DNA of 64,000 nucleotides, from contig VMSX01000030.1 of assembly GCA_013791905.1 (NCBI GenBank), positions 414,741 through 478,740 of the forward strand, written 5' to 3'. This DNA is from Rhodocyclaceae bacterium (lineage in GTDB: Bacteria > Pseudomonadota > Gammaproteobacteria > Burkholderiales > Rhodocyclaceae). A program made the position numbers and the translations under genes. Shown here piece by piece: positions 1 through 64,000 of this stretch (the first letter of the stretch is position 1; each line of letters opens with the position of its first letter). The notes under the pieces were generated by a model. It saw nothing but the letters and a program-made list of their open reading frames with translations. It was not told the origin of the DNA and did not search any database.

Positions 1-3
1 CTC

Positions 4-32
4 CTGGATTCCGGCTTCCGTCCGAATGACGG
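4..32. repeat. Degenerate REP-like palindrome
   Basis: An imperfect inverted repeat built on ATTCCGG and CCGAAT around a short loop, lying just past the tex stop codon. It resembles the clearer REP-like hairpins near 26657 and 59709, which share the GTCATTCC/GAATGAC words. It may mark the end of the tex transcript. The match is imperfect and the element is cut by the window edge. Confidence 0.35.
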
Positions 33-51
33 CAGTTTGTTTAGTCCAGGT

Positions 52-2409
52 TCAGCGTTTCAGTTTGGCAAACGCGGCCGCCATTGTGCCTGTTGGTTCG
101 GGCTGGCGTTGGCTGGGGCGCGGTGCTGTGGCTGGCGCCGTCCCAGATTTACGCGGCGTGTCGGCTGACGCCGTCCCGCCAGCGCCGACTTTTGTTTTGC
201 GTGCTGCCTCGTCGGTCAGGCGCATGGTCAGCGCGATGCGCTTGCGGGGAAGATCGACTTCCAGCACTTTCACCTTCACCACGTCGCCAGCTTTGACGAC
301 GGTGTGCGGATCCTTGACGAAGGTATTCGCGAGTGCCGAGATATGCACCAGACCGTCCTGATGCACGCCAATGTCGACAAAAGCACCGAAGTTGGTGACG
401 TTGGTGACCACGCCTTCGAGTTGCATGCCCGGTTCAAGATCCTTGAGTGTCTCGACGCCGTCACGGAATGACGCTGCCTTGAATTCCGGGCGCGGGTCGC
501 GGCCAGGTTTTTCGAGTTCCTTGAGGATGTCCTGCACGGTGGGCAGGCCGAAACGCGCATCGGTATACTTTTCAGCTTGCAGGGCACGCACCGCGCGGCC
601 GTCGCCAATCAGTTCCTGCACGCCCTTTTTGATGTCGGCGAGGATGCGCTCCACCACCGGGTAGGCCTCCGGATGCACAGATGAAGCATCAAGCGGATTT
701 TCTCCGCCATTGACGCGCAGGAAACCCGCCGCAAGTTCAAAGGTCTTGTCGCCGAGGCGCGGCACTTTCATCAGCGCGGCACGCGAGGCAAAGGCGCCGT
801 TGCTGTCACGGTGGCTGACGATGTTCGCTGCAAGTGTGCCGTTGAGACCCGAGATGCGCGCCAGCAGCGCCGCCGAAGCGGTATTCACATCGACGCCGAC
901 CGAATTCACGCAGTCTTCGACCACGGCATCGAGGCTCCGCGCCAGCTTGCTTTGATTGACATCGTGCTGGTACTGGCCGACGCCGATACTCTTGGGGTCG
1001 ATCTTGACCAGTTCCGCCAGTGGGTCTTGCAGACGGCGGGCGATCGAGACGGCCCCGCGCAGGGTGACATCGAGATCGGGAAATTCGCGTGCCGCCAGTT
1101 CCGAAGCCGAATACACCGATGCGCCGGCTTCCGATACGACGATCTTGGTCAGCTTCAGTTCAGGATGCTGCTTCATCAGGTCGCCCGCCAGCTTGTCGGT
1201 TTCACGGCTGGCCGTGCCGTTGCCGATGGCGATCAGTGCCGCACCATGCTTTTGCGCCATGCGCTGCAGCGCATGCAGGCTGCCGTCCCAGTCACGGCGC
1301 GGTTCGTGCGGATAAAGCGTGGCGGTTTCCAGCAGCTTGCCGGTGGCATCGACGACGGCAGCCTTGACGCCGGTGCGGATGCCCGGATCGAGCCCGATCA
1401 CCGTCTTCGGCCCGGCCGGCGCGGCGAGCAGCAGATCGTGCAGATTGCGCGCAAAGACGCGGATCGCTTCGGCCTCGGCACGTTCGCGCAGCGCCCCCAT
1501 CAACTCGGTTTCGAGATGCAGCGAGAGCTTGACCAGCCAGGCCCAGCGCGCGGTTTCCGCCAGCCAGGCATCGGCCGCCCTACCCTGTTCCCGGATGCCG
1601 ACATGGCCGGCAACCATGGCGATGCACGGCGAAGGCTCGGGCGGATCGCGCAGTTCGGCTTCGGTCTTCAGTGACACGCGCAGCACGTCTTCATTGCGGC
1701 CGCGGAACATCGCCAGCGCCCGATGCGAAGGCACCGACTTGAGCGGCTCGCGGAAATCGAACCAGTCGCGGAATTTCGCGCCGTCCTGCTCTTTCCCGGT
1801 GACTACGGTGGACACGATCAGCGCATGTTCGTTGAGATGGTTGCGCAATTTTTCCAGCAGTGCGGCATCCTCGGCAAACCGTTCCATCAGGATCTGCCGT
1901 GCGCCTTCGAGCGCGGCCTTTACGTCGGGCACATGCTTCTCGGGCGGCTCTTTTTCCAGATTCACATAGCGCGCCGCTTCGGCTTCGGGCTGCAATGTCG
2001 GGTCATTGAACAGCGCATCGGCCAGTGGCTCCAGCCCGGCCTCACGGGCGATCTGCGCCTTGGTGCGGCGCTTCTGCTTGTAGGGCAAGTAGAGGTCTTC
2101 GAGGCGCTGCTTGGTCTCGGCATTCTCGATTTCACTCTTCAGTTCGGGCGTGAGTTTGCCCTGCTCCTCGATGCTGGCCAGCACCGTGGCGCGCCGCTCT
2201 TCAAGTTCGCGCAGATAGCCTAGGCGCTCTTCCAGCGTGCGCAACTGCGTGTCATCGAGGTTCTCCGTCACTTCCTTGCGGTAACGGGCGATGAAGGGCA
2301 CGGTCGCGCCCTCGTCGAGCAACTGCACGGCGGCAGTCACCTGCGCGGGACGCACACCGAGTTCGGCAGCGATCAGATGATTGAGTCGTAATTGAGTGGC
2401 GGGCAGCAT
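52..2409 (-). CDS. tex: Tex family transcription accessory protein (S1 RNA-binding)
   Basis: Cytoplasmic nucleic-acid-binding protein of the Tex/YhgF family, 785 residues, the usual length. A helical N-terminal region is followed by a YqgF/RuvC-like fold with [12 protein letters not shown] around residue 330, helix-hairpin-helix segments around 490-560, and an S1 domain at about 645-730 ([36 protein letters not shown]). The family is linked to transcription and RNA metabolism; its exact role is not settled. The start is the ATG at 2409. Residues about 739-747 (KVGAGGTA) are encoded by a copy of the dispersed 25-bp repeat, after which a Pro/Ala-rich, low-complexity tail runs to the stop. It stands alone on the minus strand, divergent from the AIM24-like gene. 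Confidence 0.95.
169..193 (-). repeat. Dispersed 25-bp repeat, copy 1 (inside tex)
   Basis: Exact copy of the 25-bp element (four A, then core GTCGGCGCTGGCGGGACGGC, then G), read on the minus strand. It is in sense with tex and contributes KVGAGGTA just after the S1 domain. Confidence 0.85.
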
Positions 2410-2491
2410 GAGTGAGACAGGTATGAGGAAAGGCGGGCACTATGCCCCAAGGCAGCGCGCCGCGCAATCGTGGTTTCGGTTACAGGCGCGA

Positions 2492-2516
2492 CGCCGTCCT
2501 ACCAGCGCCGACTTTT
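2492..2516 (-). repeat. Dispersed 25-bp repeat, copy 2
   Basis: Copy of the 25-bp element with two mismatches in the middle, in the 183-bp gap between the divergent tex and AIM24-like genes. The gap also has to hold promoters for both genes; none is obvious by eye. Confidence 0.8.
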
Positions 2517-2592
2517 CCCGAAGTCTTGGTAACGATGCATCGTGAATAGGCCTCGGGTATTCTTCAGGTTTCATCCACTGGGGCGAACAAAC

Positions 2593-3387
2593 ATGGCCAT
2601 GGACAAAATCGATTACACCCTGCACGGCGACGACATGCAGTTCGTCGAAATCGAACTCGATCCCGACGAGGCGGTGATCGGTGAGGCGGGCAGCCTGATG
2701 TACATGGAAGACGGCATCGAGATGGATACGGTCTTCGGCGACGCCTCGGCGAATCAGGGCGGCCTGTTCGGCAAGCTGCTGGGGGCCGGCAAGCGTCTTG
2801 TCACTGGCGAGTCGCTGTTCACCACGGTCTATGTCAACCAGGGCCAAGGCAAGCGCAAGCTGGCGTTTGCCGCGCCCTACGCCGGCAAGATCATTGCCTT
2901 CGATCTCGGCAAGCACGGCGGCACGATGATCTGCCAGAAGGATGCCTTCCTCTGCGCGGCTAAGGGCGTCTCGCTCGGCATCGCGTTTCAGCGCAAGCTG
3001 GGTGTCGGCTTCTTCGGCGGCGAAGGCTTCATCATGCAAAAACTGGAAGGCGACGGCCTGGCCTTCGCCCACTCCGGCGGCACGGTGCTGGAGCGGGTGC
3101 TCAAGCCCGGCGAGATTCTGCGCATCGACACCGGCTGCGTGGTGGCTTACACGGCGGACGTGCATTTCGACATCGAATTCGTCGGTGGCATCAAGACCGC
3201 GCTGTTTGGGGGCGAGGGTCTGTTCTTCGCCGTGTTGCGCGGACCAGGAACGATCTGGATGCAATCGCTGCCCTTTGCACGACTTGCTTCACGCATCTTC
3301 GCCGCCGCGCCGGTGCGCAAGGGCGGTGGCGGCAAGGATGGCGAAGAAGGCGGCCTGCTGGGCACCCTCTTCGGCGGCAGCAAATAA
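2593..3387 (+). CDS. TIGR00266/AIM24 family protein
   Basis: A 264-residue protein of the AIM24/TIGR00266 family: Gly-rich beta-strand repeats without a catalytic signature, for example GEAGSLMYMEDGIEMDTVFG near the N-terminus and FVGGIKTALFGGEGLFFAVLRGPG late in the protein. The function of bacterial members is unknown. The ATG at 2593 (MAMDK) is preferred to in-frame starts further upstream, because the family begins near the IDYTLHGDDMQFVEIEL stretch. It ends in a Gly-rich tail (GLLGTLFGGSK). Its stop is directly adjacent to the end of slyX on the other strand, leaving no room for a separate terminator. Confidence 0.85.
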   Translation: MAMDKIDYTLHGDDMQFVEIELDPDEAVIGEAGSLMYMEDGIEMDTVFGDASANQGGLFGKLLGAGKRLVTGESLFTTVYVNQGQGKRKLAFAAPYAGKIIAFDLGKHGGTMICQKDAFLCAAKGVSLGIAFQRKLGVGFFGGEGFIMQKLEGDGLAFAHSGGTVLERVLKPGEILRIDTGCVVAYTADVHFDIEFVGGIKTALFGGEGLFFAVLRGPGTIWMQSLPFARLASRIFAAAPVRKGGGGKDGEEGGLLGTLFGGSK

Positions 3388-3591
3388 TCAGTAATGCGGA
3401 GGGATTTCGTCGAGCAGATTGCGCTGTTCGGCCGGCTGCGCTTGCAACAACTGCTGGCGCAGCGCGCGCAGTTCCTGCTGCAACTGGTCGATTTGCGCCT
3501 GTTGGCGATAGACGGTGAGATTGAGCGTTTCCAGCAGGTCTTCGGCAAAGGCCAGCTTGACTTCCAGTTCGGTGATGCGGTCTTCCATCAT
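3388..3591 (-). CDS. slyX: SlyX family protein
   Basis: A small protein of 67 residues, the typical SlyX size, made almost entirely of a predicted coiled coil (RITELEVKLAFAEDLLETLN, then QQAQIDQLQQELRALRQQLL) and ending in the family's usual PPHY. The function of SlyX is not established. The start is one of two adjacent ATG codons (3591 or 3588) that overlap the ylqF stop in an ATGA arrangement, so the two genes are probably translationally coupled. No separate ribosome-binding site is visible. Confidence 0.88.
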   Translation of the reverse strand: MMEDRITELEVKLAFAEDLLETLNLTVYRQQAQIDQLQQELRALRQQLLQAQPAEQRNLLDEIPPHY

Positions 3592-4505
3592 TCGTCGTCC
3601 AAAGTCGGCGCTGGCGGGATGAAATGCCCCGCAGCGGGTACGGCGGCAGCGAGCATCGCTGCTCGCGTTTCGGGCGTTTCGAGGCTGACGCGGCCCAGCG
3701 CGCCGCTGCGGTAGTCGGTCAAAAAAATCATTGCGGCCTTCTCCAGGTCGAGTTCGCCACCACGGCCCTTGATGATGCAACCGCGTTTGCGGGCAACGGT
3801 TTCGACGACAGCGACGGCGTCCATGGCAGCGACATCCACTTTATAGCGCGCTGCCAACAGCGCCGGATAGCGCGCTAGCAGAATGCCGGCAAGGAAAATG
3901 GCCACATCGGCATCAATCACCGCATTGCGGCCGATGGCATGGCTAGCGGCGAGCATGAAACCGTCTTCATCGTGTTCTATTTTTGGCCACATCAGACCCG
4001 GCGTATCGATGATGGTCTGCCGCAGCGAGAGATCGAAACTCTGCTGACTCTTGGTGACGGCCGGCTCATCGCCGACGGCCGCGATGCGCCGCTTCAGCAG
4101 GGCATTCATGAATGTCGACTTACCAACGTTGGGAATGCCCATGATCATCATGCGCAGCGGCTTCACGTTGTCGTCGCGGTGCGGTGCCAGTTGCTGGCAG
4201 AGTGCCGGCACCCGGGCGGCATCACCCGGCTTCTTGCATGAAATCGCCACAGCCTTCACCCCCGGCTGGCGACTGTAGTGGTCGAGCCATTGCTGCGTCA
4301 CTATGGGATCGGCAAGGTCGGCCTTGTTCAGCAGTTTGAGACAGGGCCGCTGGCGCGCCAGGCGCAGTTCGCGGATCATCGGATTGCTGCTCGCCTCGGG
4401 CAGGCGGGCATCGAGCACTTCGATCACCACGTCGGTGCGCGCCATGGTCTCGGCAGCTTTTCTGCGCGCCGAGGTCATGTGACCGGGGAACCACTGGATG
4501 GACAT
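3588..4505 (-). CDS. ylqF: Ribosome biogenesis GTPase YlqF/RbgA
   Basis: Circularly permuted GTPase that acts in large-subunit ribosome maturation in studied bacteria. The N-terminus IQWFPGHMTSARR is the family hallmark. G4-type LLNKADLAD at about residue 60 comes before G1 GIPNVGKST at about 120 and G3 DTPGLMWP at about 165, which is the permuted order. The protein is 305 residues. Residues about 287-302 (AGHFIPPAPTL) are encoded by a long-form copy of the dispersed repeat, read antisense, and look like an added C-terminal tail. The gene overlaps slyX by four bases. Confidence 0.93.
   Translation of the reverse strand: MSIQWFPGHMTSARRKAAETMARTDVVIEVLDARLPEASSNPMIRELRLARQRPCLKLLNKADLADPIVTQQWLDHYSRQPGVKAVAISCKKPGDAARVPALCQQLAPHRDDNVKPLRMMIMGIPNVGKSTFMNALLKRRIAAVGDEPAVTKSQQSFDLSLRQTIIDTPGLMWPKIEHDEDGFMLAASHAIGRNAVIDADVAIFLAGILLARYPALLAARYKVDVAAMDAVAVVETVARKRGCIIKGRGGELDLEKAAMIFLTDYRSGALGRVSLETPETRAAMLAAAVPAAGHFIPPAPTLDDE
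3601..3645 (+). repeat. Dispersed repeat, long form, copy 3 (ylqF 3' end)
   Basis: A 45-bp form of the element: the common left half AAAGTCGGCGCTGGCGGGA, then an insert of about 20 bp that can form a CCCG-CAG-CGGG hairpin, then ACGGCG. The same long form recurs at 13695-13740 in nuoG. It encodes the last residues of YlqF in antisense orientation. Confidence 0.8.
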
Positions 4506-4562
4506 TGGGGGTGTTAAACGTTGGACGGGCCGTGATTATCGCTCATGCACGCCTCCGAAACT

Positions 4563-4587
4563 AAAAGTCGGCGCTGGTGGAACGGCG
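4563..4587 (+). repeat. Dispersed 25-bp repeat, copy 4
   Basis: Copy with two substitutions (GGTGGAACGG instead of GGCGGGACGG) in the 122-bp gap between the diguanylate cyclase stop and the ylqF start. Confidence 0.8.
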
Positions 4588-4627
4588 CCAGGATGCGGAA
4601 GGTGCGCCGCAAGGCAAAAAACAGGCT

Positions 4628-5830
4628 TTATTCAGAGCTGGTTGGCGACAATGCACCGCGGAAATTGCGCAATACACTGGATAGCCACAGTGCTACCCTG
4701 CCCTGCCCGGATTGACGGTCCTTCCTGACCGGAAAAACTGAATCGCTGACCACGCGGTTGCGACCACCATGCTTGGCCTGATACATGGCCCGGTCAGCCG
4801 CGGCGACCAACTCGGCGGCTTGAGCAGGCGCATCGTCTGCCATCGACTCTTGCGACGCCATGGCGAGGCCAATCGAGATGGTGACAGGCACCGCTTGGCC
4901 GGATTTTGACTGAAATGGATGCGCCGCCACGGCACAGCGAATCCGCTCGGCGATTTCCAGCGCGTGCAGCGGGGAGGTTTGCGGCAGCAGGGCAACGAAT
5001 TCTTCGCCGCCATAACGGGCAATGGTATCTCCCGTGCGCAGTTGCGCCTGAATGACGCTAGCCACGCCGCGCAAAACGTCATCGCCGCATTGATGGCCGT
5101 AAGTGTCATTGATGCGCTTGAACTTGTCGATATCGAGAAACATGCAGGCCAGCGGCTGACGATGACGCCGTACCTGGCCAATTTCGACCAGGCAACGATG
5201 CTCGAAGTAACGGCGATTTTCCACACCGGTCAGACTATCTGTCAGCCCTGCCCGCTTCAGCCGTTCCTGCGTCAGCGCGTTTTCAAGGCAAACGGCAACG
5301 ACAGCAGCCAGCCGATCCAGGAAATTGGTGCCAGCGGCCGAGTCATAACGCTCGGCAGCAGCGCTACCCAGTTGCAGGCTGCCAATGAGTTCCCCCTGAC
5401 GCATCAGCGGCAGCAGAGCCACCGACGCAATCGCGCCGGCGGAAGATTTGAACAAGGGGCCGTGACGCTGTGGATCGAACGCACACAGATGGGTTGAACA
5501 CCCGTTGACGTAGAGCGGCTCGATCAGTTCAGCCGTCTGGAGCAACAGCAAACCGTCAAATGACTCACTGCCCGTATTCGTTTCGAGAATACGGGCCGCC
5601 TCATATTCCCTGTCGATCAGGGCGAGACTGACAAATTCGATATCGAAGGCCGTGCGGTAGTCTGCCAGCAGCACCCGCATCAACTCGTCCAGCGAACGGG
5701 CACTCAGCAGACAGCGCTCAAGCTGATCGAAGCGGCGCATCTTGTCTTCGTTCTGCCGCGCTTCATGGAGCAGCGCTTCCAACTGCTGTCGGAGAGAATA
5801 GTTTTCGAATTGCAGGCCGTTATTTTGCAT
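4628..5830 (-). CDS. Diguanylate cyclase with N-terminal DUF484/GAF-like domain
   Basis: Cytoplasmic GGDEF protein of 400 residues predicted to make cyclic di-GMP from two GTP. A short coiled coil (residues about 8-40) and a DUF484/GAF-like sensor (about 40-205, with FDIEFVSLALID) are followed by a GGDEF domain: DSLTGVENRRYFE, FLDIDKFKRINDTYGHQCGD, and the active GGEEF motif in RYGGEEFVALLP. RTGD lies five residues before GGEEF and matches the inhibitory RxxD site. No membrane segment is seen. The ATG at 5830 is preferred; a TTG at 5851 is also in frame. The start codon sits inside a perfect 42-bp palindrome. It follows nuoN on the same strand with an 87-bp gap. Confidence 0.9.
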   Translation of the reverse strand: MQNNGLQFENYSLRQQLEALLHEARQNEDKMRRFDQLERCLLSARSLDELMRVLLADYRTAFDIEFVSLALIDREYEAARILETNTGSESFDGLLLLQTAELIEPLYVNGCSTHLCAFDPQRHGPLFKSSAGAIASVALLPLMRQGELIGSLQLGSAAAERYDSAAGTNFLDRLAAVVAVCLENALTQERLKRAGLTDSLTGVENRRYFEHRCLVEIGQVRRHRQPLACMFLDIDKFKRINDTYGHQCGDDVLRGVASVIQAQLRTGDTIARYGGEEFVALLPQTSPLHALEIAERIRCAVAAHPFQSKSGQAVPVTISIGLAMASQESMADDAPAQAAELVAAADRAMYQAKHGGRNRVVSDSVFPVRKDRQSGQGRVALWLSSVLRNFRGALSPTSSE

Positions 5831-5851
5831 GTGCAAAATAACGGCCTGCAA
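5810..5851. repeat. Perfect 20-bp-arm palindrome over the diguanylate cyclase start
   Basis: The arm TTGCAGGCCGTTATTTTGCA (5810-5829) and its exact reverse complement (5832-5851) are separated by only two bases. The preferred ATG of the diguanylate cyclase (5830) lies at the centre. In RNA the structure would bury the start codon; as DNA it could be an operator. It is not followed by a T-tract in either direction, so it does not look like an intrinsic terminator. Confidence 0.9.
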
Positions 5852-5917
5852 AACGGCAACTTAAGGAGCGTTGCAGGTTTTTAGCCCCTCAAAAAGCGGG
5901 CTGGCCCGAGTTTCAGC

Positions 5918-7393
5918 TTACAGCGAACGGAGCAGCGCGTAGGTACACAGCGACATCAGCGCGTTCGGGAACAGGCCGAACAGGGCTATCGCAATACCAT
6001 TGAGAGACAGCATGAAACGCATGTCGAGGCTGGCGACGATGGGCGCGGCATCAACCGGCGCATCGAAATACATCAACTTGATAACGCGCAGATAGTAGAA
6101 AGCGCCGATCAGCGAGAACAGCACGGCGAAGACGGCAACAGCGATGTAGCCGGCGTCAATCGCGGCAATCAGCACCGAGAATTTTGCAAAGAAGCCGACG
6201 AAGAAGGGAACTCCAGCCATCGAGAGCATGGTTACCATCATCACGGCGGCAAACCACGGGCTGCGCTGGTTCAGGCCCTTGAAATCTTCCAGGTGCTCGG
6301 CTTCGTAGCCGGCGCGCGAGAGCAGCAAGACCATGCCAAAAGAAGCCAGCGACATGATCACATAGGCCACAGCATAATACATCGCCGAGCTGTAGGCGTT
6401 CAGGGCGTAGTGCCGGTCGGGACCGACCACGCCACTCATCAGAGCGAGCAGCATGAAACCCATGTGGGCGATAGCCGAATAGGCCAACATGCGCTTGATG
6501 TTGGTCTGGGCGATCGCCGCCAAGTTACCTAGCGCAATGGAAAGCACGGCCATGATCATCAACATCGACTGCCAGTGCTCGGCCAGTTCAAACAGGCCAT
6601 ATACCAGAATGCGCATGGCCATGGCGAAGGCGGCCAGCTTCGGCGCCGAAGCGATCAGGAGCGTGATCGGGGTCGGTGCGCCGTGATAGACGTCGGGCAC
6701 CCACATGTGGAAGGGCACGGCACCCAACTTGAAGGCGATGCCGGAGACGACGAAGACCAGGCCGAATACCAGCACGGTCTTGTTGGCAACCCCAAGATGC
6801 AGGGCCTGCGCCACGCCGCCGATTTCCAGCGTACCGGTCGCACCATAGACCATCGACATGCCATACAGCAGCAGACCGGAGGCCAGCGAACCAAGTATGA
6901 AATACTTCATCGCCGCCTCGGTGGCGCGCGAACTGTTGCGGTCGATGGCCACCAGGGCATACAGGGACAGCGACATCAGTTCCAGACCGAGGTAGAGGGT
7001 GAGAAAGTGCGACGCCGAGATCATCACCATCATGCCCAATGTGGCGAACAGCACCAGGACGTAGAACTCCCCCTTGTCAAGCTGGCGCGCCACCAGATAA
7101 TCCCGGCTGTAGATCACGACAACGATCACTGCTAAATAAACCAGCAATTTGAGGAAATCGGCAAGCAGATCGTCGACAAACATGTTGTTGAAGGTCAGCA
7201 CTACCTGTCCATCCATGGTCAGGTAGGTGATGAGGGCGCAGCCAATCAGGGTAACTATGGTCAACGCAGACGTGATCCAGCGCTTGGAACGGCCAAGGAA
7301 GACATCCACCATCAGGATGACACAGGCCATCGTCAACAGGAATATCTCCGGCGCGGCCGGGTAGAAATCGGGCATTACAAAATTCTTGAGCAT
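5918..7393 (-). CDS. nuoN: NADH-quinone oxidoreductase subunit N
   Basis: Antiporter-like membrane subunit of respiratory complex I, 491 residues, usual length, predicted 13-14 transmembrane helices. Recognisable family stretches include [19 protein letters not shown], the conserved Glu-bearing helix 5 region, and [19 protein letters not shown] around residue 230. It is the last gene of the nuo operon, 29 bp after nuoM. A weak GC stem with a short T-run (about 5886-5912 on the minus strand) may end the operon. The start ATG at 7393 fits the family N-terminus. Confidence 0.96.
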
Positions 7394-7422
7394 CGCTTCT
7401 CTTGTCTCGCCGCCAATGTTAA

Positions 7423-8895
7423 CTAGAGCTTGCTCACGGCCACGTGCTTGAGCAGGTTGTCCACCGAAGCATGCATCACTTCAGTGAATGGATAGGGGTA
7501 AATGCCCATGGCCAGCACACAGAACGCCAGCACGGCCAGGAAAAGGAATTCCCGGTTGTTGATGTCGGTGAGCTCGGCCACATGACTATTGGCCACTTCA
7601 CCGAAGACCACGCGCTTGTACATCCACAGGGTATAGGCAGCGCCCAGAATCAAAGTCGTCGCCGCAGCAAAGCCGACCCAGAAGTTGAATTTGATGGCAC
7701 CAAGGATCACCATGAACTCGCCAACAAAACCGGAGGTGGCGGGCAGACCGGCATTGGCCATGGCAAACAGCATGAAGAACGCGGCAAACTTCGGCATGGT
7801 GTTCACCACACCACCGTAGTCGGCGATGTTGCGCGAGTGCATGCGGTCATACATGACGCCGACACAGAGGAACATCGCGGCGGAGATGAAGCCGTGGGAA
7901 ATCATCTGCACCAGGGCTCCCTCGACGCCAATCTGGTTGAAGATGAAGAATCCGAGGGTGACAAAGCCCATGTGCGAGATCGACGAATAGGCGATCAGCT
8001 TCTTCATGTCGGTTTGCACCAGCGCAACAAAGCCGATATAGACGACGGCAATCAACGACAGGCCAATCATCATCGGCGCCAGATACTGGCTGGCATCCGG
8101 CGCGATGGGCAGGGAGAACCGCAGGAAACCATAGGCACCGAGCTTCAGCATGATTGCCGCCAGCACAACCGAACCACCGGTCGGTGCTTCGACATGGGCG
8201 TCCGGCAACCAGGTATGCACCGGCCACATCGGCACCTTGACGGCAAAGGCAACCAGGAAGGCGAGGAAGATCAGGATCTGCGGCATCATGTCGATGCGCA
8301 ACTGGTGCCACTCAAGCAGGTTGAAACTGCCACCCGAAGAGAGGAACAGATAGATCAGCGCGATCAGCATCAGCAGCGAGCCAAGCAGCGTGTAGAGGAA
8401 GAACTTGAAGGCCGCATAGACGCGATTCTGCCCGCCCCAGACGCCGATAATGATGTACATCGGGATCAGCGAAGCCTCGAAGAAGACGTAGAACAAAACC
8501 GCATCGAGCGCGCTGAAAATGCCGTTCATCAGTCCCGACATGATGAGGAAGGCGCCCAGGTACTGCGCGACCTTGTCTTCGATCACCTGCCAGCCGGCAA
8601 TCACGACGATGATGGTGATGAAGCTGTTGAGCAGGATGAAGAGCACCGAGATGCCGTCGATGCCCAGCAGGTATTCAATGTTGAAGCGGGGAATCCAGGC
8701 ACGTTGTTCAACGAACTGCATGCCGGCCTCGGTCATGTCGAAGCCGAGATACAACGGCACGGTCACGATAAATCCGGCCAGCGCAACCCCAAGGGCCGTC
8801 CAGCGTGCCAGATTCTTGTTCGCGCCGGCGGCGAATACTATGAGCGCGCCCAGGATGGGCACCCAGATAGCAAGACTAAGTAGATACGAACTCAT
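7423..8895 (-). CDS. nuoM: NADH-quinone oxidoreductase subunit M
   Basis: Proton-pumping antiporter-like subunit of complex I, about 490 residues, all helical. [40 protein letters not shown] (with the conserved Glu of helix 5) and [18 protein letters not shown] are classical NuoM signatures. The ATG at 8895 ([13 protein letters not shown]) is chosen rather than the in-frame TTG five codons upstream. It lies between nuoL and nuoN in the standard order. Its antisense strand carries a long open frame rich in His, Asp and Gln, which is a composition artefact. Confidence 0.96.
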
Positions 8896-8918
8896 CTGCA
8901 CTGTGTCCAATTATCTCG

Positions 8919-10919
8919 TCAGGCTCTATTCAGCCACAAGGTCAGCAGCACAAAGACGCCGATGATCATGGAGAACGCATATTGATAGATGTGGCCGGAC
9001 TGGATCAGGCGCACGACACTGGAGAACCAGCTGACCAGACGCGCCGAACCATTTACCGCCACGCCATCGATCAGCATCTGGTCGCCGACCTTCCACAAAC
9101 CGCGACCGAGACCGCGTGCGCCCCCGGCGAAGAACCACTCATTGAATTTGTCGAAACCGTACTTCTCTTCAAGAATTGTCGCCAGCACACCCGACTTCCG
9201 TTTGATGACCGCCGGCAGGTCGGGACGTTTGACATACAGGAACCACGCCGTCACCGCTCCAGCGAGCGCCAGCCAGAACGGCAGGGTCACCACACCGTGG
9301 GCCATCATGCCAAACACGCCGTTGAAAGCCGCCTTCATTTGCGCCATGGCGCCATGTTCCGGTGCGACGAAGATCGCCTCACCAAACCAGCTGCCATAGA
9401 GGATGGAACCAATCAGCCAGCCGGAAGCGATGGCTGGAATCGACAGCAGGATCAGCGGAACGGTCACGACCTTCGGCGACTCGTGCGGCTCATGGACATG
9501 ATGATGGCCATGGTTATCGCCGTGCGCCACTTCACGGAATCGCTCTTTGCCGTGGAATGTGAAGAAAACCAGACGGAAGGAATACAGTCCACCGACAAAC
9601 ACCCCCGCGAGCGCGCAGAAATAGGCGAAGCTGGCGCCCGGTAATTCAGACATCTGCACGGCAATGATGATCGAATCCTTGGAGAAAAAACCGGCGAATG
9701 GCGGCAGACCGGCATTGGCGATAGCGCCGATGAGCATCGTCGCGTAGGTAATCGGCAGGTACTTGCGCAGGCCGCCCATCTTGCGCATATCCTGCACATG
9801 GTGCATGGCGATGATCACCGAACCGGCACCGAGGAACAGCACCGCCTTGAAAAAGGCATGCGTCATCAGATGGAAAATCGCAACCGAATAGGCCGAAGCG
9901 CCCAGCGCCATGGTCATGTAGCCAAGCTGCGACAGGGTTGAGTAGGCGACCACGCGCTTGATATCGGTTTGTACGATGGCGATCAGTGCCATGAACAGCG
10001 TCGTGATGGCACCGATGACAATCACGAAGGACAACGCGGTATCGGAGAGTTCGAAGAGCGGCGACATGCGCGAGACCATGAAAATGCCGGCCGTCACCAT
10101 GGTGGCGGCGTGGATCAGCGCGGAGATCGGCGTCGGGCCTTCCATCGAGTCGGGCAACCAGACGTGCAGTGGAAACTGCGCCGACTTGCCCATCGCGCCG
10201 ATGAACAGGCCGATACAGATCGCGGTAATCAGGGGCCAGCCCGTGGTGCTTTCAGTGATGGTCGCCAGTTCATTTGCCTGGGCAAAAACCGTTGCATAGT
10301 CGAGGCTACCCGCATAGGCGGCGATCAGGCCGATGGCCAGCAGGAAACCGAAGTCGCCAACGCGGTTGACTAGAAAGGCCTTCAGGTTGGCGTAGATCGC
10401 CGTCGGCCGGGTGGACCAGAAGCCGATCAGCAGGTAGGACACCAGACCAACCGCTTCCCAACCAAAGAAGAGCTGGACGAAGTTGTTGCTCATGACAAGC
10501 ATCAGCATCGAAAAGGTGAATAGCGAGATGTAGGCGAAGAAGCGCTGGTAGCTATGCGTTCCAGCGCGGCTGTCGGCCGGCCAATTCTCTTCGTCGTGGG
10601 CCATGTAGCCGATGGTGTAGATATGTACCATCAGCGAGACAAAGGTGACAACCAGCATCATTAAGACCGTCAGCGGGTCGATCAGGAATCCGATCTTGAG
10701 ACTGAGGCCACCGGATTCCAGCCAGGTATACAAGTCGCCATTGAATGTATTTCCAGCACTGACATCCCTGAAAATGACCAGCGAAACGAGGAATGAAATA
10801 CTTACACCCAGAATGGTGACTACATGGGCTCCTGTACGACCAATCAGCTTGCCGAAGAAGCCGGCGATGATCGCGCCTAGCAGTGGCGCGAGGGGTACGA
10901 TGAGATAAAGGGTCTTCAT
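8919..10919 (-). CDS. nuoL: NADH-quinone oxidoreductase subunit L
   Basis: Largest antiporter-like subunit of complex I, 666 residues, with the extra C-terminal lateral helix typical of NuoL. Signatures include IGFLIDPLTVLMMLVVTFVS, LFFGWEAVGLVSYLLIGFW, and FPLHVWLPDSMEGPTPISAL. A His-rich cytosolic or periplasmic loop (HGDNHGHHHVHEPHE) lies near residue 470. The ATG at 10919 (MKTLYLIVPLAPLLG) matches the family start; the in-frame ATG at 10955 would add 12 atypical residues. A GC hairpin lies in the 89-bp gap before it. Confidence 0.96.
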   Translation of the reverse strand: MKTLYLIVPLAPLLGAIIAGFFGKLIGRTGAHVVTILGVSISFLVSLVIFRDVSAGNTFNGDLYTWLESGGLSLKIGFLIDPLTVLMMLVVTFVSLMVHIYTIGYMAHDEENWPADSRAGTHSYQRFFAYISLFTFSMLMLVMSNNFVQLFFGWEAVGLVSYLLIGFWSTRPTAIYANLKAFLVNRVGDFGFLLAIGLIAAYAGSLDYATVFAQANELATITESTTGWPLITAICIGLFIGAMGKSAQFPLHVWLPDSMEGPTPISALIHAATMVTAGIFMVSRMSPLFELSDTALSFVIVIGAITTLFMALIAIVQTDIKRVVAYSTLSQLGYMTMALGASAYSVAIFHLMTHAFFKAVLFLGAGSVIIAMHHVQDMRKMGGLRKYLPITYATMLIGAIANAGLPPFAGFFSKDSIIIAVQMSELPGASFAYFCALAGVFVGGLYSFRLVFFTFHGKERFREVAHGDNHGHHHVHEPHESPKVVTVPLILLSIPAIASGWLIGSILYGSWFGEAIFVAPEHGAMAQMKAAFNGVFGMMAHGVVTLPFWLALAGAVTAWFLYVKRPDLPAVIKRKSGVLATILEEKYGFDKFNEWFFAGGARGLGRGLWKVGDQMLIDGVAVNGSARLVSWFSSVVRLIQSGHIYQYAFSMIIGVFVLLTLWLNRA

Positions 10920-10954
10920 ACTGTACTCGCCGAACCGCTCCAAGAGGACAGACA

Positions 10955-10969
10955 TCCCCCTGTGGGGGA
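10955..10969. repeat. CCCCC/GGGGG hairpin between nuoK and nuoL
   Basis: TCCCCC, a TGT loop and GGGGGA form a six-pair hairpin in the 89-bp nuoK-nuoL gap, by far the widest gap in the distal half of the operon. A similar C6-TGTGAA-G6 hairpin lies between pstC and pstA (25565-25582). It could be a dispersed intergenic element or an RNA stability or processing site; no function is shown. Confidence 0.5.
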
Positions 10970-11008
10970 CAGCGAACGAATGTGCGCGTGGGAGGCTATA
11001 GTCATGCC

Positions 11009-11314
11009 TTATCCCTTCAGGCTGTCGAGATCATCGACATGGATGGACGAGATGCTGCGGAACAGCGCCACGAGAATCGCCAGACCAATGGCGGCCTCGG
11101 CGGCCGCAACGGCCATGATGAAAAATACGATCAACTGGCCGGCGGGATCGTTGAGGTAGTGTGAGAAGGCAACGAAGTTGATGTTCACCGAAAGGAGCAT
11201 CAATTCAATGGCCATCAAAAGAACGATCAGGTTCTTGCGATTAAGAAAGATGCCAACGATGCTGATGGAGAAAAGCATCGCCGAAAGAATCAGGTAGTGG
11301 GAGAGTGACAGCAT
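11009..11314 (-). CDS. nuoK: NADH-quinone oxidoreductase subunit K
   Basis: Complex I membrane subunit of 101 residues with three predicted helices. [24 protein letters not shown] contains the conserved Glu, and a second conserved Glu lies in [17 protein letters not shown]. Both are part of the proton path in the family. The ATG at 11314 lies 3 bp after the nuoJ stop, so translation is probably coupled. Confidence 0.97.
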
Positions 11315-11317
11315 GGC

Positions 11318-11971
11318 TTATTGACCTTCCCGCTTTTCTGTAGCCGCCGCAGCGGCCGTATCTACCGACGGCTCATCTTTTTCCGCTGGCATACTCACCA
11401 TGCGGATGCGGTCATTGCGTTTAACGGCAAGCTGCTCGGAGGGTTTCTGGTATTTGGTGTCCTTACGCTTGCGCAACGTCAGCAGGACTGCCGCGATGAT
11501 GCCGACCAGGAGGATGACTCCGGCAATTTCGAACGGATAGTAGTACTCGGTGAAGAGCAGGCGCGCAAGTTCCTTGGTATTGCTGTAGTCGGCGGGCATC
11601 GAATGCCCGGGGAGAGCCTCGGCGCTGAAATAATTGCCGCTCAGCACCAGCGCCATCTGCACTACGATCAACAAGCCAACCATCGTTCCCAGCGGCAGAT
11701 AACTCCAGAAGCGATGACGCAAGCGTGCGATGTCGATATCGAGCAGCATCACCACGAACATGAACAGCACCATCACGGCGCCGACGTAAACCATGATCAA
11801 CACGATAGCGAGAAACTCGGCCTGCAAGAGCAGCCACAGACCGGCCGCCGAGAAAAACGCCAGCACGAGGAACAGCACAGCATGCACAGGGTTCCTGGCC
11901 GTAATCACGCGCAATGCGGCAAGCAACATGATTGTTGCAAGCACAAAAAAGACGAAGGTCTTGAATTCCAT
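11318..11971 (-). CDS. nuoJ: NADH-quinone oxidoreductase subunit J
   Basis: Complex I membrane subunit, 217 residues, five predicted helices. ARNPVHAVLFLVLAFFSAAGLW and VYVGAVMVLFMFVVMLLDI are family signatures; the second holds the pi-bulge helix 3. The final 40 residues form a charged cytoplasmic tail longer than in short NuoJ proteins. It lies between nuoI and nuoK in standard order. Confidence 0.96.
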   Translation of the reverse strand: MEFKTFVFFVLATIMLLAALRVITARNPVHAVLFLVLAFFSAAGLWLLLQAEFLAIVLIMVYVGAVMVLFMFVVMLLDIDIARLRHRFWSYLPLGTMVGLLIVVQMALVLSGNYFSAEALPGHSMPADYSNTKELARLLFTEYYYPFEIAGVILLVGIIAAVLLTLRKRKDTKYQKPSEQLAVKRNDRIRMVSMPAEKDEPSVDTAAAAATEKREGQ

Positions 11972-11981
11972 TGTCTACCTG

Positions 11982-12482
11982 CTACCTGTAGGGTGCGTCC
12001 AACGCGCGGTTTTTGGCGATTTCCGACTCGTAGCGGTCGCCGTTGGCCAGCAGCATTTGTTTGGTATAGAGAAGATCGCCGCGCGTTTCGCCGTGGTACT
12101 CGAAAATATGTGTTTCGACGATGGCGTCGACCGGACAGGCCTCTTCGCAAAAACCACAGAAGATGCACTTGGTCAAATCGATGTCGTAGCGAGTAGTGCG
12201 GCGTGATTTTTGCCCATTCGCATCCTCGCGCTCGGTGCCCTCAATGGTAATCGCCAACGCCGGGCACACCGCCTCGCACAGTTTGCAGGAGATACAGCGC
12301 TCCTCCCCATTGGGGTAGCGCCGCAAGGCATGAAGGCCGCGGAAACGAAAGCCCATCGGGGTTTTCTCGTCCGGGTACTGGATGGTGATCTTGCGGGCGA
12401 AGAAGTAGCGCCCGGTCACCGTCAAGCCCTTGAACAACTCAAGGAGGAAAAAACTCTTAACGAAATCTTTCATGGCACCCAT
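11982..12482 (-). CDS. nuoI: NADH-quinone oxidoreductase subunit I
   Basis: Ferredoxin-like subunit of the complex I peripheral arm carrying two 4Fe-4S clusters, ligated by [12 protein letters not shown] and [12 protein letters not shown]. The ATG at 12482 ([19 protein letters not shown]) gives 166 residues, the usual length. A GAGAGGA box lies about 13 bases upstream; an alternative ATG lies three codons further in. The open frame extends upstream to 12632, but that part overlaps nuoH and is not conserved sequence. Confidence 0.95.
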
Positions 12483-12501
12483 GATTATGTGTCGTCCTCT
12501 C

Positions 12502-13578
12502 TCATTTCCAGATGTTGAGCGGCGACAACATCCAGACGCCGACGACGACGATCCAGAGGAAGCACATCGGCAGGAATACCTTCCAACCCAGGCGCATGAT
12601 CTGGTCGTAGCGATAGCGCGGGAAGGTGGCACGGAACCACAGGAACAGGAACAAAATTGCCGAAATCTTGGCCATCAGCCACCAGATGCCATCCGGCAGG
12701 AAACCCACCGGAGACAGCCAGCCACCCAGGAAGAAGGTGGAAACCGCCGCCGAAATCAAAATCATGTTGGCGTATTCGGCGAGGAAGAACAGCGCAAAGG
12801 CCATGCCCGAATACTCAACCATGTGACCGGCGACGATCTCGGATTCACCTTCCACCACATCAAAAGGTGAGCGGTTGGTCTCTGCCACACCGGAAATCAG
12901 GAACACGAAGAACATCGGCAGCAACGGCAGCCAGTTCCACGACAGGAAGCCCAGCCCCATGTCGGCGAACATCCCCTGGCCCTGCCCCGCAACAATGGCG
13001 GAAAGATTGAGGCTGTTCGACACCATCAGCACCACTATCAAAGCCACGCCCATCGAAATTTCGTATGAAATCATCTGTGCCGTCGCCCGCATGGCACCGA
13101 GGAATGCATATTTCGAGTTCGAGGCCCAGCCGGAGATAATGATGCCATAGACCCCCAGGGAACTGATCGCCAGCAGATAAAGCACTCCGGCGTCAATATC
13201 AGCCAATACCAGGCCGGCATCGAAGGGAATTACCGCCCAGGCGATCAACGCTGGCGCCAAGCCCAGGATCGGGCCGAGGATATACAGCGCCTTGCTGGCC
13301 TTGGTCGGAATGATGACTTCCTTGAACACCAGTTTGAGCGCGTCGGCGATCGGCTGCAACAGGCCGGCAGGGCCGACGCGATTGGGGCCGATACGCACAT
13401 GCATATAGGCGATCACCTTGCGTTCGAAGTAAGGCAGATAGGCCACTGCCGCGACCAGCGGAGCCAGGATCGCCACGATCTGCATCAGGGCCCAGACCAG
13501 CGGCCAGACGGGCTCAACCCAGAGCCACTGCGAACCCAATTGTGTCTGAAGGAATTGCAGGAGCTGAACTTCCATCAT
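12502..13578 (-). CDS. nuoH: NADH-quinone oxidoreductase subunit H
   Basis: Membrane subunit that helps form the quinone chamber of complex I, 358 residues, eight predicted helices. Signatures: [21 protein letters not shown] near residue 50, and [27 protein letters not shown] with the conserved acidic residues. Tandem ATG codons at 13578/13575 overlap the nuoG stop, indicating coupled translation. Confidence 0.97.
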
Positions 13579-15932
13579 GCACGCTCCACGGTAACGGTTG
13601 CAAACATTGCGCCAAGGCCGGCAGTTGCGGCATGCGCCGCAGCAATGCGGACACAGCTGTCAGGAACCCCGCTATCCAGCTTGGCAACCAGAATCGCCGT
13701 ACCCGCTTCGGGGCATTTCATCCCGCCAGAGCCGACTTTTACCTGCTCACCTGCCGTTACACCGAGCTTTGTCAGCATTGCGGCGCTCATCCGTGCGGTG
13801 GGTGCCACCGCATCGGCGGTCGCCTGCAGGGCCGGCGCGCGCCGCGCCAAAGCGTCGGCGAAGTGGATCGGCACATCGGCGATGCGCTCCACACCAGCCG
13901 CAGCCGCAAGCTCAATGGCGACACCAGCGAGGCTATTGTTGAGGCCAGATACAAATTCAGGCTTGCCGCCGAGCACTTCGTCGCGCACCTGTTCCGAGCT
14001 TTCATAGCCAAAGCCGTCGAGTTCAAGCAGGTTGCCCAGTACGCGCAGCACCTTCCAGGCCGGACGGGCTTCGCCACTTGGCTTGGTCACCGCATAAAAA
14101 CTCTGCACGCGACCTTCGGTATTGACAAAGGTGCCAGACGTTTCGCTGAAGGGCGCAACCGGCAACAGCACGTCGGCGTAATCCAGCGCAGCTTGCGACT
14201 TGAATGGCGACAGCATGATCACGCTGCTGGCCTGTTTCATCGCTGCCAATGCAAGCGCACCATCGGCGCAATCGAGTTCCGGTTCGGCACCGAGCAACAG
14301 GTAAACCTTGCGCGGCGTGGCCAGCATGGCAGCGGCATTCATGCCCGCGGCAAATGGCACGGCAGCGGCGACATAGCCGCCCACACTATTGGCAGCCTCG
14401 CCAAGGAAGCCGAATTTGGCGCCCAGCAAACCGGCCAGTTGCTGGGTCAGTGCGTTGAGCGTGGCGGCCTGCGGGTGCTGCTGCGCAAAATTGCCCAGCA
14501 GGATCCCGACATTGCTGCCGGACACAAGACTGGTGGCAATTTTCTTCGCCGTATCACCAGCTTCTACTTTTGCCAGCGCCGGATCGGTCGCCGCACCCTT
14601 GAGTTCAGCGACCGCCTTGACCACTTCGGCAAGTAGCGTGGGCAATTGCGATGGTGCAGCAATCGCCTTGGCGAACAGCTTGAGCAACAGGTCATCATCG
14701 GCCGCGTGGATGAGGGAGACCTGCGTACCTTTCTTCGCCGTCTGACGCAAACGCTGCGCGATCAACGGGTGGTCCTTGCGCAGGAAACTGCCAACCACCA
14801 GCACGCGATCAAGCGCGCTGATTTCAGCGACCTTCATGCCCAGCCAAGGCGCACCCTGACGCTTGCCGTCGGTCGAAAAATCAGACTGACGCAAACGGAA
14901 ATCAATGTTCTCACTGCCGATGCCACGCATCAGCTTGGCAGACAGCGCCATCTCTTCGAGCGTGGCGTGTGGACTCACGAGTGCACCGATGCTCGCCGCA
15001 CCATGGTTCTTGGCCACATCACGCAGTGCATGGGCAGCGTAGTCAAGCGCGACGTTCCAGTCGACTTCCTGCCACTGACCGCCCTGCTTGACCATCGGCT
15101 TGGTCAGGCGCCCATTGTCACCCTGAGAATTCAGGCCTTCGTAGGAAAAACGTTCCTTGTCCGAAAGCCAGCACTCGTTGATCTGTTCGTTTTCTAGCGG
15201 CAGCACGCGCATGACGCGATTGTGCTGGGTCTGCACGATGAGATTGCTGCCCAAACCATCGTGCGGACTGACCGACTTGCGCCGCGCCAGTTCCCAGGTG
15301 CGGGCGGAAAAACGGAAAGGCTTGGAGGTCAGTGCCCCTACCGGACAAAGGTCGATGATGTTGCCGGAAAGCTCTGAGTCAACCGTCTTTTCGATGAAAG
15401 GCATGACCTCTGCGCGGTCGCCGCGGAAAGCCTGACCTAGTTCCATCAGGCCGGCAATTTCCTGGGTAAAACGGATGCAACGCGTGCAGTTGATGCACCG
15501 TGTCATGTCGGTGCTAACCAGCGGGCCGAGATCCTTGTCCGACACCACGCGCTTCTTTTCCTGGTAGCGCGAGCCAGAACTGCCGTAGCCTACCGCCAAG
15601 TCCTGCAACTGGCATTCGCCGCCCTGATCGCAGATCGGGCAATCGAGCGGGTGGTTGATCAACAGGAATTCCATCACGTTCTTTTGCGCTTTGACCGCCA
15701 GATCGGAATGGGTGAATACCTTCATGCCGTTGGTGACGGGCGTGGCGCAGGCCGGCATCGGCTTTGGCGCTTTTTCGACCTGCACCAAGCACATGCGGCA
15801 ATTCGCCGCAATGGACAGCTTTTTGTGATAGCAGAAATGCGGGATATAGATGCCGGCCTGATGGGCGGCCTCAATCACCAGAGTGCCGTCCGGTACCTGC
15901 ATGGCCTTGCCGTCAAGTTCAAACTCTAGCAT
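13575..15932 (-). CDS. nuoG: NADH-quinone oxidoreductase subunit G
   Basis: Large peripheral-arm subunit, 785 residues. The N-terminal 2Fe-2S domain holds [18 protein letters not shown] and a later Cys; next come [18 protein letters not shown] and [10 protein letters not shown], then a molybdopterin-oxidoreductase-like fold. The ATG at 15932 ([19 protein letters not shown]) is the family start and overlaps the nuoF stop by 7 bp. Residues about 731-746 ([16 protein letters not shown]) are encoded by a long-form copy of the dispersed repeat. Homologues as I recall them have a shorter Gly-rich loop here, so this looks like an in-frame insertion in the C-terminal beta domain. Confidence 0.95.
13695..13740 (-). 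repeat. Dispersed repeat, long form, copy 5 (inside nuoG)
   Basis: A 46-bp long-form copy nearly identical to the one at 3601-3645, read on the minus strand in sense with nuoG. Both contain the about 20-bp central insert (TGAAATGCCCCG followed by a CGGGTA arm) absent from the 25-bp form. Confidence 0.8.
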
Positions 15933-17293
15933 GTCGCCCCCGCCATCAAACGGGTGTGGAAGATGCTGCCCGCTTTTTGGATTTCGCGCGGTACCAGGCA
16001 TTTTTTGTGTTCGATGTGATACTCGAATTCGCTCTTGAAGTGCTTGGTAAAACTCAACACCGGCAGGGCAGCCGCATCGCCGAGCGCACAGATGGTGCGC
16101 CCCATGATGTTATTGGAGACGTCGTTGAGCAGATCGAGATCCTCGGGTCGGCCATGGCCGTGCTCGATGCGCTGTATCACCTTGTGCAGCCAGCCGGTAC
16201 CCTCGCGACAGGGCGTACATTGACCACAGGATTCTTCGTAATAGAACCAGGACAGACGCTCAAGCGCCTGAACCATACAGACGGTTTCGTCCATCACGAT
16301 CACCGCTCCGGAACCAAACATCGAGCCAGCCTTGGCAATCGAATCATAGTCGAGCGTGCAATCCATGATGATATCGGCGGGCAGCACCGGGGCGGACGAA
16401 CCGCCTGGAATCACCGCCTTCAATTTGCGGCCGCCACGCATGCCACCAGCCATTTCGAGCAGCTTGGGAAAGGGCGTACCCATCGGCACTTCGAAATTAC
16501 CCGGCCGATTCACGTGACCGGACACCGAGAAGAGCTTGGTACCACCATTATTGGGCTTGCCGAGATTGAGGAAGGCATCACCACCGTCTCTTAGGATGTA
16601 CGGGATCGAGGCAAAAGTTTCGGTGTTGTTGATCGTGGTGGGTTTGCCATAGAGGCCAACGTTCGCTGGGAACGGCGGCTTGTAGCGCGGCTGGCCTTTC
16701 TTGCCCTCGATGGACTCGAGCAAGCCGGTTTCTTCGCCACAAATGTAGGCACCCCAGCCTTGATGGGCGAACAGCTCGAAGCTCAAACCTGAACCCAGAA
16801 TGTTTTGGCCGATATAGCCAGCGGCGCGCGCCTCGTCCAGCGCTTCTTCGAAACGCTGGTAAAGCTCGTAGATTTCGCCGTGGATGTAGTTGTAACCGCG
16901 TGCCGCTCCAACCGCATGGGCAGCGATGATCATGCCCTCGATGACAGCGTGCGGGTCGAAACGTTGAATGTCGCGATCCTTGAAAGTACCTGGCTCTCCT
17001 TCATCGGTATTGCAGACGATGTACTTTTCCGGCGATCCCTTGGGCATGAAGCTCCACTTGAGACCGGTCGGGAAGCCCGCCCCGCCGCGACCGCGCAACA
17101 CCGACTTCTTGACTTCGGCAATGACATCGTCGGGCGACATCTTCGCGGCAAGAATTTTCTTCAGTGACTGATAACCGCCGCGCGCCTCATAATCCTTGAG
17201 CCGCCAGCCGCTATCGTTTTCAAGGCGCCATTCGTGTCCGTCCCGTTGCCAACCGGCAGAAAGTAACGGGTTGATTGCTTGCAGCAGGGCCAT
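15926..17293 (-). CDS. nuoF: NADH-quinone oxidoreductase subunit F
   Basis: NADH- and FMN-binding subunit of complex I, 455 residues. [13 protein letters not shown] (nucleotide/FMN loop), [31 protein letters not shown], and the 4Fe-4S site [11 protein letters not shown] with a downstream Cys. The ATG at 17293 ([15 protein letters not shown]) shares one base with the nuoE stop (TAATG). Confidence 0.97.
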
Positions 17294-17766
17294 TATTTGC
17301 ACTCCTCCAGCAGGCGATCGATTTCTTCGGGCGCCATGAAGCAGCGCATGTGCTTGTTGTTGACCAGCATCACCGGCGCATCGCCACACGCCCCCATGCA
17401 CTCACCCTCCTTGAGGGTGAACTTGCCGTCCGGGGTGGTTTCATTGAAGTCGATGCCCAGCTTGCCCTTGAGGTATTCAGCAGCATGTACACCACCCGAC
17501 AAGGCACAAGGCAGATTGGTGCACACGGTGAGCTTGTATTTGCCGACCGGCTGCATGTCGTACATGTTGTAGAAGCTCGCCACCTCATAGACCGCCATCT
17601 CGGGCATGTCGAGGTATTTGGCGACCAAAGAAATGGTCTCGTTCGCCAGCCAGCCCTTTTCATCCTGGGCAAAGATCAACGCTGCCATGACGGCAGATTG
17701 CTTCTGGTCAGCCGGATACTTGGCGACCTCGCGGTCTATTTTCTTTAATGTGGCTTCGCTCAACAT
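17293..17766 (-). CDS. nuoE: NADH-quinone oxidoreductase subunit E
   Basis: Thioredoxin-like 2Fe-2S subunit (24-kDa homologue) of the complex I dehydrogenase module, 157 residues. Cluster ligands are in VCTNLPC (CX4C) and GECMGACG (CX3C). The ATG at 17766 ([18 protein letters not shown]) is the family start; in-frame codons upstream run into nuoD. It overlaps nuoF by one base. Confidence 0.97.
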
Positions 17767-17770
17767 ATTC

Positions 17771-19024
17771 TTATCTATCAACATCGCCGAATACAACGTC
17801 AATCGTCCCGATGAGGGTCACGACATCGGCCAGCATATGTCCCTTGGATAACTCGTCCATGGCGGCCAAGTGCTGGAAGGCTGCCGAACGCAACTTGACG
17901 CGATAAGGCTTGTTGGCGCCATCCGAAATCATGTAAACGCCAAATTCACCCTTGGCGTGCTCGGTGCCGACATACACTTCGCCGGGAGGCACATGCATAC
18001 CCTCGCTAAAGAGCTTGAAATGATGGATCAGCTCTTCCATGCTGCCCTTCATCTTCTCGCGCGATGGTGGCGCCACCTTGTGGTTATCCGTTATGACCGG
18101 GCCTGGATTGGCCCGCAGCCAGGCAATGCACTGCCGGATAATGCGGTTGGCCTGGCGCATCTCTTCCATGCGCACCAGATAGCGATCGTAGCTGTCTCCC
18201 TTGACGCCAACCGGGATATCGAAATCGAGACGGTCATAAACCTCGTATGGCTGCTTCTTGCGCAGATCCCATTCGACACCCGAACCGCGCAGCATCGGAC
18301 CGCTGAAACCGAGCTGTAGGGCACGCTCGGGAGATACCACACCCACGCCGACCAAACGTTGCTTCCAGATGCGGTTATCGGTGAGCAGGGTTTCGTATTC
18401 GTCGCAATAAACCGGAAAACGGGTGGTGAAATCCTCGATGAAGTCGAGCAGCGAACCTTCCCGCGCGGCATTGAGTTCCTTGACCGTCTGCGCGTTCTTG
18501 AACTTGTTGATCTCGTATTTCGGCATGCGATCAGGCAGATCGCGATACACGCCACCCGGACGGAAATAGGCGCCATGCATGCGCGCGCCGGAAACCGCTT
18601 CGAGCATGTCGAAGATATCTTCACGCTCGCGAAAGGTATACAGCACCATCGCCATGGCACCAACGTCCAGCGCGTGGGTGCCAATACTCAGCAGGTGATT
18701 CAGAATCCGGGTGATCTCGGCGAACATGACGCGGATGTATTGCGCGCGGATCGGCACCTCAACACCGAGCAGACGCTCGATCGCCAGGACGAAGGGATGT
18801 TCATTGACCAGCATCGACGTATAGTCGAGCCGGTCCATGTAGGGCAGCGACTGAATCCAGGTACGCGTCTCCATCAGCTTTTCAGTGCCGCGATGGAGCA
18901 GACCGATATGCGGATCGGCACGGACGACGACCTCGCCATCCAGCTCCAGCACCAGGCGCAACACCCCGTGCGCCGACGGATGCTGCGGTCCGAAGTTGAT
19001 CGTATAGTTCTTGATTTCAGCCAC
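17771..19024 (-). CDS. nuoD: NADH-quinone oxidoreductase subunit D
   Basis: 49-kDa homologue that lines the quinone site, 417 residues. [15 protein letters not shown] holds the conserved His, with [13 protein letters not shown] and TYIL-type helices following; it ends in [16 protein letters not shown] as expected. The start is taken as GTG at 19024 ([14 protein letters not shown]), which overlaps the nuoC stop by 8 bp; a GTG ten codons upstream is less likely. Confidence 0.96.
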
Positions 19025-19649
19025 GGTCGCCCACCTTGCCGTAATTTTCCTCACGCACGATCCGTGGCGTATTTTCGCGCGGCTCGATGGTCACCGGCTG
19101 ATAAACCACGCGGCGCAACTCCGGGTCGTAGCGCATCTCGACATAGCCAAAGATCGGGAAATCCTTGCGGAAGGGATGGCCGACAAAACCGTAATCAGTC
19201 AGGATGCGGCGCAAGTCGTTATGGCCGCTGAACATGATGCCGTAGAGGTCGAAGGCTTCGCGCTCGAACCAATTGATGCCATTCCAGACATCCATCAATG
19301 AATCGATGACCGGAAAATCGTTGTCTGTCGCGAACACGCGCAAACGTAGCCGCCAATTGTGCGTCAACGACAATAGTTGTGAGACGGCAGCAAAACGCCG
19401 CGCGGTAATCTGGTCCGCCTCGGGGAACACCACTGCGCCATAGGATGCGTAATCGACGCCGCACAAATCCATGGCCTGCTCGAAACACAAATCGGGGTGA
19501 TCGCGCAAGGTGGTTGCCACCGCCAGATACTCTGCTGCGGCGACTTCCAGGGCAACTTCACCACGGTCCACAGTGAGACTCACGATGCGCTCACCGAGCG
19601 CATCCCGCAGGTTCTGACAAAGCCTGTCCAGTTTGGCGCTCATTGGCAT
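19017..19649 (-). CDS. nuoC: NADH-quinone oxidoreductase subunit C
   Basis: 30-kDa homologue of the peripheral arm, 210 residues. The family signature is [31 protein letters not shown], followed by HPFRKDFP. Not fused to NuoD, unlike in some enterobacteria. ATG at 19649 or 19643 are both possible. A 49-bp gap separates it from nuoB. Confidence 0.96.
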
Positions 19650-19698
19650 ACGTTAAATGCGAAAAAATGGTTGGCGTAGCTCATCATCGGGCAACTTG

Positions 19699-20175
19699 TC
19701 ATCGAGCAATGGTGCAGGTACGGGTAATCTTGTTTTGCAACTGAATGATGCCGTAGAGCAGCGCCTCAGCCGTTGGCGGGCAGCCTGGCACATAGATATC
19801 TACCGGCACGATGCGGTCACAGCCACGGACCACCGAGTATGAGTAGTGATAGTAGCCACCACCATTGGCGCAGGATCCCATCGATATCACCCAGCGCGGC
19901 TCGGCCATCTGCTCATAAACTCTGCGCATGACCGGCGCCATCTTGTTGGTCAAGGTGCCGGCGACAATCATTACGTCGGCTTGACGGGGACTGGGACGAA
20001 ACACGATGCCGAAGCGGTCGAGGTCGTAGCGCGACACTCCCGAGTGAATCATCTCGATGGCACAACAAGCGAGGCCGAAAGTAACCGGCCATAAAGAACC
20101 GGTGCGCGTCCAGTTGATGAGCTTGTCGAGCGAAGTGGTGACAAAGCCTTCCTGCAAAATACCTTCAATACTCAC
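19699..20175 (-). CDS. nuoB: NADH-quinone oxidoreductase subunit B
   Basis: PSST homologue carrying the terminal 4Fe-4S cluster N2, 158 residues. Ligands lie in [31 protein letters not shown] and YVPGCPP. The tandem Cys pair is intact. The start is GTG at 20175, four bases after the nuoA stop. Confidence 0.97.
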
Positions 20176-20179
20176 CCGA

Positions 20180-20554
20180 TCACTCCCAGTCGAGGGCGCC
20201 CTTGGCCCAAGCGTAAATATCAGCGACCACCAACAGGGCGATGAAAATCATCATGGAGCCAAAGCCGAAAAAGGCAAATTCCGGGGTTAGTGCAATCTCC
20301 TTGAAGATCGCAGCCCAAGGCAACAAGAAAGCCACTTCGAGATCGAAGATGATGAAAATGATGGCAATCAAGTAATAGCGCGCATCGAATTTCATGCGGG
20401 CATCCTCGAAAGCCTCAAAGCCACACTCGTAGGGCGAGAGCTTTTCCGGGTCGGGTCGATGGGGACCAACCAGTCGGCCAATGATCAGTGGCGCGCAACC
20501 AAAGATCAAGGCAACAATGACGAAAATGAGAATCGGGAAATAATTTTCCAGCAT
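20180..20554 (-). CDS. nuoA: NADH-quinone oxidoreductase subunit A
   Basis: Small membrane subunit of 124 residues with three helices. [40 protein letters not shown] contains the conserved family loop. The ATG at 20554 ([19 protein letters not shown]) matches the family. It is the first gene of the complex I operon, 75 bp downstream of tRNA-Leu on the same strand, so the operon may be transcribed through the tRNA or start just after it. Confidence 0.97.
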
Positions 20555-20629
20555 TTTTGTGATTTGTGCTGCGCCGTAGTTGCTACTGCGGCTGCGCTGC
20601 TCAACTCCGAAAATGAACCTCAAAATACT

Positions 20630-20714
20630 TGGTGCCGACGGCGAGACTCGAACTCGCACAGCTTTCGCCACTACCCCCTCAAGATAGCGTGTCTACCAAT
20701 TTCACCACGTCGGC
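20630..20714 (-). tRNA. tRNA-Leu (anticodon GAG)
   Basis: An 85-nt gene with encoded CCA. Acceptor GCCGACG pairs with CGTCGGC; anticodon stem CTATC/GGTAG encloses loop TTGAGGG (anticodon GAG, reading CTC/CTT); a class II long variable arm follows; T-arm GCGAG-TTCGAGT-CTCGC. It sits directly upstream of nuoA, an arrangement (secG, tRNA-Leu, nuo) common in proteobacteria, although two genes separate it from secG here. Confidence 0.96.
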
Positions 20715-20906
20715 GGACGTTGTCTTGCGGTACTACTCAACCGTCATTCACTGCCCGGCACACTCCGGCAACTGACTAAACAGACGTACCGAAATTTCAG
20801 GGCGCGAGTATAAAGCACGTAGCGTGGTGCGGTGCAAAAAAAATAGTAATCGCCGCATCAAACCGCGTAGTTCCTTGCAAAGCGCCTGCGGCGCTGATTA
20901 CCGCTT

Positions 20907-21548
20907 TCAGTTCCGCTCGTGACGATAAACGGTGGCCAGCAGATCACGCGCCATTCGTCCCGCCACATCATTCATGATTTGGTACAAGTTACGCGCAATG
21001 CCATCGCGCAATGGGACCAGCAGTGCCGGCAGGCGAAGCGACCGGCTCAGAGCTTGTGTTTCGAGCGCATACAATCGCATCAGGTCGTGAATCAATTGCT
21101 GAAGTTCGGCACGCGAAAAACTCGCCTGCAAAGCCTTTCGGCCATTTTTACCCTTCGGCCAGCGTTCCAGAATGGCATACGCCGCATCAAGCAGTCGCCC
21201 AATCCGACGAACACGAATTGGCTCGATCTCCTCATAGCGAATCACGATACTCACAGGCAATCCCCTTACCCGCGCCAGAAACGCACTGTCGATCTCTCGA
21301 GTAGCCTGAAACAACTGGCGCAACATGGCTTCATTTGGCGCAACCCCCTGCCGCAGCGCTTCGTTTGCACGACGAATCACCAGTGCGTCTTTTTGTACTT
21401 CCTTGGCAACATTCTGGGCCAGAAACGGCTCGATGCGCGGCAGCGCAATGCGCAACGGCAGCACCGCTCGCAAGGCATCGGTAGTACGACGACTGTAAGC
21501 CACAAGGATCCTGCGGTCGATAGCGACCAAGGCATCTACAGGCGTCAT
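20907..21548 (-). CDS. Conserved-looking hypothetical protein, 213 residues
   Basis: I do not recognise this protein. It is 213 residues, mainly helical by composition, rich in Arg and Leu, with no signal peptide or clear membrane segment. Noticeable stretches are LVAIDRRILVAYSRRTTDAL at the N-terminus and RRIGRLLDAAYAILERWPKG in the middle. Codon use and GC resemble the neighbours, and the frame lies between a methyltransferase gene and tRNA-Leu on the same strand, so it is likely a real gene. A 192-bp gap separates its stop from the 5' end of tRNA-Leu and must hold the tRNA promoter. Confidence 0.6.
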   Translation of the reverse strand: MTPVDALVAIDRRILVAYSRRTTDALRAVLPLRIALPRIEPFLAQNVAKEVQKDALVIRRANEALRQGVAPNEAMLRQLFQATREIDSAFLARVRGLPVSIVIRYEEIEPIRVRRIGRLLDAAYAILERWPKGKNGRKALQASFSRAELQQLIHDLMRLYALETQALSRSLRLPALLVPLRDGIARNLYQIMNDVAGRMARDLLATVYRHERN

Positions 21549-21590
21549 GCCAAAAACTTGCCGGGTGTTCAGTGCAATTGCGGGAGCGGG

Positions 21591-22364
21591 CTACTCAGTC
21601 GTGCCGTTCGCCATGGGTTTGACGGCGCGATGCATCCCGATCATGCCGACCAGTAGTGACTTGGCAACAACGTCGCGATAACCCAGTTCGCTCAACACCT
21701 GGGATAGCTCGTCAGCCGAATAGAACAACTCAATCGCATCGATGAAGTATTTCTTGACGCCCCAGGCAGCCGAACCGCTGCGGAAGAATAACCCGGTGAC
21801 CGCCAGACTGCCGCGCAAATAGGCGTAGTAAAGCTTTTCGACAACAGGATTGCCGGGACGCAGCATGTCACAGTGATGGAAGCGACCGCCAGGCTTCAGC
21901 ACACGACGTATCTCGGTGAAAAGATCGCGCACCCGCAAGTGTCGCGACGCCCATTGCAGTGTGACCACATCGAAATGATTGTCAGGAAAAGGCAACACAT
22001 GCACATCGCCAATGTTGCTGCGAATCTCCAGACCGCGCGCCTGCGCCCGCTGCCGTCCGACCTCCTGCATCGCTGCGCTGCGATCAATGGCATGCACCTC
22101 AAGGCTGGGTTCACGACCAAGCAGTGCGATGCCTACGGCATTGGTACCGGCACAAACGTCGAGCACCCGCTGGCCGGGACGCAACTCGATGAGAGACATG
22201 AAATTGCGCAGAAACCAGCCCCACAAACCGAAGCTGGCAAAGTAGTTGGCACGATCGTAGTACGGCGCGACATCGACGAACACGTCATGCAAATCCTCTT
22301 TCCAGACGGTGCCGAAGCGCTCTTCGCGCAGCTTTTCGCGAACTGCTAGTGGTGGCGGACTCAT
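21591..22364 (-). CDS. UbiE/COQ5-like class I SAM-dependent methyltransferase
   Basis: A 257-residue Rossmann-fold methyltransferase. VLDVCAGTNAVGIALL (SAM motif I, about residues 70-85), VHAIDRS (motif II), FDVVTLQWASRHL and RRVLKPGGRFHHCDM (motifs IV-V) are clear, and the region VAPYYDRANYFASFGLWGWF before motif I resembles UbiE/COQ5. The expected GTGD is GTNA here. The quinone substrate is therefore only a guess, and another lipid or quinone-like substrate is possible. The ATG at 22364 is chosen; upstream in-frame sequence overlaps secG. It lies between secG and the 213-residue gene. Confidence 0.75.
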   Translation of the reverse strand: MSPPPLAVREKLREERFGTVWKEDLHDVFVDVAPYYDRANYFASFGLWGWFLRNFMSLIELRPGQRVLDVCAGTNAVGIALLGREPSLEVHAIDRSAAMQEVGRQRAQARGLEIRSNIGDVHVLPFPDNHFDVVTLQWASRHLRVRDLFTEIRRVLKPGGRFHHCDMLRPGNPVVEKLYYAYLRGSLAVTGLFFRSGSAAWGVKKYFIDAIELFYSADELSQVLSELGYRDVVAKSLLVGMIGMHRAVKPMANGTTE

Positions 22365-22395
22365 TTTGATTGGGCGAAAGTTGCGATTGTTCTGA

Positions 22396-22758
22396 TTATT
22401 TTGGGATGTCCTGGGACTTCGAGCCATCCGGAGCTGGCACAGGAACAACGGCAGGCGCAGTTGTCGGAGGCGCCTTTTGTACGGCTGCATCCATCACGCT
22501 GCCACCTACAGTTGTCGGCTGTTTGCTCGCCATGTAGGCCAAACCAAGACTGGTCAGGAAGAAGATCGTTGCCAGAACCGCTGTGGCGCGTGACAGGAAG
22601 TTTGCCGCGCCGGTGGCACCGAACAGACTGCCGGAAGCCCCGCCACCAAAAGCAGCACCCATGTCGGCACCCTTGCCATGTTGCATCAGCACCAAACCGA
22701 TGACGCTCAACCCGACCAGAATGTGCGCGGTCAGGGTTATCGTAAATATCACATCCAT
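22396..22758 (-). CDS. secG: Preprotein translocase subunit SecG
   Basis: Inner-membrane component of SecYEG, 120 residues with two helices joined by the conserved loop [24 protein letters not shown], followed by a Pro/Ala-rich C-terminal tail ending in [10 protein letters not shown]. It follows tpiA by 15 bp on the same strand, the usual tpiA-secG arrangement. Confidence 0.96.
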
Positions 22759-22773
22759 AAATATTCCTTTTTA

Positions 22774-23523
22774 TTAGACTGTGGCAGCACAGATAGCAGC
22801 GAAATCGGTCGCCACGAGTGCCGCGCCACCGATCAGGCCGCCGTCGATATCCGGCTGCGCCATGAGTTCTTTTGCATTGCCCGGCTTCATGCTGCCACCA
22901 TAAAGAATGCGTAGACCAGCTGCCACACCGGCATCGTCGCGGGCCACGCGATGACGAATCAAGGCATGCACCTCCTGCGCCTGCTCGGGTGAGGCGGTAC
23001 GACCGGTGCCGATGGCCCACACGGGCTCATAGGCGACAACGGCTTTAGCCAGAGCGGCAACCCCGCAGCGCGCCAGCACAGCATCCAGCTGACGCGTGAC
23101 CACTGCGGCGGTTACGTTGCTTTCACGCTCATCGAGCGTTTCGCCGACACAAAAAATTGGCACTAGACCGGAATTCATTGCCGCCTCGAACTTGGCCGCT
23201 ACCAGCGCATCGGTATCGCCATAGTAGCTGCGCCGCTCGGAGTGGCCAACGATCACATACCGGCAACCAAAATCCGCCAGCATTGCGGCGCTGACTTCAC
23301 CGGTAAAGGCGCCCTGCGCATGCTCGGACACATCCTGCGCACCCCAAGCAACATTGCTGCCAACCAATGCAGCACGCGCCTGATCCAGGTAGGGGTAAGG
23401 TACGCAAACAGCCACATCGGCAACCAGGCCTGCCACTCCCTTACGCACTTCCTGTAGCAATGCGGAATTGGTCGCCAGACTGCCGTGCATCTTCCAATTA
23501 CCGGCAACGAATTTTTTGCGCAT
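22774..23523 (-). CDS. tpiA: Triosephosphate isomerase
   Basis: Glycolytic TIM-barrel enzyme interconverting dihydroxyacetone phosphate and glyceraldehyde 3-phosphate, 249 residues. Active-site segments are AGNWKMHG (Asn, Lys), VGHSERR (His), [11 protein letters not shown] (Glu, loop 6) and [11 protein letters not shown] (phosphate loop). First gene of the long minus-strand run; the 211 bp between it and pstB hold no gene that I can see. Confidence 0.97.
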
Positions 23524-23734
23524 GTTGTCAGCCCATCGTGTCAGAAAACGAGGTTTCAGAGAAGGCCAATGCCAGCGTTTGCCAGCGTTATGCCAGAACT
23601 AAAAGCTTGGGATTATAACGACCGTACCATGCCGCGGTCAATGCGCTGTGCCGACCCACTCATTGCCCAGTCATCCAGCCTGGCGCACGCCGTTAGCAGC
23701 GGTAGCTAACTGTCAATGGTGAGCTCAAAACAAC

Positions 23735-24538
23735 TCAACCGAATCTACCCGTAATGTAATCCTCGGTCTGCTTGTTCTTGGGCTTGATGAAGACTTGGTC
23801 GGTCACGCCGAACTCGATAAGCTCACCGATGTACATGTAAGCGGTGAAATCGGAAATGCGCGCCGCCTGCTGCATGTTGTGAGTGACGATCAGGATCGTC
23901 ACCTTCTCCTTTAGCTCGGTGATCAGTTCCTCGATGCTTGCGGTGGCGATCGGGTCGAGGGCGGAAGTCGGTTCGTCGAAGAGGATGATTTCAGGATCGG
24001 CGGCCAGGGCGCGGGCGATACACAACCGCTGCTGCTGGCCTCCGGAAAGATTGGCGCCCAGATCGTTCAGGCGGTGCTTTACCTCGTCCCACAGGGCCGC
24101 CCCCTTCAACGAGTGCTGGACGCGATCCGCAAGCTCGCTTTTGTTCGTCAAGCCACGCACGCGCAAACTGTAGGCGACGTTCTCAAAAATCGACTTGGGA
24201 AATGGATTGGGCTTCTGGAATACCATCGAAATGCGCATGCGCACCTCGATTGGATCAACCTCCCTGGCCAACAGGTTGGTGTTATCCGGTTGCATGACGA
24301 TCTCGCCCTGATAACGATTTCCCGGGTAAAGATCGTGCATGCGATTGAACGAACGCAACAGCGTTGACTTGCCGCACCCGGACGGGCCGATCAAGGCGGT
24401 CACCTTCTTGTCGTAGAGCGGCATGTTGATGTCTTTCAGCGCCTGAAAATCGCCGTAATAGAACCCGAAGTTGCGGCATTCGGCCTTGATCGCCGCGTTG
24501 GCATCGGGCTCGATATTGAGGGTGGTTTCGTTACTCAT
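23735..24538 (-). CDS. pstB: Phosphate ABC transporter ATP-binding protein
   Basis: ATPase of the high-affinity phosphate importer PstSCAB, 267 residues. Walker [12 protein letters not shown], signature [15 protein letters not shown] and Walker [14 protein letters not shown] are intact, and it ends in YITGRFG as PstB proteins do. Last pst gene here; no phoU, phoB or phoR follows, so those regulators must lie elsewhere in the genome. Confidence 0.97.
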
Positions 24539-24564
24539 TGTGGGGGGTGCTCATTCAAAGTTAG

Positions 24565-25488
24565 TTACCACGTAATGTTCTTGCGCAGGCGATAGCGCAG
24601 CCAGATCGCCGCGCCGTTCATGGCCAGCGTCATCAGCACCAGAATGAAGCCGGCGGCGGCGGCATTGGCCTGGAAGGCGGCCTCCGGGCGGGATGTCCAG
24701 TTGAACATCTGGATCGGCATCACCGTGAAAGGCGCGAACAGCCAGTCGAACAGGCCGGCCGGTGGCTCGCCGGCAAACGGCAGCGGCGGCAGAAAGGCGA
24801 TGAAGGTCAGCGCGCCGATGGTGATGATGGGCGCGGTCTCGCCGATGGCGCGGGCCATGCCGATAATGACGCCGGTGAGGATGCCAGCCGAGGAATAGGG
24901 CAGGATGTGGTCGCGCACCGTCTGCCAGTTCGTTGCGCCGCAAGCATAGGAGCCTTCGCGGATGATCTGCGGAATAGAGCGGATCGCCTCGCGCGTGGCG
25001 ACGATCACCACCGGCAGAATCAAGAGTGCCAGCGTGAGACCGGCCGAGAGAATGCTCTGGCCCAAACCGAACTGATAGACGAACAGGCCGAGTGCCAGCA
25101 GGCCATAGACGATGGACGGCACGCCGGCGAGATTGGTGATGTTGATCTCGATCAGGTCGGTCACCCAGTGCTTCGGTGCGTACTCCTCAAGGTAGACGCC
25201 CGCTGCCACGCCCAGGGGCACGGCCGCCAGCCCGGTGACGATCATTACCAGCACCGTACCGACCCAGGCCGACAGGATGCCGGCCTGCCCCGCGTGGCGC
25301 GAGGGGAAGTTGGTGAAGAAACCGACGTCAATGCGGCCCATGCCCTGAATCGCCATGTCGACGAACAGCGTCATGAAAGTCAGCACACCGACCATCAGGG
25401 CAAGGATGCCGAGCACGCCGAAGAAGGCGTCCCAGCGCTTGGCGCGCGCGATGATGTTGCGGATGGCCTGGAGATCCTGTGGGGTCAT
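24565..25488 (-). CDS. pstA: Phosphate ABC transporter permease PstA
   Basis: Inner-membrane permease, 307 residues, six predicted helices. The cytoplasmic EAA-type loop ATREAIRSIPQIIREGSYACGATNWQTVRDHILP is typical. The ATG at 25488 (MTPQDLQAIRNIIARAKRWD) is preferred to an upstream in-frame start. It follows pstC after a 118-bp gap containing a G/C hairpin. Confidence 0.95.
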   Translation of the reverse strand: MTPQDLQAIRNIIARAKRWDAFFGVLGILALMVGVLTFMTLFVDMAIQGMGRIDVGFFTNFPSRHAGQAGILSAWVGTVLVMIVTGLAAVPLGVAAGVYLEEYAPKHWVTDLIEINITNLAGVPSIVYGLLALGLFVYQFGLGQSILSAGLTLALLILPVVIVATREAIRSIPQIIREGSYACGATNWQTVRDHILPYSSAGILTGVIIGMARAIGETAPIITIGALTFIAFLPPLPFAGEPPAGLFDWLFAPFTVMPIQMFNWTSRPEAAFQANAAAAGFILVLMTLAMNGAAIWLRYRLRKNITW

Positions 25489-25564
25489 GCCGTCCTCGCC
25501 AAGCCGCCCCAAGAGGAGGGGAAATCAGCAAACCGGAAGGCGCGTGGCGCCTGAACCACAGTCA

Positions 25565-25582
25565 CCCCCCTGTGAAGGGGGG
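25565..25582. repeat. C6-TGTGAA-G6 hairpin between pstC and pstA
   Basis: Six C, a TGTGAA loop and six G form a strong hairpin within the 118-bp intergenic gap, followed on the plus strand by more G. It resembles the nuoK-nuoL gap hairpin. It may be a dispersed element or an RNA-processing site that tunes pstC against pstA. Confidence 0.45.
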
Positions 25583-25606
25583 GCGGGGGGGATGGGCGTT
25601 TATTCA

Positions 25607-26554
25607 TCAATACACCTCGCGGAAGCGCTTGCGCAGGTAATGGCCAAGCAGGTTGAACATCAGCGTCAGCAGCAGCAGCGAAAGGCCGGCGGCAAAAATC
25701 GTCTGGTAGCCGATGGAGCCGTGCGGCAGGTCGCCCAGCGCCACCTGCACGATGTAGGAGGTGATGGTCGCGCCCGACTCGGTGGGATTGAAGGTCAGGT
25801 TCGGCTGCATGCCGGCGGCGACCGCCAGAATCATGGTCTCGCCGACCGCGCGCGAAATGCCGAGGATGTAGGCCGAGGCGATGCCCGACGTCGCCGCTGG
25901 CATCACCACGCGCAGCGCCGTCTGCAGCCGTGTCGCACCCATCGCGTAGGACCCCTCGCGCAGCGCCATCGGCACCGCGCGCATGGCGTCCTCGGACAAC
26001 GAGGCGACATAGGGAATGATCATCACCCCCATGATCAAGCCGGCGGACAGCAGGTTGAAGCCCGGCAATTCGGGATAGATCTTCTGCAGCAGTGGTGTCA
26101 GGAAGACCAGGGCGAAGTAGCCATAGACGATGGTCGGCACGCCGCCCAGGAGTTCAAGAAACGGCTTGGCGATCTCGCGCACCTTGAAGGGCGCGAACTC
26201 GGAAAGATAGATGGCAATAATGGTGCCCAGCGGGATCGCCACGGCCAGCGCCACGGCGGAACTGGTGATGGTGCCCGAGAGCAGCACCATGATGCCGTAA
26301 TGGGCGTCGTCGAACAGCGGCGTCCATTGGGTGTCGAAGAGAAACCTCGAGAGCGGCACCGCCTCGAAGAAAATCCACGATTCCTTGACCAGGATGTAGA
26401 CGATCGCGGCCGTCGTGAATACCGAAATCAGCGCGGCGCAGAACAGCAGGGCCTCGATGAAACGCTCCTTGATGTGACGCGACGCCTTTTTGCGCAGGCG
26501 GTCGCTGACATTCGCGGTAGGCGGGACGGGGGGTACAGTCACGGTGGTGCTCAT
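25607..26554 (-). CDS. pstC: Phosphate ABC transporter permease PstC
   Basis: Inner-membrane permease partner of PstA, 315 residues, six predicted helices after a charged N-terminal stretch (VSDRLRKKASRHIKERFIEA). ELLGGVPTIVYGYFALVFL and SEDAMRAVPMALREGSYAMGATRLQ (EAA loop) are family signatures. The ATG at 26554 (MSTTVTV) is chosen. It is separated from pstS by 169 bp containing nested inverted repeats. Confidence 0.95.
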   Translation of the reverse strand: MSTTVTVPPVPPTANVSDRLRKKASRHIKERFIEALLFCAALISVFTTAAIVYILVKESWIFFEAVPLSRFLFDTQWTPLFDDAHYGIMVLLSGTITSSAVALAVAIPLGTIIAIYLSEFAPFKVREIAKPFLELLGGVPTIVYGYFALVFLTPLLQKIYPELPGFNLLSAGLIMGVMIIPYVASLSEDAMRAVPMALREGSYAMGATRLQTALRVVMPAATSGIASAYILGISRAVGETMILAVAAGMQPNLTFNPTESGATITSYIVQVALGDLPHGSIGYQTIFAAGLSLLLLTLMFNLLGHYLRKRFREVY

Positions 26555-26629
26555 GATCCGGGTCGAAAAGGGGTGAACAATAAGGCCACTCATGCGCGGC
26601 CGGCAAGCGATATCAGCGGTTGTGAAAAA

Positions 26630-26710
26630 GTAACTACTCAGATGCTCATCAAAACCCCCGTCATTCCCGCCTGCGCGGGAATGACGGGCAGGTGTGTGCT
26701 GAGTAGTTAC
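26630..26710. repeat. Nested inverted repeats (REP-like hairpin) between pstS and pstC
   Basis: An outer perfect 12-bp inverted repeat, GTAACTACTCAG (26630-26641) and CTGAGTAGTTAC (26699-26710), encloses a perfect 14-bp-arm hairpin at 26657-26688 (arm CCCGTCATTCCCGC, loop CTGC). The inner hairpin resembles REP elements and the one at 59709-59734. In the pst transcript it could protect the pstS message from 3' decay, giving more binding protein than permease; that is inference. Confidence 0.85.
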
Positions 26711-26723
26711 AATCTCGGATCAA

Positions 26724-27722
<999 letters not shown>

Positions 27723-27767
27723 TGACTTATCTCCTTAGTTGGGGGGAAAGGTTCCTGCAACGAGAGC

Positions 27768-27801
27768 AGTCTAGGCAGCAATTATTACGCCTTTGTGACA
27801 G
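27768..27801 (-). promoter_or_regulatory. Pho box and -10 of the pstS promoter
   Basis: On the minus strand, CTGTCAC-AAAG-GCGTAAT (27801-27784) matches the PhoB direct-repeat pattern of two 7-base half-sites with a 4-base spacer. Ten bases later TAGACT (27773-27768) fits a -10 element, which is the classical geometry in which the Pho box replaces the -35. It lies 62-79 bp upstream of pstS. Confidence 0.75.
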
Positions 27802-27893
27802 GCTGCAATAATTCGCTGCGGTGCAGTAATGATGGTCGCCGCCAGCGTGACACTTTCGAACGGCCTGTCATCGTGGCGCAACAAACGGGAGGC

Positions 27894-29093
27894 ATGGTAA
27901 GCGCCATGCTTGCATCCAACCACCGCTCCCGTTTCCTGCGCGTCCTGATGATCTCGGATGTATATTTTCCGCGTATCAACGGTGTCTCGACCTCGATCGA
28001 GACCTTTCGCGCCGACCTCGCCGCCGAGGGTATCCAGGTGCGGCTGATCGCACCCGACTATCCCGAGCGCCACGACGCTCCGGCCACTTGGCGCGTACCC
28101 TCCCGCCGCGTGCCCTTCGACCCCGAAGATCGGCTGATGCGCTGGCGGCTGCTCAATCACACCGCGCATCGCCTCGCCGCCGAAGGCATCGACCTGGTCC
28201 ATGTGCAGACGCCCTTCGCCGCCCATTACGCCGGCATGCGCACCGCGCGCCGCCACCATGTACCGGTGCTGGCCACTTACCACACCCATTTCGAGGAATA
28301 TATCGCCCATTACCTGCCGGCGCTGCCACGCCCGTTGCTCAAGGCAGCGGCGCGACGCATCGCCGTCGGCCAGTGCAACGGGCTTGACGCCGTGGTGGTG
28401 CCTTCGCGCGCCATGCATGAGACGCTGAGCGGCTACGGCGTGAAGGCGCCACTGCACGTTCTGCCCACCGGCATCCCGGTGGGCAATTTCACTTCCGGCA
28501 ACGGCGCGCTGTTCCGTTCCCGCCACGGCATCGCCGCCGACCGCCCGGTGGCATTGTTCGTCGGTCGCGTCGCCCACGAAAAAAGCATCGACTTTCTCAT
28601 CGAGGCCATGGCCGCCGCCGTGCGCCAGCGGCCCGACCTGCTGCTGATCGTCGCTGGCGAGGGGCCCGCCCTGCCCGCCCTGCGCCGCCAGTCCGAACAC
28701 GCTGGTCTGAGTAACAGCATCCGCTTCGTCGGCTATCTTGACCGCATTCAGGAACTGCCAGACTGCTACGCAGCGGCCGACGTCTTTGCCTTCGCTTCGC
28801 GCACCGAGACACAGGGCCTGGTGCTGCTCGAAGCCATGGCCGCCGGCCTGCCCGTCTTCGCTTTGGCCGTGATGGGGACACGCGACATACTTGACGTCCA
28901 GCGCGGCGCTGTCATCGCGCCGGACGACGCCGTTGCCTTCGGCAATGGGCTGGCGACACTCGTCGGCAATCGCGAGCGACTCGACAGGCTGTCGGCCGAG
29001 GGGCGCAACTACGCACTGGAATGGGCCGCGCCGGTGCGCGCCCGCCAACTCGCCCGCCTGTATCGCTCGCTGGTACAGCAAGCGCATGAATAG
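27894..29093 (+). CDS. GT4 family glycosyltransferase
   Basis: A GT-B glycosyltransferase of family 4, 399 residues, probably peripheral to the inner membrane. The N-terminal acceptor domain starts ISDVYFPRINGVSTSIETF; the C-terminal nucleotide-sugar domain has VALFVGRVAHEKSIDFLIEA and the catalytic stretch FASRTETQGLVLLEAMAAGLPV. The RINGVSTS motif is shared with lipid glycosyltransferases and with the second GT4 at 32008. ATG 27894 has GGGAGG four bases upstream. It diverges from pstS. A role in glycolipid synthesis during phosphate limitation is inferred from the neighbourhood only. Confidence 0.85.
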   Translation: MVSAMLASNHRSRFLRVLMISDVYFPRINGVSTSIETFRADLAAEGIQVRLIAPDYPERHDAPATWRVPSRRVPFDPEDRLMRWRLLNHTAHRLAAEGIDLVHVQTPFAAHYAGMRTARRHHVPVLATYHTHFEEYIAHYLPALPRPLLKAAARRIAVGQCNGLDAVVVPSRAMHETLSGYGVKAPLHVLPTGIPVGNFTSGNGALFRSRHGIAADRPVALFVGRVAHEKSIDFLIEAMAAAVRQRPDLLLIVAGEGPALPALRRQSEHAGLSNSIRFVGYLDRIQELPDCYAAADVFAFASRTETQGLVLLEAMAAGLPVFALAVMGTRDILDVQRGAVIAPDDAVAFGNGLATLVGNRERLDRLSAEGRNYALEWAAPVRARQLARLYRSLVQQAHE

Positions 29094-29155
29094 CACCAAC
29101 CTCAAGGCATTCCCGCGACCCACGGTTCAGCGCGGTTCGCCCTGGTGCGGCCCGG

Positions 29156-29197
29156 CGCAATACCCGCTACGGGCCACTTCGTCCCGCCAGTCCCACG
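29156..29197 (-). repeat. Dispersed repeat, diverged long form, copy 6
   Basis: About three quarters identical to the long form at 3601 and 13695 (TACCCGCTACGGGCCACTTC followed by GTCCCGCCAG). It lies in the 131-bp convergent gap between the GT4 and Cache genes, which has no other visible feature. Confidence 0.55.
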
Positions 29198-29224
29198 GGG
29201 ATTTCCTTCGGTCACACCGACTTT

Positions 29225-30181
29225 CTAGCCGGACGCAGGGCCACCGATGGCCGACCAGAAATTTCCCTGGCGATTGAGAAATTCGTCGCAACTCATGTAG
29301 TGCGTGCCATCGCAGGAAAAGGTGAGGCTGACCATGCCGTTGAAGATGTTGATCGACGCCGAGCGCAGGTAGATGGTCTGGTCGGCAAGGCGCAGTTCGC
29401 GCATGGCAGCGAGCATGGGCTTCACGCTCTCCCGCTGGATCAGCGCATCCGCCGGCCAACGCTGGGACGGATAGAGCAGGCAGACATCGGGATCGGCCAG
29501 CGCCTCCTGGTCGAAAATGCGGTAGCGAAACGGGTCGTCGATGAACCAGCCGGTGGCGCGACTGCTGGAGAAGTGGATCACCACCTGGAACATGCCACGC
29601 TCGGTGATGAGTTCTTCGAGGATGGCCTGCGCCTGGTCAATGTCGCGATCCATCGGGCTCTCCACCCGCTGCTGCAGAAAGACGCCACTGCGGATCGACG
29701 GATCACCCTTGACCTGTCGCCACTCGCGCGACTCCTCGCGTAATGCGGCGGCGACCGGCAGATCGCGCAGGTCGAAGTCGGCGCCGAGAAAGCCGATGGC
29801 CTGCTCGCCGTCGCGTACGACATGGAGCGCCGTCAGCGAGGGCCGCCCCGTCAGGCCGACATAGGCGTCGGAAAGCAGGAAACCCCAAGGTGGCAGCGGT
29901 TCCCTCATATAAGGCCGCTGCGAGCGGTCGCGGCCGAAATGGCCGGGGGTGATGCGCTCGACGTCAACGTTGTCGCTGATCTGCACGCCGGCGCTATCGA
30001 GCGCATAGATCGAGACAACCCGGGGAATGCCACTGCAACCAACGGCCAGCAGATCGTTCAGGCGCTGACGGTCGCCCCAAACGGCGGTGCACAGCCCGGC
30101 CAGTCGCGCCATCGGTTCGTGTAACCAGCGCCCCAGTTCGGCGCGCTTGCGATAGACATCGTCCTTCCATTTTTCATCCAT
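29225..30181 (-). CDS. Cache/PDC sensor domain protein without membrane anchor
   Basis: A 318-residue protein with a Cache-like sensor fold: a helical start (WKDDVYRKRAELGRWLHEPM), VVSIYALDSAGVQISDN (strand pair), GRDRSQRPYMREPLPPWGFLLSDAYVG and IGFLGADFDLRDLP. No signal peptide, transmembrane helix or output domain (kinase, GGDEF, methyl-accepting) is visible, which is unusual because most Cache domains are extracytoplasmic parts of receptors. The ATG at 30181 is used. It is divergent from the CYTH-CHAD gene, with a Pho box between them. Ligand unknown. Confidence 0.7.
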   Translation of the reverse strand: MDEKWKDDVYRKRAELGRWLHEPMARLAGLCTAVWGDRQRLNDLLAVGCSGIPRVVSIYALDSAGVQISDNVDVERITPGHFGRDRSQRPYMREPLPPWGFLLSDAYVGLTGRPSLTALHVVRDGEQAIGFLGADFDLRDLPVAAALREESREWRQVKGDPSIRSGVFLQQRVESPMDRDIDQAQAILEELITERGMFQVVIHFSSSRATGWFIDDPFRYRIFDQEALADPDVCLLYPSQRWPADALIQRESVKPMLAAMRELRLADQTIYLRSASINIFNGMVSLTFSCDGTHYMSCDEFLNRQGNFWSAIGGPASG

Positions 30182-30241
30182 GGTCAGGATCCTTCACTCA
30201 GGATATTGTTGCAATGCAACATGATACCTGTCCCCTGCCCG

Positions 30242-30265
30242 CGCGTCCGGCCAGCGCCAACTTTT
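30242..30265 (-). repeat. Dispersed repeat, diverged copy 7
   Basis: CGTCCGGCCAGCGCCAACTT resembles the minus-strand form of the 25-bp element with a few substitutions. It lies immediately upstream of the Pho box of the CYTH-CHAD gene. Confidence 0.5.
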
Positions 30266-30275
30266 TATGACCACG

Positions 30276-30293
30276 CTGTAATCGCACTGTAAT
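30276..30293 (+). promoter_or_regulatory. Pho box upstream of the CYTH-CHAD gene
   Basis: CTGTAAT-CGCA-CTGTAAT is a perfect pair of PhoB half-sites with the required 4-base spacer, 63 bp before the start codon at 30356. A TACAAT -10-like hexamer lies at 30316-30321, further away than the usual ten bases. The site could also serve the divergent Cache gene. Confidence 0.8.
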
Positions 30294-30355
30294 AATTTCC
30301 CGCGGGGTGACGACATACAATCACCGCAATCCCATTTTAGTAACCGGGCCATTCC

Positions 30356-31870
30356 ATGGCAATCCAGACTACCCTAAAGCTCGACCTGCCCGAGGCAGCG
30401 CAAGCCCCGTTCATGCGCCACCCGCTGCTGCGGCGCGCCGCCAGTCGCCGCCGCGAGTCGCTGCTCAGTATCTATTACGACACGCGCCAACTCACGCTGC
30501 GCCAGCAGGGCATCACCCTGCACCTGCGCAAGCATGGCACCGGATGGTTGCAGACGGTCAAGCACAATACCGACACGGTAGACGCACTCATCACGCAGCC
30601 AGAATGGGAAGTGCCCTATCCCAATCGCTTCGACTTCTCCGCGATCGATGCCGCGGCCGTGCGCCGCGTGCTGGAAAAGCCCAGAGTGGCGCAGGACCTC
30701 ACCGCCCTGTTCGAAACCAGCTTCCGCCGCACCATCTGGCAGTTGGAGCCGGCACACGGCACGACGCTGCTGGTAATACTCGACCACGGCTGGATCGCCT
30801 CGCGCGGCCGGCGGACGCCGCTCTCTGAGGTCGAGATCAAGCTGGTGAGCGGATCAAAGGCACAGCTCTACGCAGTGGCCTTCGCTCTCGCCGCGCGCAT
30901 TCCGCTGACGCCCGCGCTCATGTCCAAGGCCGCGCGCGGTTACCACTTGGCCAGCGACACCCGCCCCGCGCCGCTGCGCGCCACCGCCGCGTCCATCGCC
31001 GCCGCCGACCACCCATTGGCCGCCTTCCGCACCATCGCCCTCAACTGTTTGGCGCACCTGCATCACAACCACGCCGGCGCCCTGCTCGGCGACGATCCCG
31101 AGTATGTGCACCAGATGCGCGTGGCGACAAGGCGGCTCTTCGCGGCCCTGCGCATGTTCGCACCGGTGCTGCCGACGGAGTTCGCCGCGCAAATGGCGCC
31201 ACCCCTGCGCGAGCTGATGGCCACGCTCGGCCGCACCCGCGACTTCGACGTACTGCTGGCCGAGATCGTCGCCCCCGTCAGCGCGGCGCTCGCCGCCGAC
31301 TCGCGCATCTTGGCGCTGGCCGGCATCCTCGCCGACCGGCTCCATGCCACGCGCAATGAGACCGTCGCCTTCCTCGCGCGCCCCGGCTACGGTCACCTGC
31401 CGCTGCTGGCGGCTTCGCTGCTGCACGGCAAGGCCCTGGCCGAACCGGCGGCAGGCGAGCCCGCCCTCACCCTGCTCGATTTCGCCCAGCGCCGCCTGCG
31501 CAAACTGCAAGGGCGCACACATCTTCTGGCGGAACTCGCCCGCATCGACGATCCATCCTCGCTGCATGCCCTGCGCATCGCCATCAAGCGCCTGCGCTAC
31601 GCGCTCGAGTTCTTCGGCCCCTTGCTGCCCAAGCGTTCTTTCGCGACGGCGGCGCAGCGACTGGCAATGCTGCAGGACAAGCTCGGCCAGCTCAGCGACT
31701 TGGCCAACGCCGGAACGGTACTGATGGCCTGCGCCGGTGCCAACCCAGATCTGCGCGAGGCGGTGGCGCTGATCGGCGGCTGGCACGGTCCGCGCCACGC
31801 CGCGCTACTCGGCGCGGTACCCGAGCAACTGAAGGCAGTCGCTGCGCTGCGCCTGCCGAAACTCAAATAA
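30356..31870 (+). CDS. CYTH-CHAD domain protein (inorganic triphosphatase family)
   Basis: A 504-residue two-domain protein. The CYTH domain (about 1-200) has SIYYDTRQLTLRQQGITLHLR and EVEIKLVSGS; the CHAD domain (about 215-490) has the conserved His helices VHQMRVATRRLFAALRMF and LHALRIAIKRLRYALEFF, a fold known to bind polyphosphate. Family members such as YgiF hydrolyse inorganic triphosphate. The N-terminal ExExK signature is not intact: the sequence reads QTTLK, so both metal-binding Glu are replaced and catalysis is doubtful. A perfect Pho box upstream fits a role in phosphate or polyphosphate handling. Confidence 0.88.
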   Translation: MAIQTTLKLDLPEAAQAPFMRHPLLRRAASRRRESLLSIYYDTRQLTLRQQGITLHLRKHGTGWLQTVKHNTDTVDALITQPEWEVPYPNRFDFSAIDAAAVRRVLEKPRVAQDLTALFETSFRRTIWQLEPAHGTTLLVILDHGWIASRGRRTPLSEVEIKLVSGSKAQLYAVAFALAARIPLTPALMSKAARGYHLASDTRPAPLRATAASIAAADHPLAAFRTIALNCLAHLHHNHAGALLGDDPEYVHQMRVATRRLFAALRMFAPVLPTEFAAQMAPPLRELMATLGRTRDFDVLLAEIVAPVSAALAADSRILALAGILADRLHATRNETVAFLARPGYGHLPLLAASLLHGKALAEPAAGEPALTLLDFAQRRLRKLQGRTHLLAELARIDDPSSLHALRIAIKRLRYALEFFGPLLPKRSFATAAQRLAMLQDKLGQLSDLANAGTVLMACAGANPDLREAVALIGGWHGPRHAALLGAVPEQLKAVAALRLPKLK

Positions 31871-31960
31871 CCGCCGGCCCGCCGCCCGCCGCCATCTCGC
31901 CGCCCACGCGCACCGCGTCATCGCCCCCGTCGGCGGCGCGCCGCGCCCGGATTAATGTAA

Positions 31961-31978
31961 CTGTAACCTCGCCGTCAT
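31961..31978 (+). promoter_or_regulatory. Pho box upstream of the GT4-plcP pair
   Basis: CTGTAAC-CTCG-CCGTCAT fits the PhoB half-site pattern (7/7 and 6/7), and GTGTCGC eleven bases further could be a third half-site. It lies about 30-35 bp before the GTG/ATG start of the glycosyltransferase, so the leader would be very short. Confidence 0.68.
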
Positions 31979-32007
31979 CGTCGTGTCGCACGGCGCCCGC
32001 AGCATGT

Positions 32008-33180
32008 GTGATCATGCGCATCGCCCTTGTCACCGAGACCTACCCGCCCGAAGTTAACGGCGTCGCCATGACACTGGGGCGACTTGCCGATGGCCTGCGC
32101 CAGCGCGGCCACACCCTGCACCTGGTGCGTCCGCGCCAGGTACGTGGGGAACAGCCGGCGATGACGGCCGACTTGCGCGAGATGCTGGTAGGCAGCCTGC
32201 CGCTGCCGCGCTACCCAGGCCTGCGTTTTGGCCTGCCGGCGCACGGTGCGCTGCTCAAGTCCTGGCGCGAACAGCGGCCGGACATCGTCCATGTCGCCAC
32301 CGAAGGACCGCTGGGCTGGTCGGCGCTGACTGCGGCGCGGCGGCTCGACCTGCCGATCAGCTCGAGCTTTCATACCAATTTCGACGCCTACAGCGGCCAC
32401 TACGGCATCGGCTGGATGCGTGGCAGCATCGAGCGCTACCTGCGCCACTTCCACAACCGCAGCCAGGTCACGCTGGTGCCGACGCAGGAGATCGTGCGCC
32501 GTCTCACCAGCGCCGACTTTCAAAATTTGAAGGTGATGGCGCGCGGCGTCGACACCCAGCTCTTCAATCCGCAACGCCGCTCCGCAGCGTTGCGCCAGCA
32601 ATGGGGCGCGGACGCGAACACGCTGGTCGTCGCCACGGTCGGCCGACTGGCGGCCGAAAAGAATCTGGACCTCGCCGTCTTTGCCTTCGACGCGCTGCAC
32701 CGGGCGTACCCGAATTCCCGGCTGTTGTTTGTTGGCGACGGCCCGCAAAAGTCAGCGCTGGCGGCACGCCACCCCGAGCACATCTTTGCCGGCATGCGCC
32801 ACGGCGAGGATCTCGCCGCGCACTACGCCTCGGCCGACATCTTCCTGCTCCCCAGTCTCACCGAGACCTACGGCAACGTCACGCTCGAGGCCATGGCCAG
32901 CGGACTCGGTGTCGTCGCCTACGCCAGCGCCGCCGCCCTTGATCTGATCGACGACGGCCGCAACGGACTACTGGCACCCCCCGGCGACGAACAGCGTTTC
33001 ATCGGCGCGGCCATTTCGCTCGCTGGCAACGCAGGCCTGCTCGCCCGCCTGCGCCTGCGCGCCCCGGCGCGCGTGTCGCGCCTCGGCTGGGATGCGATTC
33101 ACGACACCTTCGCCGACATTCTCGAAGACCTTGCACTGATTCACTCACGCAGGAGGCATCGTGCCGTAGTGAAACCATGA
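32008..33180 (+). CDS. Agt-like GT4 glycosyltransferase (predicted lipid remodelling)
   Basis: A 390-residue GT-B family 4 glycosyltransferase. It opens with RIALVTETYPPEVNGVAMTL, has SSSFHTNFDAYSGHYG in the acceptor domain, VATVGRLAAEKNLDL at the domain interface, and SLTETYGNVTLEAMASGLGVVAY in the donor-binding domain. Start is GTG 32008 or, more simply, ATG 32014. It overlaps the PlcP-like gene by four bases (ATGA). This gene pair matches the known Agt-PlcP lipid-renovation pair, in which PlcP frees diacylglycerol from phospholipid and Agt glycosylates it under phosphate starvation. The sugar cannot be told from sequence. Confidence 0.8.
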   Translation: MIMRIALVTETYPPEVNGVAMTLGRLADGLRQRGHTLHLVRPRQVRGEQPAMTADLREMLVGSLPLPRYPGLRFGLPAHGALLKSWREQRPDIVHVATEGPLGWSALTAARRLDLPISSSFHTNFDAYSGHYGIGWMRGSIERYLRHFHNRSQVTLVPTQEIVRRLTSADFQNLKVMARGVDTQLFNPQRRSAALRQQWGADANTLVVATVGRLAAEKNLDLAVFAFDALHRAYPNSRLLFVGDGPQKSALAARHPEHIFAGMRHGEDLAAHYASADIFLLPSLTETYGNVTLEAMASGLGVVAYASAAALDLIDDGRNGLLAPPGDEQRFIGAAISLAGNAGLLARLRLRAPARVSRLGWDAIHDTFADILEDLALIHSRRRHRAVVKP

Positions 33181-34040
33181 CCCGGAGAGTCCGCGCCATC
33201 TTCCTCTCTGACATCCACCTCGGCACGCGTGGCTGCCAGGCCGAGCGCCTGCTCGACTTCCTGCGCGACCACGAGGCCGAATACCTGTTCCTGGTCGGCG
33301 ACATCATCGATTTCTGGGTCATGAACCGCGGCATCCAGTGGTCGGCGGCGCAGAACACCGTGGTGCAGAAGCTGCTGCGCCGCGCCCGCCACGGCGAAAA
33401 GATCTTTCTCATCCCAGGCAACCACGACGAGGCGCTGCGCGAATACCTCGACATGAACTTCGGCGGCATCCAGGTGGTGGGCGAATACATCCACGCCGCC
33501 GCCGACGGCCGACGTTACTTGCTGATCCACGGCGACGAGTTCGACCAAGTGACGCGCCATCATCGCTGGGTTGCGATGCTCGGCGACATCGCCTACAACG
33601 GGCTGGTGCGGATCAATGCCTGGCTGTCGTGGCTGCGGCGCCGCTTCAACCGTCCCGGCTACTGGTCGCTCGCCGGCTATGCCAAGCGCAAGGTCAAGAC
33701 GGCGGTGAGCTTCATTTTCGACTTCGAGGACTCGGTGATCCGCGCCGCGCGCGAACGCGGCGTCGATGGCGTGATCTGCGGCCACATCCACAGCGCGACC
33801 ATCCGCGAAGCCAACGGTATCACCTACCTCAACTGCGGCGACTGGGTCGACAGCTGCACGGCCATCGTCGAGCATCTTGACGGCCGCATGGAGCTAATCC
33901 ACTACCATGCAGCGGCGCCGCAGCACCTGCCGCAAGCAGTGATCGCGCCATCGAGAGAACCACCGTCCCGATCGCCGCGCCCGCGGCCGCGCGAAGTGGA
34001 GTCGGCCATCGCGGCGGTGGCCGACAGTGCGATCAGATAG
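33177..34040 (+). CDS. plcP: PlcP-like metallophosphoesterase
   Basis: A 287-residue calcineurin-like phosphoesterase of the LpxH/PlcP group (COG2908 type). Metal ligands are in FLSDIHLGTRG, VGDIIDFW, IPGNHDE, LIHGDEFD and GHIHSATI. The GCQAERLLDFLRDHEAEYLF stretch and overlap with a GT4 gene favour PlcP (phospholipase C-like, phosphate starvation) over the lipid A enzyme LpxH. No signal peptide; it probably acts at the cytoplasmic face of the inner membrane. A low-complexity Pro/Arg tail follows the domain. A Pho box precedes the pair. Confidence 0.78.
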   Translation: MTRRVRAIFLSDIHLGTRGCQAERLLDFLRDHEAEYLFLVGDIIDFWVMNRGIQWSAAQNTVVQKLLRRARHGEKIFLIPGNHDEALREYLDMNFGGIQVVGEYIHAAADGRRYLLIHGDEFDQVTRHHRWVAMLGDIAYNGLVRINAWLSWLRRRFNRPGYWSLAGYAKRKVKTAVSFIFDFEDSVIRAARERGVDGVICGHIHSATIREANGITYLNCGDWVDSCTAIVEHLDGRMELIHYHAAAPQHLPQAVIAPSREPPSRSPRPRPREVESAIAAVADSAIR

Positions 34041-34103
34041 GCGAAGCGACGGCCTGCGGAATCCTCGATGGCATGACCGAAGGTGATCTTGATTGGAATA
34101 GAT

Positions 34104-34961
34104 TCACCTGGTTACCGCCAGCAGGGCCAGCCCGAGACATATCACTGCAATGCCCGCCAGCCGCATGCGCCAGTGGGCGCGCTCGCGGAACAGGGAAATA
34201 GACAGGATGCCGGCAATGACAATGCCAGCGTTGGTGAAGGTCACCACCACGGCGGCGGGCAGATCGCGCATGGCGTGGATCACCAGGGCGTAGGCCAGGC
34301 CGATGCTGCCCCCCGCAATCAACAGATAAGGCAGCCGGGGCGCGCGTTGCGGCCGCCACGCGCCGTGCTTCAGGCGCATTTGCAGGGTCAGCGCGAGGAA
34401 CGAAGCCGTGTAGCCGACGGTCACGAAGCCGACTAGGCTGCCGAAGGTGGGCAGATAAGCCGTCGCCGCCTTGTCGCTCAGGGAATAGACGCTGGTCGCC
34501 AGCGCCGCAACCAGCGCCAGCGGCAAGGCCGCGAAGCCGTCCTTGCGCCACGCCGTGCCGGCCAGCAGCATGAGCCCCGCAACGCTGATCAGCATCGCGC
34601 CCCAGGCGGACAAACCCAGGGATTCGCCGAAGAACAGCACGCTCCACAATCCAATCAGCAGCGGCGAACTACGCACGAGGGGGTAAACCAGCGCCACCGG
34701 CGCGTGCGCATAGGCGCGGTTGAGTGCAAGAAAGTAGAGCGTATTGCCGCTGGCCGACACCAGCAGAAAAACCAGCAGTTCCCGGCTCCAGATCGCCTCG
34801 CTCGCCAGCGCGTAAAGTCCCCACAGGCCGAGCGTCGCGCAATGAAGCGCCAACGCCCACCACAGCATATGGGTTTGGGCGCCCTGGTATCGAACCAGCA
34901 GGTTCCACGTCACATGCATCGCCACCGACCCGCCGATAGCCAGATACGCTTGTTCGAGCAC
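34104..34961 (-). CDS. EamA/DMT family transporter
   Basis: A 285-residue inner-membrane protein with ten predicted helices in two EamA repeats (ALNRAYAHAPVALVYPLVRSSPLLIG in the first, IHAMRDLPAAVVVTFTNAGIVIAG in the second). Substrate unknown. The start is taken as GTG 34961 (VLEQAYLAIGGSVAMHVTWN), six bases after the stop of the truncated phnP; more distal in-frame starts would read into phnP. It is the last gene of the accessory phosphonate operon, so it may export or import a phosphonate-related metabolite. Confidence 0.72.
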   Translation of the reverse strand: MLEQAYLAIGGSVAMHVTWNLLVRYQGAQTHMLWWALALHCATLGLWGLYALASEAIWSRELLVFLLVSASGNTLYFLALNRAYAHAPVALVYPLVRSSPLLIGLWSVLFFGESLGLSAWGAMLISVAGLMLLAGTAWRKDGFAALPLALVAALATSVYSLSDKAATAYLPTFGSLVGFVTVGYTASFLALTLQMRLKHGAWRPQRAPRLPYLLIAGGSIGLAYALVIHAMRDLPAAVVVTFTNAGIVIAGILSISLFRERAHWRMRLAGIAVICLGLALLAVTR

Positions 34962-34966
34962 TGTGC

Positions 34967-35623
34967 TTACCGCGCCGGCATGCCGGAGGAAAGGTCGATA
35001 ACGTCGCCGTCGCGGGCAACGCATACCTGCGTCGGCAACGAGCGCCCGTTATCTTTCAGCCAGGCGTCCAGTTCATGACCGACATGGGTCAGCCAGGCGC
35101 GTTGCGGCCGGACCGCCGCGATGACCGCCAGGGCCAGGGTAAGATCGTTGTGGTTTTTCGAGGCGACGGACAGGGGCGAAGGGGAGCAATCGATCACCAA
35201 TGCCGCAGGCTGCCAGTCGCGCAGGAACGCCTCGGTCCGGGGCGGCAGCCCGGCGGTGTCGGTGAGATAGGCGATCCTGCCGCCCTGGTGTTCAAGACAG
35301 TAGCCCAGCGTGACTTTCGAGTGGATCAGGGGCACCGGCGTGATGGTTACCGCCTCCTCGCGCAAAGTTTCGAATTTCCGCACCGGCCGGAAATCCAGCA
35401 GCCCCGGGTTTTTGTACAGATCGGCGCAACCTTCCGAATCCGGCGGGCAATAAGTTGGAATCCGCTTCCCCAATCCCCAGCACAAATGGAACAGCCCCTG
35501 CACATGGTCGGGGTGAAAGTGGGTCAGCAAAATCGCTGGAAAATCGCCCGATGCAAAGCGCTCCGCAAGATTCATCAAGCCGGCATCGACAAGCAGCCGC
35601 ATTGCGCTTGTCGGCCTGGGCAC
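34967..35623 (-). pseudogene. phnP: N-terminally truncated phnP (phosphoribosyl cyclic phosphodiesterase)
   Basis: Encodes most of PhnP, the metallo-beta-lactamase-fold enzyme that opens 5-phosphoribosyl 1,2-cyclic phosphate in the C-P lyase pathway. The metal motif THFHPDHVQGL and later Asp/His residues (LTDTAG, DCSPSP, THVGHE) are present. The first about 45-50 residues, which in the family carry the Gly-rich start and the Cys cluster of a structural zinc site, are missing. Upstream, the reading runs in another frame into the 5' part of a phnM gene. Possible restarts are GTG 35623 or ATG 35602 (MRLLVDAGL), so a shortened protein could still be made, but full activity is doubtful. Confidence 0.75.
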
Positions 35624-35864
35624 AGGCGAAGTCGAGCGGAAAGTGTACGTTCGGGCGCGGTTCGACTTCCTTTTCCAGGGCGTCGCAATGCAGGTCGATC
35701 ATGCCGGGGATCAGCGTCTTGCCACGCCGGTCGATGCTTTGCGCACCGTTGTCCGATGCGGGGTTGATGGCGACGATGACGTCGTCTTCGATCAGCAGCG
35801 TGGCGTCTTCGAGCACGGCGTCGCGGAGCACCACGCGGGCGCCGGTAAGATAGCGCTTGTTCAT
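35590..35864 (-). pseudogene. phnM: phnM 5' fragment fused to phnP by deletion
   Basis: The ATG at 35864 overlaps the preceding dehydrogenase stop (ATGA) and starts a good PhnM N-terminus: NKRYLTGARVVLRDAVLEDA, TLIPGMIDLHCDALEKEVEP, FPLDFACAQADKRNAA. After about 91 codons homology ends exactly where PhnP homology begins in a different frame. About three quarters of phnM, including its metal ligands beyond the first HxD-like motif, and the start of phnP are gone. This is a clean deletion scar. Two complete phnM genes exist at 44221 and 51262. Confidence 0.8.
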
Positions 35865-36781
35865 GCGAGCTTCTGCTTTGCTGAGGATGTCTGTTTGCCG
35901 CCGACCTCGATACCGGCGATGGTTTCCATGGCACGAATCACCGCGGCCAGGTGCTCCCCGCCATGCCCCAGGCTTGCTGCCTCCTGATATACCTGCCGTG
36001 CGAGTGCCGGCAACAACAGGCGCACACCGTTCTCGCCGGCCATTTGCAATGCACAGTCGAGATCCTTGATGATGCCATCCACGGTGAACGCCGCCGTGAA
36101 GTCTCGCGGCAGGATCGCTTCTGGCACGGAACGGTCGAGCGCACGGCACTGGCCGGAACTGAGTTGCAGGACTTCGAACAGCCTCTGCGGATCAAGCCCC
36201 ATTCGTGTTCCCATGACCATGGCCTCCGCCACCAGCACATGGGCCGCGCCGGTCAGGATCTGGTTGCACAGCTTGGCCGCATTGCCGGCGCCCACCGCTC
36301 CCATGTGGAAAATGTTGCGGCCGAAGACCTGCAAAACTGGGCGAAGTTGCTCCAGCACTGTCGCATCACCGCCAACCATGACGGCCAGAGTGCCCGTTTC
36401 CGCACCGCGCGGCCCGCCGCTGATCGGCGCATCCAGGAAGGCTACATTTATCGCTGCCAGGGCAGCCGCGATTTTCAGGCTGACGGCCGGATGCGTGGTG
36501 CTGGTGTCGACACAAGTTTGGCCGCTGCGCGCACCGGCCAGCACACCATGGGGGCCAAGATAGATTTGCTCGATTTCGGCCGGACTCATCACGCAGGTCA
36601 CCAGAATATCTGCCGCAGCCATGGCTGCGGCCGGGGTGTCCGCCGCTGTCGCGCCGAGGGCGACCAGGCGTTCGACGGCCCCCTGGCTGCGATTGTGCGC
36701 AGTCACCCGATACCCTGCCTTGAGCAGGTTCTGTGCCATCGGGAAGCCCATGCGCCCCAGGCCGATAAAACCTATTTTCAT
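35861..36781 (-). CDS. NAD(P)-dependent beta-hydroxyacid dehydrogenase
   Basis: A 306-residue member of the 3-hydroxyisobutyrate / tartronate-semialdehyde reductase family. Rossmann motif FIGLGRMGFPMAQNLLKAGY at the N-terminus, substrate loop DAPISGGPRGAETGTL around 120, and catalytic Lys in GNAAKLCNQIL around 170. Substrate unknown. Its position between phnN and the phnM remnant, with close spacing on both sides, suggests a role in metabolising a phosphonate-derived carbon skeleton; this is not a standard phn gene. Confidence 0.82.
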   Translation of the reverse strand: MKIGFIGLGRMGFPMAQNLLKAGYRVTAHNRSQGAVERLVALGATAADTPAAAMAAADILVTCVMSPAEIEQIYLGPHGVLAGARSGQTCVDTSTTHPAVSLKIAAALAAINVAFLDAPISGGPRGAETGTLAVMVGGDATVLEQLRPVLQVFGRNIFHMGAVGAGNAAKLCNQILTGAAHVLVAEAMVMGTRMGLDPQRLFEVLQLSSGQCRALDRSVPEAILPRDFTAAFTVDGIIKDLDCALQMAGENGVRLLLPALARQVYQEAASLGHGGEHLAAVIRAMETIAGIEVGGKQTSSAKQKLA

Positions 36782-36786
36782 ATTTC

Positions 36787-37350
36787 CTATCCTTCAGTGA
36801 CGGCTTGTCGATGCGTTTGCAAAGCATCGACTAAGGCATGGCCAGCAGCCACCAGGCTGTCGTCGTTGCTGATTTCAATGACCGGCAATCCTTCCGGCAG
36901 GGGCGGCTGGTGAGCGATACGGGCAATGATTTCATCGGTGCTTTCCCGGCGACGCTGCGCCAGCCGCTGGGCGAGTGCTGCCGGACTGGCGGTGATGGCG
37001 ATTACCCGCATGCCCGGATAGCACTGGCGCGCCACGGGCAGATGCTCCCGGGAACCATTGAGCACCACCGTGTAACCTGCGCGCAACCAGGCATCAATCT
37101 CGCGGTCAATGCCATAACGCAGGCCGTGGCTATCCCAATGCAAGGCGAAACGTTCGGCGGCAAGCCGGTCTGCAAACTCGTCACGACTCAAGGCATGGTG
37201 ATCCTCACCCCCCGCCGTCGCCGGTCGGGTGATGTGACGACGCACAAAACGAAAATCCTGATTATTTTCCAGGGACGACCGGGCATGGGCCAGCAAGCTG
37301 TCCTTGCCCACCCCGGAGGGGCCGACAACGAATATCAGGCACCCGGTCAT
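36787..37350 (-). CDS. phnN: Ribose 1,5-bisphosphokinase PhnN
   Basis: Makes PRPP from ribose 1,5-bisphosphate in the C-P lyase pathway. 187 residues, guanylate-kinase-like fold with P-loop VGPSGVGKDSLL near the N-terminus and FVRRHITRPATAGGEDHHAL following, as in PhnN. The ATG at 37350 overlaps the stop of the upstream 2H phosphoesterase by four bases; five bases separate its stop from the dehydrogenase start. Confidence 0.93.
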   Translation of the reverse strand: MTGCLIFVVGPSGVGKDSLLAHARSSLENNQDFRFVRRHITRPATAGGEDHHALSRDEFADRLAAERFALHWDSHGLRYGIDREIDAWLRAGYTVVLNGSREHLPVARQCYPGMRVIAITASPAALAQRLAQRRRESTDEIIARIAHQPPLPEGLPVIEISNDDSLVAAGHALVDALQTHRQAVTEG

Positions 37351-38045
37351 GCAACGCTACTACCGGCGAAGGGGAAGCGTCGTACCAAGCGAAATGGCGC
37401 TTGTGGAAAAGGTTCCACGTAAAGTGCCAGACCATCGACGCGACATGGCTGCAGCAATGCGCTGGAGAAATGATCGACCAGCCAGGGAAGCAGCCGGGCA
37501 CGCAGGTCCGGCGTCGTAACCTGAAACAGCGTGATGTGAAAACGGAAATCTTCAAAGACATGGGGATATCCCCAGTTTGCAATATGCATACGCGCCTTGG
37601 CACCAAGGGTTTCCGGACGACGCCGGGCGAGTTCGGCAGCATCCGGCGGCGCACGAAAATCGTCAAACTCCGTGACGCAGGCGTCTGCCAGGGCGTGCAG
37701 TTCGGCGCTGGGCTGACGCATTTGCAAGGCAATGAAGCCATCCAGCACCGTCACTTCCAGCAGCGGCAAATCAAATGACTGACGGGCAGAGGAAAATTCA
37801 GTGAGGCGCCCCGCGAGATCCGACTCTTTGCATACCTCGGCAAGCCGGAAAGGCGCTTTGAGCGTGGCATGTAACCCGTAGCGGCGCGGCGCGGCGGTGA
37901 AAGTAGCAACTTCTACGGGAGTGAAACCGGGAACACCTGGCTGGATCAGGACATCGCCCGTGTCAGGATCACGCCCTAGCCAGCGGTTACCCAACGCCCA
38001 CAGGGGGTGGCTGGCGGCTGGGGAAAAATACACGGCATAACGCAT
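37347..38045 (-). CDS. DUF1045 phosphonate-operon protein (2H phosphoesterase fold)
   Basis: A 232-residue protein of the DUF1045 / TIGR03223 family found in phn operons. Two HxT motifs, GLHATLKAPF (about residue 60) and FHITLFQ (about 170), are the hallmark of the 2H phosphoesterase superfamily, which acts on cyclic phosphate bonds. It is the first gene of the accessory minus-strand phn operon. The function is not established; since phnP is damaged here, it is one candidate for cyclic ribose phosphate opening. Confidence 0.85.
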   Translation of the reverse strand: MRYAVYFSPAASHPLWALGNRWLGRDPDTGDVLIQPGVPGFTPVEVATFTAAPRRYGLHATLKAPFRLAEVCKESDLAGRLTEFSSARQSFDLPLLEVTVLDGFIALQMRQPSAELHALADACVTEFDDFRAPPDAAELARRRPETLGAKARMHIANWGYPHVFEDFRFHITLFQVTTPDLRARLLPWLVDHFSSALLQPCRVDGLALYVEPFPQAPFRLVRRFPFAGSSVA

Positions 38046-38085
38046 TAACGGAGTGTAAGCGGCCTATGTGACAGTTTTATGTAGA

Positions 38086-38095
38086 TGTCTAGACA
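38086..38095. promoter_or_regulatory. Candidate PhnF operator (accessory operon)
   Basis: TGTCTAGACA, a perfect 10-bp palindrome, lies in the 102-bp divergent gap between the 2H phosphoesterase operon and the hexapeptide transferase. The same core (TGTATAGACA) occurs before phnG. GntR/HutC repressors bind short palindromes of this type. Confidence 0.5.
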
Positions 38096-38147
38096 GCGCA
38101 ATGATTTCCTTCTAGCATGGACGCGGAATTTATCAGGAGACTCCGCC

Positions 38148-38795
38148 ATGCGCCACTTTCACATCGCCGCCCACAACCTTCCGCCTGCCGTCCGCCTCGG
38201 GGAAGCGCCCACGCTGTCGCCTTCCGCCATTGTGCGCGACTGCCATTTTGGGCGTTATACCCAAGTGGGCGATCAATCGAGCCTCGACGACTGCATGCTG
38301 GATGACTACTCCTATCTTCAGCACTACTGCGACCTGAAGTCCACGGACGTTGGCAAGTTCGCCAACATCGCCTCGATGGTTCGCGTCAACCCCGGCTTTC
38401 ATCCGCTGGAACGGCCGACCCTGCATCATTTCACTTACCGTCGGGCCATGTTCGGCATGGCAGACACTGACGATGCGGATTTTTTCGCGTGGCGCCGCCG
38501 GCAACGCGTGAGCATCGGACACGACACCTGGATCGGCCATGGGGTGGTGATCATGCCCGGCATCCGCATCGGCAACGGCGCGGTGGTGGGTAGCAATTCG
38601 GTGGTGACCAAGGACGTGCCGGCCTATGCGATCGTCGCCGGCGCCCCGGCCAAACTGATCCGCCAGCGCTTTCCCAGGGCGATCGCTGCGGCCATCGAGG
38701 CCACGGCATGGTGGGATTGGGATCACGAAACCTTGGCCGAACGCATGGCCGACTTCAACGATCTGCGCAGTTTCCTTGCCAAGTACGCACCCTGA
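38148..38795 (+). CDS. Hexapeptide-repeat acetyltransferase of phosphonate operon
   Basis: A 215-residue left-handed beta-helix acyltransferase of the XAT group often found in phn loci (TIGR03308-like). Hexapeptide repeats run from SPSAIVRDCHFGRYTQVGD through VSIGHDTWIGHGVVIMPGIR to IGNGAVVGSNSVVTKDVPAY, followed by AIVAGAPAKLIRQRF. ATG 38148 has AGGAG eight bases upstream; the in-frame ATG at 38085 would place the operator palindrome inside the gene. It may acetylate an aminophosphonate or sugar intermediate. Confidence 0.83.
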   Translation: MRHFHIAAHNLPPAVRLGEAPTLSPSAIVRDCHFGRYTQVGDQSSLDDCMLDDYSYLQHYCDLKSTDVGKFANIASMVRVNPGFHPLERPTLHHFTYRRAMFGMADTDDADFFAWRRRQRVSIGHDTWIGHGVVIMPGIRIGNGAVVGSNSVVTKDVPAYAIVAGAPAKLIRQRFPRAIAAAIEATAWWDWDHETLAERMADFNDLRSFLAKYAP

Positions 38796-38818
38796 TTCGC
38801 ACCCGGCTTCCCGCGTGC

Positions 38819-39541
38819 TCAGTCGGTGTTAACCACCAGTTGCACTGCATCACCGGCAAAGCGTGAAATGCAATACTCGACGGGTTTTCCGTCCCGATCC
38901 GTATTCAACCCATCGACCTGCAACACGGGCTGGGCGCGCGGCTGTTTCAGCAGGTTCGCCGTCATCTCGTCCGGGAGTCGCGCCGTGATGCAACTCACCT
39001 TCCGGTCGTAATCATCGACGCCATAGCGGTGCAGGGCCTGCGTTATCGAGCCAGTCTCGATCACCGCCTCGGCGATCCCCGGAAATCGTTTCGCGGGGAA
39101 ATAATGGCTGCTGAAATTGATCGGTGCACCGTCCACCTCGCCCAGCGTATCCACCTTCAGCAAGTTGGTGCCGACACGCACCCCCAATGCCTTGGCAATG
39201 CCGCCTGATGCGGGCAACTCCTCGCTGCCAACGACCCGCATGCTGCCGGTAAGCTGCTGACGGCGCAGGTTTTCGGAGAATCGTGTGCGCTTGCCCACGC
39301 TATAGCGCACGGCATACTCCTGCAGGAAAATGCCGCGTCCCTGCTCGACACGCACCAAGCCGCTTTTTTCCAGTTCAGAGACGGCACGACGGATAGTGTG
39401 GCGGTTAACCGAGAAACGCTCGGCCAGTTCCGCCTCGCTGGGCAGCCGTGCGTCCGGTTTGTAGACCTGATCCGCGATGTCCTTTTCCAAGCTCTGAACG
39501 ATCTGCCACCAAACGGCGACGCCTGAACCACGCTGAATCAT
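38819..39541 (-). CDS. phnF: GntR/HutC family regulator PhnF
   Basis: A 240-residue transcriptional regulator: N-terminal winged helix (EAELAERFSVNRHTIRRAVSELEKSGLVRVEQGRGIF, residues about 30-75) and a C-terminal UTRA ligand domain. It diverges from phnG and is convergent with the hexapeptide transferase, the standard PhnF position. It probably represses both phn operons through the TGT(C/A)TAGACA motif and its own gene from the shared region. Confidence 0.88.
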   Translation of the reverse strand: MIQRGSGVAVWWQIVQSLEKDIADQVYKPDARLPSEAELAERFSVNRHTIRRAVSELEKSGLVRVEQGRGIFLQEYAVRYSVGKRTRFSENLRRQQLTGSMRVVGSEELPASGGIAKALGVRVGTNLLKVDTLGEVDGAPINFSSHYFPAKRFPGIAEAVIETGSITQALHRYGVDDYDRKVSCITARLPDEMTANLLKQPRAQPVLQVDGLNTDRDGKPVEYCISRFAGDAVQLVVNTD

Positions 39542-39610
39542 GCTGGACTACCTTTCACTGATGGGATGTCACAAATAATTCACTGACCGGTGCTTGACGG
39601 GCGACATCTT

Positions 39611-39647
39611 AACTGGATATGCTTCGATACATCCAGTTGTATAGACA
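39611..39647. promoter_or_regulatory. Candidate PhnF operator region before phnG
   Basis: AACTGGAT (39611-39618) and ATCCAGTT (39631-39638) form an inverted repeat with a 12-base spacer, directly followed by TGTATAGACA (39638-39647), which matches the palindrome before the accessory operon. TATAGAC may double as a -10 element, in which case the phnG mRNA would have almost no leader; no Shine-Dalgarno is visible before ATG 39659. Confidence 0.5.
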
Positions 39648-39658
39648 TCTATAAACAT

Positions 39659-40120
39659 ATGAATACCATCGACACTCCCGAAATACCAACGGCACGCCAA
39701 GGCTGGCTCTCAGTGCTGGCCATGGCACCTTGCGAGGCGCTGGAAAATGCCCTGACCGCATGCGCCCCCCCCTCTCTGACCTGGTTGCGGCAGCCGCAGA
39801 CAGGATTGTTCATGGTGCGTGCGCGGGCTGGCGGCACCGGCGCCCAGTTCAATCTCGGGGAGGCCAGCGTTACCCGCTGCGCGGTTCAGGACGAAGACGG
39901 ACGCATCGGCATCGGCTATGTCCGCGGCGGCAACGCGCGCCATGCCGAACTGGTGGCGATCTTTGACTTGCTGCTGCAGAAAGATGACTACCGCGCTGAA
40001 CTGCTGGCCACGGTCATCACGCCCCTGACGGAGCGGCAACAAGCCGCCCGGCTCACCAAGAGCCGCCAGGCGGCCGCCACTCGTGTCAATTTCTACACCA
40101 TGGCGCGGGAGCAGGCATGA
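39659..40120 (+). CDS. phnG: Phosphonate C-P lyase subunit PhnG
   Basis: Core C-P lyase complex subunit, 153 residues, usual length. GEASVTRCAVQDEDGRIGIGYVRGGNARHAELVAIFDLLLQ is the family signature and LTKSRQAAATRVNFYTMAREQA is the typical C-terminus. First gene of the core operon; overlaps phnH by four bases. ATG 39659 is chosen because upstream in-frame codons lie in the operator region. Confidence 0.94.
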   Translation: MNTIDTPEIPTARQGWLSVLAMAPCEALENALTACAPPSLTWLRQPQTGLFMVRARAGGTGAQFNLGEASVTRCAVQDEDGRIGIGYVRGGNARHAELVAIFDLLLQKDDYRAELLATVITPLTERQQAARLTKSRQAAATRVNFYTMAREQA

Positions 40121-40752
40121 GCACTCCGGACACCACCACAATTTCTGCGCGTCCATTGTTACCGGGGCTGGGCGATCCGGTCGATGACGCCCAAGGTATT
40201 TTCCGTGAGCTATTGATGGCCTTGTCCCGTCCGGGCATTGCCTACAGGCTCCCAAACCTGCCCGCCACACCCGACCCACTGCATCCGGCGACAGGCGCGG
40301 TGCTGCTCACCCTGATCGACCATGAAACCGCCCTGTGGCTGCAATCACCGACGGAGGAATTAACCGCCTGGCTGCGTTTCCACTGTAGCGCACCACTGGC
40401 CGTCACGCCGGCGGATGCCGTTTTTGCGGTGATCGACCGGCCGCTGGAGATGCCGCCGCTTGCCGCCTTTGCTCAGGGCGTACCCGAGTATCCGGATCGT
40501 TCGGCGACAGTGATTGTGCAGGTGGCGGGTTTTGCGCCTGACGGCTTGCGCCTCACCGGACCTGGCATAGCGAGGGAACAGCACGTCGGGATCAACGGTC
40601 TACCGGCCGGATTCTGGCGTACCTGGCAGGACAACCAGGCACGGGCGCCACTGGGTGTCGATCTGCTGTTCGTTGCCGGTGATGTCGTCCTCGGATTGCC
40701 GCGCAGCACCAGCGTTGAAATCGTTGCCGAGGGAGTTCAGTCATGTATGTAG
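40117..40752 (+). CDS. phnH: Phosphonate C-P lyase subunit PhnH
   Basis: Core complex subunit, 211 residues, vestigial transferase fold. LLPGLGDPVDDAQGIFRELLMALSRPG near the N-terminus and LTGPGI with GINGLPAGFWRTWQDNQA later are family hallmarks. Overlaps phnG (4 bp) and phnI (10 bp). Confidence 0.94.
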   Translation: MSTPDTTTISARPLLPGLGDPVDDAQGIFRELLMALSRPGIAYRLPNLPATPDPLHPATGAVLLTLIDHETALWLQSPTEELTAWLRFHCSAPLAVTPADAVFAVIDRPLEMPPLAAFAQGVPEYPDRSATVIVQVAGFAPDGLRLTGPGIAREQHVGINGLPAGFWRTWQDNQARAPLGVDLLFVAGDVVLGLPRSTSVEIVAEGVQSCM

Positions 40753-41849
40753 CCGTCAAGGGAGGCGAAAATGCCATCCTCAATTCCCACGAATTGCTCG
40801 CCACTGCCCGTCGCGGCGACGCTGGCATTCCCGAAATCACGCCATTGCAAATCCGCGAGCAGCTACGGCTGGCCGTGGCGCGGGTGATGAGTGAAGGGTC
40901 GCTCTACGATGAAGATCTCGCCGCGCTGGCGCTGAAGCAGGCCGCCGGCGACCAGATCGAGGCGATCTTCCTGCTGCGCGCCTATCGCACCACGCTGCCG
41001 CGCTTTGGCTACAGCGTGCCGGTGGACACCTCGCGCATGGCACTGCAACGGCGCATCTCAGCGGCCTTCAAGGACCTGCCGGGCGGTCAGGTGCTGGGGC
41101 CAACTTACGACTATACCCAGCGCCTGCTGGATTTTTCGCTGGTTGAAATGCAGCCTGCCCCCATCCCGCCGCTGGCCGCCGAGCCGCTGCCTGACAGCAT
41201 GCCGCGCGTCACCGACCTGCTTGGCCACGAAGGGCTGATGGAGGCAGAACTCCCCGCTCACGGCGATCCAGCCCCTGCGGACCTCTCGCGCGAGCCCTTG
41301 AGTTTCCCTGCCGACCGGGCGACCCGCCTGCAAAATCTGGCACGGGGCGACGAAGGTTTCCTGCTTGCCATGGGCTACTCGACCCAGCGCGGCTATGCCA
41401 ACTCCCATCCCTTCGCTGGCGAAATTCGCATGGGCGACGTTGCTCTGGAGATCATTCCCGAGGAGTTGGGGTTCGCGGTCTGCATCGGCGAGATCACGCT
41501 GACCGAATGCCAGATGATCAACCAGTTTGCCGGCTCCCGCACGGTACCGCCACAGTTCACAAGAGGTTACGGTTTGGCCTTTGGCGAAGCGGAGCGCAAA
41601 GCCATGGCCATGGCGCTGGTGGACCGCTCGCTCCGCGCCAGTGAACTTGGCGAGGAAATGAAGTCGCCGGCCCAGCAACAGGAGTTTGTCCTTTCGCATT
41701 CCGACAACGTCGAGGCCAGCGGTTTTGTCCAGCACCTCAAGCTGCCCCACTACGTGGATTTCCAGTCTGAACTCGAACTGTTGCGCAAGATGCGCGCCAA
41801 GCGCGCAAAAGTCGGCGCTGGCGAGACGGCGCTGGAGGAGACTGTATGA
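40743..41849 (+). CDS. phnI: Phosphonate C-P lyase subunit PhnI
   Basis: Nucleosidase subunit that, with PhnG/H/L, swaps adenine of ATP for the phosphonate to give a ribose triphosphate phosphonate. 368 residues; the body (MYVAVKGGENAILNSHELL to SGFVQHLKLPHYVDFQSELELLRKM) fits the family. Residues about 355-363 (KVGAGETA) come from a copy of the dispersed repeat, so the tail exceeds the roughly 354-residue E. coli protein by a repeat-derived extension. Overlaps phnJ by four bases. Confidence 0.94.
   Translation: MYVAVKGGENAILNSHELLATARRGDAGIPEITPLQIREQLRLAVARVMSEGSLYDEDLAALALKQAAGDQIEAIFLLRAYRTTLPRFGYSVPVDTSRMALQRRISAAFKDLPGGQVLGPTYDYTQRLLDFSLVEMQPAPIPPLAAEPLPDSMPRVTDLLGHEGLMEAELPAHGDPAPADLSREPLSFPADRATRLQNLARGDEGFLLAMGYSTQRGYANSHPFAGEIRMGDVALEIIPEELGFAVCIGEITLTECQMINQFAGSRTVPPQFTRGYGLAFGEAERKAMAMALVDRSLRASELGEEMKSPAQQQEFVLSHSDNVEASGFVQHLKLPHYVDFQSELELLRKMRAKRAKVGAGETALEETV
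41807..41831 (+). repeat. Dispersed 25-bp repeat, copy 9 (phnI 3' end)
   Basis: One mismatch (GCGAGAC for GCGGGAC) from the 25-bp element, in sense with phnI and six codons before its stop. Confidence 0.85.
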
Positions 41850-42742
41850 GCTCGCAAAGAACGCAAACCGGCTACAACTTCGCCTACCTCGATGAGCAGA
41901 CCAAGCGCATGATCCGTCGCGCGCTGCTCAAAGCCGTCGCCATTCCCGGCTATCAGGTACCTTTCGGCAGCCGCGAAATGCCGTTGCCTTACGGCTGGGG
42001 CACCGGCGGCATTCAGGTCACTGCATCGATTCTCGGCCGCGATGACGTGCTGAAAGTCATCGACCAGGGCTCGGACGACACCACCAACGCGGTCAACATC
42101 CGGCGTTTTTTCGAGCGCACCGCCGGGGTAGCGACCACCGAGCGCACCGAAGACGCGACAATCATCCAGACACGCCACCGCATTCCGGAAAAACCGCTCA
42201 GCGAAGATCAGATCATGGTCTACCAGGTGCCACTACCGGAACCCATGGGTCGCCTGGAACCGCAGGAGGTGGTGACGCGCAAGCTGCACGCGCTGGCCGA
42301 CTACGGCCTGATGCACGTCAAGCTGTATGAGGACATTGCCCGTTACGGCCATATCGCCAGCACCTACGATTACCCGGTTTTGGTCAATGGCCGCTATTTG
42401 ATGGCGCCGTCACCGATTCCGAAGTTCGACAACCCGAAGCTGCACATGAGCCCGGCCCTGCAACTCTTCGGCGCCGGCCGCGAAAAACGCGTGTATGCCA
42501 TCCCGCCCTACACGCGGGTCGAAAGTCTCGACTTTGAGGATCATCCCTTCAGCGTCCAGCGCTGGGATGACCCATGCGCACTGTGCGGCGCCACCGACAG
42601 CTTCCTCGACGAAGTGGTGCTCGACGACGCCGGCGGGCGCATGTTCGTCTGCTCCGATTCCGACTATTGCAAGACCCGCCAGGCGGCCGGCCACACCGGT
42701 TCGCAAAGTCCGGTGCCGGCGACGCAGGAGGAGGCGGCATGA
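41846..42742 (+). CDS. phnJ: Carbon-phosphorus lyase PhnJ
   Basis: Radical-SAM enzyme that breaks the C-P bond, releasing alkane and ribose cyclic phosphate. 298 residues. The atypical cluster motif CX2CX21CX5C is complete: CALC, then 21 residues, then CSDSDYC. FAYLDEQTKRMIRRALLKAVAIPGYQVPF at the N-terminus is typical. Overlaps phnI and phnK. Confidence 0.97.
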   Translation: MSSQRTQTGYNFAYLDEQTKRMIRRALLKAVAIPGYQVPFGSREMPLPYGWGTGGIQVTASILGRDDVLKVIDQGSDDTTNAVNIRRFFERTAGVATTERTEDATIIQTRHRIPEKPLSEDQIMVYQVPLPEPMGRLEPQEVVTRKLHALADYGLMHVKLYEDIARYGHIASTYDYPVLVNGRYLMAPSPIPKFDNPKLHMSPALQLFGAGREKRVYAIPPYTRVESLDFEDHPFSVQRWDDPCALCGATDSFLDEVVLDDAGGRMFVCSDSDYCKTRQAAGHTGSQSPVPATQEEAA

Positions 42743-43509
42743 GTCCGTTGCTGCGTGTCAAGGGAATATCCAAGCGCTATGGCGAGCACATCGGCTGTGC
42801 CGATGTCTCCTTCGAACTGCATGCCGGCGAAGTACTGGCGGTGGTTGGCGAATCCGGTTCGGGCAAATCGACGCTGCTCCAGTTGCTGTCGACCCGCATC
42901 GCTTCCGATACCGGCAGCATCGAGTATCAGGTCACCGGTCGCGGCCTCGTCGATCTGGCTCACCTTTCCGAAGCCGAGCAACGCTGGCTGCTACGTACCG
43001 ACTGGGGCTATGTCGAGCAGAACCCGCGCGACGGCCTGCGCATGAATGTCAGCGCCGGCGCCAATGTCGGTGAGCGTCTGATGGCCGTCGGTGCCCGCCA
43101 CTACGGCGAGATTCGCAACACCGCCACCGACTGGCTGCAGCGGGTGGAACTCGACGCCGCACGCATCGACGAACTGCCGACAGGATTTTCCGGCGGCATG
43201 CAGCAGCGTCTGCAGATTGCCCGCAACCTGGTCACCCGGCCGCGCCTGGTGTTCATGGACGAGCCCACTGCCGGGCTGGACGTCTCGGTGCAAGCGCGTC
43301 TGCTCGACCTGCTGCGCGAACTGGTCACCGACCTCGGACTGGCCGCCGTCATCGTCACCCATGATCTGGCGGTGGCACGCCTGCTGGCGCACCGCCTGCT
43401 GGTGATGCGCCAGGGACGCGTGGTGGAAACCGGATTGACCGATCAGGTGCTGGATGACCCGCAGCACCCCTACACCCAGTTGCTGGTGGCTTCGGTATTG
43501 CAGGTCTAG
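42739..43509 (+). CDS. phnK: Phosphonate C-P lyase ATPase PhnK
   Basis: ABC-type ATPase that docks on the C-P lyase core, 256 residues. Walker [12 protein letters not shown], signature FSGGMQQRLQIARNL, Walker B LVFMDEPTAGLDVSVQA. The ATG at 42739 overlaps phnJ by four bases; the frame is open much further upstream but only because of high GC. Confidence 0.95.
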   Translation: MSPLLRVKGISKRYGEHIGCADVSFELHAGEVLAVVGESGSGKSTLLQLLSTRIASDTGSIEYQVTGRGLVDLAHLSEAEQRWLLRTDWGYVEQNPRDGLRMNVSAGANVGERLMAVGARHYGEIRNTATDWLQRVELDAARIDELPTGFSGGMQQRLQIARNLVTRPRLVFMDEPTAGLDVSVQARLLDLLRELVTDLGLAAVIVTHDLAVARLLAHRLLVMRQGRVVETGLTDQVLDDPQHPYTQLLVASVLQV

Positions 43510-43519
43510 GAGAATGTCC

Positions 43520-44224
43520 ATGGAAACCCTGATCGACGTGCGCGGACTGACCAAGGCCTTTGTGCTGCACAACCGCAATGAGGCGCGTATCCCGGTGCTG
43601 GACGATGTCAATCTTAGCGTCGCCGCCGGCGAATGTGTGGCATTGGCCGGACCTTCCGGCGCTGGCAAGAGCACGTTGCTGCGCTGCCTTTACGGCAACT
43701 ATCTGGCCAGCGCCGGCGCCGTGTGCATCCGCCATGAGGGTGCCTGGGTCGACCTGGCCCGTGCCGCGCCACGCGAGATTCTTGCCGTCCGCCTCCGCAG
43801 CCTCGGCTATGTCAGCCAGTTTCTGCGCGTGATTCCACGCGTATCCACGCTGGATGTCGTCGCCGAGCCTTTGCGTGAACTGGGCATCGAGGCAGCCGCC
43901 GCACGCACGCGTGCGGCGAACTTGCTGGCACGCCTGCACCTGCCGGAGTACCTGTGGCATCTGCCGCCGGCCACCTTCTCGGGCGGCGAGCAGCAACGGG
44001 TGAACATCGCGCGCGGGCTGATCGCCAAAAAACCCGTCCTGCTGCTCGACGAACCGACGGCCTCGCTGGACGTCGCCAATGCCGGGCGCGTCGCCGACCT
44101 CATTGACGAGGCACGCCGCAACGGTACTGCCATTGTCGGAATATTCCACGACACAGTAATCCGCGATCGGCTGGCAACACGCCTGCACGCAGTCAGCACC
44201 CAGCCTCAGGAGATACCCGCATGA
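43520..44224 (+). CDS. phnL: Phosphonate C-P lyase ATPase PhnL
   Basis: Second ABC-type ATPase of the complex, 234 residues. Walker A GPSGAGKSTLLRCLYGNY, signature FSGGEQQRVNIARGL, Walker B VLLLDEPTASLDVAN. Start at ATG 43520 (METLIDVRGLTK) because AGGAG lies 7-8 bases upstream; ATG 43514 is too close to it. Overlaps phnM by four bases. Confidence 0.95.
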   Translation: METLIDVRGLTKAFVLHNRNEARIPVLDDVNLSVAAGECVALAGPSGAGKSTLLRCLYGNYLASAGAVCIRHEGAWVDLARAAPREILAVRLRSLGYVSQFLRVIPRVSTLDVVAEPLRELGIEAAAARTRAANLLARLHLPEYLWHLPPATFSGGEQQRVNIARGLIAKKPVLLLDEPTASLDVANAGRVADLIDEARRNGTAIVGIFHDTVIRDRLATRLHAVSTQPQEIPA

Positions 44225-45357
44225 GCCTCATCCTGACCAATGCGGTGATCATCACCGCCGATGAAGAGTTCACAGGCACCGTGAATGTTGTGGACGGCCT
44301 CATTGCCGATATATCCCGGAACGGTACATCCATCTCCGCAGCTATCGACCTCGAAGGCGACTATCTGATTCCCGGCCTGGTCGAACTACATACCGACAAC
44401 CTGGAAAAACACCTGATGCCGCGCCCCGGCGTGGCGTGGCCCTTGCTGTCGGCGATGCTGATTCATGACGCCCAGATCGCCGCTGCAGGTATCACCACGG
44501 TGTTCGATTCGATTCGCATCGGAGAAGTCGAAATCAAGAACGCCCAGTCACTGCCGGTCAAGGGGATCGCCGCGGCCATTCACCAGGGACGGGAAGCGCG
44601 CCTGATGCGGGCGGAGCATCTGTTGCATCTGCGCTGCGAAATTGCCGCCCCCGACGTGCTCGACGAACTGGAAGCCATGCTCGACGAGCCACTGCTCCAA
44701 TTGATGTCGATCATGGATCACACCCCCGGTCAGCGGCAGTGGACCAATATCGACAAGTACCGCATCTATACCCAGAAACACGCACACTGGAGCGACGAAA
44801 AACTCAACGAAGTGATCGCCGAACTGAAGGTTCTGCAGGAGCAGAATTCGCTTCCCAACCGTCGCGCGATTCTCGATATTGCGCGGCAGCGCAACATCGC
44901 GGTCGCCAGCCACGACGACACCACGACAGAACACGTTCATGAAGCGGTTGCCGAGGGAATTTCCATTGCCGAATTCCCCACCACGGAGGAAGCCGCTCGC
45001 GCTGCCCGTGCGCACGGCATCGGCATCATGATGGGGGCGCCCAATGTCGTGCGGGGCGGCTCGCATTCCGGCAATGTCGCGGCCGCCGACCTCGCGCGAC
45101 TTGACCTGCTCGACGCCCTATCTTCCGACTATGTGCCGGCCAGCTTACTGTTCGCAGCTTTCCTGCTGCGCGATCAGGTCGGCTGGGGCCTGCCACAGGC
45201 GGTGGCGACAGTCTCGCGCAACCCGGCACGCATGGCCAAACTGGCTGACCGCGGCGAGATTGCACCGGGACTGCGCGCCGATCTGGTGCGCGTGCGCGAA
45301 ACCGCGCACATTCCCCATCCCCTCACGGTGTGGATGAACGGCCAGCGCATTTCCTGA
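44221..45357 (+). CDS. phnM: Alpha-D-ribose 1-methylphosphonate 5-triphosphate diphosphatase PhnM
   Basis: Amidohydrolase-fold enzyme that removes pyrophosphate from the ribose triphosphate phosphonate. 378 residues. YLIPGLVELHTDNLEKHLMP (metal ligands and family motif), SIMDHTPGQRQW, VASHDDTTTEHVHEA and MMGAPNVVRGGSHSGNVAA are diagnostic. One of two intact phnM genes in the window, the other being at 51262. Confidence 0.95.
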   Translation: MSLILTNAVIITADEEFTGTVNVVDGLIADISRNGTSISAAIDLEGDYLIPGLVELHTDNLEKHLMPRPGVAWPLLSAMLIHDAQIAAAGITTVFDSIRIGEVEIKNAQSLPVKGIAAAIHQGREARLMRAEHLLHLRCEIAAPDVLDELEAMLDEPLLQLMSIMDHTPGQRQWTNIDKYRIYTQKHAHWSDEKLNEVIAELKVLQEQNSLPNRRAILDIARQRNIAVASHDDTTTEHVHEAVAEGISIAEFPTTEEAARAARAHGIGIMMGAPNVVRGGSHSGNVAAADLARLDLLDALSSDYVPASLLFAAFLLRDQVGWGLPQAVATVSRNPARMAKLADRGEIAPGLRADLVRVRETAHIPHPLTVWMNGQRIS

Positions 45358-45367
45358 GCACAGCCGC

Positions 45368-46141
45368 TTGCGTCTGGTCACCATCAACACGTGGAAGTGT
45401 GACGGTGACTACCACCGACGCATGGACGCCCTCGAATGCCAACTGGCGGCGCTACAGCCCGACATCGTGGCGATTCAGGAGTCATTTGCCACGGTTGACG
45501 GCACCATCGTTACCGCTGCGCGGCTGGGACGGCACCTGGGACTGGCCTCCGCCTTCATTCCGGAGCGGCGCAAACCACGCAACGTGGACGGGATATCGAC
45601 GGATAGCTACTCCGGACTGGCCCTGCTGTCACGCTGGGAATACACGGCGCATATCGCCCTGCCCTTGCCATCATCGTCCGCGGATGGCGGCCGCTCGGCG
45701 CAACTAGCGATCATTCAGGTCGGCGCATCCAGGCTGATCATCGCCAATGTACACCTGTCGCACTTGCCGGACGGCAGCGCTCTGCGCCGTGAACAACTGG
45801 CTACCGTGCTGCACCACCCCTATTTCGGGACGGACTTTGCTGCCGCCTTGATAACCGGCGATTTCAACGCCGTATTGTCGTCAGCCGAGTTGTCCACCTA
45901 TCTCGCGTCGCCGTGGCAGCTTATCGACGCCTATGCCAGCGGCGGGGGCAAGACAAAAATCACCCATCGCGGCAGCAACGGTCAAGGCAGCGACCTCGAC
46001 CACATCCTGGCGTTGCCAGACCAATACAGGAAGTGGCCGATGTTCAGTGATTCCAGGCTGGTCCTCGACGCACCGGATCTGGCCACAGGAATCCTGCCCA
46101 GCGACCACGCCGGCGTAATGACGACACTGCTGCTGGGCTGA
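45368..46141 (+). CDS. Endonuclease/exonuclease/phosphatase family protein
   Basis: A 257-residue EEP-fold metallohydrolase. N-terminal LRLVTINTWKCDGDY, Glu in VAIQESF, LIIANVHLSHLPDG, GDFNAVLSS and the final SDHAGVMTTL are the expected active-site segments. The start appears to be TTG 45368, ten bases after the phnM stop; no good ATG fits the N-terminus. Its place at the end of the core phn operon suggests a phosphoesterase step in phosphonate breakdown, possibly the one that damaged PhnP can no longer perform. That is inference. Confidence 0.82.
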   Translation: MRLVTINTWKCDGDYHRRMDALECQLAALQPDIVAIQESFATVDGTIVTAARLGRHLGLASAFIPERRKPRNVDGISTDSYSGLALLSRWEYTAHIALPLPSSSADGGRSAQLAIIQVGASRLIIANVHLSHLPDGSALRREQLATVLHHPYFGTDFAAALITGDFNAVLSSAELSTYLASPWQLIDAYASGGGKTKITHRGSNGQGSDLDHILALPDQYRKWPMFSDSRLVLDAPDLATGILPSDHAGVMTTLLLG

Positions 46142-46147
46142 CCCTGG

Positions 46148-46172
46148 CGCCGTCCCGCCAGCGCCGACTTTT
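46148..46172 (-). repeat. Dispersed 25-bp repeat, copy 10
   Basis: Exact copy, minus orientation, starting seven bases after the EEP gene stop. With the upstream CTGG it can form a CTGGCG/CGCCAG hairpin. It is in inverted orientation to copy 11 on the other side of the IS remnant. Confidence 0.85.
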
Positions 46173-46250
46173 CTCATTGAATCATCACGCAAGTACAACA
46201 AGATCGTCATTTCACTTATCTAGGCTTCTCGACCGGTCGAATGTGTTTCG

Positions 46251-46692
<442 letters not shown>

Positions 46693-46725
46693 GCCGTTTG
46701 GACTCTACACTTTTCGACTGACCTC

Positions 46726-46750
46726 AAAAGTCGGCGCTGGCGGGACGGCG
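46726..46750 (+). repeat. Dispersed 25-bp repeat, copy 11
   Basis: Exact copy, plus orientation, 46 bp beyond the acr3 stop and 34 bp past the transposase remnant. With copy 10 it brackets the remnant as a 25-bp inverted repeat. Confidence 0.85.
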
Positions 46751-46796
46751 ATTGCGCGAGTGAGGTGGTGGCCGCAGACCGGGCAGGTCAGTAATT

Positions 46797-47864
46797 TCAC
46801 CCACGCTCGTACCACCCCTTCGAGACATTCACTACCTTGACCACCAGCAGCATCGCCGGCACCTCGATCAGCACGCCGACCACGGTGGCCAGTGCCGCTC
46901 CCGACTCGAAACCGAACAGGCTGATCGCCACCGCCACCGCCAGTTCGAAGAAGTTGGAGGCGCCGATCAGTGCCGATGGACAGGCGACATTGTGTTTCTC
47001 GCCGACCGCGCGGTTGAGCCAGTAGGCCAACCCCGAGTTGAAGAAAACCTGGATCAGAATGGGCACGGCCAGCAGCGCGATCACCAGCGGTTGCTCGATG
47101 ATGGCGCGGCCCTGGAAGGCGAACAGCAGCACGAGTGTGGCCAGCAGCGCCGCGATTGACCACGGGCCGATCTTCGCCATCGCAGCGTCGAAGTGAGCCT
47201 GCCCTCTGGCCAGCAGCGATTTGCGCCACAGTTGCGCCAGGGCAAGCGGGATGACGATATAGAGCACCACCGAGGTCAGCAGCGTGTCCCAGGGCACGAC
47301 GATGGCCGAGATGCCGAGCAGCAGTCCCACCAGCGGGGCGAAGGCGAAAATCATGATGGTATCGTTCAAGGCCACCTGCGACAGGGTAAATAGCGGATCG
47401 CCGTTGGTGAGCCGGCTCCAGACGAAAACCATCGCGGTGCAGGGCGCGGCGGCGAGCAGAATCAGGCCGGCGATGTAGCTGTCGAGTTGGTCGGCCGGCA
47501 GGTAAGGGGCAAACCATTGACGGATGAACAGCCAGGCGAGGAAGGCCATTGAAAAAGGCTTGACCAGCCAGTTCACGAACAGCGTGACGCCGATGCCGCG
47601 CAGGTGCTGCCTGGCCTCGTGCAGCGCACCAAAGTCGACCTTGACCAGCATCGGGATGATCATCACCCAGATCAGCAGGCCGACCGGGAGATTGACGTGG
47701 GCCATCTCCATCCGGCCGAGCGCCTGAAATGGCGCCGGCACGAACTGCCCCAGCGCGATGCCGACAACGATGCAGAGAAAGACCCAGACCGTCAGATAGC
47801 GCTCGAACACGCTCATCGGTGCGCTGGCAGCAGCCTTGGCGGTGACTACACATTGTGCCGACAT
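46797..47864 (-). CDS. acr3: Arsenite efflux transporter Acr3
   Basis: Inner-membrane arsenite exporter of the Acr3 family, 355 residues, ten predicted helices. VGLLIWVMIIPMLVKVDFGAL, AAPCTAMVFVWSRLTNGDP (with the essential Cys) and ALIGASNFFELAVAVAISLFG are family signatures. It follows arsC by three bases on the same strand and ends in GWYERG. Confidence 0.94.
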   Translation of the reverse strand: MSAQCVVTAKAAASAPMSVFERYLTVWVFLCIVVGIALGQFVPAPFQALGRMEMAHVNLPVGLLIWVMIIPMLVKVDFGALHEARQHLRGIGVTLFVNWLVKPFSMAFLAWLFIRQWFAPYLPADQLDSYIAGLILLAAAPCTAMVFVWSRLTNGDPLFTLSQVALNDTIMIFAFAPLVGLLLGISAIVVPWDTLLTSVVLYIVIPLALAQLWRKSLLARGQAHFDAAMAKIGPWSIAALLATLVLLFAFQGRAIIEQPLVIALLAVPILIQVFFNSGLAYWLNRAVGEKHNVACPSALIGASNFFELAVAVAISLFGFESGAALATVVGVLIEVPAMLLVVKVVNVSKGWYERG

Positions 47865-47867
47865 GAT

Positions 47868-48362
47868 TCAACCGCCTGCGTGAATGTGCCGCGCGGCCGC
47901 CAGCACTTCATCCTGGCTCATGCTTTCCAGCGGTAGCGCGAGGAATGCGGTGATGCGCTGCTTCAGGGACGGGTAGGCTTCCTCGAAGGCTGCGCGCCGC
48001 GCTTCGAGGGGCTCAACGTGGGCCGGGTCGGGGATGCCCCAGTGGGCGGTGCTCGGGTGGCCGGGCCAGACCGGACAGGTCGCGTTGGCGGCATTGCCAC
48101 AGACGGTGATGATGAAATCAAAAGTCGGCGCTGGCGGGACGGCGTGCGGACCAAACTCGTCCCAGGACTTGTTGCGCACACCTTCACACGGCACGCCGTG
48201 CTTCGCCAGTGTTTCCAGCGCGACGGGATTCACCTGTCCGGCCGGCTTACTGCCTGCTGAAAATGCTTTGAGGCGCCCGGCGCCGAGATGATTGAACAGC
48301 ATCTCGGCGAGAATGGAGCGGGCGGAGTTGCCGGTGCACAGTAGAAGAACATTGAAGGTCAT
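47868..48362 (-). CDS. arsC: Arsenate reductase ArsC (LMW phosphatase type)
   Basis: Cytoplasmic arsenate reductase, 164 residues. P-loop CTGNSAR (Cys9-Arg15), NPVALETLAKHGVPCEGVRNKSWDEF, ITVCGNAANATCPVWPG and HWGIPDPAHVE fit the family. Residues about 73-81 (AVPPAPTF) just before DFIITVC are encoded antisense by an exact copy of the dispersed repeat; this loop is a few residues longer than in homologues as I recall them. It lies 43 bp downstream of phnE on the same strand, so phnCDE-arsC-acr3 may be cotranscribed. Confidence 0.92.
   Translation of the reverse strand: MTFNVLLLCTGNSARSILAEMLFNHLGAGRLKAFSAGSKPAGQVNPVALETLAKHGVPCEGVRNKSWDEFGPHAVPPAPTFDFIITVCGNAANATCPVWPGHPSTAHWGIPDPAHVEPLEARRAAFEEAYPSLKQRITAFLALPLESMSQDEVLAAARHIHAGG
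48120..48144 (+). repeat. Dispersed 25-bp repeat, copy 12 (inside arsC)
   Basis: Exact copy embedded in the arsC reading frame, antisense orientation, coding for AVPPAPTF between SWDEF and the DFIITVC strand. Confidence 0.85.
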
Positions 48363-48405
48363 GAAAATTCCACTAGCAGACGGAACACCGCCAGCTTCTT
48401 GCTTT

Positions 48406-49212
48406 CTAAACGAGAAGCTTGCGCACGTGCGCCGACAGCAGGTCGATGGCGCTGACGGTGACGATGATGATCAGCATCACCGCGCCGGTTTCGGCGTACT
48501 GGAAGCCGCGGATGATTTCCCATAGCACCACGCCGATGCCGCCTGCCCCCACCATGCCCACAACCGAGGCAGAACGCACGTTCGATTCGAGGCGGTACAG
48601 CGTGAAAGATATCCACATCGGAATGACCTGCGGGATGACTCCGTACACAATTTCGTGCATGGCACTGGCGCCGGTGGAGCGAATGCCTTCCACCGGTTGC
48701 GGGTCGATGGCCTCCACGGTTTCCGAAAACAGTTTGGCCAGCACGCCCGTGGTGTGAATCCACAACGCCAGCACCCCGGCAAACGGCCCCAGACCGACCG
48801 CCACTACAAACAGCATGGCGAAAACCATCTCGTTGATCGCCCGGCAACCGTCCATAAACCGGCGTATTGGCTGGTACACCCACCATGGCACGATGTTGGC
48901 CGAGGCCAGCAGCGCCATCGGCACGGCGGTCACCACGGCCAGCACCGTGCCCCACAGGGCGATTTGCAGGGTGATGACCATTTCATGTGCGTACAGTCGC
49001 CACTGCGTAAAGTCGGGAGGAAAAAAATCGGCCGCGTAGGTGGCCATGTTGCCGGAGTCGCGCCAGAGGTCGAATGGGCGCATGTCGGCACCTCTCCATG
49101 AGGCGGCCAGCAGGAGCAGCAGCATGGCCCATGACAGATACCAGGTCAGGCTGCGCTTCGGCGCGGTCGACGCAGCCAGCGCGATGGCGGCGGAAGGACG
49201 GGTTGCTTGCAT
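48406..49212 (-). CDS. phnE: Phosphonate ABC transporter permease PhnE
   Basis: Inner-membrane permease, 268 residues, about six helices. [23 protein letters not shown] and the EAA loop [26 protein letters not shown] are typical of PhnE. It is last of the phnCDE set. A 74-bp gap separates it from phnD. Confidence 0.94.
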
Positions 49213-49286
49213 GAGGGAACGGTGAGTGGCTCGTCAAGGGAACGCCGCACGCCCGGCGATACGCGGGCGGCGGGCAATGTCGATGG

Positions 49287-50231
49287 TCAGTTCAGCGCGG
49301 CCAGCTTCTTGTCGAGCTCGACCAGGCGGATATTCTTGTCAGACTCGCTCAGCACGGGATCGGCTGCGATCTTGCCGCGCTGGCTAAACAATTCCAGCTG
49401 GCGGATCGGGATCAACTGGTGGTTGCTCGACTCCTTGAAACCCGAGAGCTTGGAGAGCTTCATGAGGATGTCCTTCTCGCGCGCGTCGACCTTGCCGTAG
49501 TTGAAAAAGAAGTTCTTGATCTTGGTCTTGGTGGCCTCGGGCAAATCCTTGCGCATGACCAGCGGGTCAAGCGGGATCAGCGGCGAGGTCCACACGACCT
49601 TGATATCATTGAACTTTTCCGGGTGGCGCTGCTGGATTTTTCCCAGGTTCTCGCTGTTGTTGGTGGCCACGTCTACCTGTTTATTGGCCACCGCCAGGGC
49701 ATTGGTTTCGTGGTTGGCGCTGCGCGTGATCTTGAAGTGAGACTTGGCGTCGATTTTGTTTTGCGCGAAGACGTAGAAGCCCGGCACCAGGAAGCCAGAG
49801 GTTGAGTTGGGGTCGCCGTTGCCGAAACTCAGGTTCTTGCCATTCTTCAGCACGTCATCCAGCGTGTTGATCGGACTGTCGCGATGCACGATCAGGTGCG
49901 AGTAGTAGCCTTGGCTACCGTCAGCATTGACCATCTGCGCGAACACCTCGCCGCTGGCGCGATCCACGGCTTCCATGGCGGACTTGTTGCCGAACCAGCC
50001 GATTTGGACCTTGTTGAAGCGCATGCTCTCGATGACGCCGGCGTAGTCAGGGGCAAAAAAGGCAGTGACTTTCAGGCCGGTTTGGCGGCTCATGTCATCG
50101 ATCAGCGGTTGCCAGTCCTGCTTGAGGTTTTGCGTGGTTTCGGTCGAAATGATACCGAAGTTGATGTCCTGCGCGAAGGCACTACTCAGACCCAGGCTCA
50201 GAACCAGGGCGAAACACAGTTTTTTCAGCAT
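49287..50231 (-). CDS. phnD: Phosphonate ABC transporter substrate-binding protein PhnD
   Basis: Periplasmic binding protein, 314 residues. Signal peptide LCFALVLSLGLSSAFAQ, then INFGIISTETTQNLKQDWQPL, FFAPDYAGVIESMRFNKVQIGWFGNKSAME and VVWTSPLIPLDPLVMRKDLP, the family pattern. The ligand could be alkylphosphonate or 2-aminoethylphosphonate. Confidence 0.94.
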   Translation of the reverse strand: MLKKLCFALVLSLGLSSAFAQDINFGIISTETTQNLKQDWQPLIDDMSRQTGLKVTAFFAPDYAGVIESMRFNKVQIGWFGNKSAMEAVDRASGEVFAQMVNADGSQGYYSHLIVHRDSPINTLDDVLKNGKNLSFGNGDPNSTSGFLVPGFYVFAQNKIDAKSHFKITRSANHETNALAVANKQVDVATNNSENLGKIQQRHPEKFNDIKVVWTSPLIPLDPLVMRKDLPEATKTKIKNFFFNYGKVDAREKDILMKLSKLSGFKESSNHQLIPIRQLELFSQRGKIAADPVLSESDKNIRLVELDKKLAALN

Positions 50232-50283
50232 GAGATTGCTCCAGAAAGGTTAGGTTGAAAAAAAGAAAACTCAGCGCCAGTAC

Positions 50284-51162
50284 TTACGCACCGGCTGCAC
50301 GCCACGACGCCAGCGCGGGCTGCGGCAGCATATGCACGGGGACGCCGTCAGACTGCGGCGCGTGTGTGGGTGTGGGGGTGTGGGAGGGCAGGATTTCGTC
50401 GACCTGGACGCCATACAACTCGCGCAACAGCGCCGGCGTGAGCGTGGTGGAAGGCCCATCAAACACCACCTGCCCCTGGTGCAGCGCCACCACGCGCGGG
50501 CAGTACTTCAGCGCCATCTCGACCTGGTGCAGCGACACAATGACCGTGCAGCGGTCTTCGCGGTTGATGCGCGTCAGGATTTCCATTACCTTGCGCGAGG
50601 ATTCCGGGTCCAGCGAGGCGATGGGCTCATCGGCCAGAACCACCTTGGCTCCCTGCACCAGCGCGCGCGCAATCGCGGCGCGTTGCTGCTGTCCGCCCGA
50701 CAGTGTGGAGGCACGCTGAGCATGGCACTCGGCGATACCCACCCGTTGCAGCGCATCCACGGCTTGGGCGCGCTGCTGTGGCGTGAACAGGCGCAGCCAA
50801 CCGCGCCACCGAGGGGTGCGGTGCAGCAGGCCCACCATCACGTTCACCAACACCGGCAAGCGGGACACCAGATTGAACTGCTGGAACACAAATCCGATGT
50901 TGGCGCGCACCCGGCGAATGTCGCGGCTCACGCGGCCGCCCCGTTGCACGCAGCAGCCATCAACTTCAATCAGCGACTCGCTGGCGCCATCAGCGACCAC
51001 CAGCCCGGCTATATGGCGTAGCAGGGTGGATTTGCCAGAACCCGAGGCGCCGATCAGGGCCACCATTTCGCCGCGCAACACGTTCAGGTTGACGTCACGC
51101 AGGGCATGCTTGCCGTTGGGAAAATGTTTGTTGAGTTGCTGGATGCGAAGCACGGTTTCCAT
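50284..51162 (-). CDS. phnC: Phosphonate ABC transporter ATP-binding protein PhnC
   Basis: ATPase of the phosphonate importer, 292 residues. Walker [47 protein letters not shown] 51162 ([17 protein letters not shown]) is chosen. The C-terminus carries an unusual Pro/Thr/His-rich tail of about 30 residues ([20 protein letters not shown]). A good Pho box lies about 50 bp upstream. Confidence 0.94.
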
Positions 51163-51211
51163 GTTTGGCTCTCTCAGGTTGGCTAGAAAAAACGCAGTGT
51201 GGTAACGCAAT

Positions 51212-51229
51212 GTGACATCGTGATGACAG
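51212..51229 (-). promoter_or_regulatory. Pho box upstream of phnC
   Basis: On the minus strand CTGTCAT-CACG-ATGTCAC gives PhoB half-sites of 7/7 and 6/7 with the 4-base spacer. A weaker third half follows, and CACACT ten bases after the second half could be a -10. It lies in the 99-bp phnM-phnC gap, so phnC has its own phosphate-responsive promoter. Confidence 0.72.
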
Positions 51230-51261
51230 TACGTCGTGGCGACGGTGGCTGGCGGCGCGTC

Positions 51262-52416
51262 TTACAGCACACGCCGCCCTTCGCGCCACACCGAGCACAC
51301 CACGGCCTGACGCGCGCCATCGGGCAGCTCAGCCATGCGTACCCGCACCAGGTCGGCGCGCAGGCCTTGCTCCAGCGCACCGCGGTCATGCAGACCCGTA
51401 GCCTGCGCCGGGGTGCGCGTGACCGTTGTCACGGCCTGCGGCAGCGTCAGTAGATCGTCGCGTACCAGGCGCATGACGGCACCCAGCAGGCTGCTGGGGA
51501 CATAGTCAGACGAAAGGATATCCAGCAGCCCTAGACGCGCAAGCTCGGCCGCGGCCACGTTGCCCGAATGCGAACCGCCGCACATCACGTTGGGCCCACC
51601 CATCACGGTGGACAGCCCACGGCCGTGCGCGGCCCGCGCGGCGGCTACCGTGGTGGGAAATTCCGACACGCTGGCCCCTTCGGCATGGGCCTGCGCCACG
51701 TGCTCCACCGTGGTGTCGTCGTGGCTGGCCAGTGCGATGCCGTGCGTGCGGCAGTAGTCCACAAAATAGCTACGGTGCGGCTGCGCATACTGTGCTTGCA
51801 GCGCGCCCGAGTGCGCCACTTGGCGCTCGAACTTCTCATGGCTCCAGCCCTTCTTGCCGGTGTAGTAAATGCGCGCCTGCTCGATGTCCTCCCACTGGCG
51901 CTGGCCGGGTGTGTGGTCCATCAGCGAAATGAGCGACAGGCGCGGGTGCCCGAGGAAGGGCTCAAACAGTTCAATGGTATTGGGCGCGGGCAGCTCGCAG
52001 CGCACATGCAGGTGGTGGTCGGCGCGTAGCAGCCCTTGCGCGGTGCAGGTATCCAGGGTGGACAGAACCTGGGCACAGGTGCTGCCGCGCAGGCTGTCGG
52101 TGTCGGCTTCGCCGACACCCAGCGCGTCGAATACCGTGGTGATACCCGCTGCCGCAATCTCGGCGTCGTGTGCCAGCAGGGCCGGCAGTTCCGCCCACTG
52201 CACCTTGGGTCGCGGCATCAGGTGGCGCTCGAAGTTGTCGGTGTGTATTTCAACCAGCCCAGGCAGCAGATAGTCGCCCTCCAGATCAAGCGCGGTGACG
52301 GCGCTGTTGCCGCTGGTCAGGCCGGCGATGCGACCCTGCGCCACGGCCAATGCGCCGTGAACCACCTCGTCGCCCAGTACCATGCGGGCATTTTTAAAAA
52401 CAGTGTGGATGCTCAT
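51262..52416 (-). CDS. phnM: Second PhnM (ribose 1-phosphonate 5-triphosphate diphosphatase)
   Basis: A 384-residue paralogue of the PhnM at 44221, with the same signatures: YLLPGLVEIHTDNFERHLMP, SLMDHTPGQRQW, LASHDDTTVEHVAQA and VMGGPNVMCGGSHSGNVAA. The N- and C-termini differ and the sequences are clearly diverged, so it is not a recent duplicate; transfer with phnCDE from another lineage is plausible. It lies upstream of phnC on the same strand. A 126-bp gap to the PhnO-like gene holds no visible gene. Confidence 0.94.
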   Translation of the reverse strand: MSIHTVFKNARMVLGDEVVHGALAVAQGRIAGLTSGNSAVTALDLEGDYLLPGLVEIHTDNFERHLMPRPKVQWAELPALLAHDAEIAAAGITTVFDALGVGEADTDSLRGSTCAQVLSTLDTCTAQGLLRADHHLHVRCELPAPNTIELFEPFLGHPRLSLISLMDHTPGQRQWEDIEQARIYYTGKKGWSHEKFERQVAHSGALQAQYAQPHRSYFVDYCRTHGIALASHDDTTVEHVAQAHAEGASVSEFPTTVAAARAAHGRGLSTVMGGPNVMCGGSHSGNVAAAELARLGLLDILSSDYVPSSLLGAVMRLVRDDLLTLPQAVTTVTRTPAQATGLHDRGALEQGLRADLVRVRMAELPDGARQAVVCSVWREGRRVL

Positions 52417-52542
52417 GCCAGGCTCCTGAAATCAGCGACGTTAATGCGCTGCTGTTTGCCGCCCGAACGGGTGGCGGGCGGCAGACGCCACAAACATCCG
52501 GGAATGCGCAGCAAGGGATGAGGGTGCATAGGGGATCTCACG

Positions 52543-52995
52543 TCAAGGCTCAATCAAAAAACTCAGGCCGTGCCGTGCAAAGCCGAGCGACTCGTAAAAG
52601 GCATGCGCCGCATGGCGCTTGCGGTCGGAGGACAGAGCCAGCTTGTAGCAACCTGCCAGACGTGCCTGCTCGATGGCATGGATCATCATCCGGCGTCCGA
52701 TACCCTGACCTTGCCGGTTCGGAACCACTACCACGTCTTCTGCAATGGCTGACGCCGCGCCGCAGTGCGCCAAGTTATGCATGATCAGCAGGGCGTAGCT
52801 GCCGACCACCGCGCCGCCCTCATCCTCGTCGCAGGCGACGAACAGGCGGTAGTTCGGGTAGCTGGCGAACTCGGCCAGCAGTTTCTGCGCTTTGTCTATT
52901 GACAGAGTCTGACCGCTATCCATGTCAGGTTGGGCATAGAGGCCAAGTACCGCCGGCAGGTCGTCTGGGGTGGCTTGTCGAACAGCAATTTTCAT
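52543..52995 (-). CDS. GNAT acetyltransferase, PhnO-like
   Basis: A 150-residue GNAT fold protein: IAVRQATPDDLPAVLGLY (motif C start), IAEDVVVVPNRQGQGIGRRMM (motif A, acetyl-CoA loop) and HAAHAFYESLGFARHGLSFLI (motif B). Its length, context next to phnM and phnCDE, and a Pho-box-like site upstream suggest aminoalkylphosphonate N-acetyltransferase (PhnO). Substrate specificity of GNAT proteins cannot be read from sequence. ATG 52995 is chosen; a copy of the dispersed repeat lies 12 bp upstream. Confidence 0.78.
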   Translation of the reverse strand: MKIAVRQATPDDLPAVLGLYAQPDMDSGQTLSIDKAQKLLAEFASYPNYRLFVACDEDEGGAVVGSYALLIMHNLAHCGAASAIAEDVVVVPNRQGQGIGRRMMIHAIEQARLAGCYKLALSSDRKRHAAHAFYESLGFARHGLSFLIEP

Positions 52996-53007
52996 GCAAA
53001 CTCCTGA

Positions 53008-53032
53008 AAAAGTCGGCGCTGGCGGGACGCCG
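53008..53032 (+). repeat. Dispersed 25-bp repeat, copy 13
   Basis: One mismatch (GACGCCG for GACGGCG). It lies 12 bp upstream of the PhnO-like gene start, inside what must be that gene's leader. Confidence 0.85.
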
Positions 53033-53086
53033 CTCGGCGGGGCGGTAAAGGCTGACGCTCCATGGCGGGTAGTGTCAGGCGGCCAG

Positions 53087-53104
53087 ATGACGCGACAATG
53101 ACAC
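53087..53104 (-). promoter_or_regulatory. Pho-box-like site upstream of the PhnO-like gene
   Basis: On the minus strand GTGTCAT-TGTC-GCGTCAT gives half-sites of 6/7 and 5/7 with correct spacing, followed ten bases later by GACACT as a possible -10. It lies about 92 bp before the start codon. Confidence 0.48.
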
Positions 53105-53202
53105 TTTTGTGAAAGATGCCACCGCGACACAAGCCGGCTCAAGAATGAATGGGGCGCCGTGACACTGGACGCAATGCTGCTCGACAGCCCGAATTCACAG
53201 CA

Positions 53203-53247
53203 TCGTAATCATTCTGCAAAACTCATGTAACCGACTCTTCCGACAAT
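53203..53247 (+). promoter_or_regulatory. Pho-box-like promoter of olsB
   Basis: Three half-sites with exact 11-base periodicity, TCGTAAT-CATT-CTGCAAA-ACTC-ATGTAAC (53203-53231), are followed ten bases later by GACAAT (53242-53247) as a -10. Individual half-sites are only 5-6/7, but the spacing copies that of the pstS promoter. Confidence 0.55.
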
Positions 53248-53280
53248 GCCGCCACAACCCAAGACGACAAGGAGAAGAGC

Positions 53281-54048
53281 ATGCTGCACACCCAGGAATG
53301 GCAAGCCCACGACATCCATCACCATCAAAACTATTCAATCAGCTTGGCGCTCAATGCGCACGAGGTCAAGGAAGCCCAGCGCCTGCGCTACCGCGTCTTT
53401 GTCGAGGAACTCGGTGCCAGGATTCAAACGCCCATCGCCGGCGTCGATGCCGACCGCTTCGATCGGCATTGCGAGCATCTGATTGTCCGCGACACATCGA
53501 ACGCCGGAGCCGGCAGGGTCGTCGGCACCTACCGCATCCTGACGCCCGAGGCCGCCAGCAGAGCCGGCAACTACTACAGCGAAAGCGAATTTGATCTCAC
53601 CCGCCTGCGCTACCTGCGGGATGGCATGGTCGAGGTCGGCCGTTCCTGCATTCACCCCGACTACCGCAATGGCACGGTGATCGCGCTGCTGTGGAGCAAG
53701 CTGGCCGAGTTCATGGCACGCCACGACTACCGCACCCTGATCGGCTGCGCCTCGGTCAGCATGGCCGACGGCGGTCACAACGCCGCCAACCTGTTCGTGC
53801 AATTGCTCGACGCGCACCTCGCGCCGCTCGAGTACCGGGTCTTCCCGCGCGAGCCCCTGCCCTTCGAACGCTTGGTCACCGGCCGCGCCGCCGCCATACC
53901 GCCGCTGCTCAAGGGCTACCTGCGCGCTGGCGCCTGGGTCTGCGGCGAGCCGGCCTGGAACGCCGATTTCAATACCGCCGACCTGCCGCTGCTGCTGCCG
54001 ATGTCGCGCCTCACCCCGCGCTACGCACGGCACCTCGTGCGCGGCTGA
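53281..54048 (+). CDS. olsB: L-ornithine N-acyltransferase OlsB
   Basis: A 255-residue acyl-ACP-dependent GNAT-related acyltransferase that makes lyso-ornithine lipid, the first step of phosphorus-free ornithine lipids. AQRLRYRVFVEELGARI, DRFDRHCEHLIVRD, VEVGRSCIHPDYRNGTVIALLW and LIGCASVSMADGG are OlsB hallmarks. The ATG at 53281 follows GGAGAAG. No olsA is adjacent. In studied bacteria olsB is induced by phosphate limitation, matching the Pho-box-like site upstream. Confidence 0.87.
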   Translation: MLHTQEWQAHDIHHHQNYSISLALNAHEVKEAQRLRYRVFVEELGARIQTPIAGVDADRFDRHCEHLIVRDTSNAGAGRVVGTYRILTPEAASRAGNYYSESEFDLTRLRYLRDGMVEVGRSCIHPDYRNGTVIALLWSKLAEFMARHDYRTLIGCASVSMADGGHNAANLFVQLLDAHLAPLEYRVFPREPLPFERLVTGRAAAIPPLLKGYLRAGAWVCGEPAWNADFNTADLPLLLPMSRLTPRYARHLVRG

Positions 54049-54054
54049 GAACGC

Positions 54055-55380
54055 CTACTTGGCAGCCGCATCCTCGGCGAGCGCCCGGCGCATGCGCCTG
54101 ATGCCGAACAGTGCGAGGAACGCAATCAGCGGAATCGACACGGCGGTGGCAATCTCGGGCGACAGGCCGGGAAGCAGATACTGGCCCGCCTTGGCGAGGT
54201 AATGCACAAGCTGCGATCCGTAGTAGGTGATGGCGACGATCGACAGGCCCTCGACCGTTTCCTGCAAACGCAATTGCAGCTTGGCGCGATTGTTCATCTG
54301 GGCCAGCAACTCATGGTTTTGTCTTTCAATCTCGATATCGACGCGGGTGCGCAGCAACTGACTGTTGCGCGCCACGCGGCCTGACAGGTCGTCCTGCCGC
54401 CGTGCCATGGCCGCGCAGGTATCCATCGCCGGCAACAGACGACGCAGCATGAATTCGTTGAGCGTCGGAAAACCCGGGATACGCAACTCACGCAAATCCT
54501 CGATCCGTTGCATGACCAGACTGTGATAAGCGCGGGCGGCAGCAAAACGAAAGGTGGTGCGCGCCACCGAATGTTCGACTTCCGCGGCCAGCTTCGCAAG
54601 ACTGGCCAGCACCGCGCGCTCGTCCTCCGGCGAACGCGCCTGGCCGATGTGATCCATCAACTCGGCCAACTCCTTTTCAGCACCACCCAACCAGCGGCCC
54701 ACCTCCTTGGCAACCGGCAAACCGAGCAAGGCCATCATCCGATAAGTCTCGATTTCCAGCAAACGCTGAACCGCCCGTCCCGCCTGGCGTTGTGTCAGCG
54801 CGGCATCGAGCACGAGAAAGTGCGAAAAGCCGTTGTCGAACATGAAGTCCGTAAACACCCACGCTGCACCCGCGCCCACCTGAACGGCCACCATCTGATG
54901 CCCGCTCGGCGGAAAACCGGCGATCACCGCTTCCGGCGACATCTCCGCCGTCGAGCGCAGCTCGACATGCGTCGCGACAATCAACTGTCCGGGGATCGCC
55001 GCCAGGAACGAAGGCACAACGGCCTCCAGCGCCGTTGAATCCGGGTTGAACGGCTCGCCGACCACCAGCGGCCGGGAAAAAGTGTAGCTCGAAAACTCGG
55101 TATGCAACTCCCAGCGCAGGCGAAAACTGCCGGCGTCGAGCACCAGGTGCGTATCCGAGCTTTCAACCGACTGACAGACGCTGGACTGGCACAAGCGCGC
55201 GAGATTGTCGCGTTCAACCTGCTCCGTCAAACCTTCATGTTTGAAGGCAAGATGCGAAACGATCAGCGGGCTGCTCAGGGGAATCGGTAAATGGGCGTGA
55301 AACTCGCTGTTCAACCGCTCGCGGAGCGGATGCTCTTCGAGTCCAGCCAATTTCAACCTGGTGTTCAATCTGGCGTGCAT
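54055..55380 (-). CDS. DUF3422 family membrane protein
   Basis: A 441-residue protein of the DUF3422 family. The N-terminal part begins HPLRERLNSEFHAHLPIPL, the central region is a long helical bundle (about 230-370, with TLNEFMLRRLLPAMDTC), and two C-terminal transmembrane helices (VAITYYGSQLVHYLAKAGQYLL and IATAVSIPLIAFLALFGIRRM) anchor it, a topology like some CorA-type or SLC-like proteins. Function unknown. ATG 55380 is used; TTG 55395 is in frame. It is convergent with olsB with six bases between the stops. Confidence 0.85.
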   Translation of the reverse strand: MHARLNTRLKLAGLEEHPLRERLNSEFHAHLPIPLSSPLIVSHLAFKHEGLTEQVERDNLARLCQSSVCQSVESSDTHLVLDAGSFRLRWELHTEFSSYTFSRPLVVGEPFNPDSTALEAVVPSFLAAIPGQLIVATHVELRSTAEMSPEAVIAGFPPSGHQMVAVQVGAGAAWVFTDFMFDNGFSHFLVLDAALTQRQAGRAVQRLLEIETYRMMALLGLPVAKEVGRWLGGAEKELAELMDHIGQARSPEDERAVLASLAKLAAEVEHSVARTTFRFAAARAYHSLVMQRIEDLRELRIPGFPTLNEFMLRRLLPAMDTCAAMARRQDDLSGRVARNSQLLRTRVDIEIERQNHELLAQMNNRAKLQLRLQETVEGLSIVAITYYGSQLVHYLAKAGQYLLPGLSPEIATAVSIPLIAFLALFGIRRMRRALAEDAAAK

Positions 55381-55586
55381 AGTATGACCTGTCAATCATG
55401 TGCAACAGTGATGTGAGACCCGTTTTCCCGGATGATGCCGTGAAACAGAAAGCGGACGCAACCTACCAATTCAATATTACAACTCGGTGACATGCCGATA
55501 GCAGCTTGCGGCGCGGAATTCTCCCCACCGATAACCATCCCGACGATAGGGTGCGATAATCCGCCCAATTTTCGCTCCCATAGATC

Positions 55587-57170
55587 ATGGAAATCACCAA
55601 CATCAACGATATCGAGCGTGCCACGCTCAAGGCGCGCCGCGAAATGTTCCGCTTTGGCATGGCGCTGCTGTTCATCATCGGTGTCATGTTCTACGCTTGG
55701 GCACGTGGCGGGGGCAGTTTCCTGTTGATCATGGCCACCGTTATCGGCGGTTACATGGCCATCAACATCGGCGCCAACGATGTTGCCAACAACGTCGGCC
55801 CGGCGGTCGGCTCGCGCGCCCTGACCATGACCGGCGCCCTGTTCATTGCGGCAATTTGCGAAGCGGCGGGAGCGCTGATCGCCGGCGGCGACGTGGTGCA
55901 GACGATCCGCGGCGGCATCATCAGCCAGGACAGCGTCGCCAATGCCGATGTTTTTGTCTGGCTGATGATGGCCGCGTTGCTGGCCGGGGCGATCTGGCTG
56001 AACATCGCTACCGCCGTCGGCGCGCCGGTTTCGACGACCCATTCCATCGTTGGCGGAGTGCTGGGTGCCGGCGTCGCCGCCGGTGGCTGGGGCATCGCCA
56101 ACTGGGGCACGATGGGCTACATCGCGGCCAGTTGGGTGATTTCGCCCGTCCTGGGCGGCATCATTGCGGCCGCATTTCTTTACCTCATCAAACGCCGCGT
56201 CACCTACCAGAGCGACATGATGGCGGCCGCCCGGCGGGTTGTCCCCTTGCTGGTGGCCTTCATGGCCTGGAGTTTCACTACCTATCTGATGCTGAAAGGT
56301 GTCAAGGCAGTGCTCAAAGTCAGCTTTGCAACTGCCTCACTGACCGGCCTGGTGGTGGCCATCATCGTCTATCTACTGGTGAAACCGCGTGTCGAGCGTC
56401 AATCGCGCAGCGGCGAAAGCACCGCGATCAATGACAAACCCCGTGTCAATACGATGTTCACCGTACCGCTGATCTTTGCCGCCGCCTTGCTCAGTTTCGC
56501 CCATGGTGCCAACGATGTGGCCAACGCGGTCGGTCCGCTTGCCGCAATCGCCGACGTGCTGGGTGGCGCCAACATCGGCAAATCCTCGCATATCCCCCTG
56601 TGGGTCATGATGGTCGGCGCGATTGGCATCGCCATCGGACTCGCCCTGTTTGGCCCCAAGCTGATCCGTACCGTCGGCTCCGAGATCACCGAACTGGACC
56701 AGATTCGCGCCTTTTGCATTGCCATGGCGGCCACCATCACCGTCATCATCGCCAGCCAGCTCGGCCTGCCGGTCAGCTCGACCCATATCGCCGTCGGCGG
56801 AATATTTGGTGTCGGCTTCCTGCGCGAGTTTCTCAAATCGAACTACGCACGCATGATCGATGAAATCCAGTCGCACCATCCGGAGGGCGATCAGGCGGCC
56901 ATCGAAGCCTTCCTGCGGCGCTTCGACAAAGCGCCGATCCACGAGAAGGGCAACATGCTCGAAGTACTGAAGCGCGAAGCCAAAGCCCGCGCGAACCCCG
57001 AACTGTTTTCGCCCAAGGACCGCAAGGGCTTGCGCAAGGTGTATCGCGGCGAACTGGTCAAACGCTCGCAATTGTTGAAAATCGCGGCGGCCTGGATCAT
57101 TACCGTGCCGGCCTCGGCACTGCTCGGCGCACTATTTTTCTTCGCGATCCGCGGCGCGATGTTGCCCTGA
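55587..57170 (+). CDS. pit: Low-affinity inorganic phosphate transporter (PiT family)
   Basis: A 527-residue PiT permease with two inverted repeats, each with its signature: GANDVANNVGPAVGSRAL near residue 60 and GANDVANAVGPLAAIADVLGG near 310. VSTTHSIVGGVLGAG and VSSTHIAVGGIFGVGFLRE follow each repeat. A cytoplasmic segment (about 420-500) precedes the last helix. It adds a proton- or metal-phosphate-coupled uptake route next to Pst. No convincing Pho box lies close to its start. Confidence 0.92.
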   Translation: MEITNINDIERATLKARREMFRFGMALLFIIGVMFYAWARGGGSFLLIMATVIGGYMAINIGANDVANNVGPAVGSRALTMTGALFIAAICEAAGALIAGGDVVQTIRGGIISQDSVANADVFVWLMMAALLAGAIWLNIATAVGAPVSTTHSIVGGVLGAGVAAGGWGIANWGTMGYIAASWVISPVLGGIIAAAFLYLIKRRVTYQSDMMAAARRVVPLLVAFMAWSFTTYLMLKGVKAVLKVSFATASLTGLVVAIIVYLLVKPRVERQSRSGESTAINDKPRVNTMFTVPLIFAAALLSFAHGANDVANAVGPLAAIADVLGGANIGKSSHIPLWVMMVGAIGIAIGLALFGPKLIRTVGSEITELDQIRAFCIAMAATITVIIASQLGLPVSSTHIAVGGIFGVGFLREFLKSNYARMIDEIQSHHPEGDQAAIEAFLRRFDKAPIHEKGNMLEVLKREAKARANPELFSPKDRKGLRKVYRGELVKRSQLLKIAAAWIITVPASALLGALFFFAIRGAMLP

Positions 57171-57269
57171 ATCGGGGATGAATCCCGGGTAGGCAGCCCT
57201 GCCTGCCTCATCCTCTGCGGCTGAACCCGCCATATAGCCAGCCTTTTCCGGCGTCAGGCCGAAAACCCG

Positions 57270-57294
57270 CGCCGTCCCGCCAGCGCCGACTTTT
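57270..57294 (-). repeat. Dispersed 25-bp repeat, copy 14
   Basis: Exact copy, minus orientation, about 100 bp after the pit stop and immediately before the AT-rich tract. Confidence 0.85.
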
Positions 57295-57384
57295 CTCAAA
57301 TCGAGAATAGAATTATTTATATATATATCAATATTAGAATATTTTTATTCACTTACTCGCCTGAGGGGAGTAATTTGCCCGGCT

Positions 57385-57528
57385 GTGTATATCCCATTAG
57401 TTACAGCATCCGTATTCGCCTTGCAGGCGCCGGGGCAACTGCTGAAACCCACCACCGATCCCAGTGATTTCAAAGCCTTGGAACGTTCACGCCTGGCGTC
57501 GGGACACAAGTTTGCAATGTCGCAGTAA
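57385..57528 (+). CDS. Possible 47-residue ORF upstream of the porin
   Basis: A GTG-initiated frame of 47 codons: a short hydrophobic start (VYIPLVTASVFALQAPG) followed by LLKPTTDPSDFKALERSRLA and GHKFAMSQ. The composition looks protein-like, but a GAGGGGAG box lies rather far (14 bases) from the GTG. It could be a small exported peptide, a leader peptide or the decayed end of a lost gene. I do not recognise it. Confidence 0.25.
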   Translation: MYIPLVTASVFALQAPGQLLKPTTDPSDFKALERSRLASGHKFAMSQ

Positions 57529-57544
57529 ATCCTTAGGAGAAGTC

Positions 57545-59293
57545 ATGAACCAGACATTCAGGAAGAAATTGCTCGTCACCTTGATCGCAGGTTTGGCCCT
57601 GCCGATGGTCGCCAGCGCCGCTGACGCCGACCTGCTCAAGAAGCTCGAAGCCCTGTCGCGCGAGATCGAGACGCTGCGCGCCCAGGTCAAGGCCAGCGAA
57701 GATAAGGTCAACAACCTGGCCGCGAAGTCGGAAACCGTCGCTGTCGCCGATCTCAAGAGCAAGGTCCAGCGTCTGGAAGACAAGTCCCTGAGCAAGTGGC
57801 TGAGCGTCGGTGGTGATTATCAGTTCCGTGTCGATTCACTGCGGGGCGAGACAAAGACCTTTACCGATGTCAGCGCCACTTTCGCCAATGCTCAAAATGC
57901 AGCATGGGCAGCCTTTATAGCTGATCCAACTGACCCATTACTTGGCCAACTAATGGGTTTCAGTCAAGGAATGTCTGGCGTCAAAACCTATGATCAGGCA
58001 CAGGCCTTCATCGCGGGTGTCGGCGGCATGGCCGCCATTAACGGTCTCATTGGACCTTATGCCGTTTCCGTACCCGCCTATAAACCCAAAAACTCCGCGC
58101 TCTACACCAACCGCTTTGGCCTCGATCTCGGCGCCAAGGTGACCCAGGATGTCAGCTTCAACGCCCGTCTGGCGATGTACAAGGTGTTCGGCTCGCAGAG
58201 CGATGCAGCCCTCAGCAACGCCGGCGCCGCGCCCTTCTTCGCCGACCGCGTCGGCGTCTTCGACGGCACCGTCAGCCATGTGCCTTCAGACAGCCGCCTC
58301 AACGTTGACCGCGTGTATGCCACCTGGAGCAACATCGCCGATCAGGACATGTGGTTCTCGGTCGGTCGTCGTCCCTCCACCGGCGGCGCCCCGAGCAACC
58401 TGCGCACCAACAATTCACGCCCCGGCAAGGGCGGCACGCCCGCGCTGCTGGTCGATTACGCCTTCGACGGCATGACCCTCGGCTATGCGCCGGAATTCGA
58501 CGACCTGCCCGGCGCCTATGCCAAGGTCTGCTATGGCGTCGGCTTCGACAGCGGCTTCACCCGCTCTGGCAATTCGATCAAGGACACCACCATGCTCGGC
58601 GTCGCCGTCGTGCCGATCGACACCGCCCCGCTGCGCGTCTGGCTGCAGTGGAACCGCGGCATGCAGATTTTCGACGCGCCGGTGATGAGCAACACCTACT
58701 TCGGCAACACCGCCCCGAGCATCAACCTTGGCGATATCGACTGGTTCGGCATCGGCGCCATGAGCACCTTCAAGGATGTCGGTTCCGGCGACCTGCATGT
58801 TTTCGCCGACTGGGGCCTTTCCCGCACCAAGCCGAACAACAACGTTTCGGCACAATTCGGCTTCCAGGGTCTACTGACGGGTGCCTTCTTCTCACCGGAA
58901 GCGCCGAGCAACAAGACCGGCCAAGCCATCGCCTTGGGCATGCGCTACGACCTGCCATCGAAGACCAAAATCGGCTTCGAGTATAATAAGGGCTCGAAGA
59001 ACTGGATCACCTTCGCACCGGCTGCCGACGATATGTGGACATCCAAGTTCGGTACCCGCGGCGATGTGTATGAGCTTTACGTCATTCAGGAACTGGATCG
59101 CACGCCGATCTCTTCCTATGCCAGCAGCGCCTTTTTCCGCTTCGGTGCGAAGTATTACGACTTCAAATATACCGGCAGCAACAACTGGGTCGGTGCACCT
59201 GTAGCCATCTCGAGCGTTAATGGTCAAATGATGACCACGACGCCGCTGAAGAATGCTACCGATATTTATGCAACTTTTGAGGTCAAGTTCTGA
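57545..59293 (+). CDS. DUF3373 family outer-membrane porin
   Basis: A 582-residue exported protein: signal peptide LLVTLIAGLALPMVASA, a periplasmic coiled coil (LLKKLEALSREIETLRAQVKASEDKVNNLAAKSE, about residues 25-75), then a beta-barrel ending in aromatic-terminated ATFEVKF as outer-membrane proteins do. ATG 57545 has AGGAGA five bases upstream. The family is often described as porins linked to electron-transfer or anion-uptake genes; the substrate here is unknown. Its position after pit would allow a role in phosphate passage. Confidence 0.82.
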   Translation: MNQTFRKKLLVTLIAGLALPMVASAADADLLKKLEALSREIETLRAQVKASEDKVNNLAAKSETVAVADLKSKVQRLEDKSLSKWLSVGGDYQFRVDSLRGETKTFTDVSATFANAQNAAWAAFIADPTDPLLGQLMGFSQGMSGVKTYDQAQAFIAGVGGMAAINGLIGPYAVSVPAYKPKNSALYTNRFGLDLGAKVTQDVSFNARLAMYKVFGSQSDAALSNAGAAPFFADRVGVFDGTVSHVPSDSRLNVDRVYATWSNIADQDMWFSVGRRPSTGGAPSNLRTNNSRPGKGGTPALLVDYAFDGMTLGYAPEFDDLPGAYAKVCYGVGFDSGFTRSGNSIKDTTMLGVAVVPIDTAPLRVWLQWNRGMQIFDAPVMSNTYFGNTAPSINLGDIDWFGIGAMSTFKDVGSGDLHVFADWGLSRTKPNNNVSAQFGFQGLLTGAFFSPEAPSNKTGQAIALGMRYDLPSKTKIGFEYNKGSKNWITFAPAADDMWTSKFGTRGDVYELYVIQELDRTPISSYASSAFFRFGAKYYDFKYTGSNNWVGAPVAISSVNGQMMTTTPLKNATDIYATFEVKF

Positions 59294-59368
59294 TCATAGT
59301 ATTTGATCCGGCGGGCAGAAGTTATACTGCTCGCCGACAATTCTTGAACCAACTACAAGGAGTAACAC

Positions 59369-59692
59369 ATGAAAAGCAAACTGTCCGCAATCCTCTTCTC
59401 GGCCGTTCTGGCTGTCTCCAGCCTGACCTTGGCCGGCAATGCCGCTGCTTCCGGCGAAGCCCGCATGCTCGGCCCGATGAACAAGGTCACCATGTCTGCC
59501 GATGGCAAGTCCGCCGTTGCTGAACTCACCGACAGCAAGACCAAGGAAGCCATCACCATCACCATCACCGACGAACTGACCCTGGACAAGTTCAAGGCCA
59601 AGCAGATCGTCCCCGGTGACGAGATTCGTGCCCGCTACATGAAGGATGGCAAGAACACCAGCAAGTCCTTCAAGAAGGCTGCCGGCTGCTGA
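59369..59692 (+). CDS. Small exported protein, unknown function
   Basis: 107 residues with a clear signal peptide (ILFSAVLAVSSLTLAGNAAAS). The mature part of about 80 residues is Lys/Asp/Thr-rich with short beta-like segments (NKVTMSADGKSAVAELTDS, EAITITITDELTLDKFKAKQ) and ends in a single Cys (KKAAGC). An AAGGAG box lies nine bases before the ATG. A strong terminator follows, so it is probably expressed alone and strongly. I do not recognise the family. Confidence 0.75.
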   Translation: MKSKLSAILFSAVLAVSSLTLAGNAAASGEARMLGPMNKVTMSADGKSAVAELTDSKTKEAITITITDELTLDKFKAKQIVPGDEIRARYMKDGKNTSKSFKKAAGC

Positions 59693-59708
59693 TTTAATAA
59701 AAAACTTC

Positions 59709-59734
59709 GTCATTCCGGCTTGCGCCGGGGTGAC
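59709..59734. repeat. REP-like hairpin
   Basis: GTCATTCCGGC and GCCGGGGTGAC form an 11-pair hairpin (two G-T pairs) around TTGC. It shares the GTCATTCC arm with the pstS-pstC hairpin at 26657-26688. Confidence 0.7.
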
Positions 59735-59741
59735 ACAAGTT

Positions 59742-59780
59742 AAAAAGAGCCAAAACGGCATTGCCGTTTTGGCTCTTTTT
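59742..59780. terminator. Bidirectional intrinsic terminator
   Basis: A nearly perfect stem, AGAGCCAAAACGGC paired with GCCGTTTTGGCTCT around a three-base loop, is flanked by A5 on the left and T5 on the right, so it can stop transcription both from the small exported protein gene and from glmM on the opposite strand. Confidence 0.93.
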
Positions 59781-59853
59781 GTTTTAGCGCTTTTTTTCAG
59801 TAATTAAATCGGTTGACCGCAGGAAATCCCCGTGGAACTGCTGGAACGGCATT

Positions 59854-61224
<1,371 letters not shown>

Positions 61225-61226
61225 CC

Positions 61227-62069
61227 TTATTCTCCCTTCGTTCCGTGTTCGGTTGCTGACAGCACCGCCAACGCATCCTTGGTCGCCGCGACATCATGCA
61301 CCCGCACGATCTTCGCACCCCGCTCTACTGCCAATACCGCCGCCGCCACACTGGCATGAATCCGCGCAACGCCATTCGGCTGGCCGGTCACGGCACCCAG
61401 CATCGACTTGCGCGATAGGCCGGCCAGCATCGGCACGCCCAGATCGTTGAAACGCGGCAGTTCACGCAACAAAGTGTAGTTGTGATCGACTGTTTTGCCG
61501 AAGCCGAAACCGGGATCGATCAGCAGCCGCTCGCGTGGAATGCCGGCTGCCATGCAGGCCGCGACCCGTGCAGCAAGAAAATCACGTACTTCCCCCGTCA
61601 CGTCGGCGTACTGCGGGTTGGCTTGCATGGTGCGCGGCTCGCCCTGCATGTGCATCAAGCACACGGCCGCGTCGCTGGCAGCGACCACCGCCAGCGCACC
61701 GGTCGCCTGCAGGGCCAAAATGTCATTGATCATGGCGGCGCCGGCGTCAATCGCCGCGCGCATCACCTCCGGCTTGGCGGTATCGACCGAGATCGGCAGG
61801 CCCCAGTCGCGCACTGCGTGCAGGACCAGCAGCAAACGGGCAATCTCGACCTCGGCCGGCACTGGCGCAGCACCGGGACGGGACGACTCCGCGCCCAGAT
61901 CAAGCATGTCCGCACCGGCATCCCGCTGCGCCGCCGCATGCGCGATGCCGGCAGCGGCACTGTCACCCACCCCGTCGCCAGAAAACGAATCGGGCGTCAG
62001 GTTGACGATGCCCATGATGAGGGGGCGCGCAAGGGAGAGGCGGAAGGAACCGCAGTGCAGAAGTGTCAT
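61227..62069 (-). CDS. folP: Dihydropteroate synthase
   Basis: Folate pathway TIM-barrel enzyme joining p-aminobenzoate to the pterin pyrophosphate; target of sulfonamides. 280 residues. [52 protein letters not shown] and [15 protein letters not shown] are the family motifs. Pairs with glmM in the common folP-glmM arrangement. Confidence 0.96.
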
Positions 62070-62102
62070 TGCCGCCGGATTTTACCGAACTGCGCCGGCA
62101 AC

Positions 62103-63386
62103 TCAGAAATAGAAGCGGGCCATCAATTCCAGCTTGCGGGCGTTCTGCTTTTCGCCGAACTCGCTGCCCGCCTTGCCTGACAGCCAGCTGGCGCGCAGGC
62201 GTAGGTCGAGATTCGTGATGCCGGTGTAGAGCAGTTCCGGCGTCAGCGAGTAGCTGCGATCATCTAGATTGGTGATTATGGTCAGTGAAGGGGTGAAATA
62301 GACGATGTCGAAGGGTTCCTTCTGACTCGCACGCAGGTACAGGTAACGCTCGCCGGGGTTGGCGCGGGCATAACTTGGGCCGAGTTGCCGCGCCTTGCTC
62401 AGCAACGCATCGCTCCCGGTGGCCTGAAACTGGGCGAGGCCGTTGTCGATCAGTTGATAATAATCCCGCGTCTGATGTTCGCTATAGCCGGTGCCGTTGC
62501 GGTAATACTCCAGGATGTAGGTCGTATCCTGTTCGGTCAGATAACGCAAACCGAGCAGAGCGCTTGTCACATTGCGGCGCTCTGAGGTGACTGCGCCGCT
62601 CGCTGCTACGCTGCGCAGATCGAAATCGCGGATCTTCGCCCATTCGCCGTGAATCTCCAGCGCACTGCTCAGGTTGCGCGAGAAATCGACGCCGAAACGC
62701 GGTGAGCGGCTGCCGCGTCCCAGCCAGGTGAAGTCGATATCGGTATCCCGATAGAGCAGATAAAGCTTGGCGGCGGCATTCAGGTGGTCGGGCTTGCCGA
62801 AATCGGCATTGACCTGTGAACTGACCGGCAGGATGACGGGTGTGAAGGCAACTGTTTTCAGATCGCCAGCGAAGTTGCGGATGAAGTCAGCGGCAAGCAT
62901 CGTGAAACCTTCGCGCGCCAGTTCGACATCGTTGGCATCCTTCGGCCGTTCGACAAAACCAACGGGATTCCAGGCATAACCCTTGCCCCACTTGAGCGCC
63001 TGCTTGCCGACATCGAGCGTGAAACCCGGGTCGGGTTTCCAGGACAGATAGGCTTCGTCGAAACGGTTGATGCGCTCGCTGGTCAGCGCGTCGCGGCGTA
63101 CCTCGGCATCGGCGCGAAAGCGCAGGACAAAATCATCGCGGGTGAATTTGCCGTCCAGCTTGAGCGTCGCGGCGGTGCGATCCAGCGTATCGCTCGCTGC
63201 GCGGTCGTAGAAGTTGAGCTTGTACAGCGCGCCATCGTGGTTGAGCCAGGCGCGTTCAGTCTTAAGCTCCAGATAACCGCCAAATTCGAAAGGCTTCTTG
63301 TCGAATTCGGCGGCATCGAACTTGAACTCTTCGGCCTGGACACCGCCGGCCAACAGGCAGGCCAGCAGCACCAGCATCCGCTTCAT
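62103..63386 (-). CDS. Outer-membrane beta-barrel protein
   Basis: A 427-residue exported protein: signal peptide MKRMLVLLACLLAGGVQA, then alternating beta-strand sequence ending in KLELMARFYF with a C-terminal Phe, typical of outer-membrane barrels. Recognisable stretches include FEFGGYLELKTERAWLNHDG, LDVGKQALKWGKGYAWNPVGF and RNVTSALLGLRYLTEQDTTYILEYY. It starts 7 bp after the stop of the LolA-like gene upstream. The pairing suggests a shared role in outer-membrane lipid or small-molecule traffic, perhaps with an RND-type exporter outside the window. Confidence 0.75.
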   Translation of the reverse strand: MKRMLVLLACLLAGGVQAEEFKFDAAEFDKKPFEFGGYLELKTERAWLNHDGALYKLNFYDRAASDTLDRTAATLKLDGKFTRDDFVLRFRADAEVRRDALTSERINRFDEAYLSWKPDPGFTLDVGKQALKWGKGYAWNPVGFVERPKDANDVELAREGFTMLAADFIRNFAGDLKTVAFTPVILPVSSQVNADFGKPDHLNAAAKLYLLYRDTDIDFTWLGRGSRSPRFGVDFSRNLSSALEIHGEWAKIRDFDLRSVAASGAVTSERRNVTSALLGLRYLTEQDTTYILEYYRNGTGYSEHQTRDYYQLIDNGLAQFQATGSDALLSKARQLGPSYARANPGERYLYLRASQKEPFDIVYFTPSLTIITNLDDRSYSLTPELLYTGITNLDLRLRASWLSGKAGSEFGEKQNARKLELMARFYF

Positions 63387-63393
63387 TTGCGCC

Positions 63394-64000
63394 TCATTTG
63401 CGCAGATCCTCGACGCGCGGCAGGTTGTTGAGCGTGAACACCTCGTCGGCAAAGCTGCGTTTCTTGATCTGCGCATACAGCATCACCGACTTGTAGTCCT
63501 TGTACAGCGGGCTGTCGGTTTCGAGTGTCGCGGGTCGCTTGATGCCGCCGCCGAAGTCCTTGACATCCTTGAAGCGCAGCGTCTTGATCAGCATGCCGCT
63601 GGCAGCGTAGCACTCGATGGTGACGGGCAAGAGCGCTTTCTTGTCCACCCACATCTTCAGGCGGTCGTAGGCCACCTCGCCGGTCTTGGCCTTGAGCTTG
63701 AGCAGATGCTGGCCCTGGTCGTCCTCGACCGACTCGACGTTGTATTCCTCGGCGTAGTCGATGCGCAGGATGTCGGCATTGTTGAAGACGCCGCCGGTCA
63801 CCGATTGCAGGCTGGTGATGCGGATCGGCTTGCCCACCTCGGGGATGTAGAGCCACATGTTGTCGTCCAGGCGCAAAGTCGCGCGGCCCTTGTCGCTTTG
63901 CGGTGCCAGGAACAGCGCCACCACCTTGTCGCGTCCCTTCTTCACCGAATACAGCACGAACTCCTTGCGCTTGCCGTCCGGCTCCACGTTGATGAGCTTG
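63394..64000 (-). CDS. LolA-like outer-membrane lipoprotein-sorting protein (partial)
   Basis: The C-terminal about 200 residues of a LolA_like (COG2834-type) protein; the 5' end lies beyond the window, since the frame stays open to the last base. Features: RKEFVLYSVKKGRDKVVALF, DDNMWLYIPEVGKPIRI, VDKKALLPVTIECYAASG and a C-terminal NNLPRVEDLRK. Such proteins bind lipids in the periplasm and are commonly encoded next to RND exporters and outer-membrane proteins. Confidence 0.8.
   Translation of the reverse strand, partial: KLINVEPDGKRKEFVLYSVKKGRDKVVALFLAPQSDKGRATLRLDDNMWLYIPEVGKPIRITSLQSVTGGVFNNADILRIDYAEEYNVESVEDDQGQHLLKLKAKTGEVAYDRLKMWVDKKALLPVTIECYAASGMLIKTLRFKDVKDFGGGIKRPATLETDSPLYKDYKSVMLYAQIKKRSFADEVFTLNNLPRVEDLRK

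Follow-up and report, generated by a model that had tools for sequence, protein, structure and literature searches.

The closest described systems are the DUS of Neisseriaceae and the USS of Pasteurellaceae. According to passages in four papers (PMC3630211, PMC1939737, PMC2346458, PMC1626085), both occur in many copies and in both orientations, lie within as well as between genes with an intergenic excess, are spaced more regularly than random, and form some inverted pairs. They further exist in dialects with a fixed inner core, and originate at least in part by point substitution. A passage of PMC1626085 enumerates such hallmarks for USS and DUS, and a passage of a 2025 paper names Neisseriaceae and Pasteurellaceae as the only families from which DNA uptake sequences are known.

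The motif analysed here was found in a window of 64 kb (the whole stretch of DNA under study) and shares these properties, the origin by point substitution being clear at some loci and mixed in distant comparisons. It differs from DUS and USS in several respects. Their core comprises 9-12 nt (with looser extended flanks in the case of USS), whereas the motif is GC-rich, bipartite and fully specified over 24-25 bp, which is about twice as long. With about one copy per 5 kb instead of about one per kb, it is five times sparser. Furthermore, it belongs to another lineage, and nine of the ten motif-bearing genomes examined there lack a recognised ComEA. Neither the 20-mer core of the motif nor a 15-mer of it gave a full-text match in the open-licence library searched, and nothing was found there for "uptake sequence" together with Rhodocyclales. 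Among the matches listed for literature on Sulfuritalea, repeats and uptake sequences, no title was about this motif.

Abundance and placement of the motif

In the motif, AAAGTCGGCGCTGG is followed by three or four loosely conserved bases, then by ACGGC and a final G or A. Its conservation profile has sharp edges and a looser middle, and the short form is non-palindromic. All copies and long forms of the window are given in Table 1. The five exact and four near copies reported by the initial annotation are all present; the copy at 32497 and the weaker one near 32748 had been overlooked. Allowing three mismatches, the 25-mer occurs at 10 places in the window, and at none in 100 dinucleotide shuffles. 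Two further sites had been described as diverged relatives. One of them, at 30242, is indeed a short copy with four mismatches in the 20-mer core, whereas the other, at 29156, turned out to carry two distinct inserts and to be a long form.

Table 1. Positions of motif copies and long forms in the 64-kb window.
Feature	Position	Strand	Context
Exact 25-mer	169..193	-	Within Tex-like gene 52-2409 (minus)
Motif, 2 mismatches	2492..2516	-	Between called genes
Long form B	3601..3645	+	Overlaps called gene 3588-4445 (minus) near its end
Motif, 2 mismatches	4563..4587	+	Between called genes
Long form B	13695..13739	-	Within nuoG-like gene 13575-16001 (minus)
Long form A plus B	29155..29224 (about)	-	Motif with TGACCGAAGG... 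insert and second hairpin insert; read from sequence
Diverged motif, 5 mismatches to 24-mer	30241..30264	-	Between called genes
Motif, 3 mismatches	32497..32521	-	Within glycosyltransferase gene 32008-33180
Diverged motif, 4 mismatches	32748..32771	+	Within glycosyltransferase gene 32008-33180
Motif, 1 mismatch	41807..41831	+	3' end of phnI gene 40743-41849
Exact motif	46148..46172	-	Directly past end of gene 45368-46141 (plus)
Exact motif	46726..46750	+	Directly past 3' end of gene 46797-47864 (minus)
Exact motif	48120..48144	+	Within LMWPc-family gene 47868-48362 (minus)
Motif, 1 mismatch	53008..53032	+	In ORF 52543-53142 (minus, acetyltransferase), near start
Exact motif	57270..57294	-	Between PHO4-family gene (ends 57170) and gene starting 57464

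If the gene caller is right in its later start (52923), the copy in the acetyltransferase ORF falls immediately upstream of the gene. A motif-poor stretch of the window was considered as a foreign island; this idea was rejected, the stretch being largely a complex I (nuo) operon, which gives no case of foreign DNA avoiding the motif. Comparison of positions 20000-27000 with a phage collection gave no match. Positions 40000-58000 gave partial matches to a plasmid collection; among the rows listed, 20 of 129 records, these lie under arsenic-transport and phosphonate genes.

The expectation of hundreds of copies per genome was borne out: the 20-mer core, at up to three mismatches, occurs 549 times in 3,643,995 bases (278 forward, 271 reverse). 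Because the reversed pattern gave only 4 matches in the same 3.64-Mb genome, a count no higher than composition predicts is excluded. The top-ranked over-represented 10-mers likewise come from the motif, both in 400 kb of this genome and in 400 kb of a related one (G017). The density amounts to one motif per 4.6-6.5 kb. Within 1.264 Mb, 229 copies were placed, of which 156 are inside genes, 55 are intergenic and 18 lie at edges. Given a coding fraction of 91-94% and a non-coding fraction of 6-9%, the intergenic enrichment is about threefold. Genic copies lie in tolerated frames, and two of the six open frames take 110 of the 156. In the same 1.264 Mb, ungapped scanning found at least 11 close opposite-strand pairs, which is an undercount because such a scan overlooks pairs of which one arm has an indel, and such pairs were observed.

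Copies are spaced more evenly than at random, with CV values of 0.73, 0.62 and 0.65 versus 0.98; simulations as even as observed made up 0.42%, 0 and 0 of 5000. The 12 copies of the window taken alone are spaced unevenly (CV 1.47). A consistent strand bias is absent: none was seen in G017 (46 of 85) and G002 (42 of 71), and contig 4 of the genome under study has a weak one (22 of 61, p 0.04).

Host range, dialects and long forms

The host range of the motif is one clade of Betaproteobacteria near Sulfuritalea. Within the genus, 18 of 19 genomes carry 373-763 copies, the motif-free exception being G006, and five other genera of the family have hundreds of copies each. Each of 21 genomes sampled from six genera, G006 lying outside this sample, contains 303-829 copies. 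The exact 21-mer was also found in 54 stretches of viral contigs, and these 493 kb contain 88 motifs at up to three mismatches; because the stretches were chosen for carrying the motif, these numbers give no density.

The motif occurs in dialects that share a conserved inner core. G follows the core in 95% of the copies of the genome under study (n=64), and A does so in about 90% of those of G002 (n=29) and G017 (n=57); this difference in the last base was seen on large samples. The other dialects, ACGGT in G005, GTCGGTG in G026 and GTCGACGCTGG in G086, were deduced from small samples of 4-9 copies each. At orthologous sites, 20 dialect pairs were compared (8 A/G, 5 T/T, 3 A/A, 2 A/C and 2 G/G). 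A concerted change of dialect was not used as evidence because these pairs come from a handful of genes and independent loci are too few.

The two long forms reported at 3601 and 13695 are confirmed as 45-bp inverted copies of each other, being 96% complementary. This long form B corresponds to the motif with a 21-bp hairpin insert ahead of the final ACGGCG. In a scan for split motifs, short prefixes gave many chance matches among the rows listed, and the analysis drew on the recurrent forms A and B alone. Between species, the occurrence of form A is patchy, with 77 copies in G000, 89 in G008 and none in seven genomes of the genus. Composites made of inverted motif pairs are indel-polymorphic. 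In all these traits, and in being palindromic, long forms and composites resemble REP/BIME and small palindromic repeats. The long forms are probably secondary palindromic repeats, either grown from motif copies or inserted into them. Because they behave like inserted palindromic repeats, the original idea of a single element having a long form was given up in favour of a motif with separate, species-patchy palindromic derivatives.

Origin of motif copies

Empty and filled sites were compared as the initial annotation had proposed, with mostly gapless genic sites in close sisters and a mixed outcome in distant orthologs. Between the sister genomes G017 and G002, taken in both directions, 62 of 70 genic comparisons are gapless. 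The partner of 15 gapless comparisons (11 of 34 and 4 of 28) contains a half-formed copy with at least four mismatches. Even so, 8 of 70 genic motif sites show gaps, a higher proportion than the 8 of 284 seen at random genic sites, and indels were found in 11 of 16 intergenic comparisons. Where a G017 site has an ortholog in G002, the motif is present there as well in 42 of 52 cases. Ordinary selection on binding sites would equally give this degree of sharing.

Two gapless series were followed over more genomes. The LMWPc-family gene of Table 1 is presumably arsC-like. In G002 and G011, the motif sits in the arsC-like gene without any indel relative to empty orthologs; native bases have been replaced, and the copies introduce amino-acid changes into this conserved gene. 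The second series, at C4:380427, comprises six genomes. In one variable protein loop, the motif is found in opposite orientations in different species.

The picture is less uniform for the 23 genic sites with an empty distant ortholog. Only gapless alignments were obtained for 7 of them. At 8 sites the motif-bearing gene has additional residues, at 4 the ortholog has additional residues or gaps are mixed, and 4 display more than one pattern. One genic site is a clean difference of 27 bp, that is, an empty site.

Function of the motif and competing explanations

These genomes contain several hundred copies of a 24-25 base motif that at some loci appears to have arisen in place within ordinary genes, and that exists in dialects. 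Judging by sequence comparison, we lean towards reading the short form as a DNA uptake sequence or a similarly working self-DNA signal of a new uptake type. Among the functions suggested initially, this one is favoured by the dialects, the even spacing, the use of both orientations and the substitution in place that some genes show. The motif would be a self-DNA tag that is read by the DNA-uptake machinery of the clade. Uptake and recombination would favour better-matching fragments, and matches would for this reason build up by point substitution wherever the protein tolerates it. Dialects would result from drifting recognition. Presumably, a surface receptor reads the motif, the bacteria are competent, and uptake bias is the driving force.

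Counting against an uptake signal are the longer core, the sparser motif, the mixed distant comparisons and the missing recognised ComEA. A ComEC gene was found in 23 of 23 genomes and a PilQ gene in 15 of 15, and ComEA exceeded the curated cut-off in 3 of 15. Of ten motif-bearing genomes examined for ComEA, G105 was the only one in which it was recognised. In the remaining nine, the sole hit was the HhH part of an ORF some 800 residues long, which is Tex-like in the genome under study. ComEC, PilQ and the ComP_DUS-like pilin fail to separate motif-bearing from motif-free genomes, and the motif-free G006 possesses all three. The ComP_DUS pilin was considered as a discriminating receptor and rejected: it occurs in 17 of 19 genomes of the genus including G006, and also in all five motif-free genomes searched from other genera of the family.

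It is a tentative and rather doubtful proposition that the motif represents a third, independently evolved self-DNA recognition system, with dialects over six or more genera and an uptake or recombination route without recognisable ComEA. If it did, the driver of the genome watermark would itself be new. A third case in another betaproteobacterial lineage would offer a new setting for testing why uptake specificity evolves, and the value of this setting lies in dialects that extend over several genera with motif-free relatives alongside. It would also suggest that transformation takes place in groups represented here mainly by assembled genomes.

According to the main rival, the motif is bound by a protein of the chromosome (nucleoid, segregation, recombination or repair) and is kept by selection, with no relation to uptake. 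We consider this unlikely, albeit deserving of serious attention. A long and specific motif with strong positional constraint, a loose centre and even spacing is what one would look for in such a site. Motif divergence between G017 and G002 is lower than that of the flanks (8.1% versus 12.2%), and both the sharing of sites by these sisters and the lack of a recognised ComEA in nine genomes fit as well. However, such a role would demand that selection maintain some 500 separate sites of 24 bp, the strand pattern is inconsistent, and amino-acid changes have been brought into the conserved arsC-like gene.

It appears improbable that the short form represents a miniature element, REP-like or MITE-like, that moves or once moved and whose in-place similarity reflects decay or gene conversion among copies. 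The short form behaves unlike a transposon. Compared to REP/BIME, which are palindromic and extragenic, it is non-palindromic, mostly genic and often gapless with half-formed orthologs. The gapless sister comparisons and the series at the arsC-like gene and C4:380427 lowered the case for a mobile source of some short copies, and copy numbers are similar across six genera. Y1_Tnp, the REP-associated transposase family, was detected in just four of nine motif-rich genomes and not found in the other five. The explanation is kept because the distant comparisons are mixed: indels separate several short copies from their distant orthologs, and the 27-bp genic difference, the patchy long form A and the indel-polymorphic composites all speak for mobility.

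A Chi-like recombination signal is very unlikely. The motif is highly abundant and its core contains GCTGGCGG, which we take to be one base off the E. coli Chi octamer. Yet it is much longer than Chi, the positions matching the octamer end rank among the least conserved, the bases surrounding the octamer also show strong conservation, and strand bias is absent in both G017 and G002. A transcription terminator or RNA signal can hardly be upheld, for although intergenic copies are enriched and an inverted pair forms a strong hairpin, 156 of 229 copies are genic and the fold of a single short form is weak (-3.9).

For the annotation of these genomes, it should be considered that the motif writes recurrent peptides into unrelated proteins.

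Abundance, shape and distribution of the motif

The position of every repeat copy proposed in the initial annotation was confirmed; the 25-mer AAAA-GTCGGCGCTGGCGGGACGGC-G yielded 10 matches in the window at ≤3 mismatches, compared to none in shuffled sequence. The whole genome of the window (G000; 3,643,995 bases in 30 contigs) contains 549 copies of the 20-mer core at ≤3 mismatches (278 forward, 271 reverse) versus 4 matches of the reversed pattern, which bears out the earlier expectation of hundreds of copies per genome. The motif is almost certainly real. Its pieces take the top ranks among the over-represented 10-mers, both in 400 kb of G000 (contig 4) and in a 400-kb portion of the related genome G017; no outstanding 10-mer was detected in 305 kb of G006, a genome assigned to the same genus. 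In G002, the sister of G017, motif words are outranked by a repeat of about 58 copies, which dominates the over-represented words of the first 400 kb (L219-L238) and which we presume may be a CRISPR array. Contig 4 (L039-L058) contains a second GC-rich dispersed word, GGGGCGGCCC, with 24 copies compared to 1.6 expected in 400 kb; words overlapping it read together as CGGGCCGCCCCAAG.

A profile built from 64 copies with ≤2 core mismatches in 464 kb shows sharply delimited edges. Three As preceding the core are conserved to 95-100% and the fourth to 64%, a G follows in 95% of the copies, positions 11-14 are loose, and the flanks of these copies contain no conserved signal. The architecture is bipartite and consists of AAAGTCGGCGCTGG, a loose spacer, and ACGGCG. 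In G002 and G017, about 90% of the copies (n = 29 and n = 57) contain an A instead of a G after the core. Small samples point to the variants ACGGT in G005 (n = 4 copies), GTCGGTG in G026 and GTCGACGCTGG in G086, and to a T preceding ACGG in genus g2. TCG, GCTGG and ACGG are retained in these dialects.

Within the genus of the window, 18 of 19 genomes contain 373-763 copies; G006, with only 2, has either lost the motif or is a distant member of the genus. Among 18 further genera of the family, represented by one genome each, two have 687 and 784 copies and sixteen have 1-16. The 24 genomes from other families of the order contain 0-12 copies, where the reversed control gave up to 17. A wider survey with a degenerate pattern covered 199 genomes of the family, G006 being outside the sample. 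It yielded 303-829 copies in every one of the 21 genomes sampled from six genera (g1, g2, g9, g62, g70, g88), 57-86 in one genome each of g15, g47 and g69 (4 in a second g47 genome), and 0-36 in the other 175 genomes. Of 80 named loci fetched with a window protein, five contain the motif. They belong to three Sulfuritalea MAGs, one Rhodocyclales MAG and one betaproteobacterial MAG, and the motif clade is therefore placed near Sulfuritalea.

Origin of the copies

G017 and G002 share large collinear blocks, mostly of 84-93% identity. Nineteen of the 71 G017 copies (≤3 mismatches) have no ortholog in the compared part of G002; for 42 of the other 52, the motif is also present in G002, allowing ≤5 mismatches. 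The comparison was run both ways, with common sites counted twice. Genic motif sites with an ortholog aligned without gaps in 34/40 and 28/30 cases (a further 7 and 7 had no ortholog), random genic control sites in 276/284 (116/400 had none). In the gapless genic pairs, the partner deviated at ≥4 positions in 11/34 and 4/28 cases; at one sister site, 7 mismatches and zero gaps are found between flanks that are 94-96% identical. The divergence of motif and flanks was 8.1% versus 12.2% and 7.7% versus 12.5%, compared to 11.8% versus 11.5% for the random control. With high probability, a good part of the genic copies evolved in place. Intergenic comparisons contained gaps in 11/16 cases, some of which comprise 54-61 bases with an inverted-pair composite.

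The clearest wider case of copy gain is an arsC-like gene, which was aligned in 63 rows against the window, two of them from the same place in G006. G002 and G011 contain the motif without an indel relative to empty orthologs, including those of G017, G013 and G001. Sulfuritalea L091 and MAG L097 are 6 mismatches away from it. The 8 mismatches of G004 are no proof of an intermediate, because the unrelated L147 and L158 score 8 as well. Nine additional bases beside the motif occur in the window, L071, L074 and L094, and also in L090, which has no motif; the L089 copy is interrupted by a 27-bp insert. At a site in contig 4, gapless alignment gave graded similarity in G000, G011, G013, G016, G017 and G006, and the distant L034 was alignable only with gaps. 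A third gene contains a variable loop in which the motif has one orientation in G017, G004 and G013, the opposite one in G010, G011, G012 and G018, and is missing in G000, G005, G006 and G008; these sequences suggest repeated gain.

For 82 of 124 genic sites surveyed, a matching stretch was found elsewhere, and for 23 of those an empty one. Of these 23, seven showed only gapless alignments, eight only extra residues in the motif gene, four only reverse or mixed gaps, and four more than one pattern. One site displays a clean 27-bp difference from G006. Some short copies may therefore have been acquired by insertion.

Coordinates of individual features
Feature	Sequence	Position	Remark
arsC-like gene	window	47868-48362	Pfam LMWPc
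Graded-similarity site	contig 4 (C4)	380427	
Dispersed repeat, ~130 bp	L243 (G017)	15219-15350	≥12 copies in G007; several in G004, G017, G002
Two 30-nt arms	window	5800-5861	87% complementary, 2 nt apart; at start of ORF 4628-5851
Complex I (nuo) operon	window	5918-19054	almost without short motif; long form B within nuoG-like gene

Long forms and placement of the copies

Both long forms are interrupted by a hairpin insert, which in form A measures 24-27 bp and follows GTCGGCG, and in form B measures 21 bp and precedes ACGGCG. Form A is present in 77 copies in G000, 89 in G008, 35 in G005 and 13 in G011, and in none in seven genomes of the genus, including G002 and G017. For an inverted motif pair from G017, a fold of -25 was predicted (with one parameter set, either DNA or RNA). 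The long forms and inverted pairs give the impression of palindromic repeats that live on the motif. A role of the REP-type transposase family Y1_Tnp is unsupported, because this family is present in just 4/9 motif-rich genomes.

A simple purpose-made gene caller was applied to 1.264 Mb (91-94% coding) drawn from G017, G002, the window and contig 4, in which 229 copies were counted at ≤4 mismatches. Genic copies (156) are scattered along the gene length; 55 are intergenic and 18 span a gene edge. The genic copies are read as KVGAGGTA (65), AVPPAPTF (45), RRPASADF (20), KSALAGR (19), SRRWRDG (6) and PSRQRRL (1). As all six reading frames are open, their uneven use is suggestive of filtering by what the proteins tolerate. 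The CVs of the spacing were 0.73, 0.62 and 0.65 versus 0.98 for random placement, and 0.42%, 0% and 0% of 5000 simulations matched this evenness; the window's 12 copies by themselves are unevenly spaced (CV 1.47). The strands are balanced in G017 and G002, with a weak skew in contig 4.

Likeness to uptake sequences and competence genes

Passages of PMC1626085 describe USS and DUS, the uptake sequences of Pasteurellaceae and Neisseriaceae, as having a strong consensus, no significant orientation bias, a more even spacing than expected by chance, occasional close pairs in opposite orientation, and a preference for non-coding DNA despite many genic copies; they also recount a gap test by which USSs were shown not to be insertions. 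Related passages report 47-70% genic copies where 84-89% of the DNA codes (PMC2346458), dialects of DUS as well as family members whose genomes lack an obvious one (PMC3630211), and growth via point mutation under uptake bias (PMC1939737). A passage of PMC12616744 states that such motifs, of about 9-12 nt, are known only from these two families. The present motif matches most hallmarks described in these passages and differs in length and density. Because of this fit, uptake bias would be, on balance, the likeliest cause of motif accumulation; its main rival, a chromosomal binding site, appears rather improbable. On this comparison, we assert a likeness to uptake sequences and do not claim class membership, owing to the deviating length and density, the ComEA results, and the occurrence of ComEC, PilQ and the pilin irrespective of the motif.

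The ComEA profile exceeded its cut-off in 3/15 genomes (G036, G105, G023), and thus in one (G105) of the ten motif-bearing genomes in the set (G000, G002, G017, G011, G019, G026, G079, G087, G105, G086). In the other nine, its only match was the HhH stretch of a roughly 800-residue ORF; in G000, this ORF is the Tex-like gene of the window. A tblastn search with two ComEA stretches gave no match in the ~11-15% covered of each of G000, G002, G017 and G006. ComEC was found in 23/23, PilQ in 15/15 and a ComP_DUS-like pilin in 37/41 genomes, both with and without the motif.
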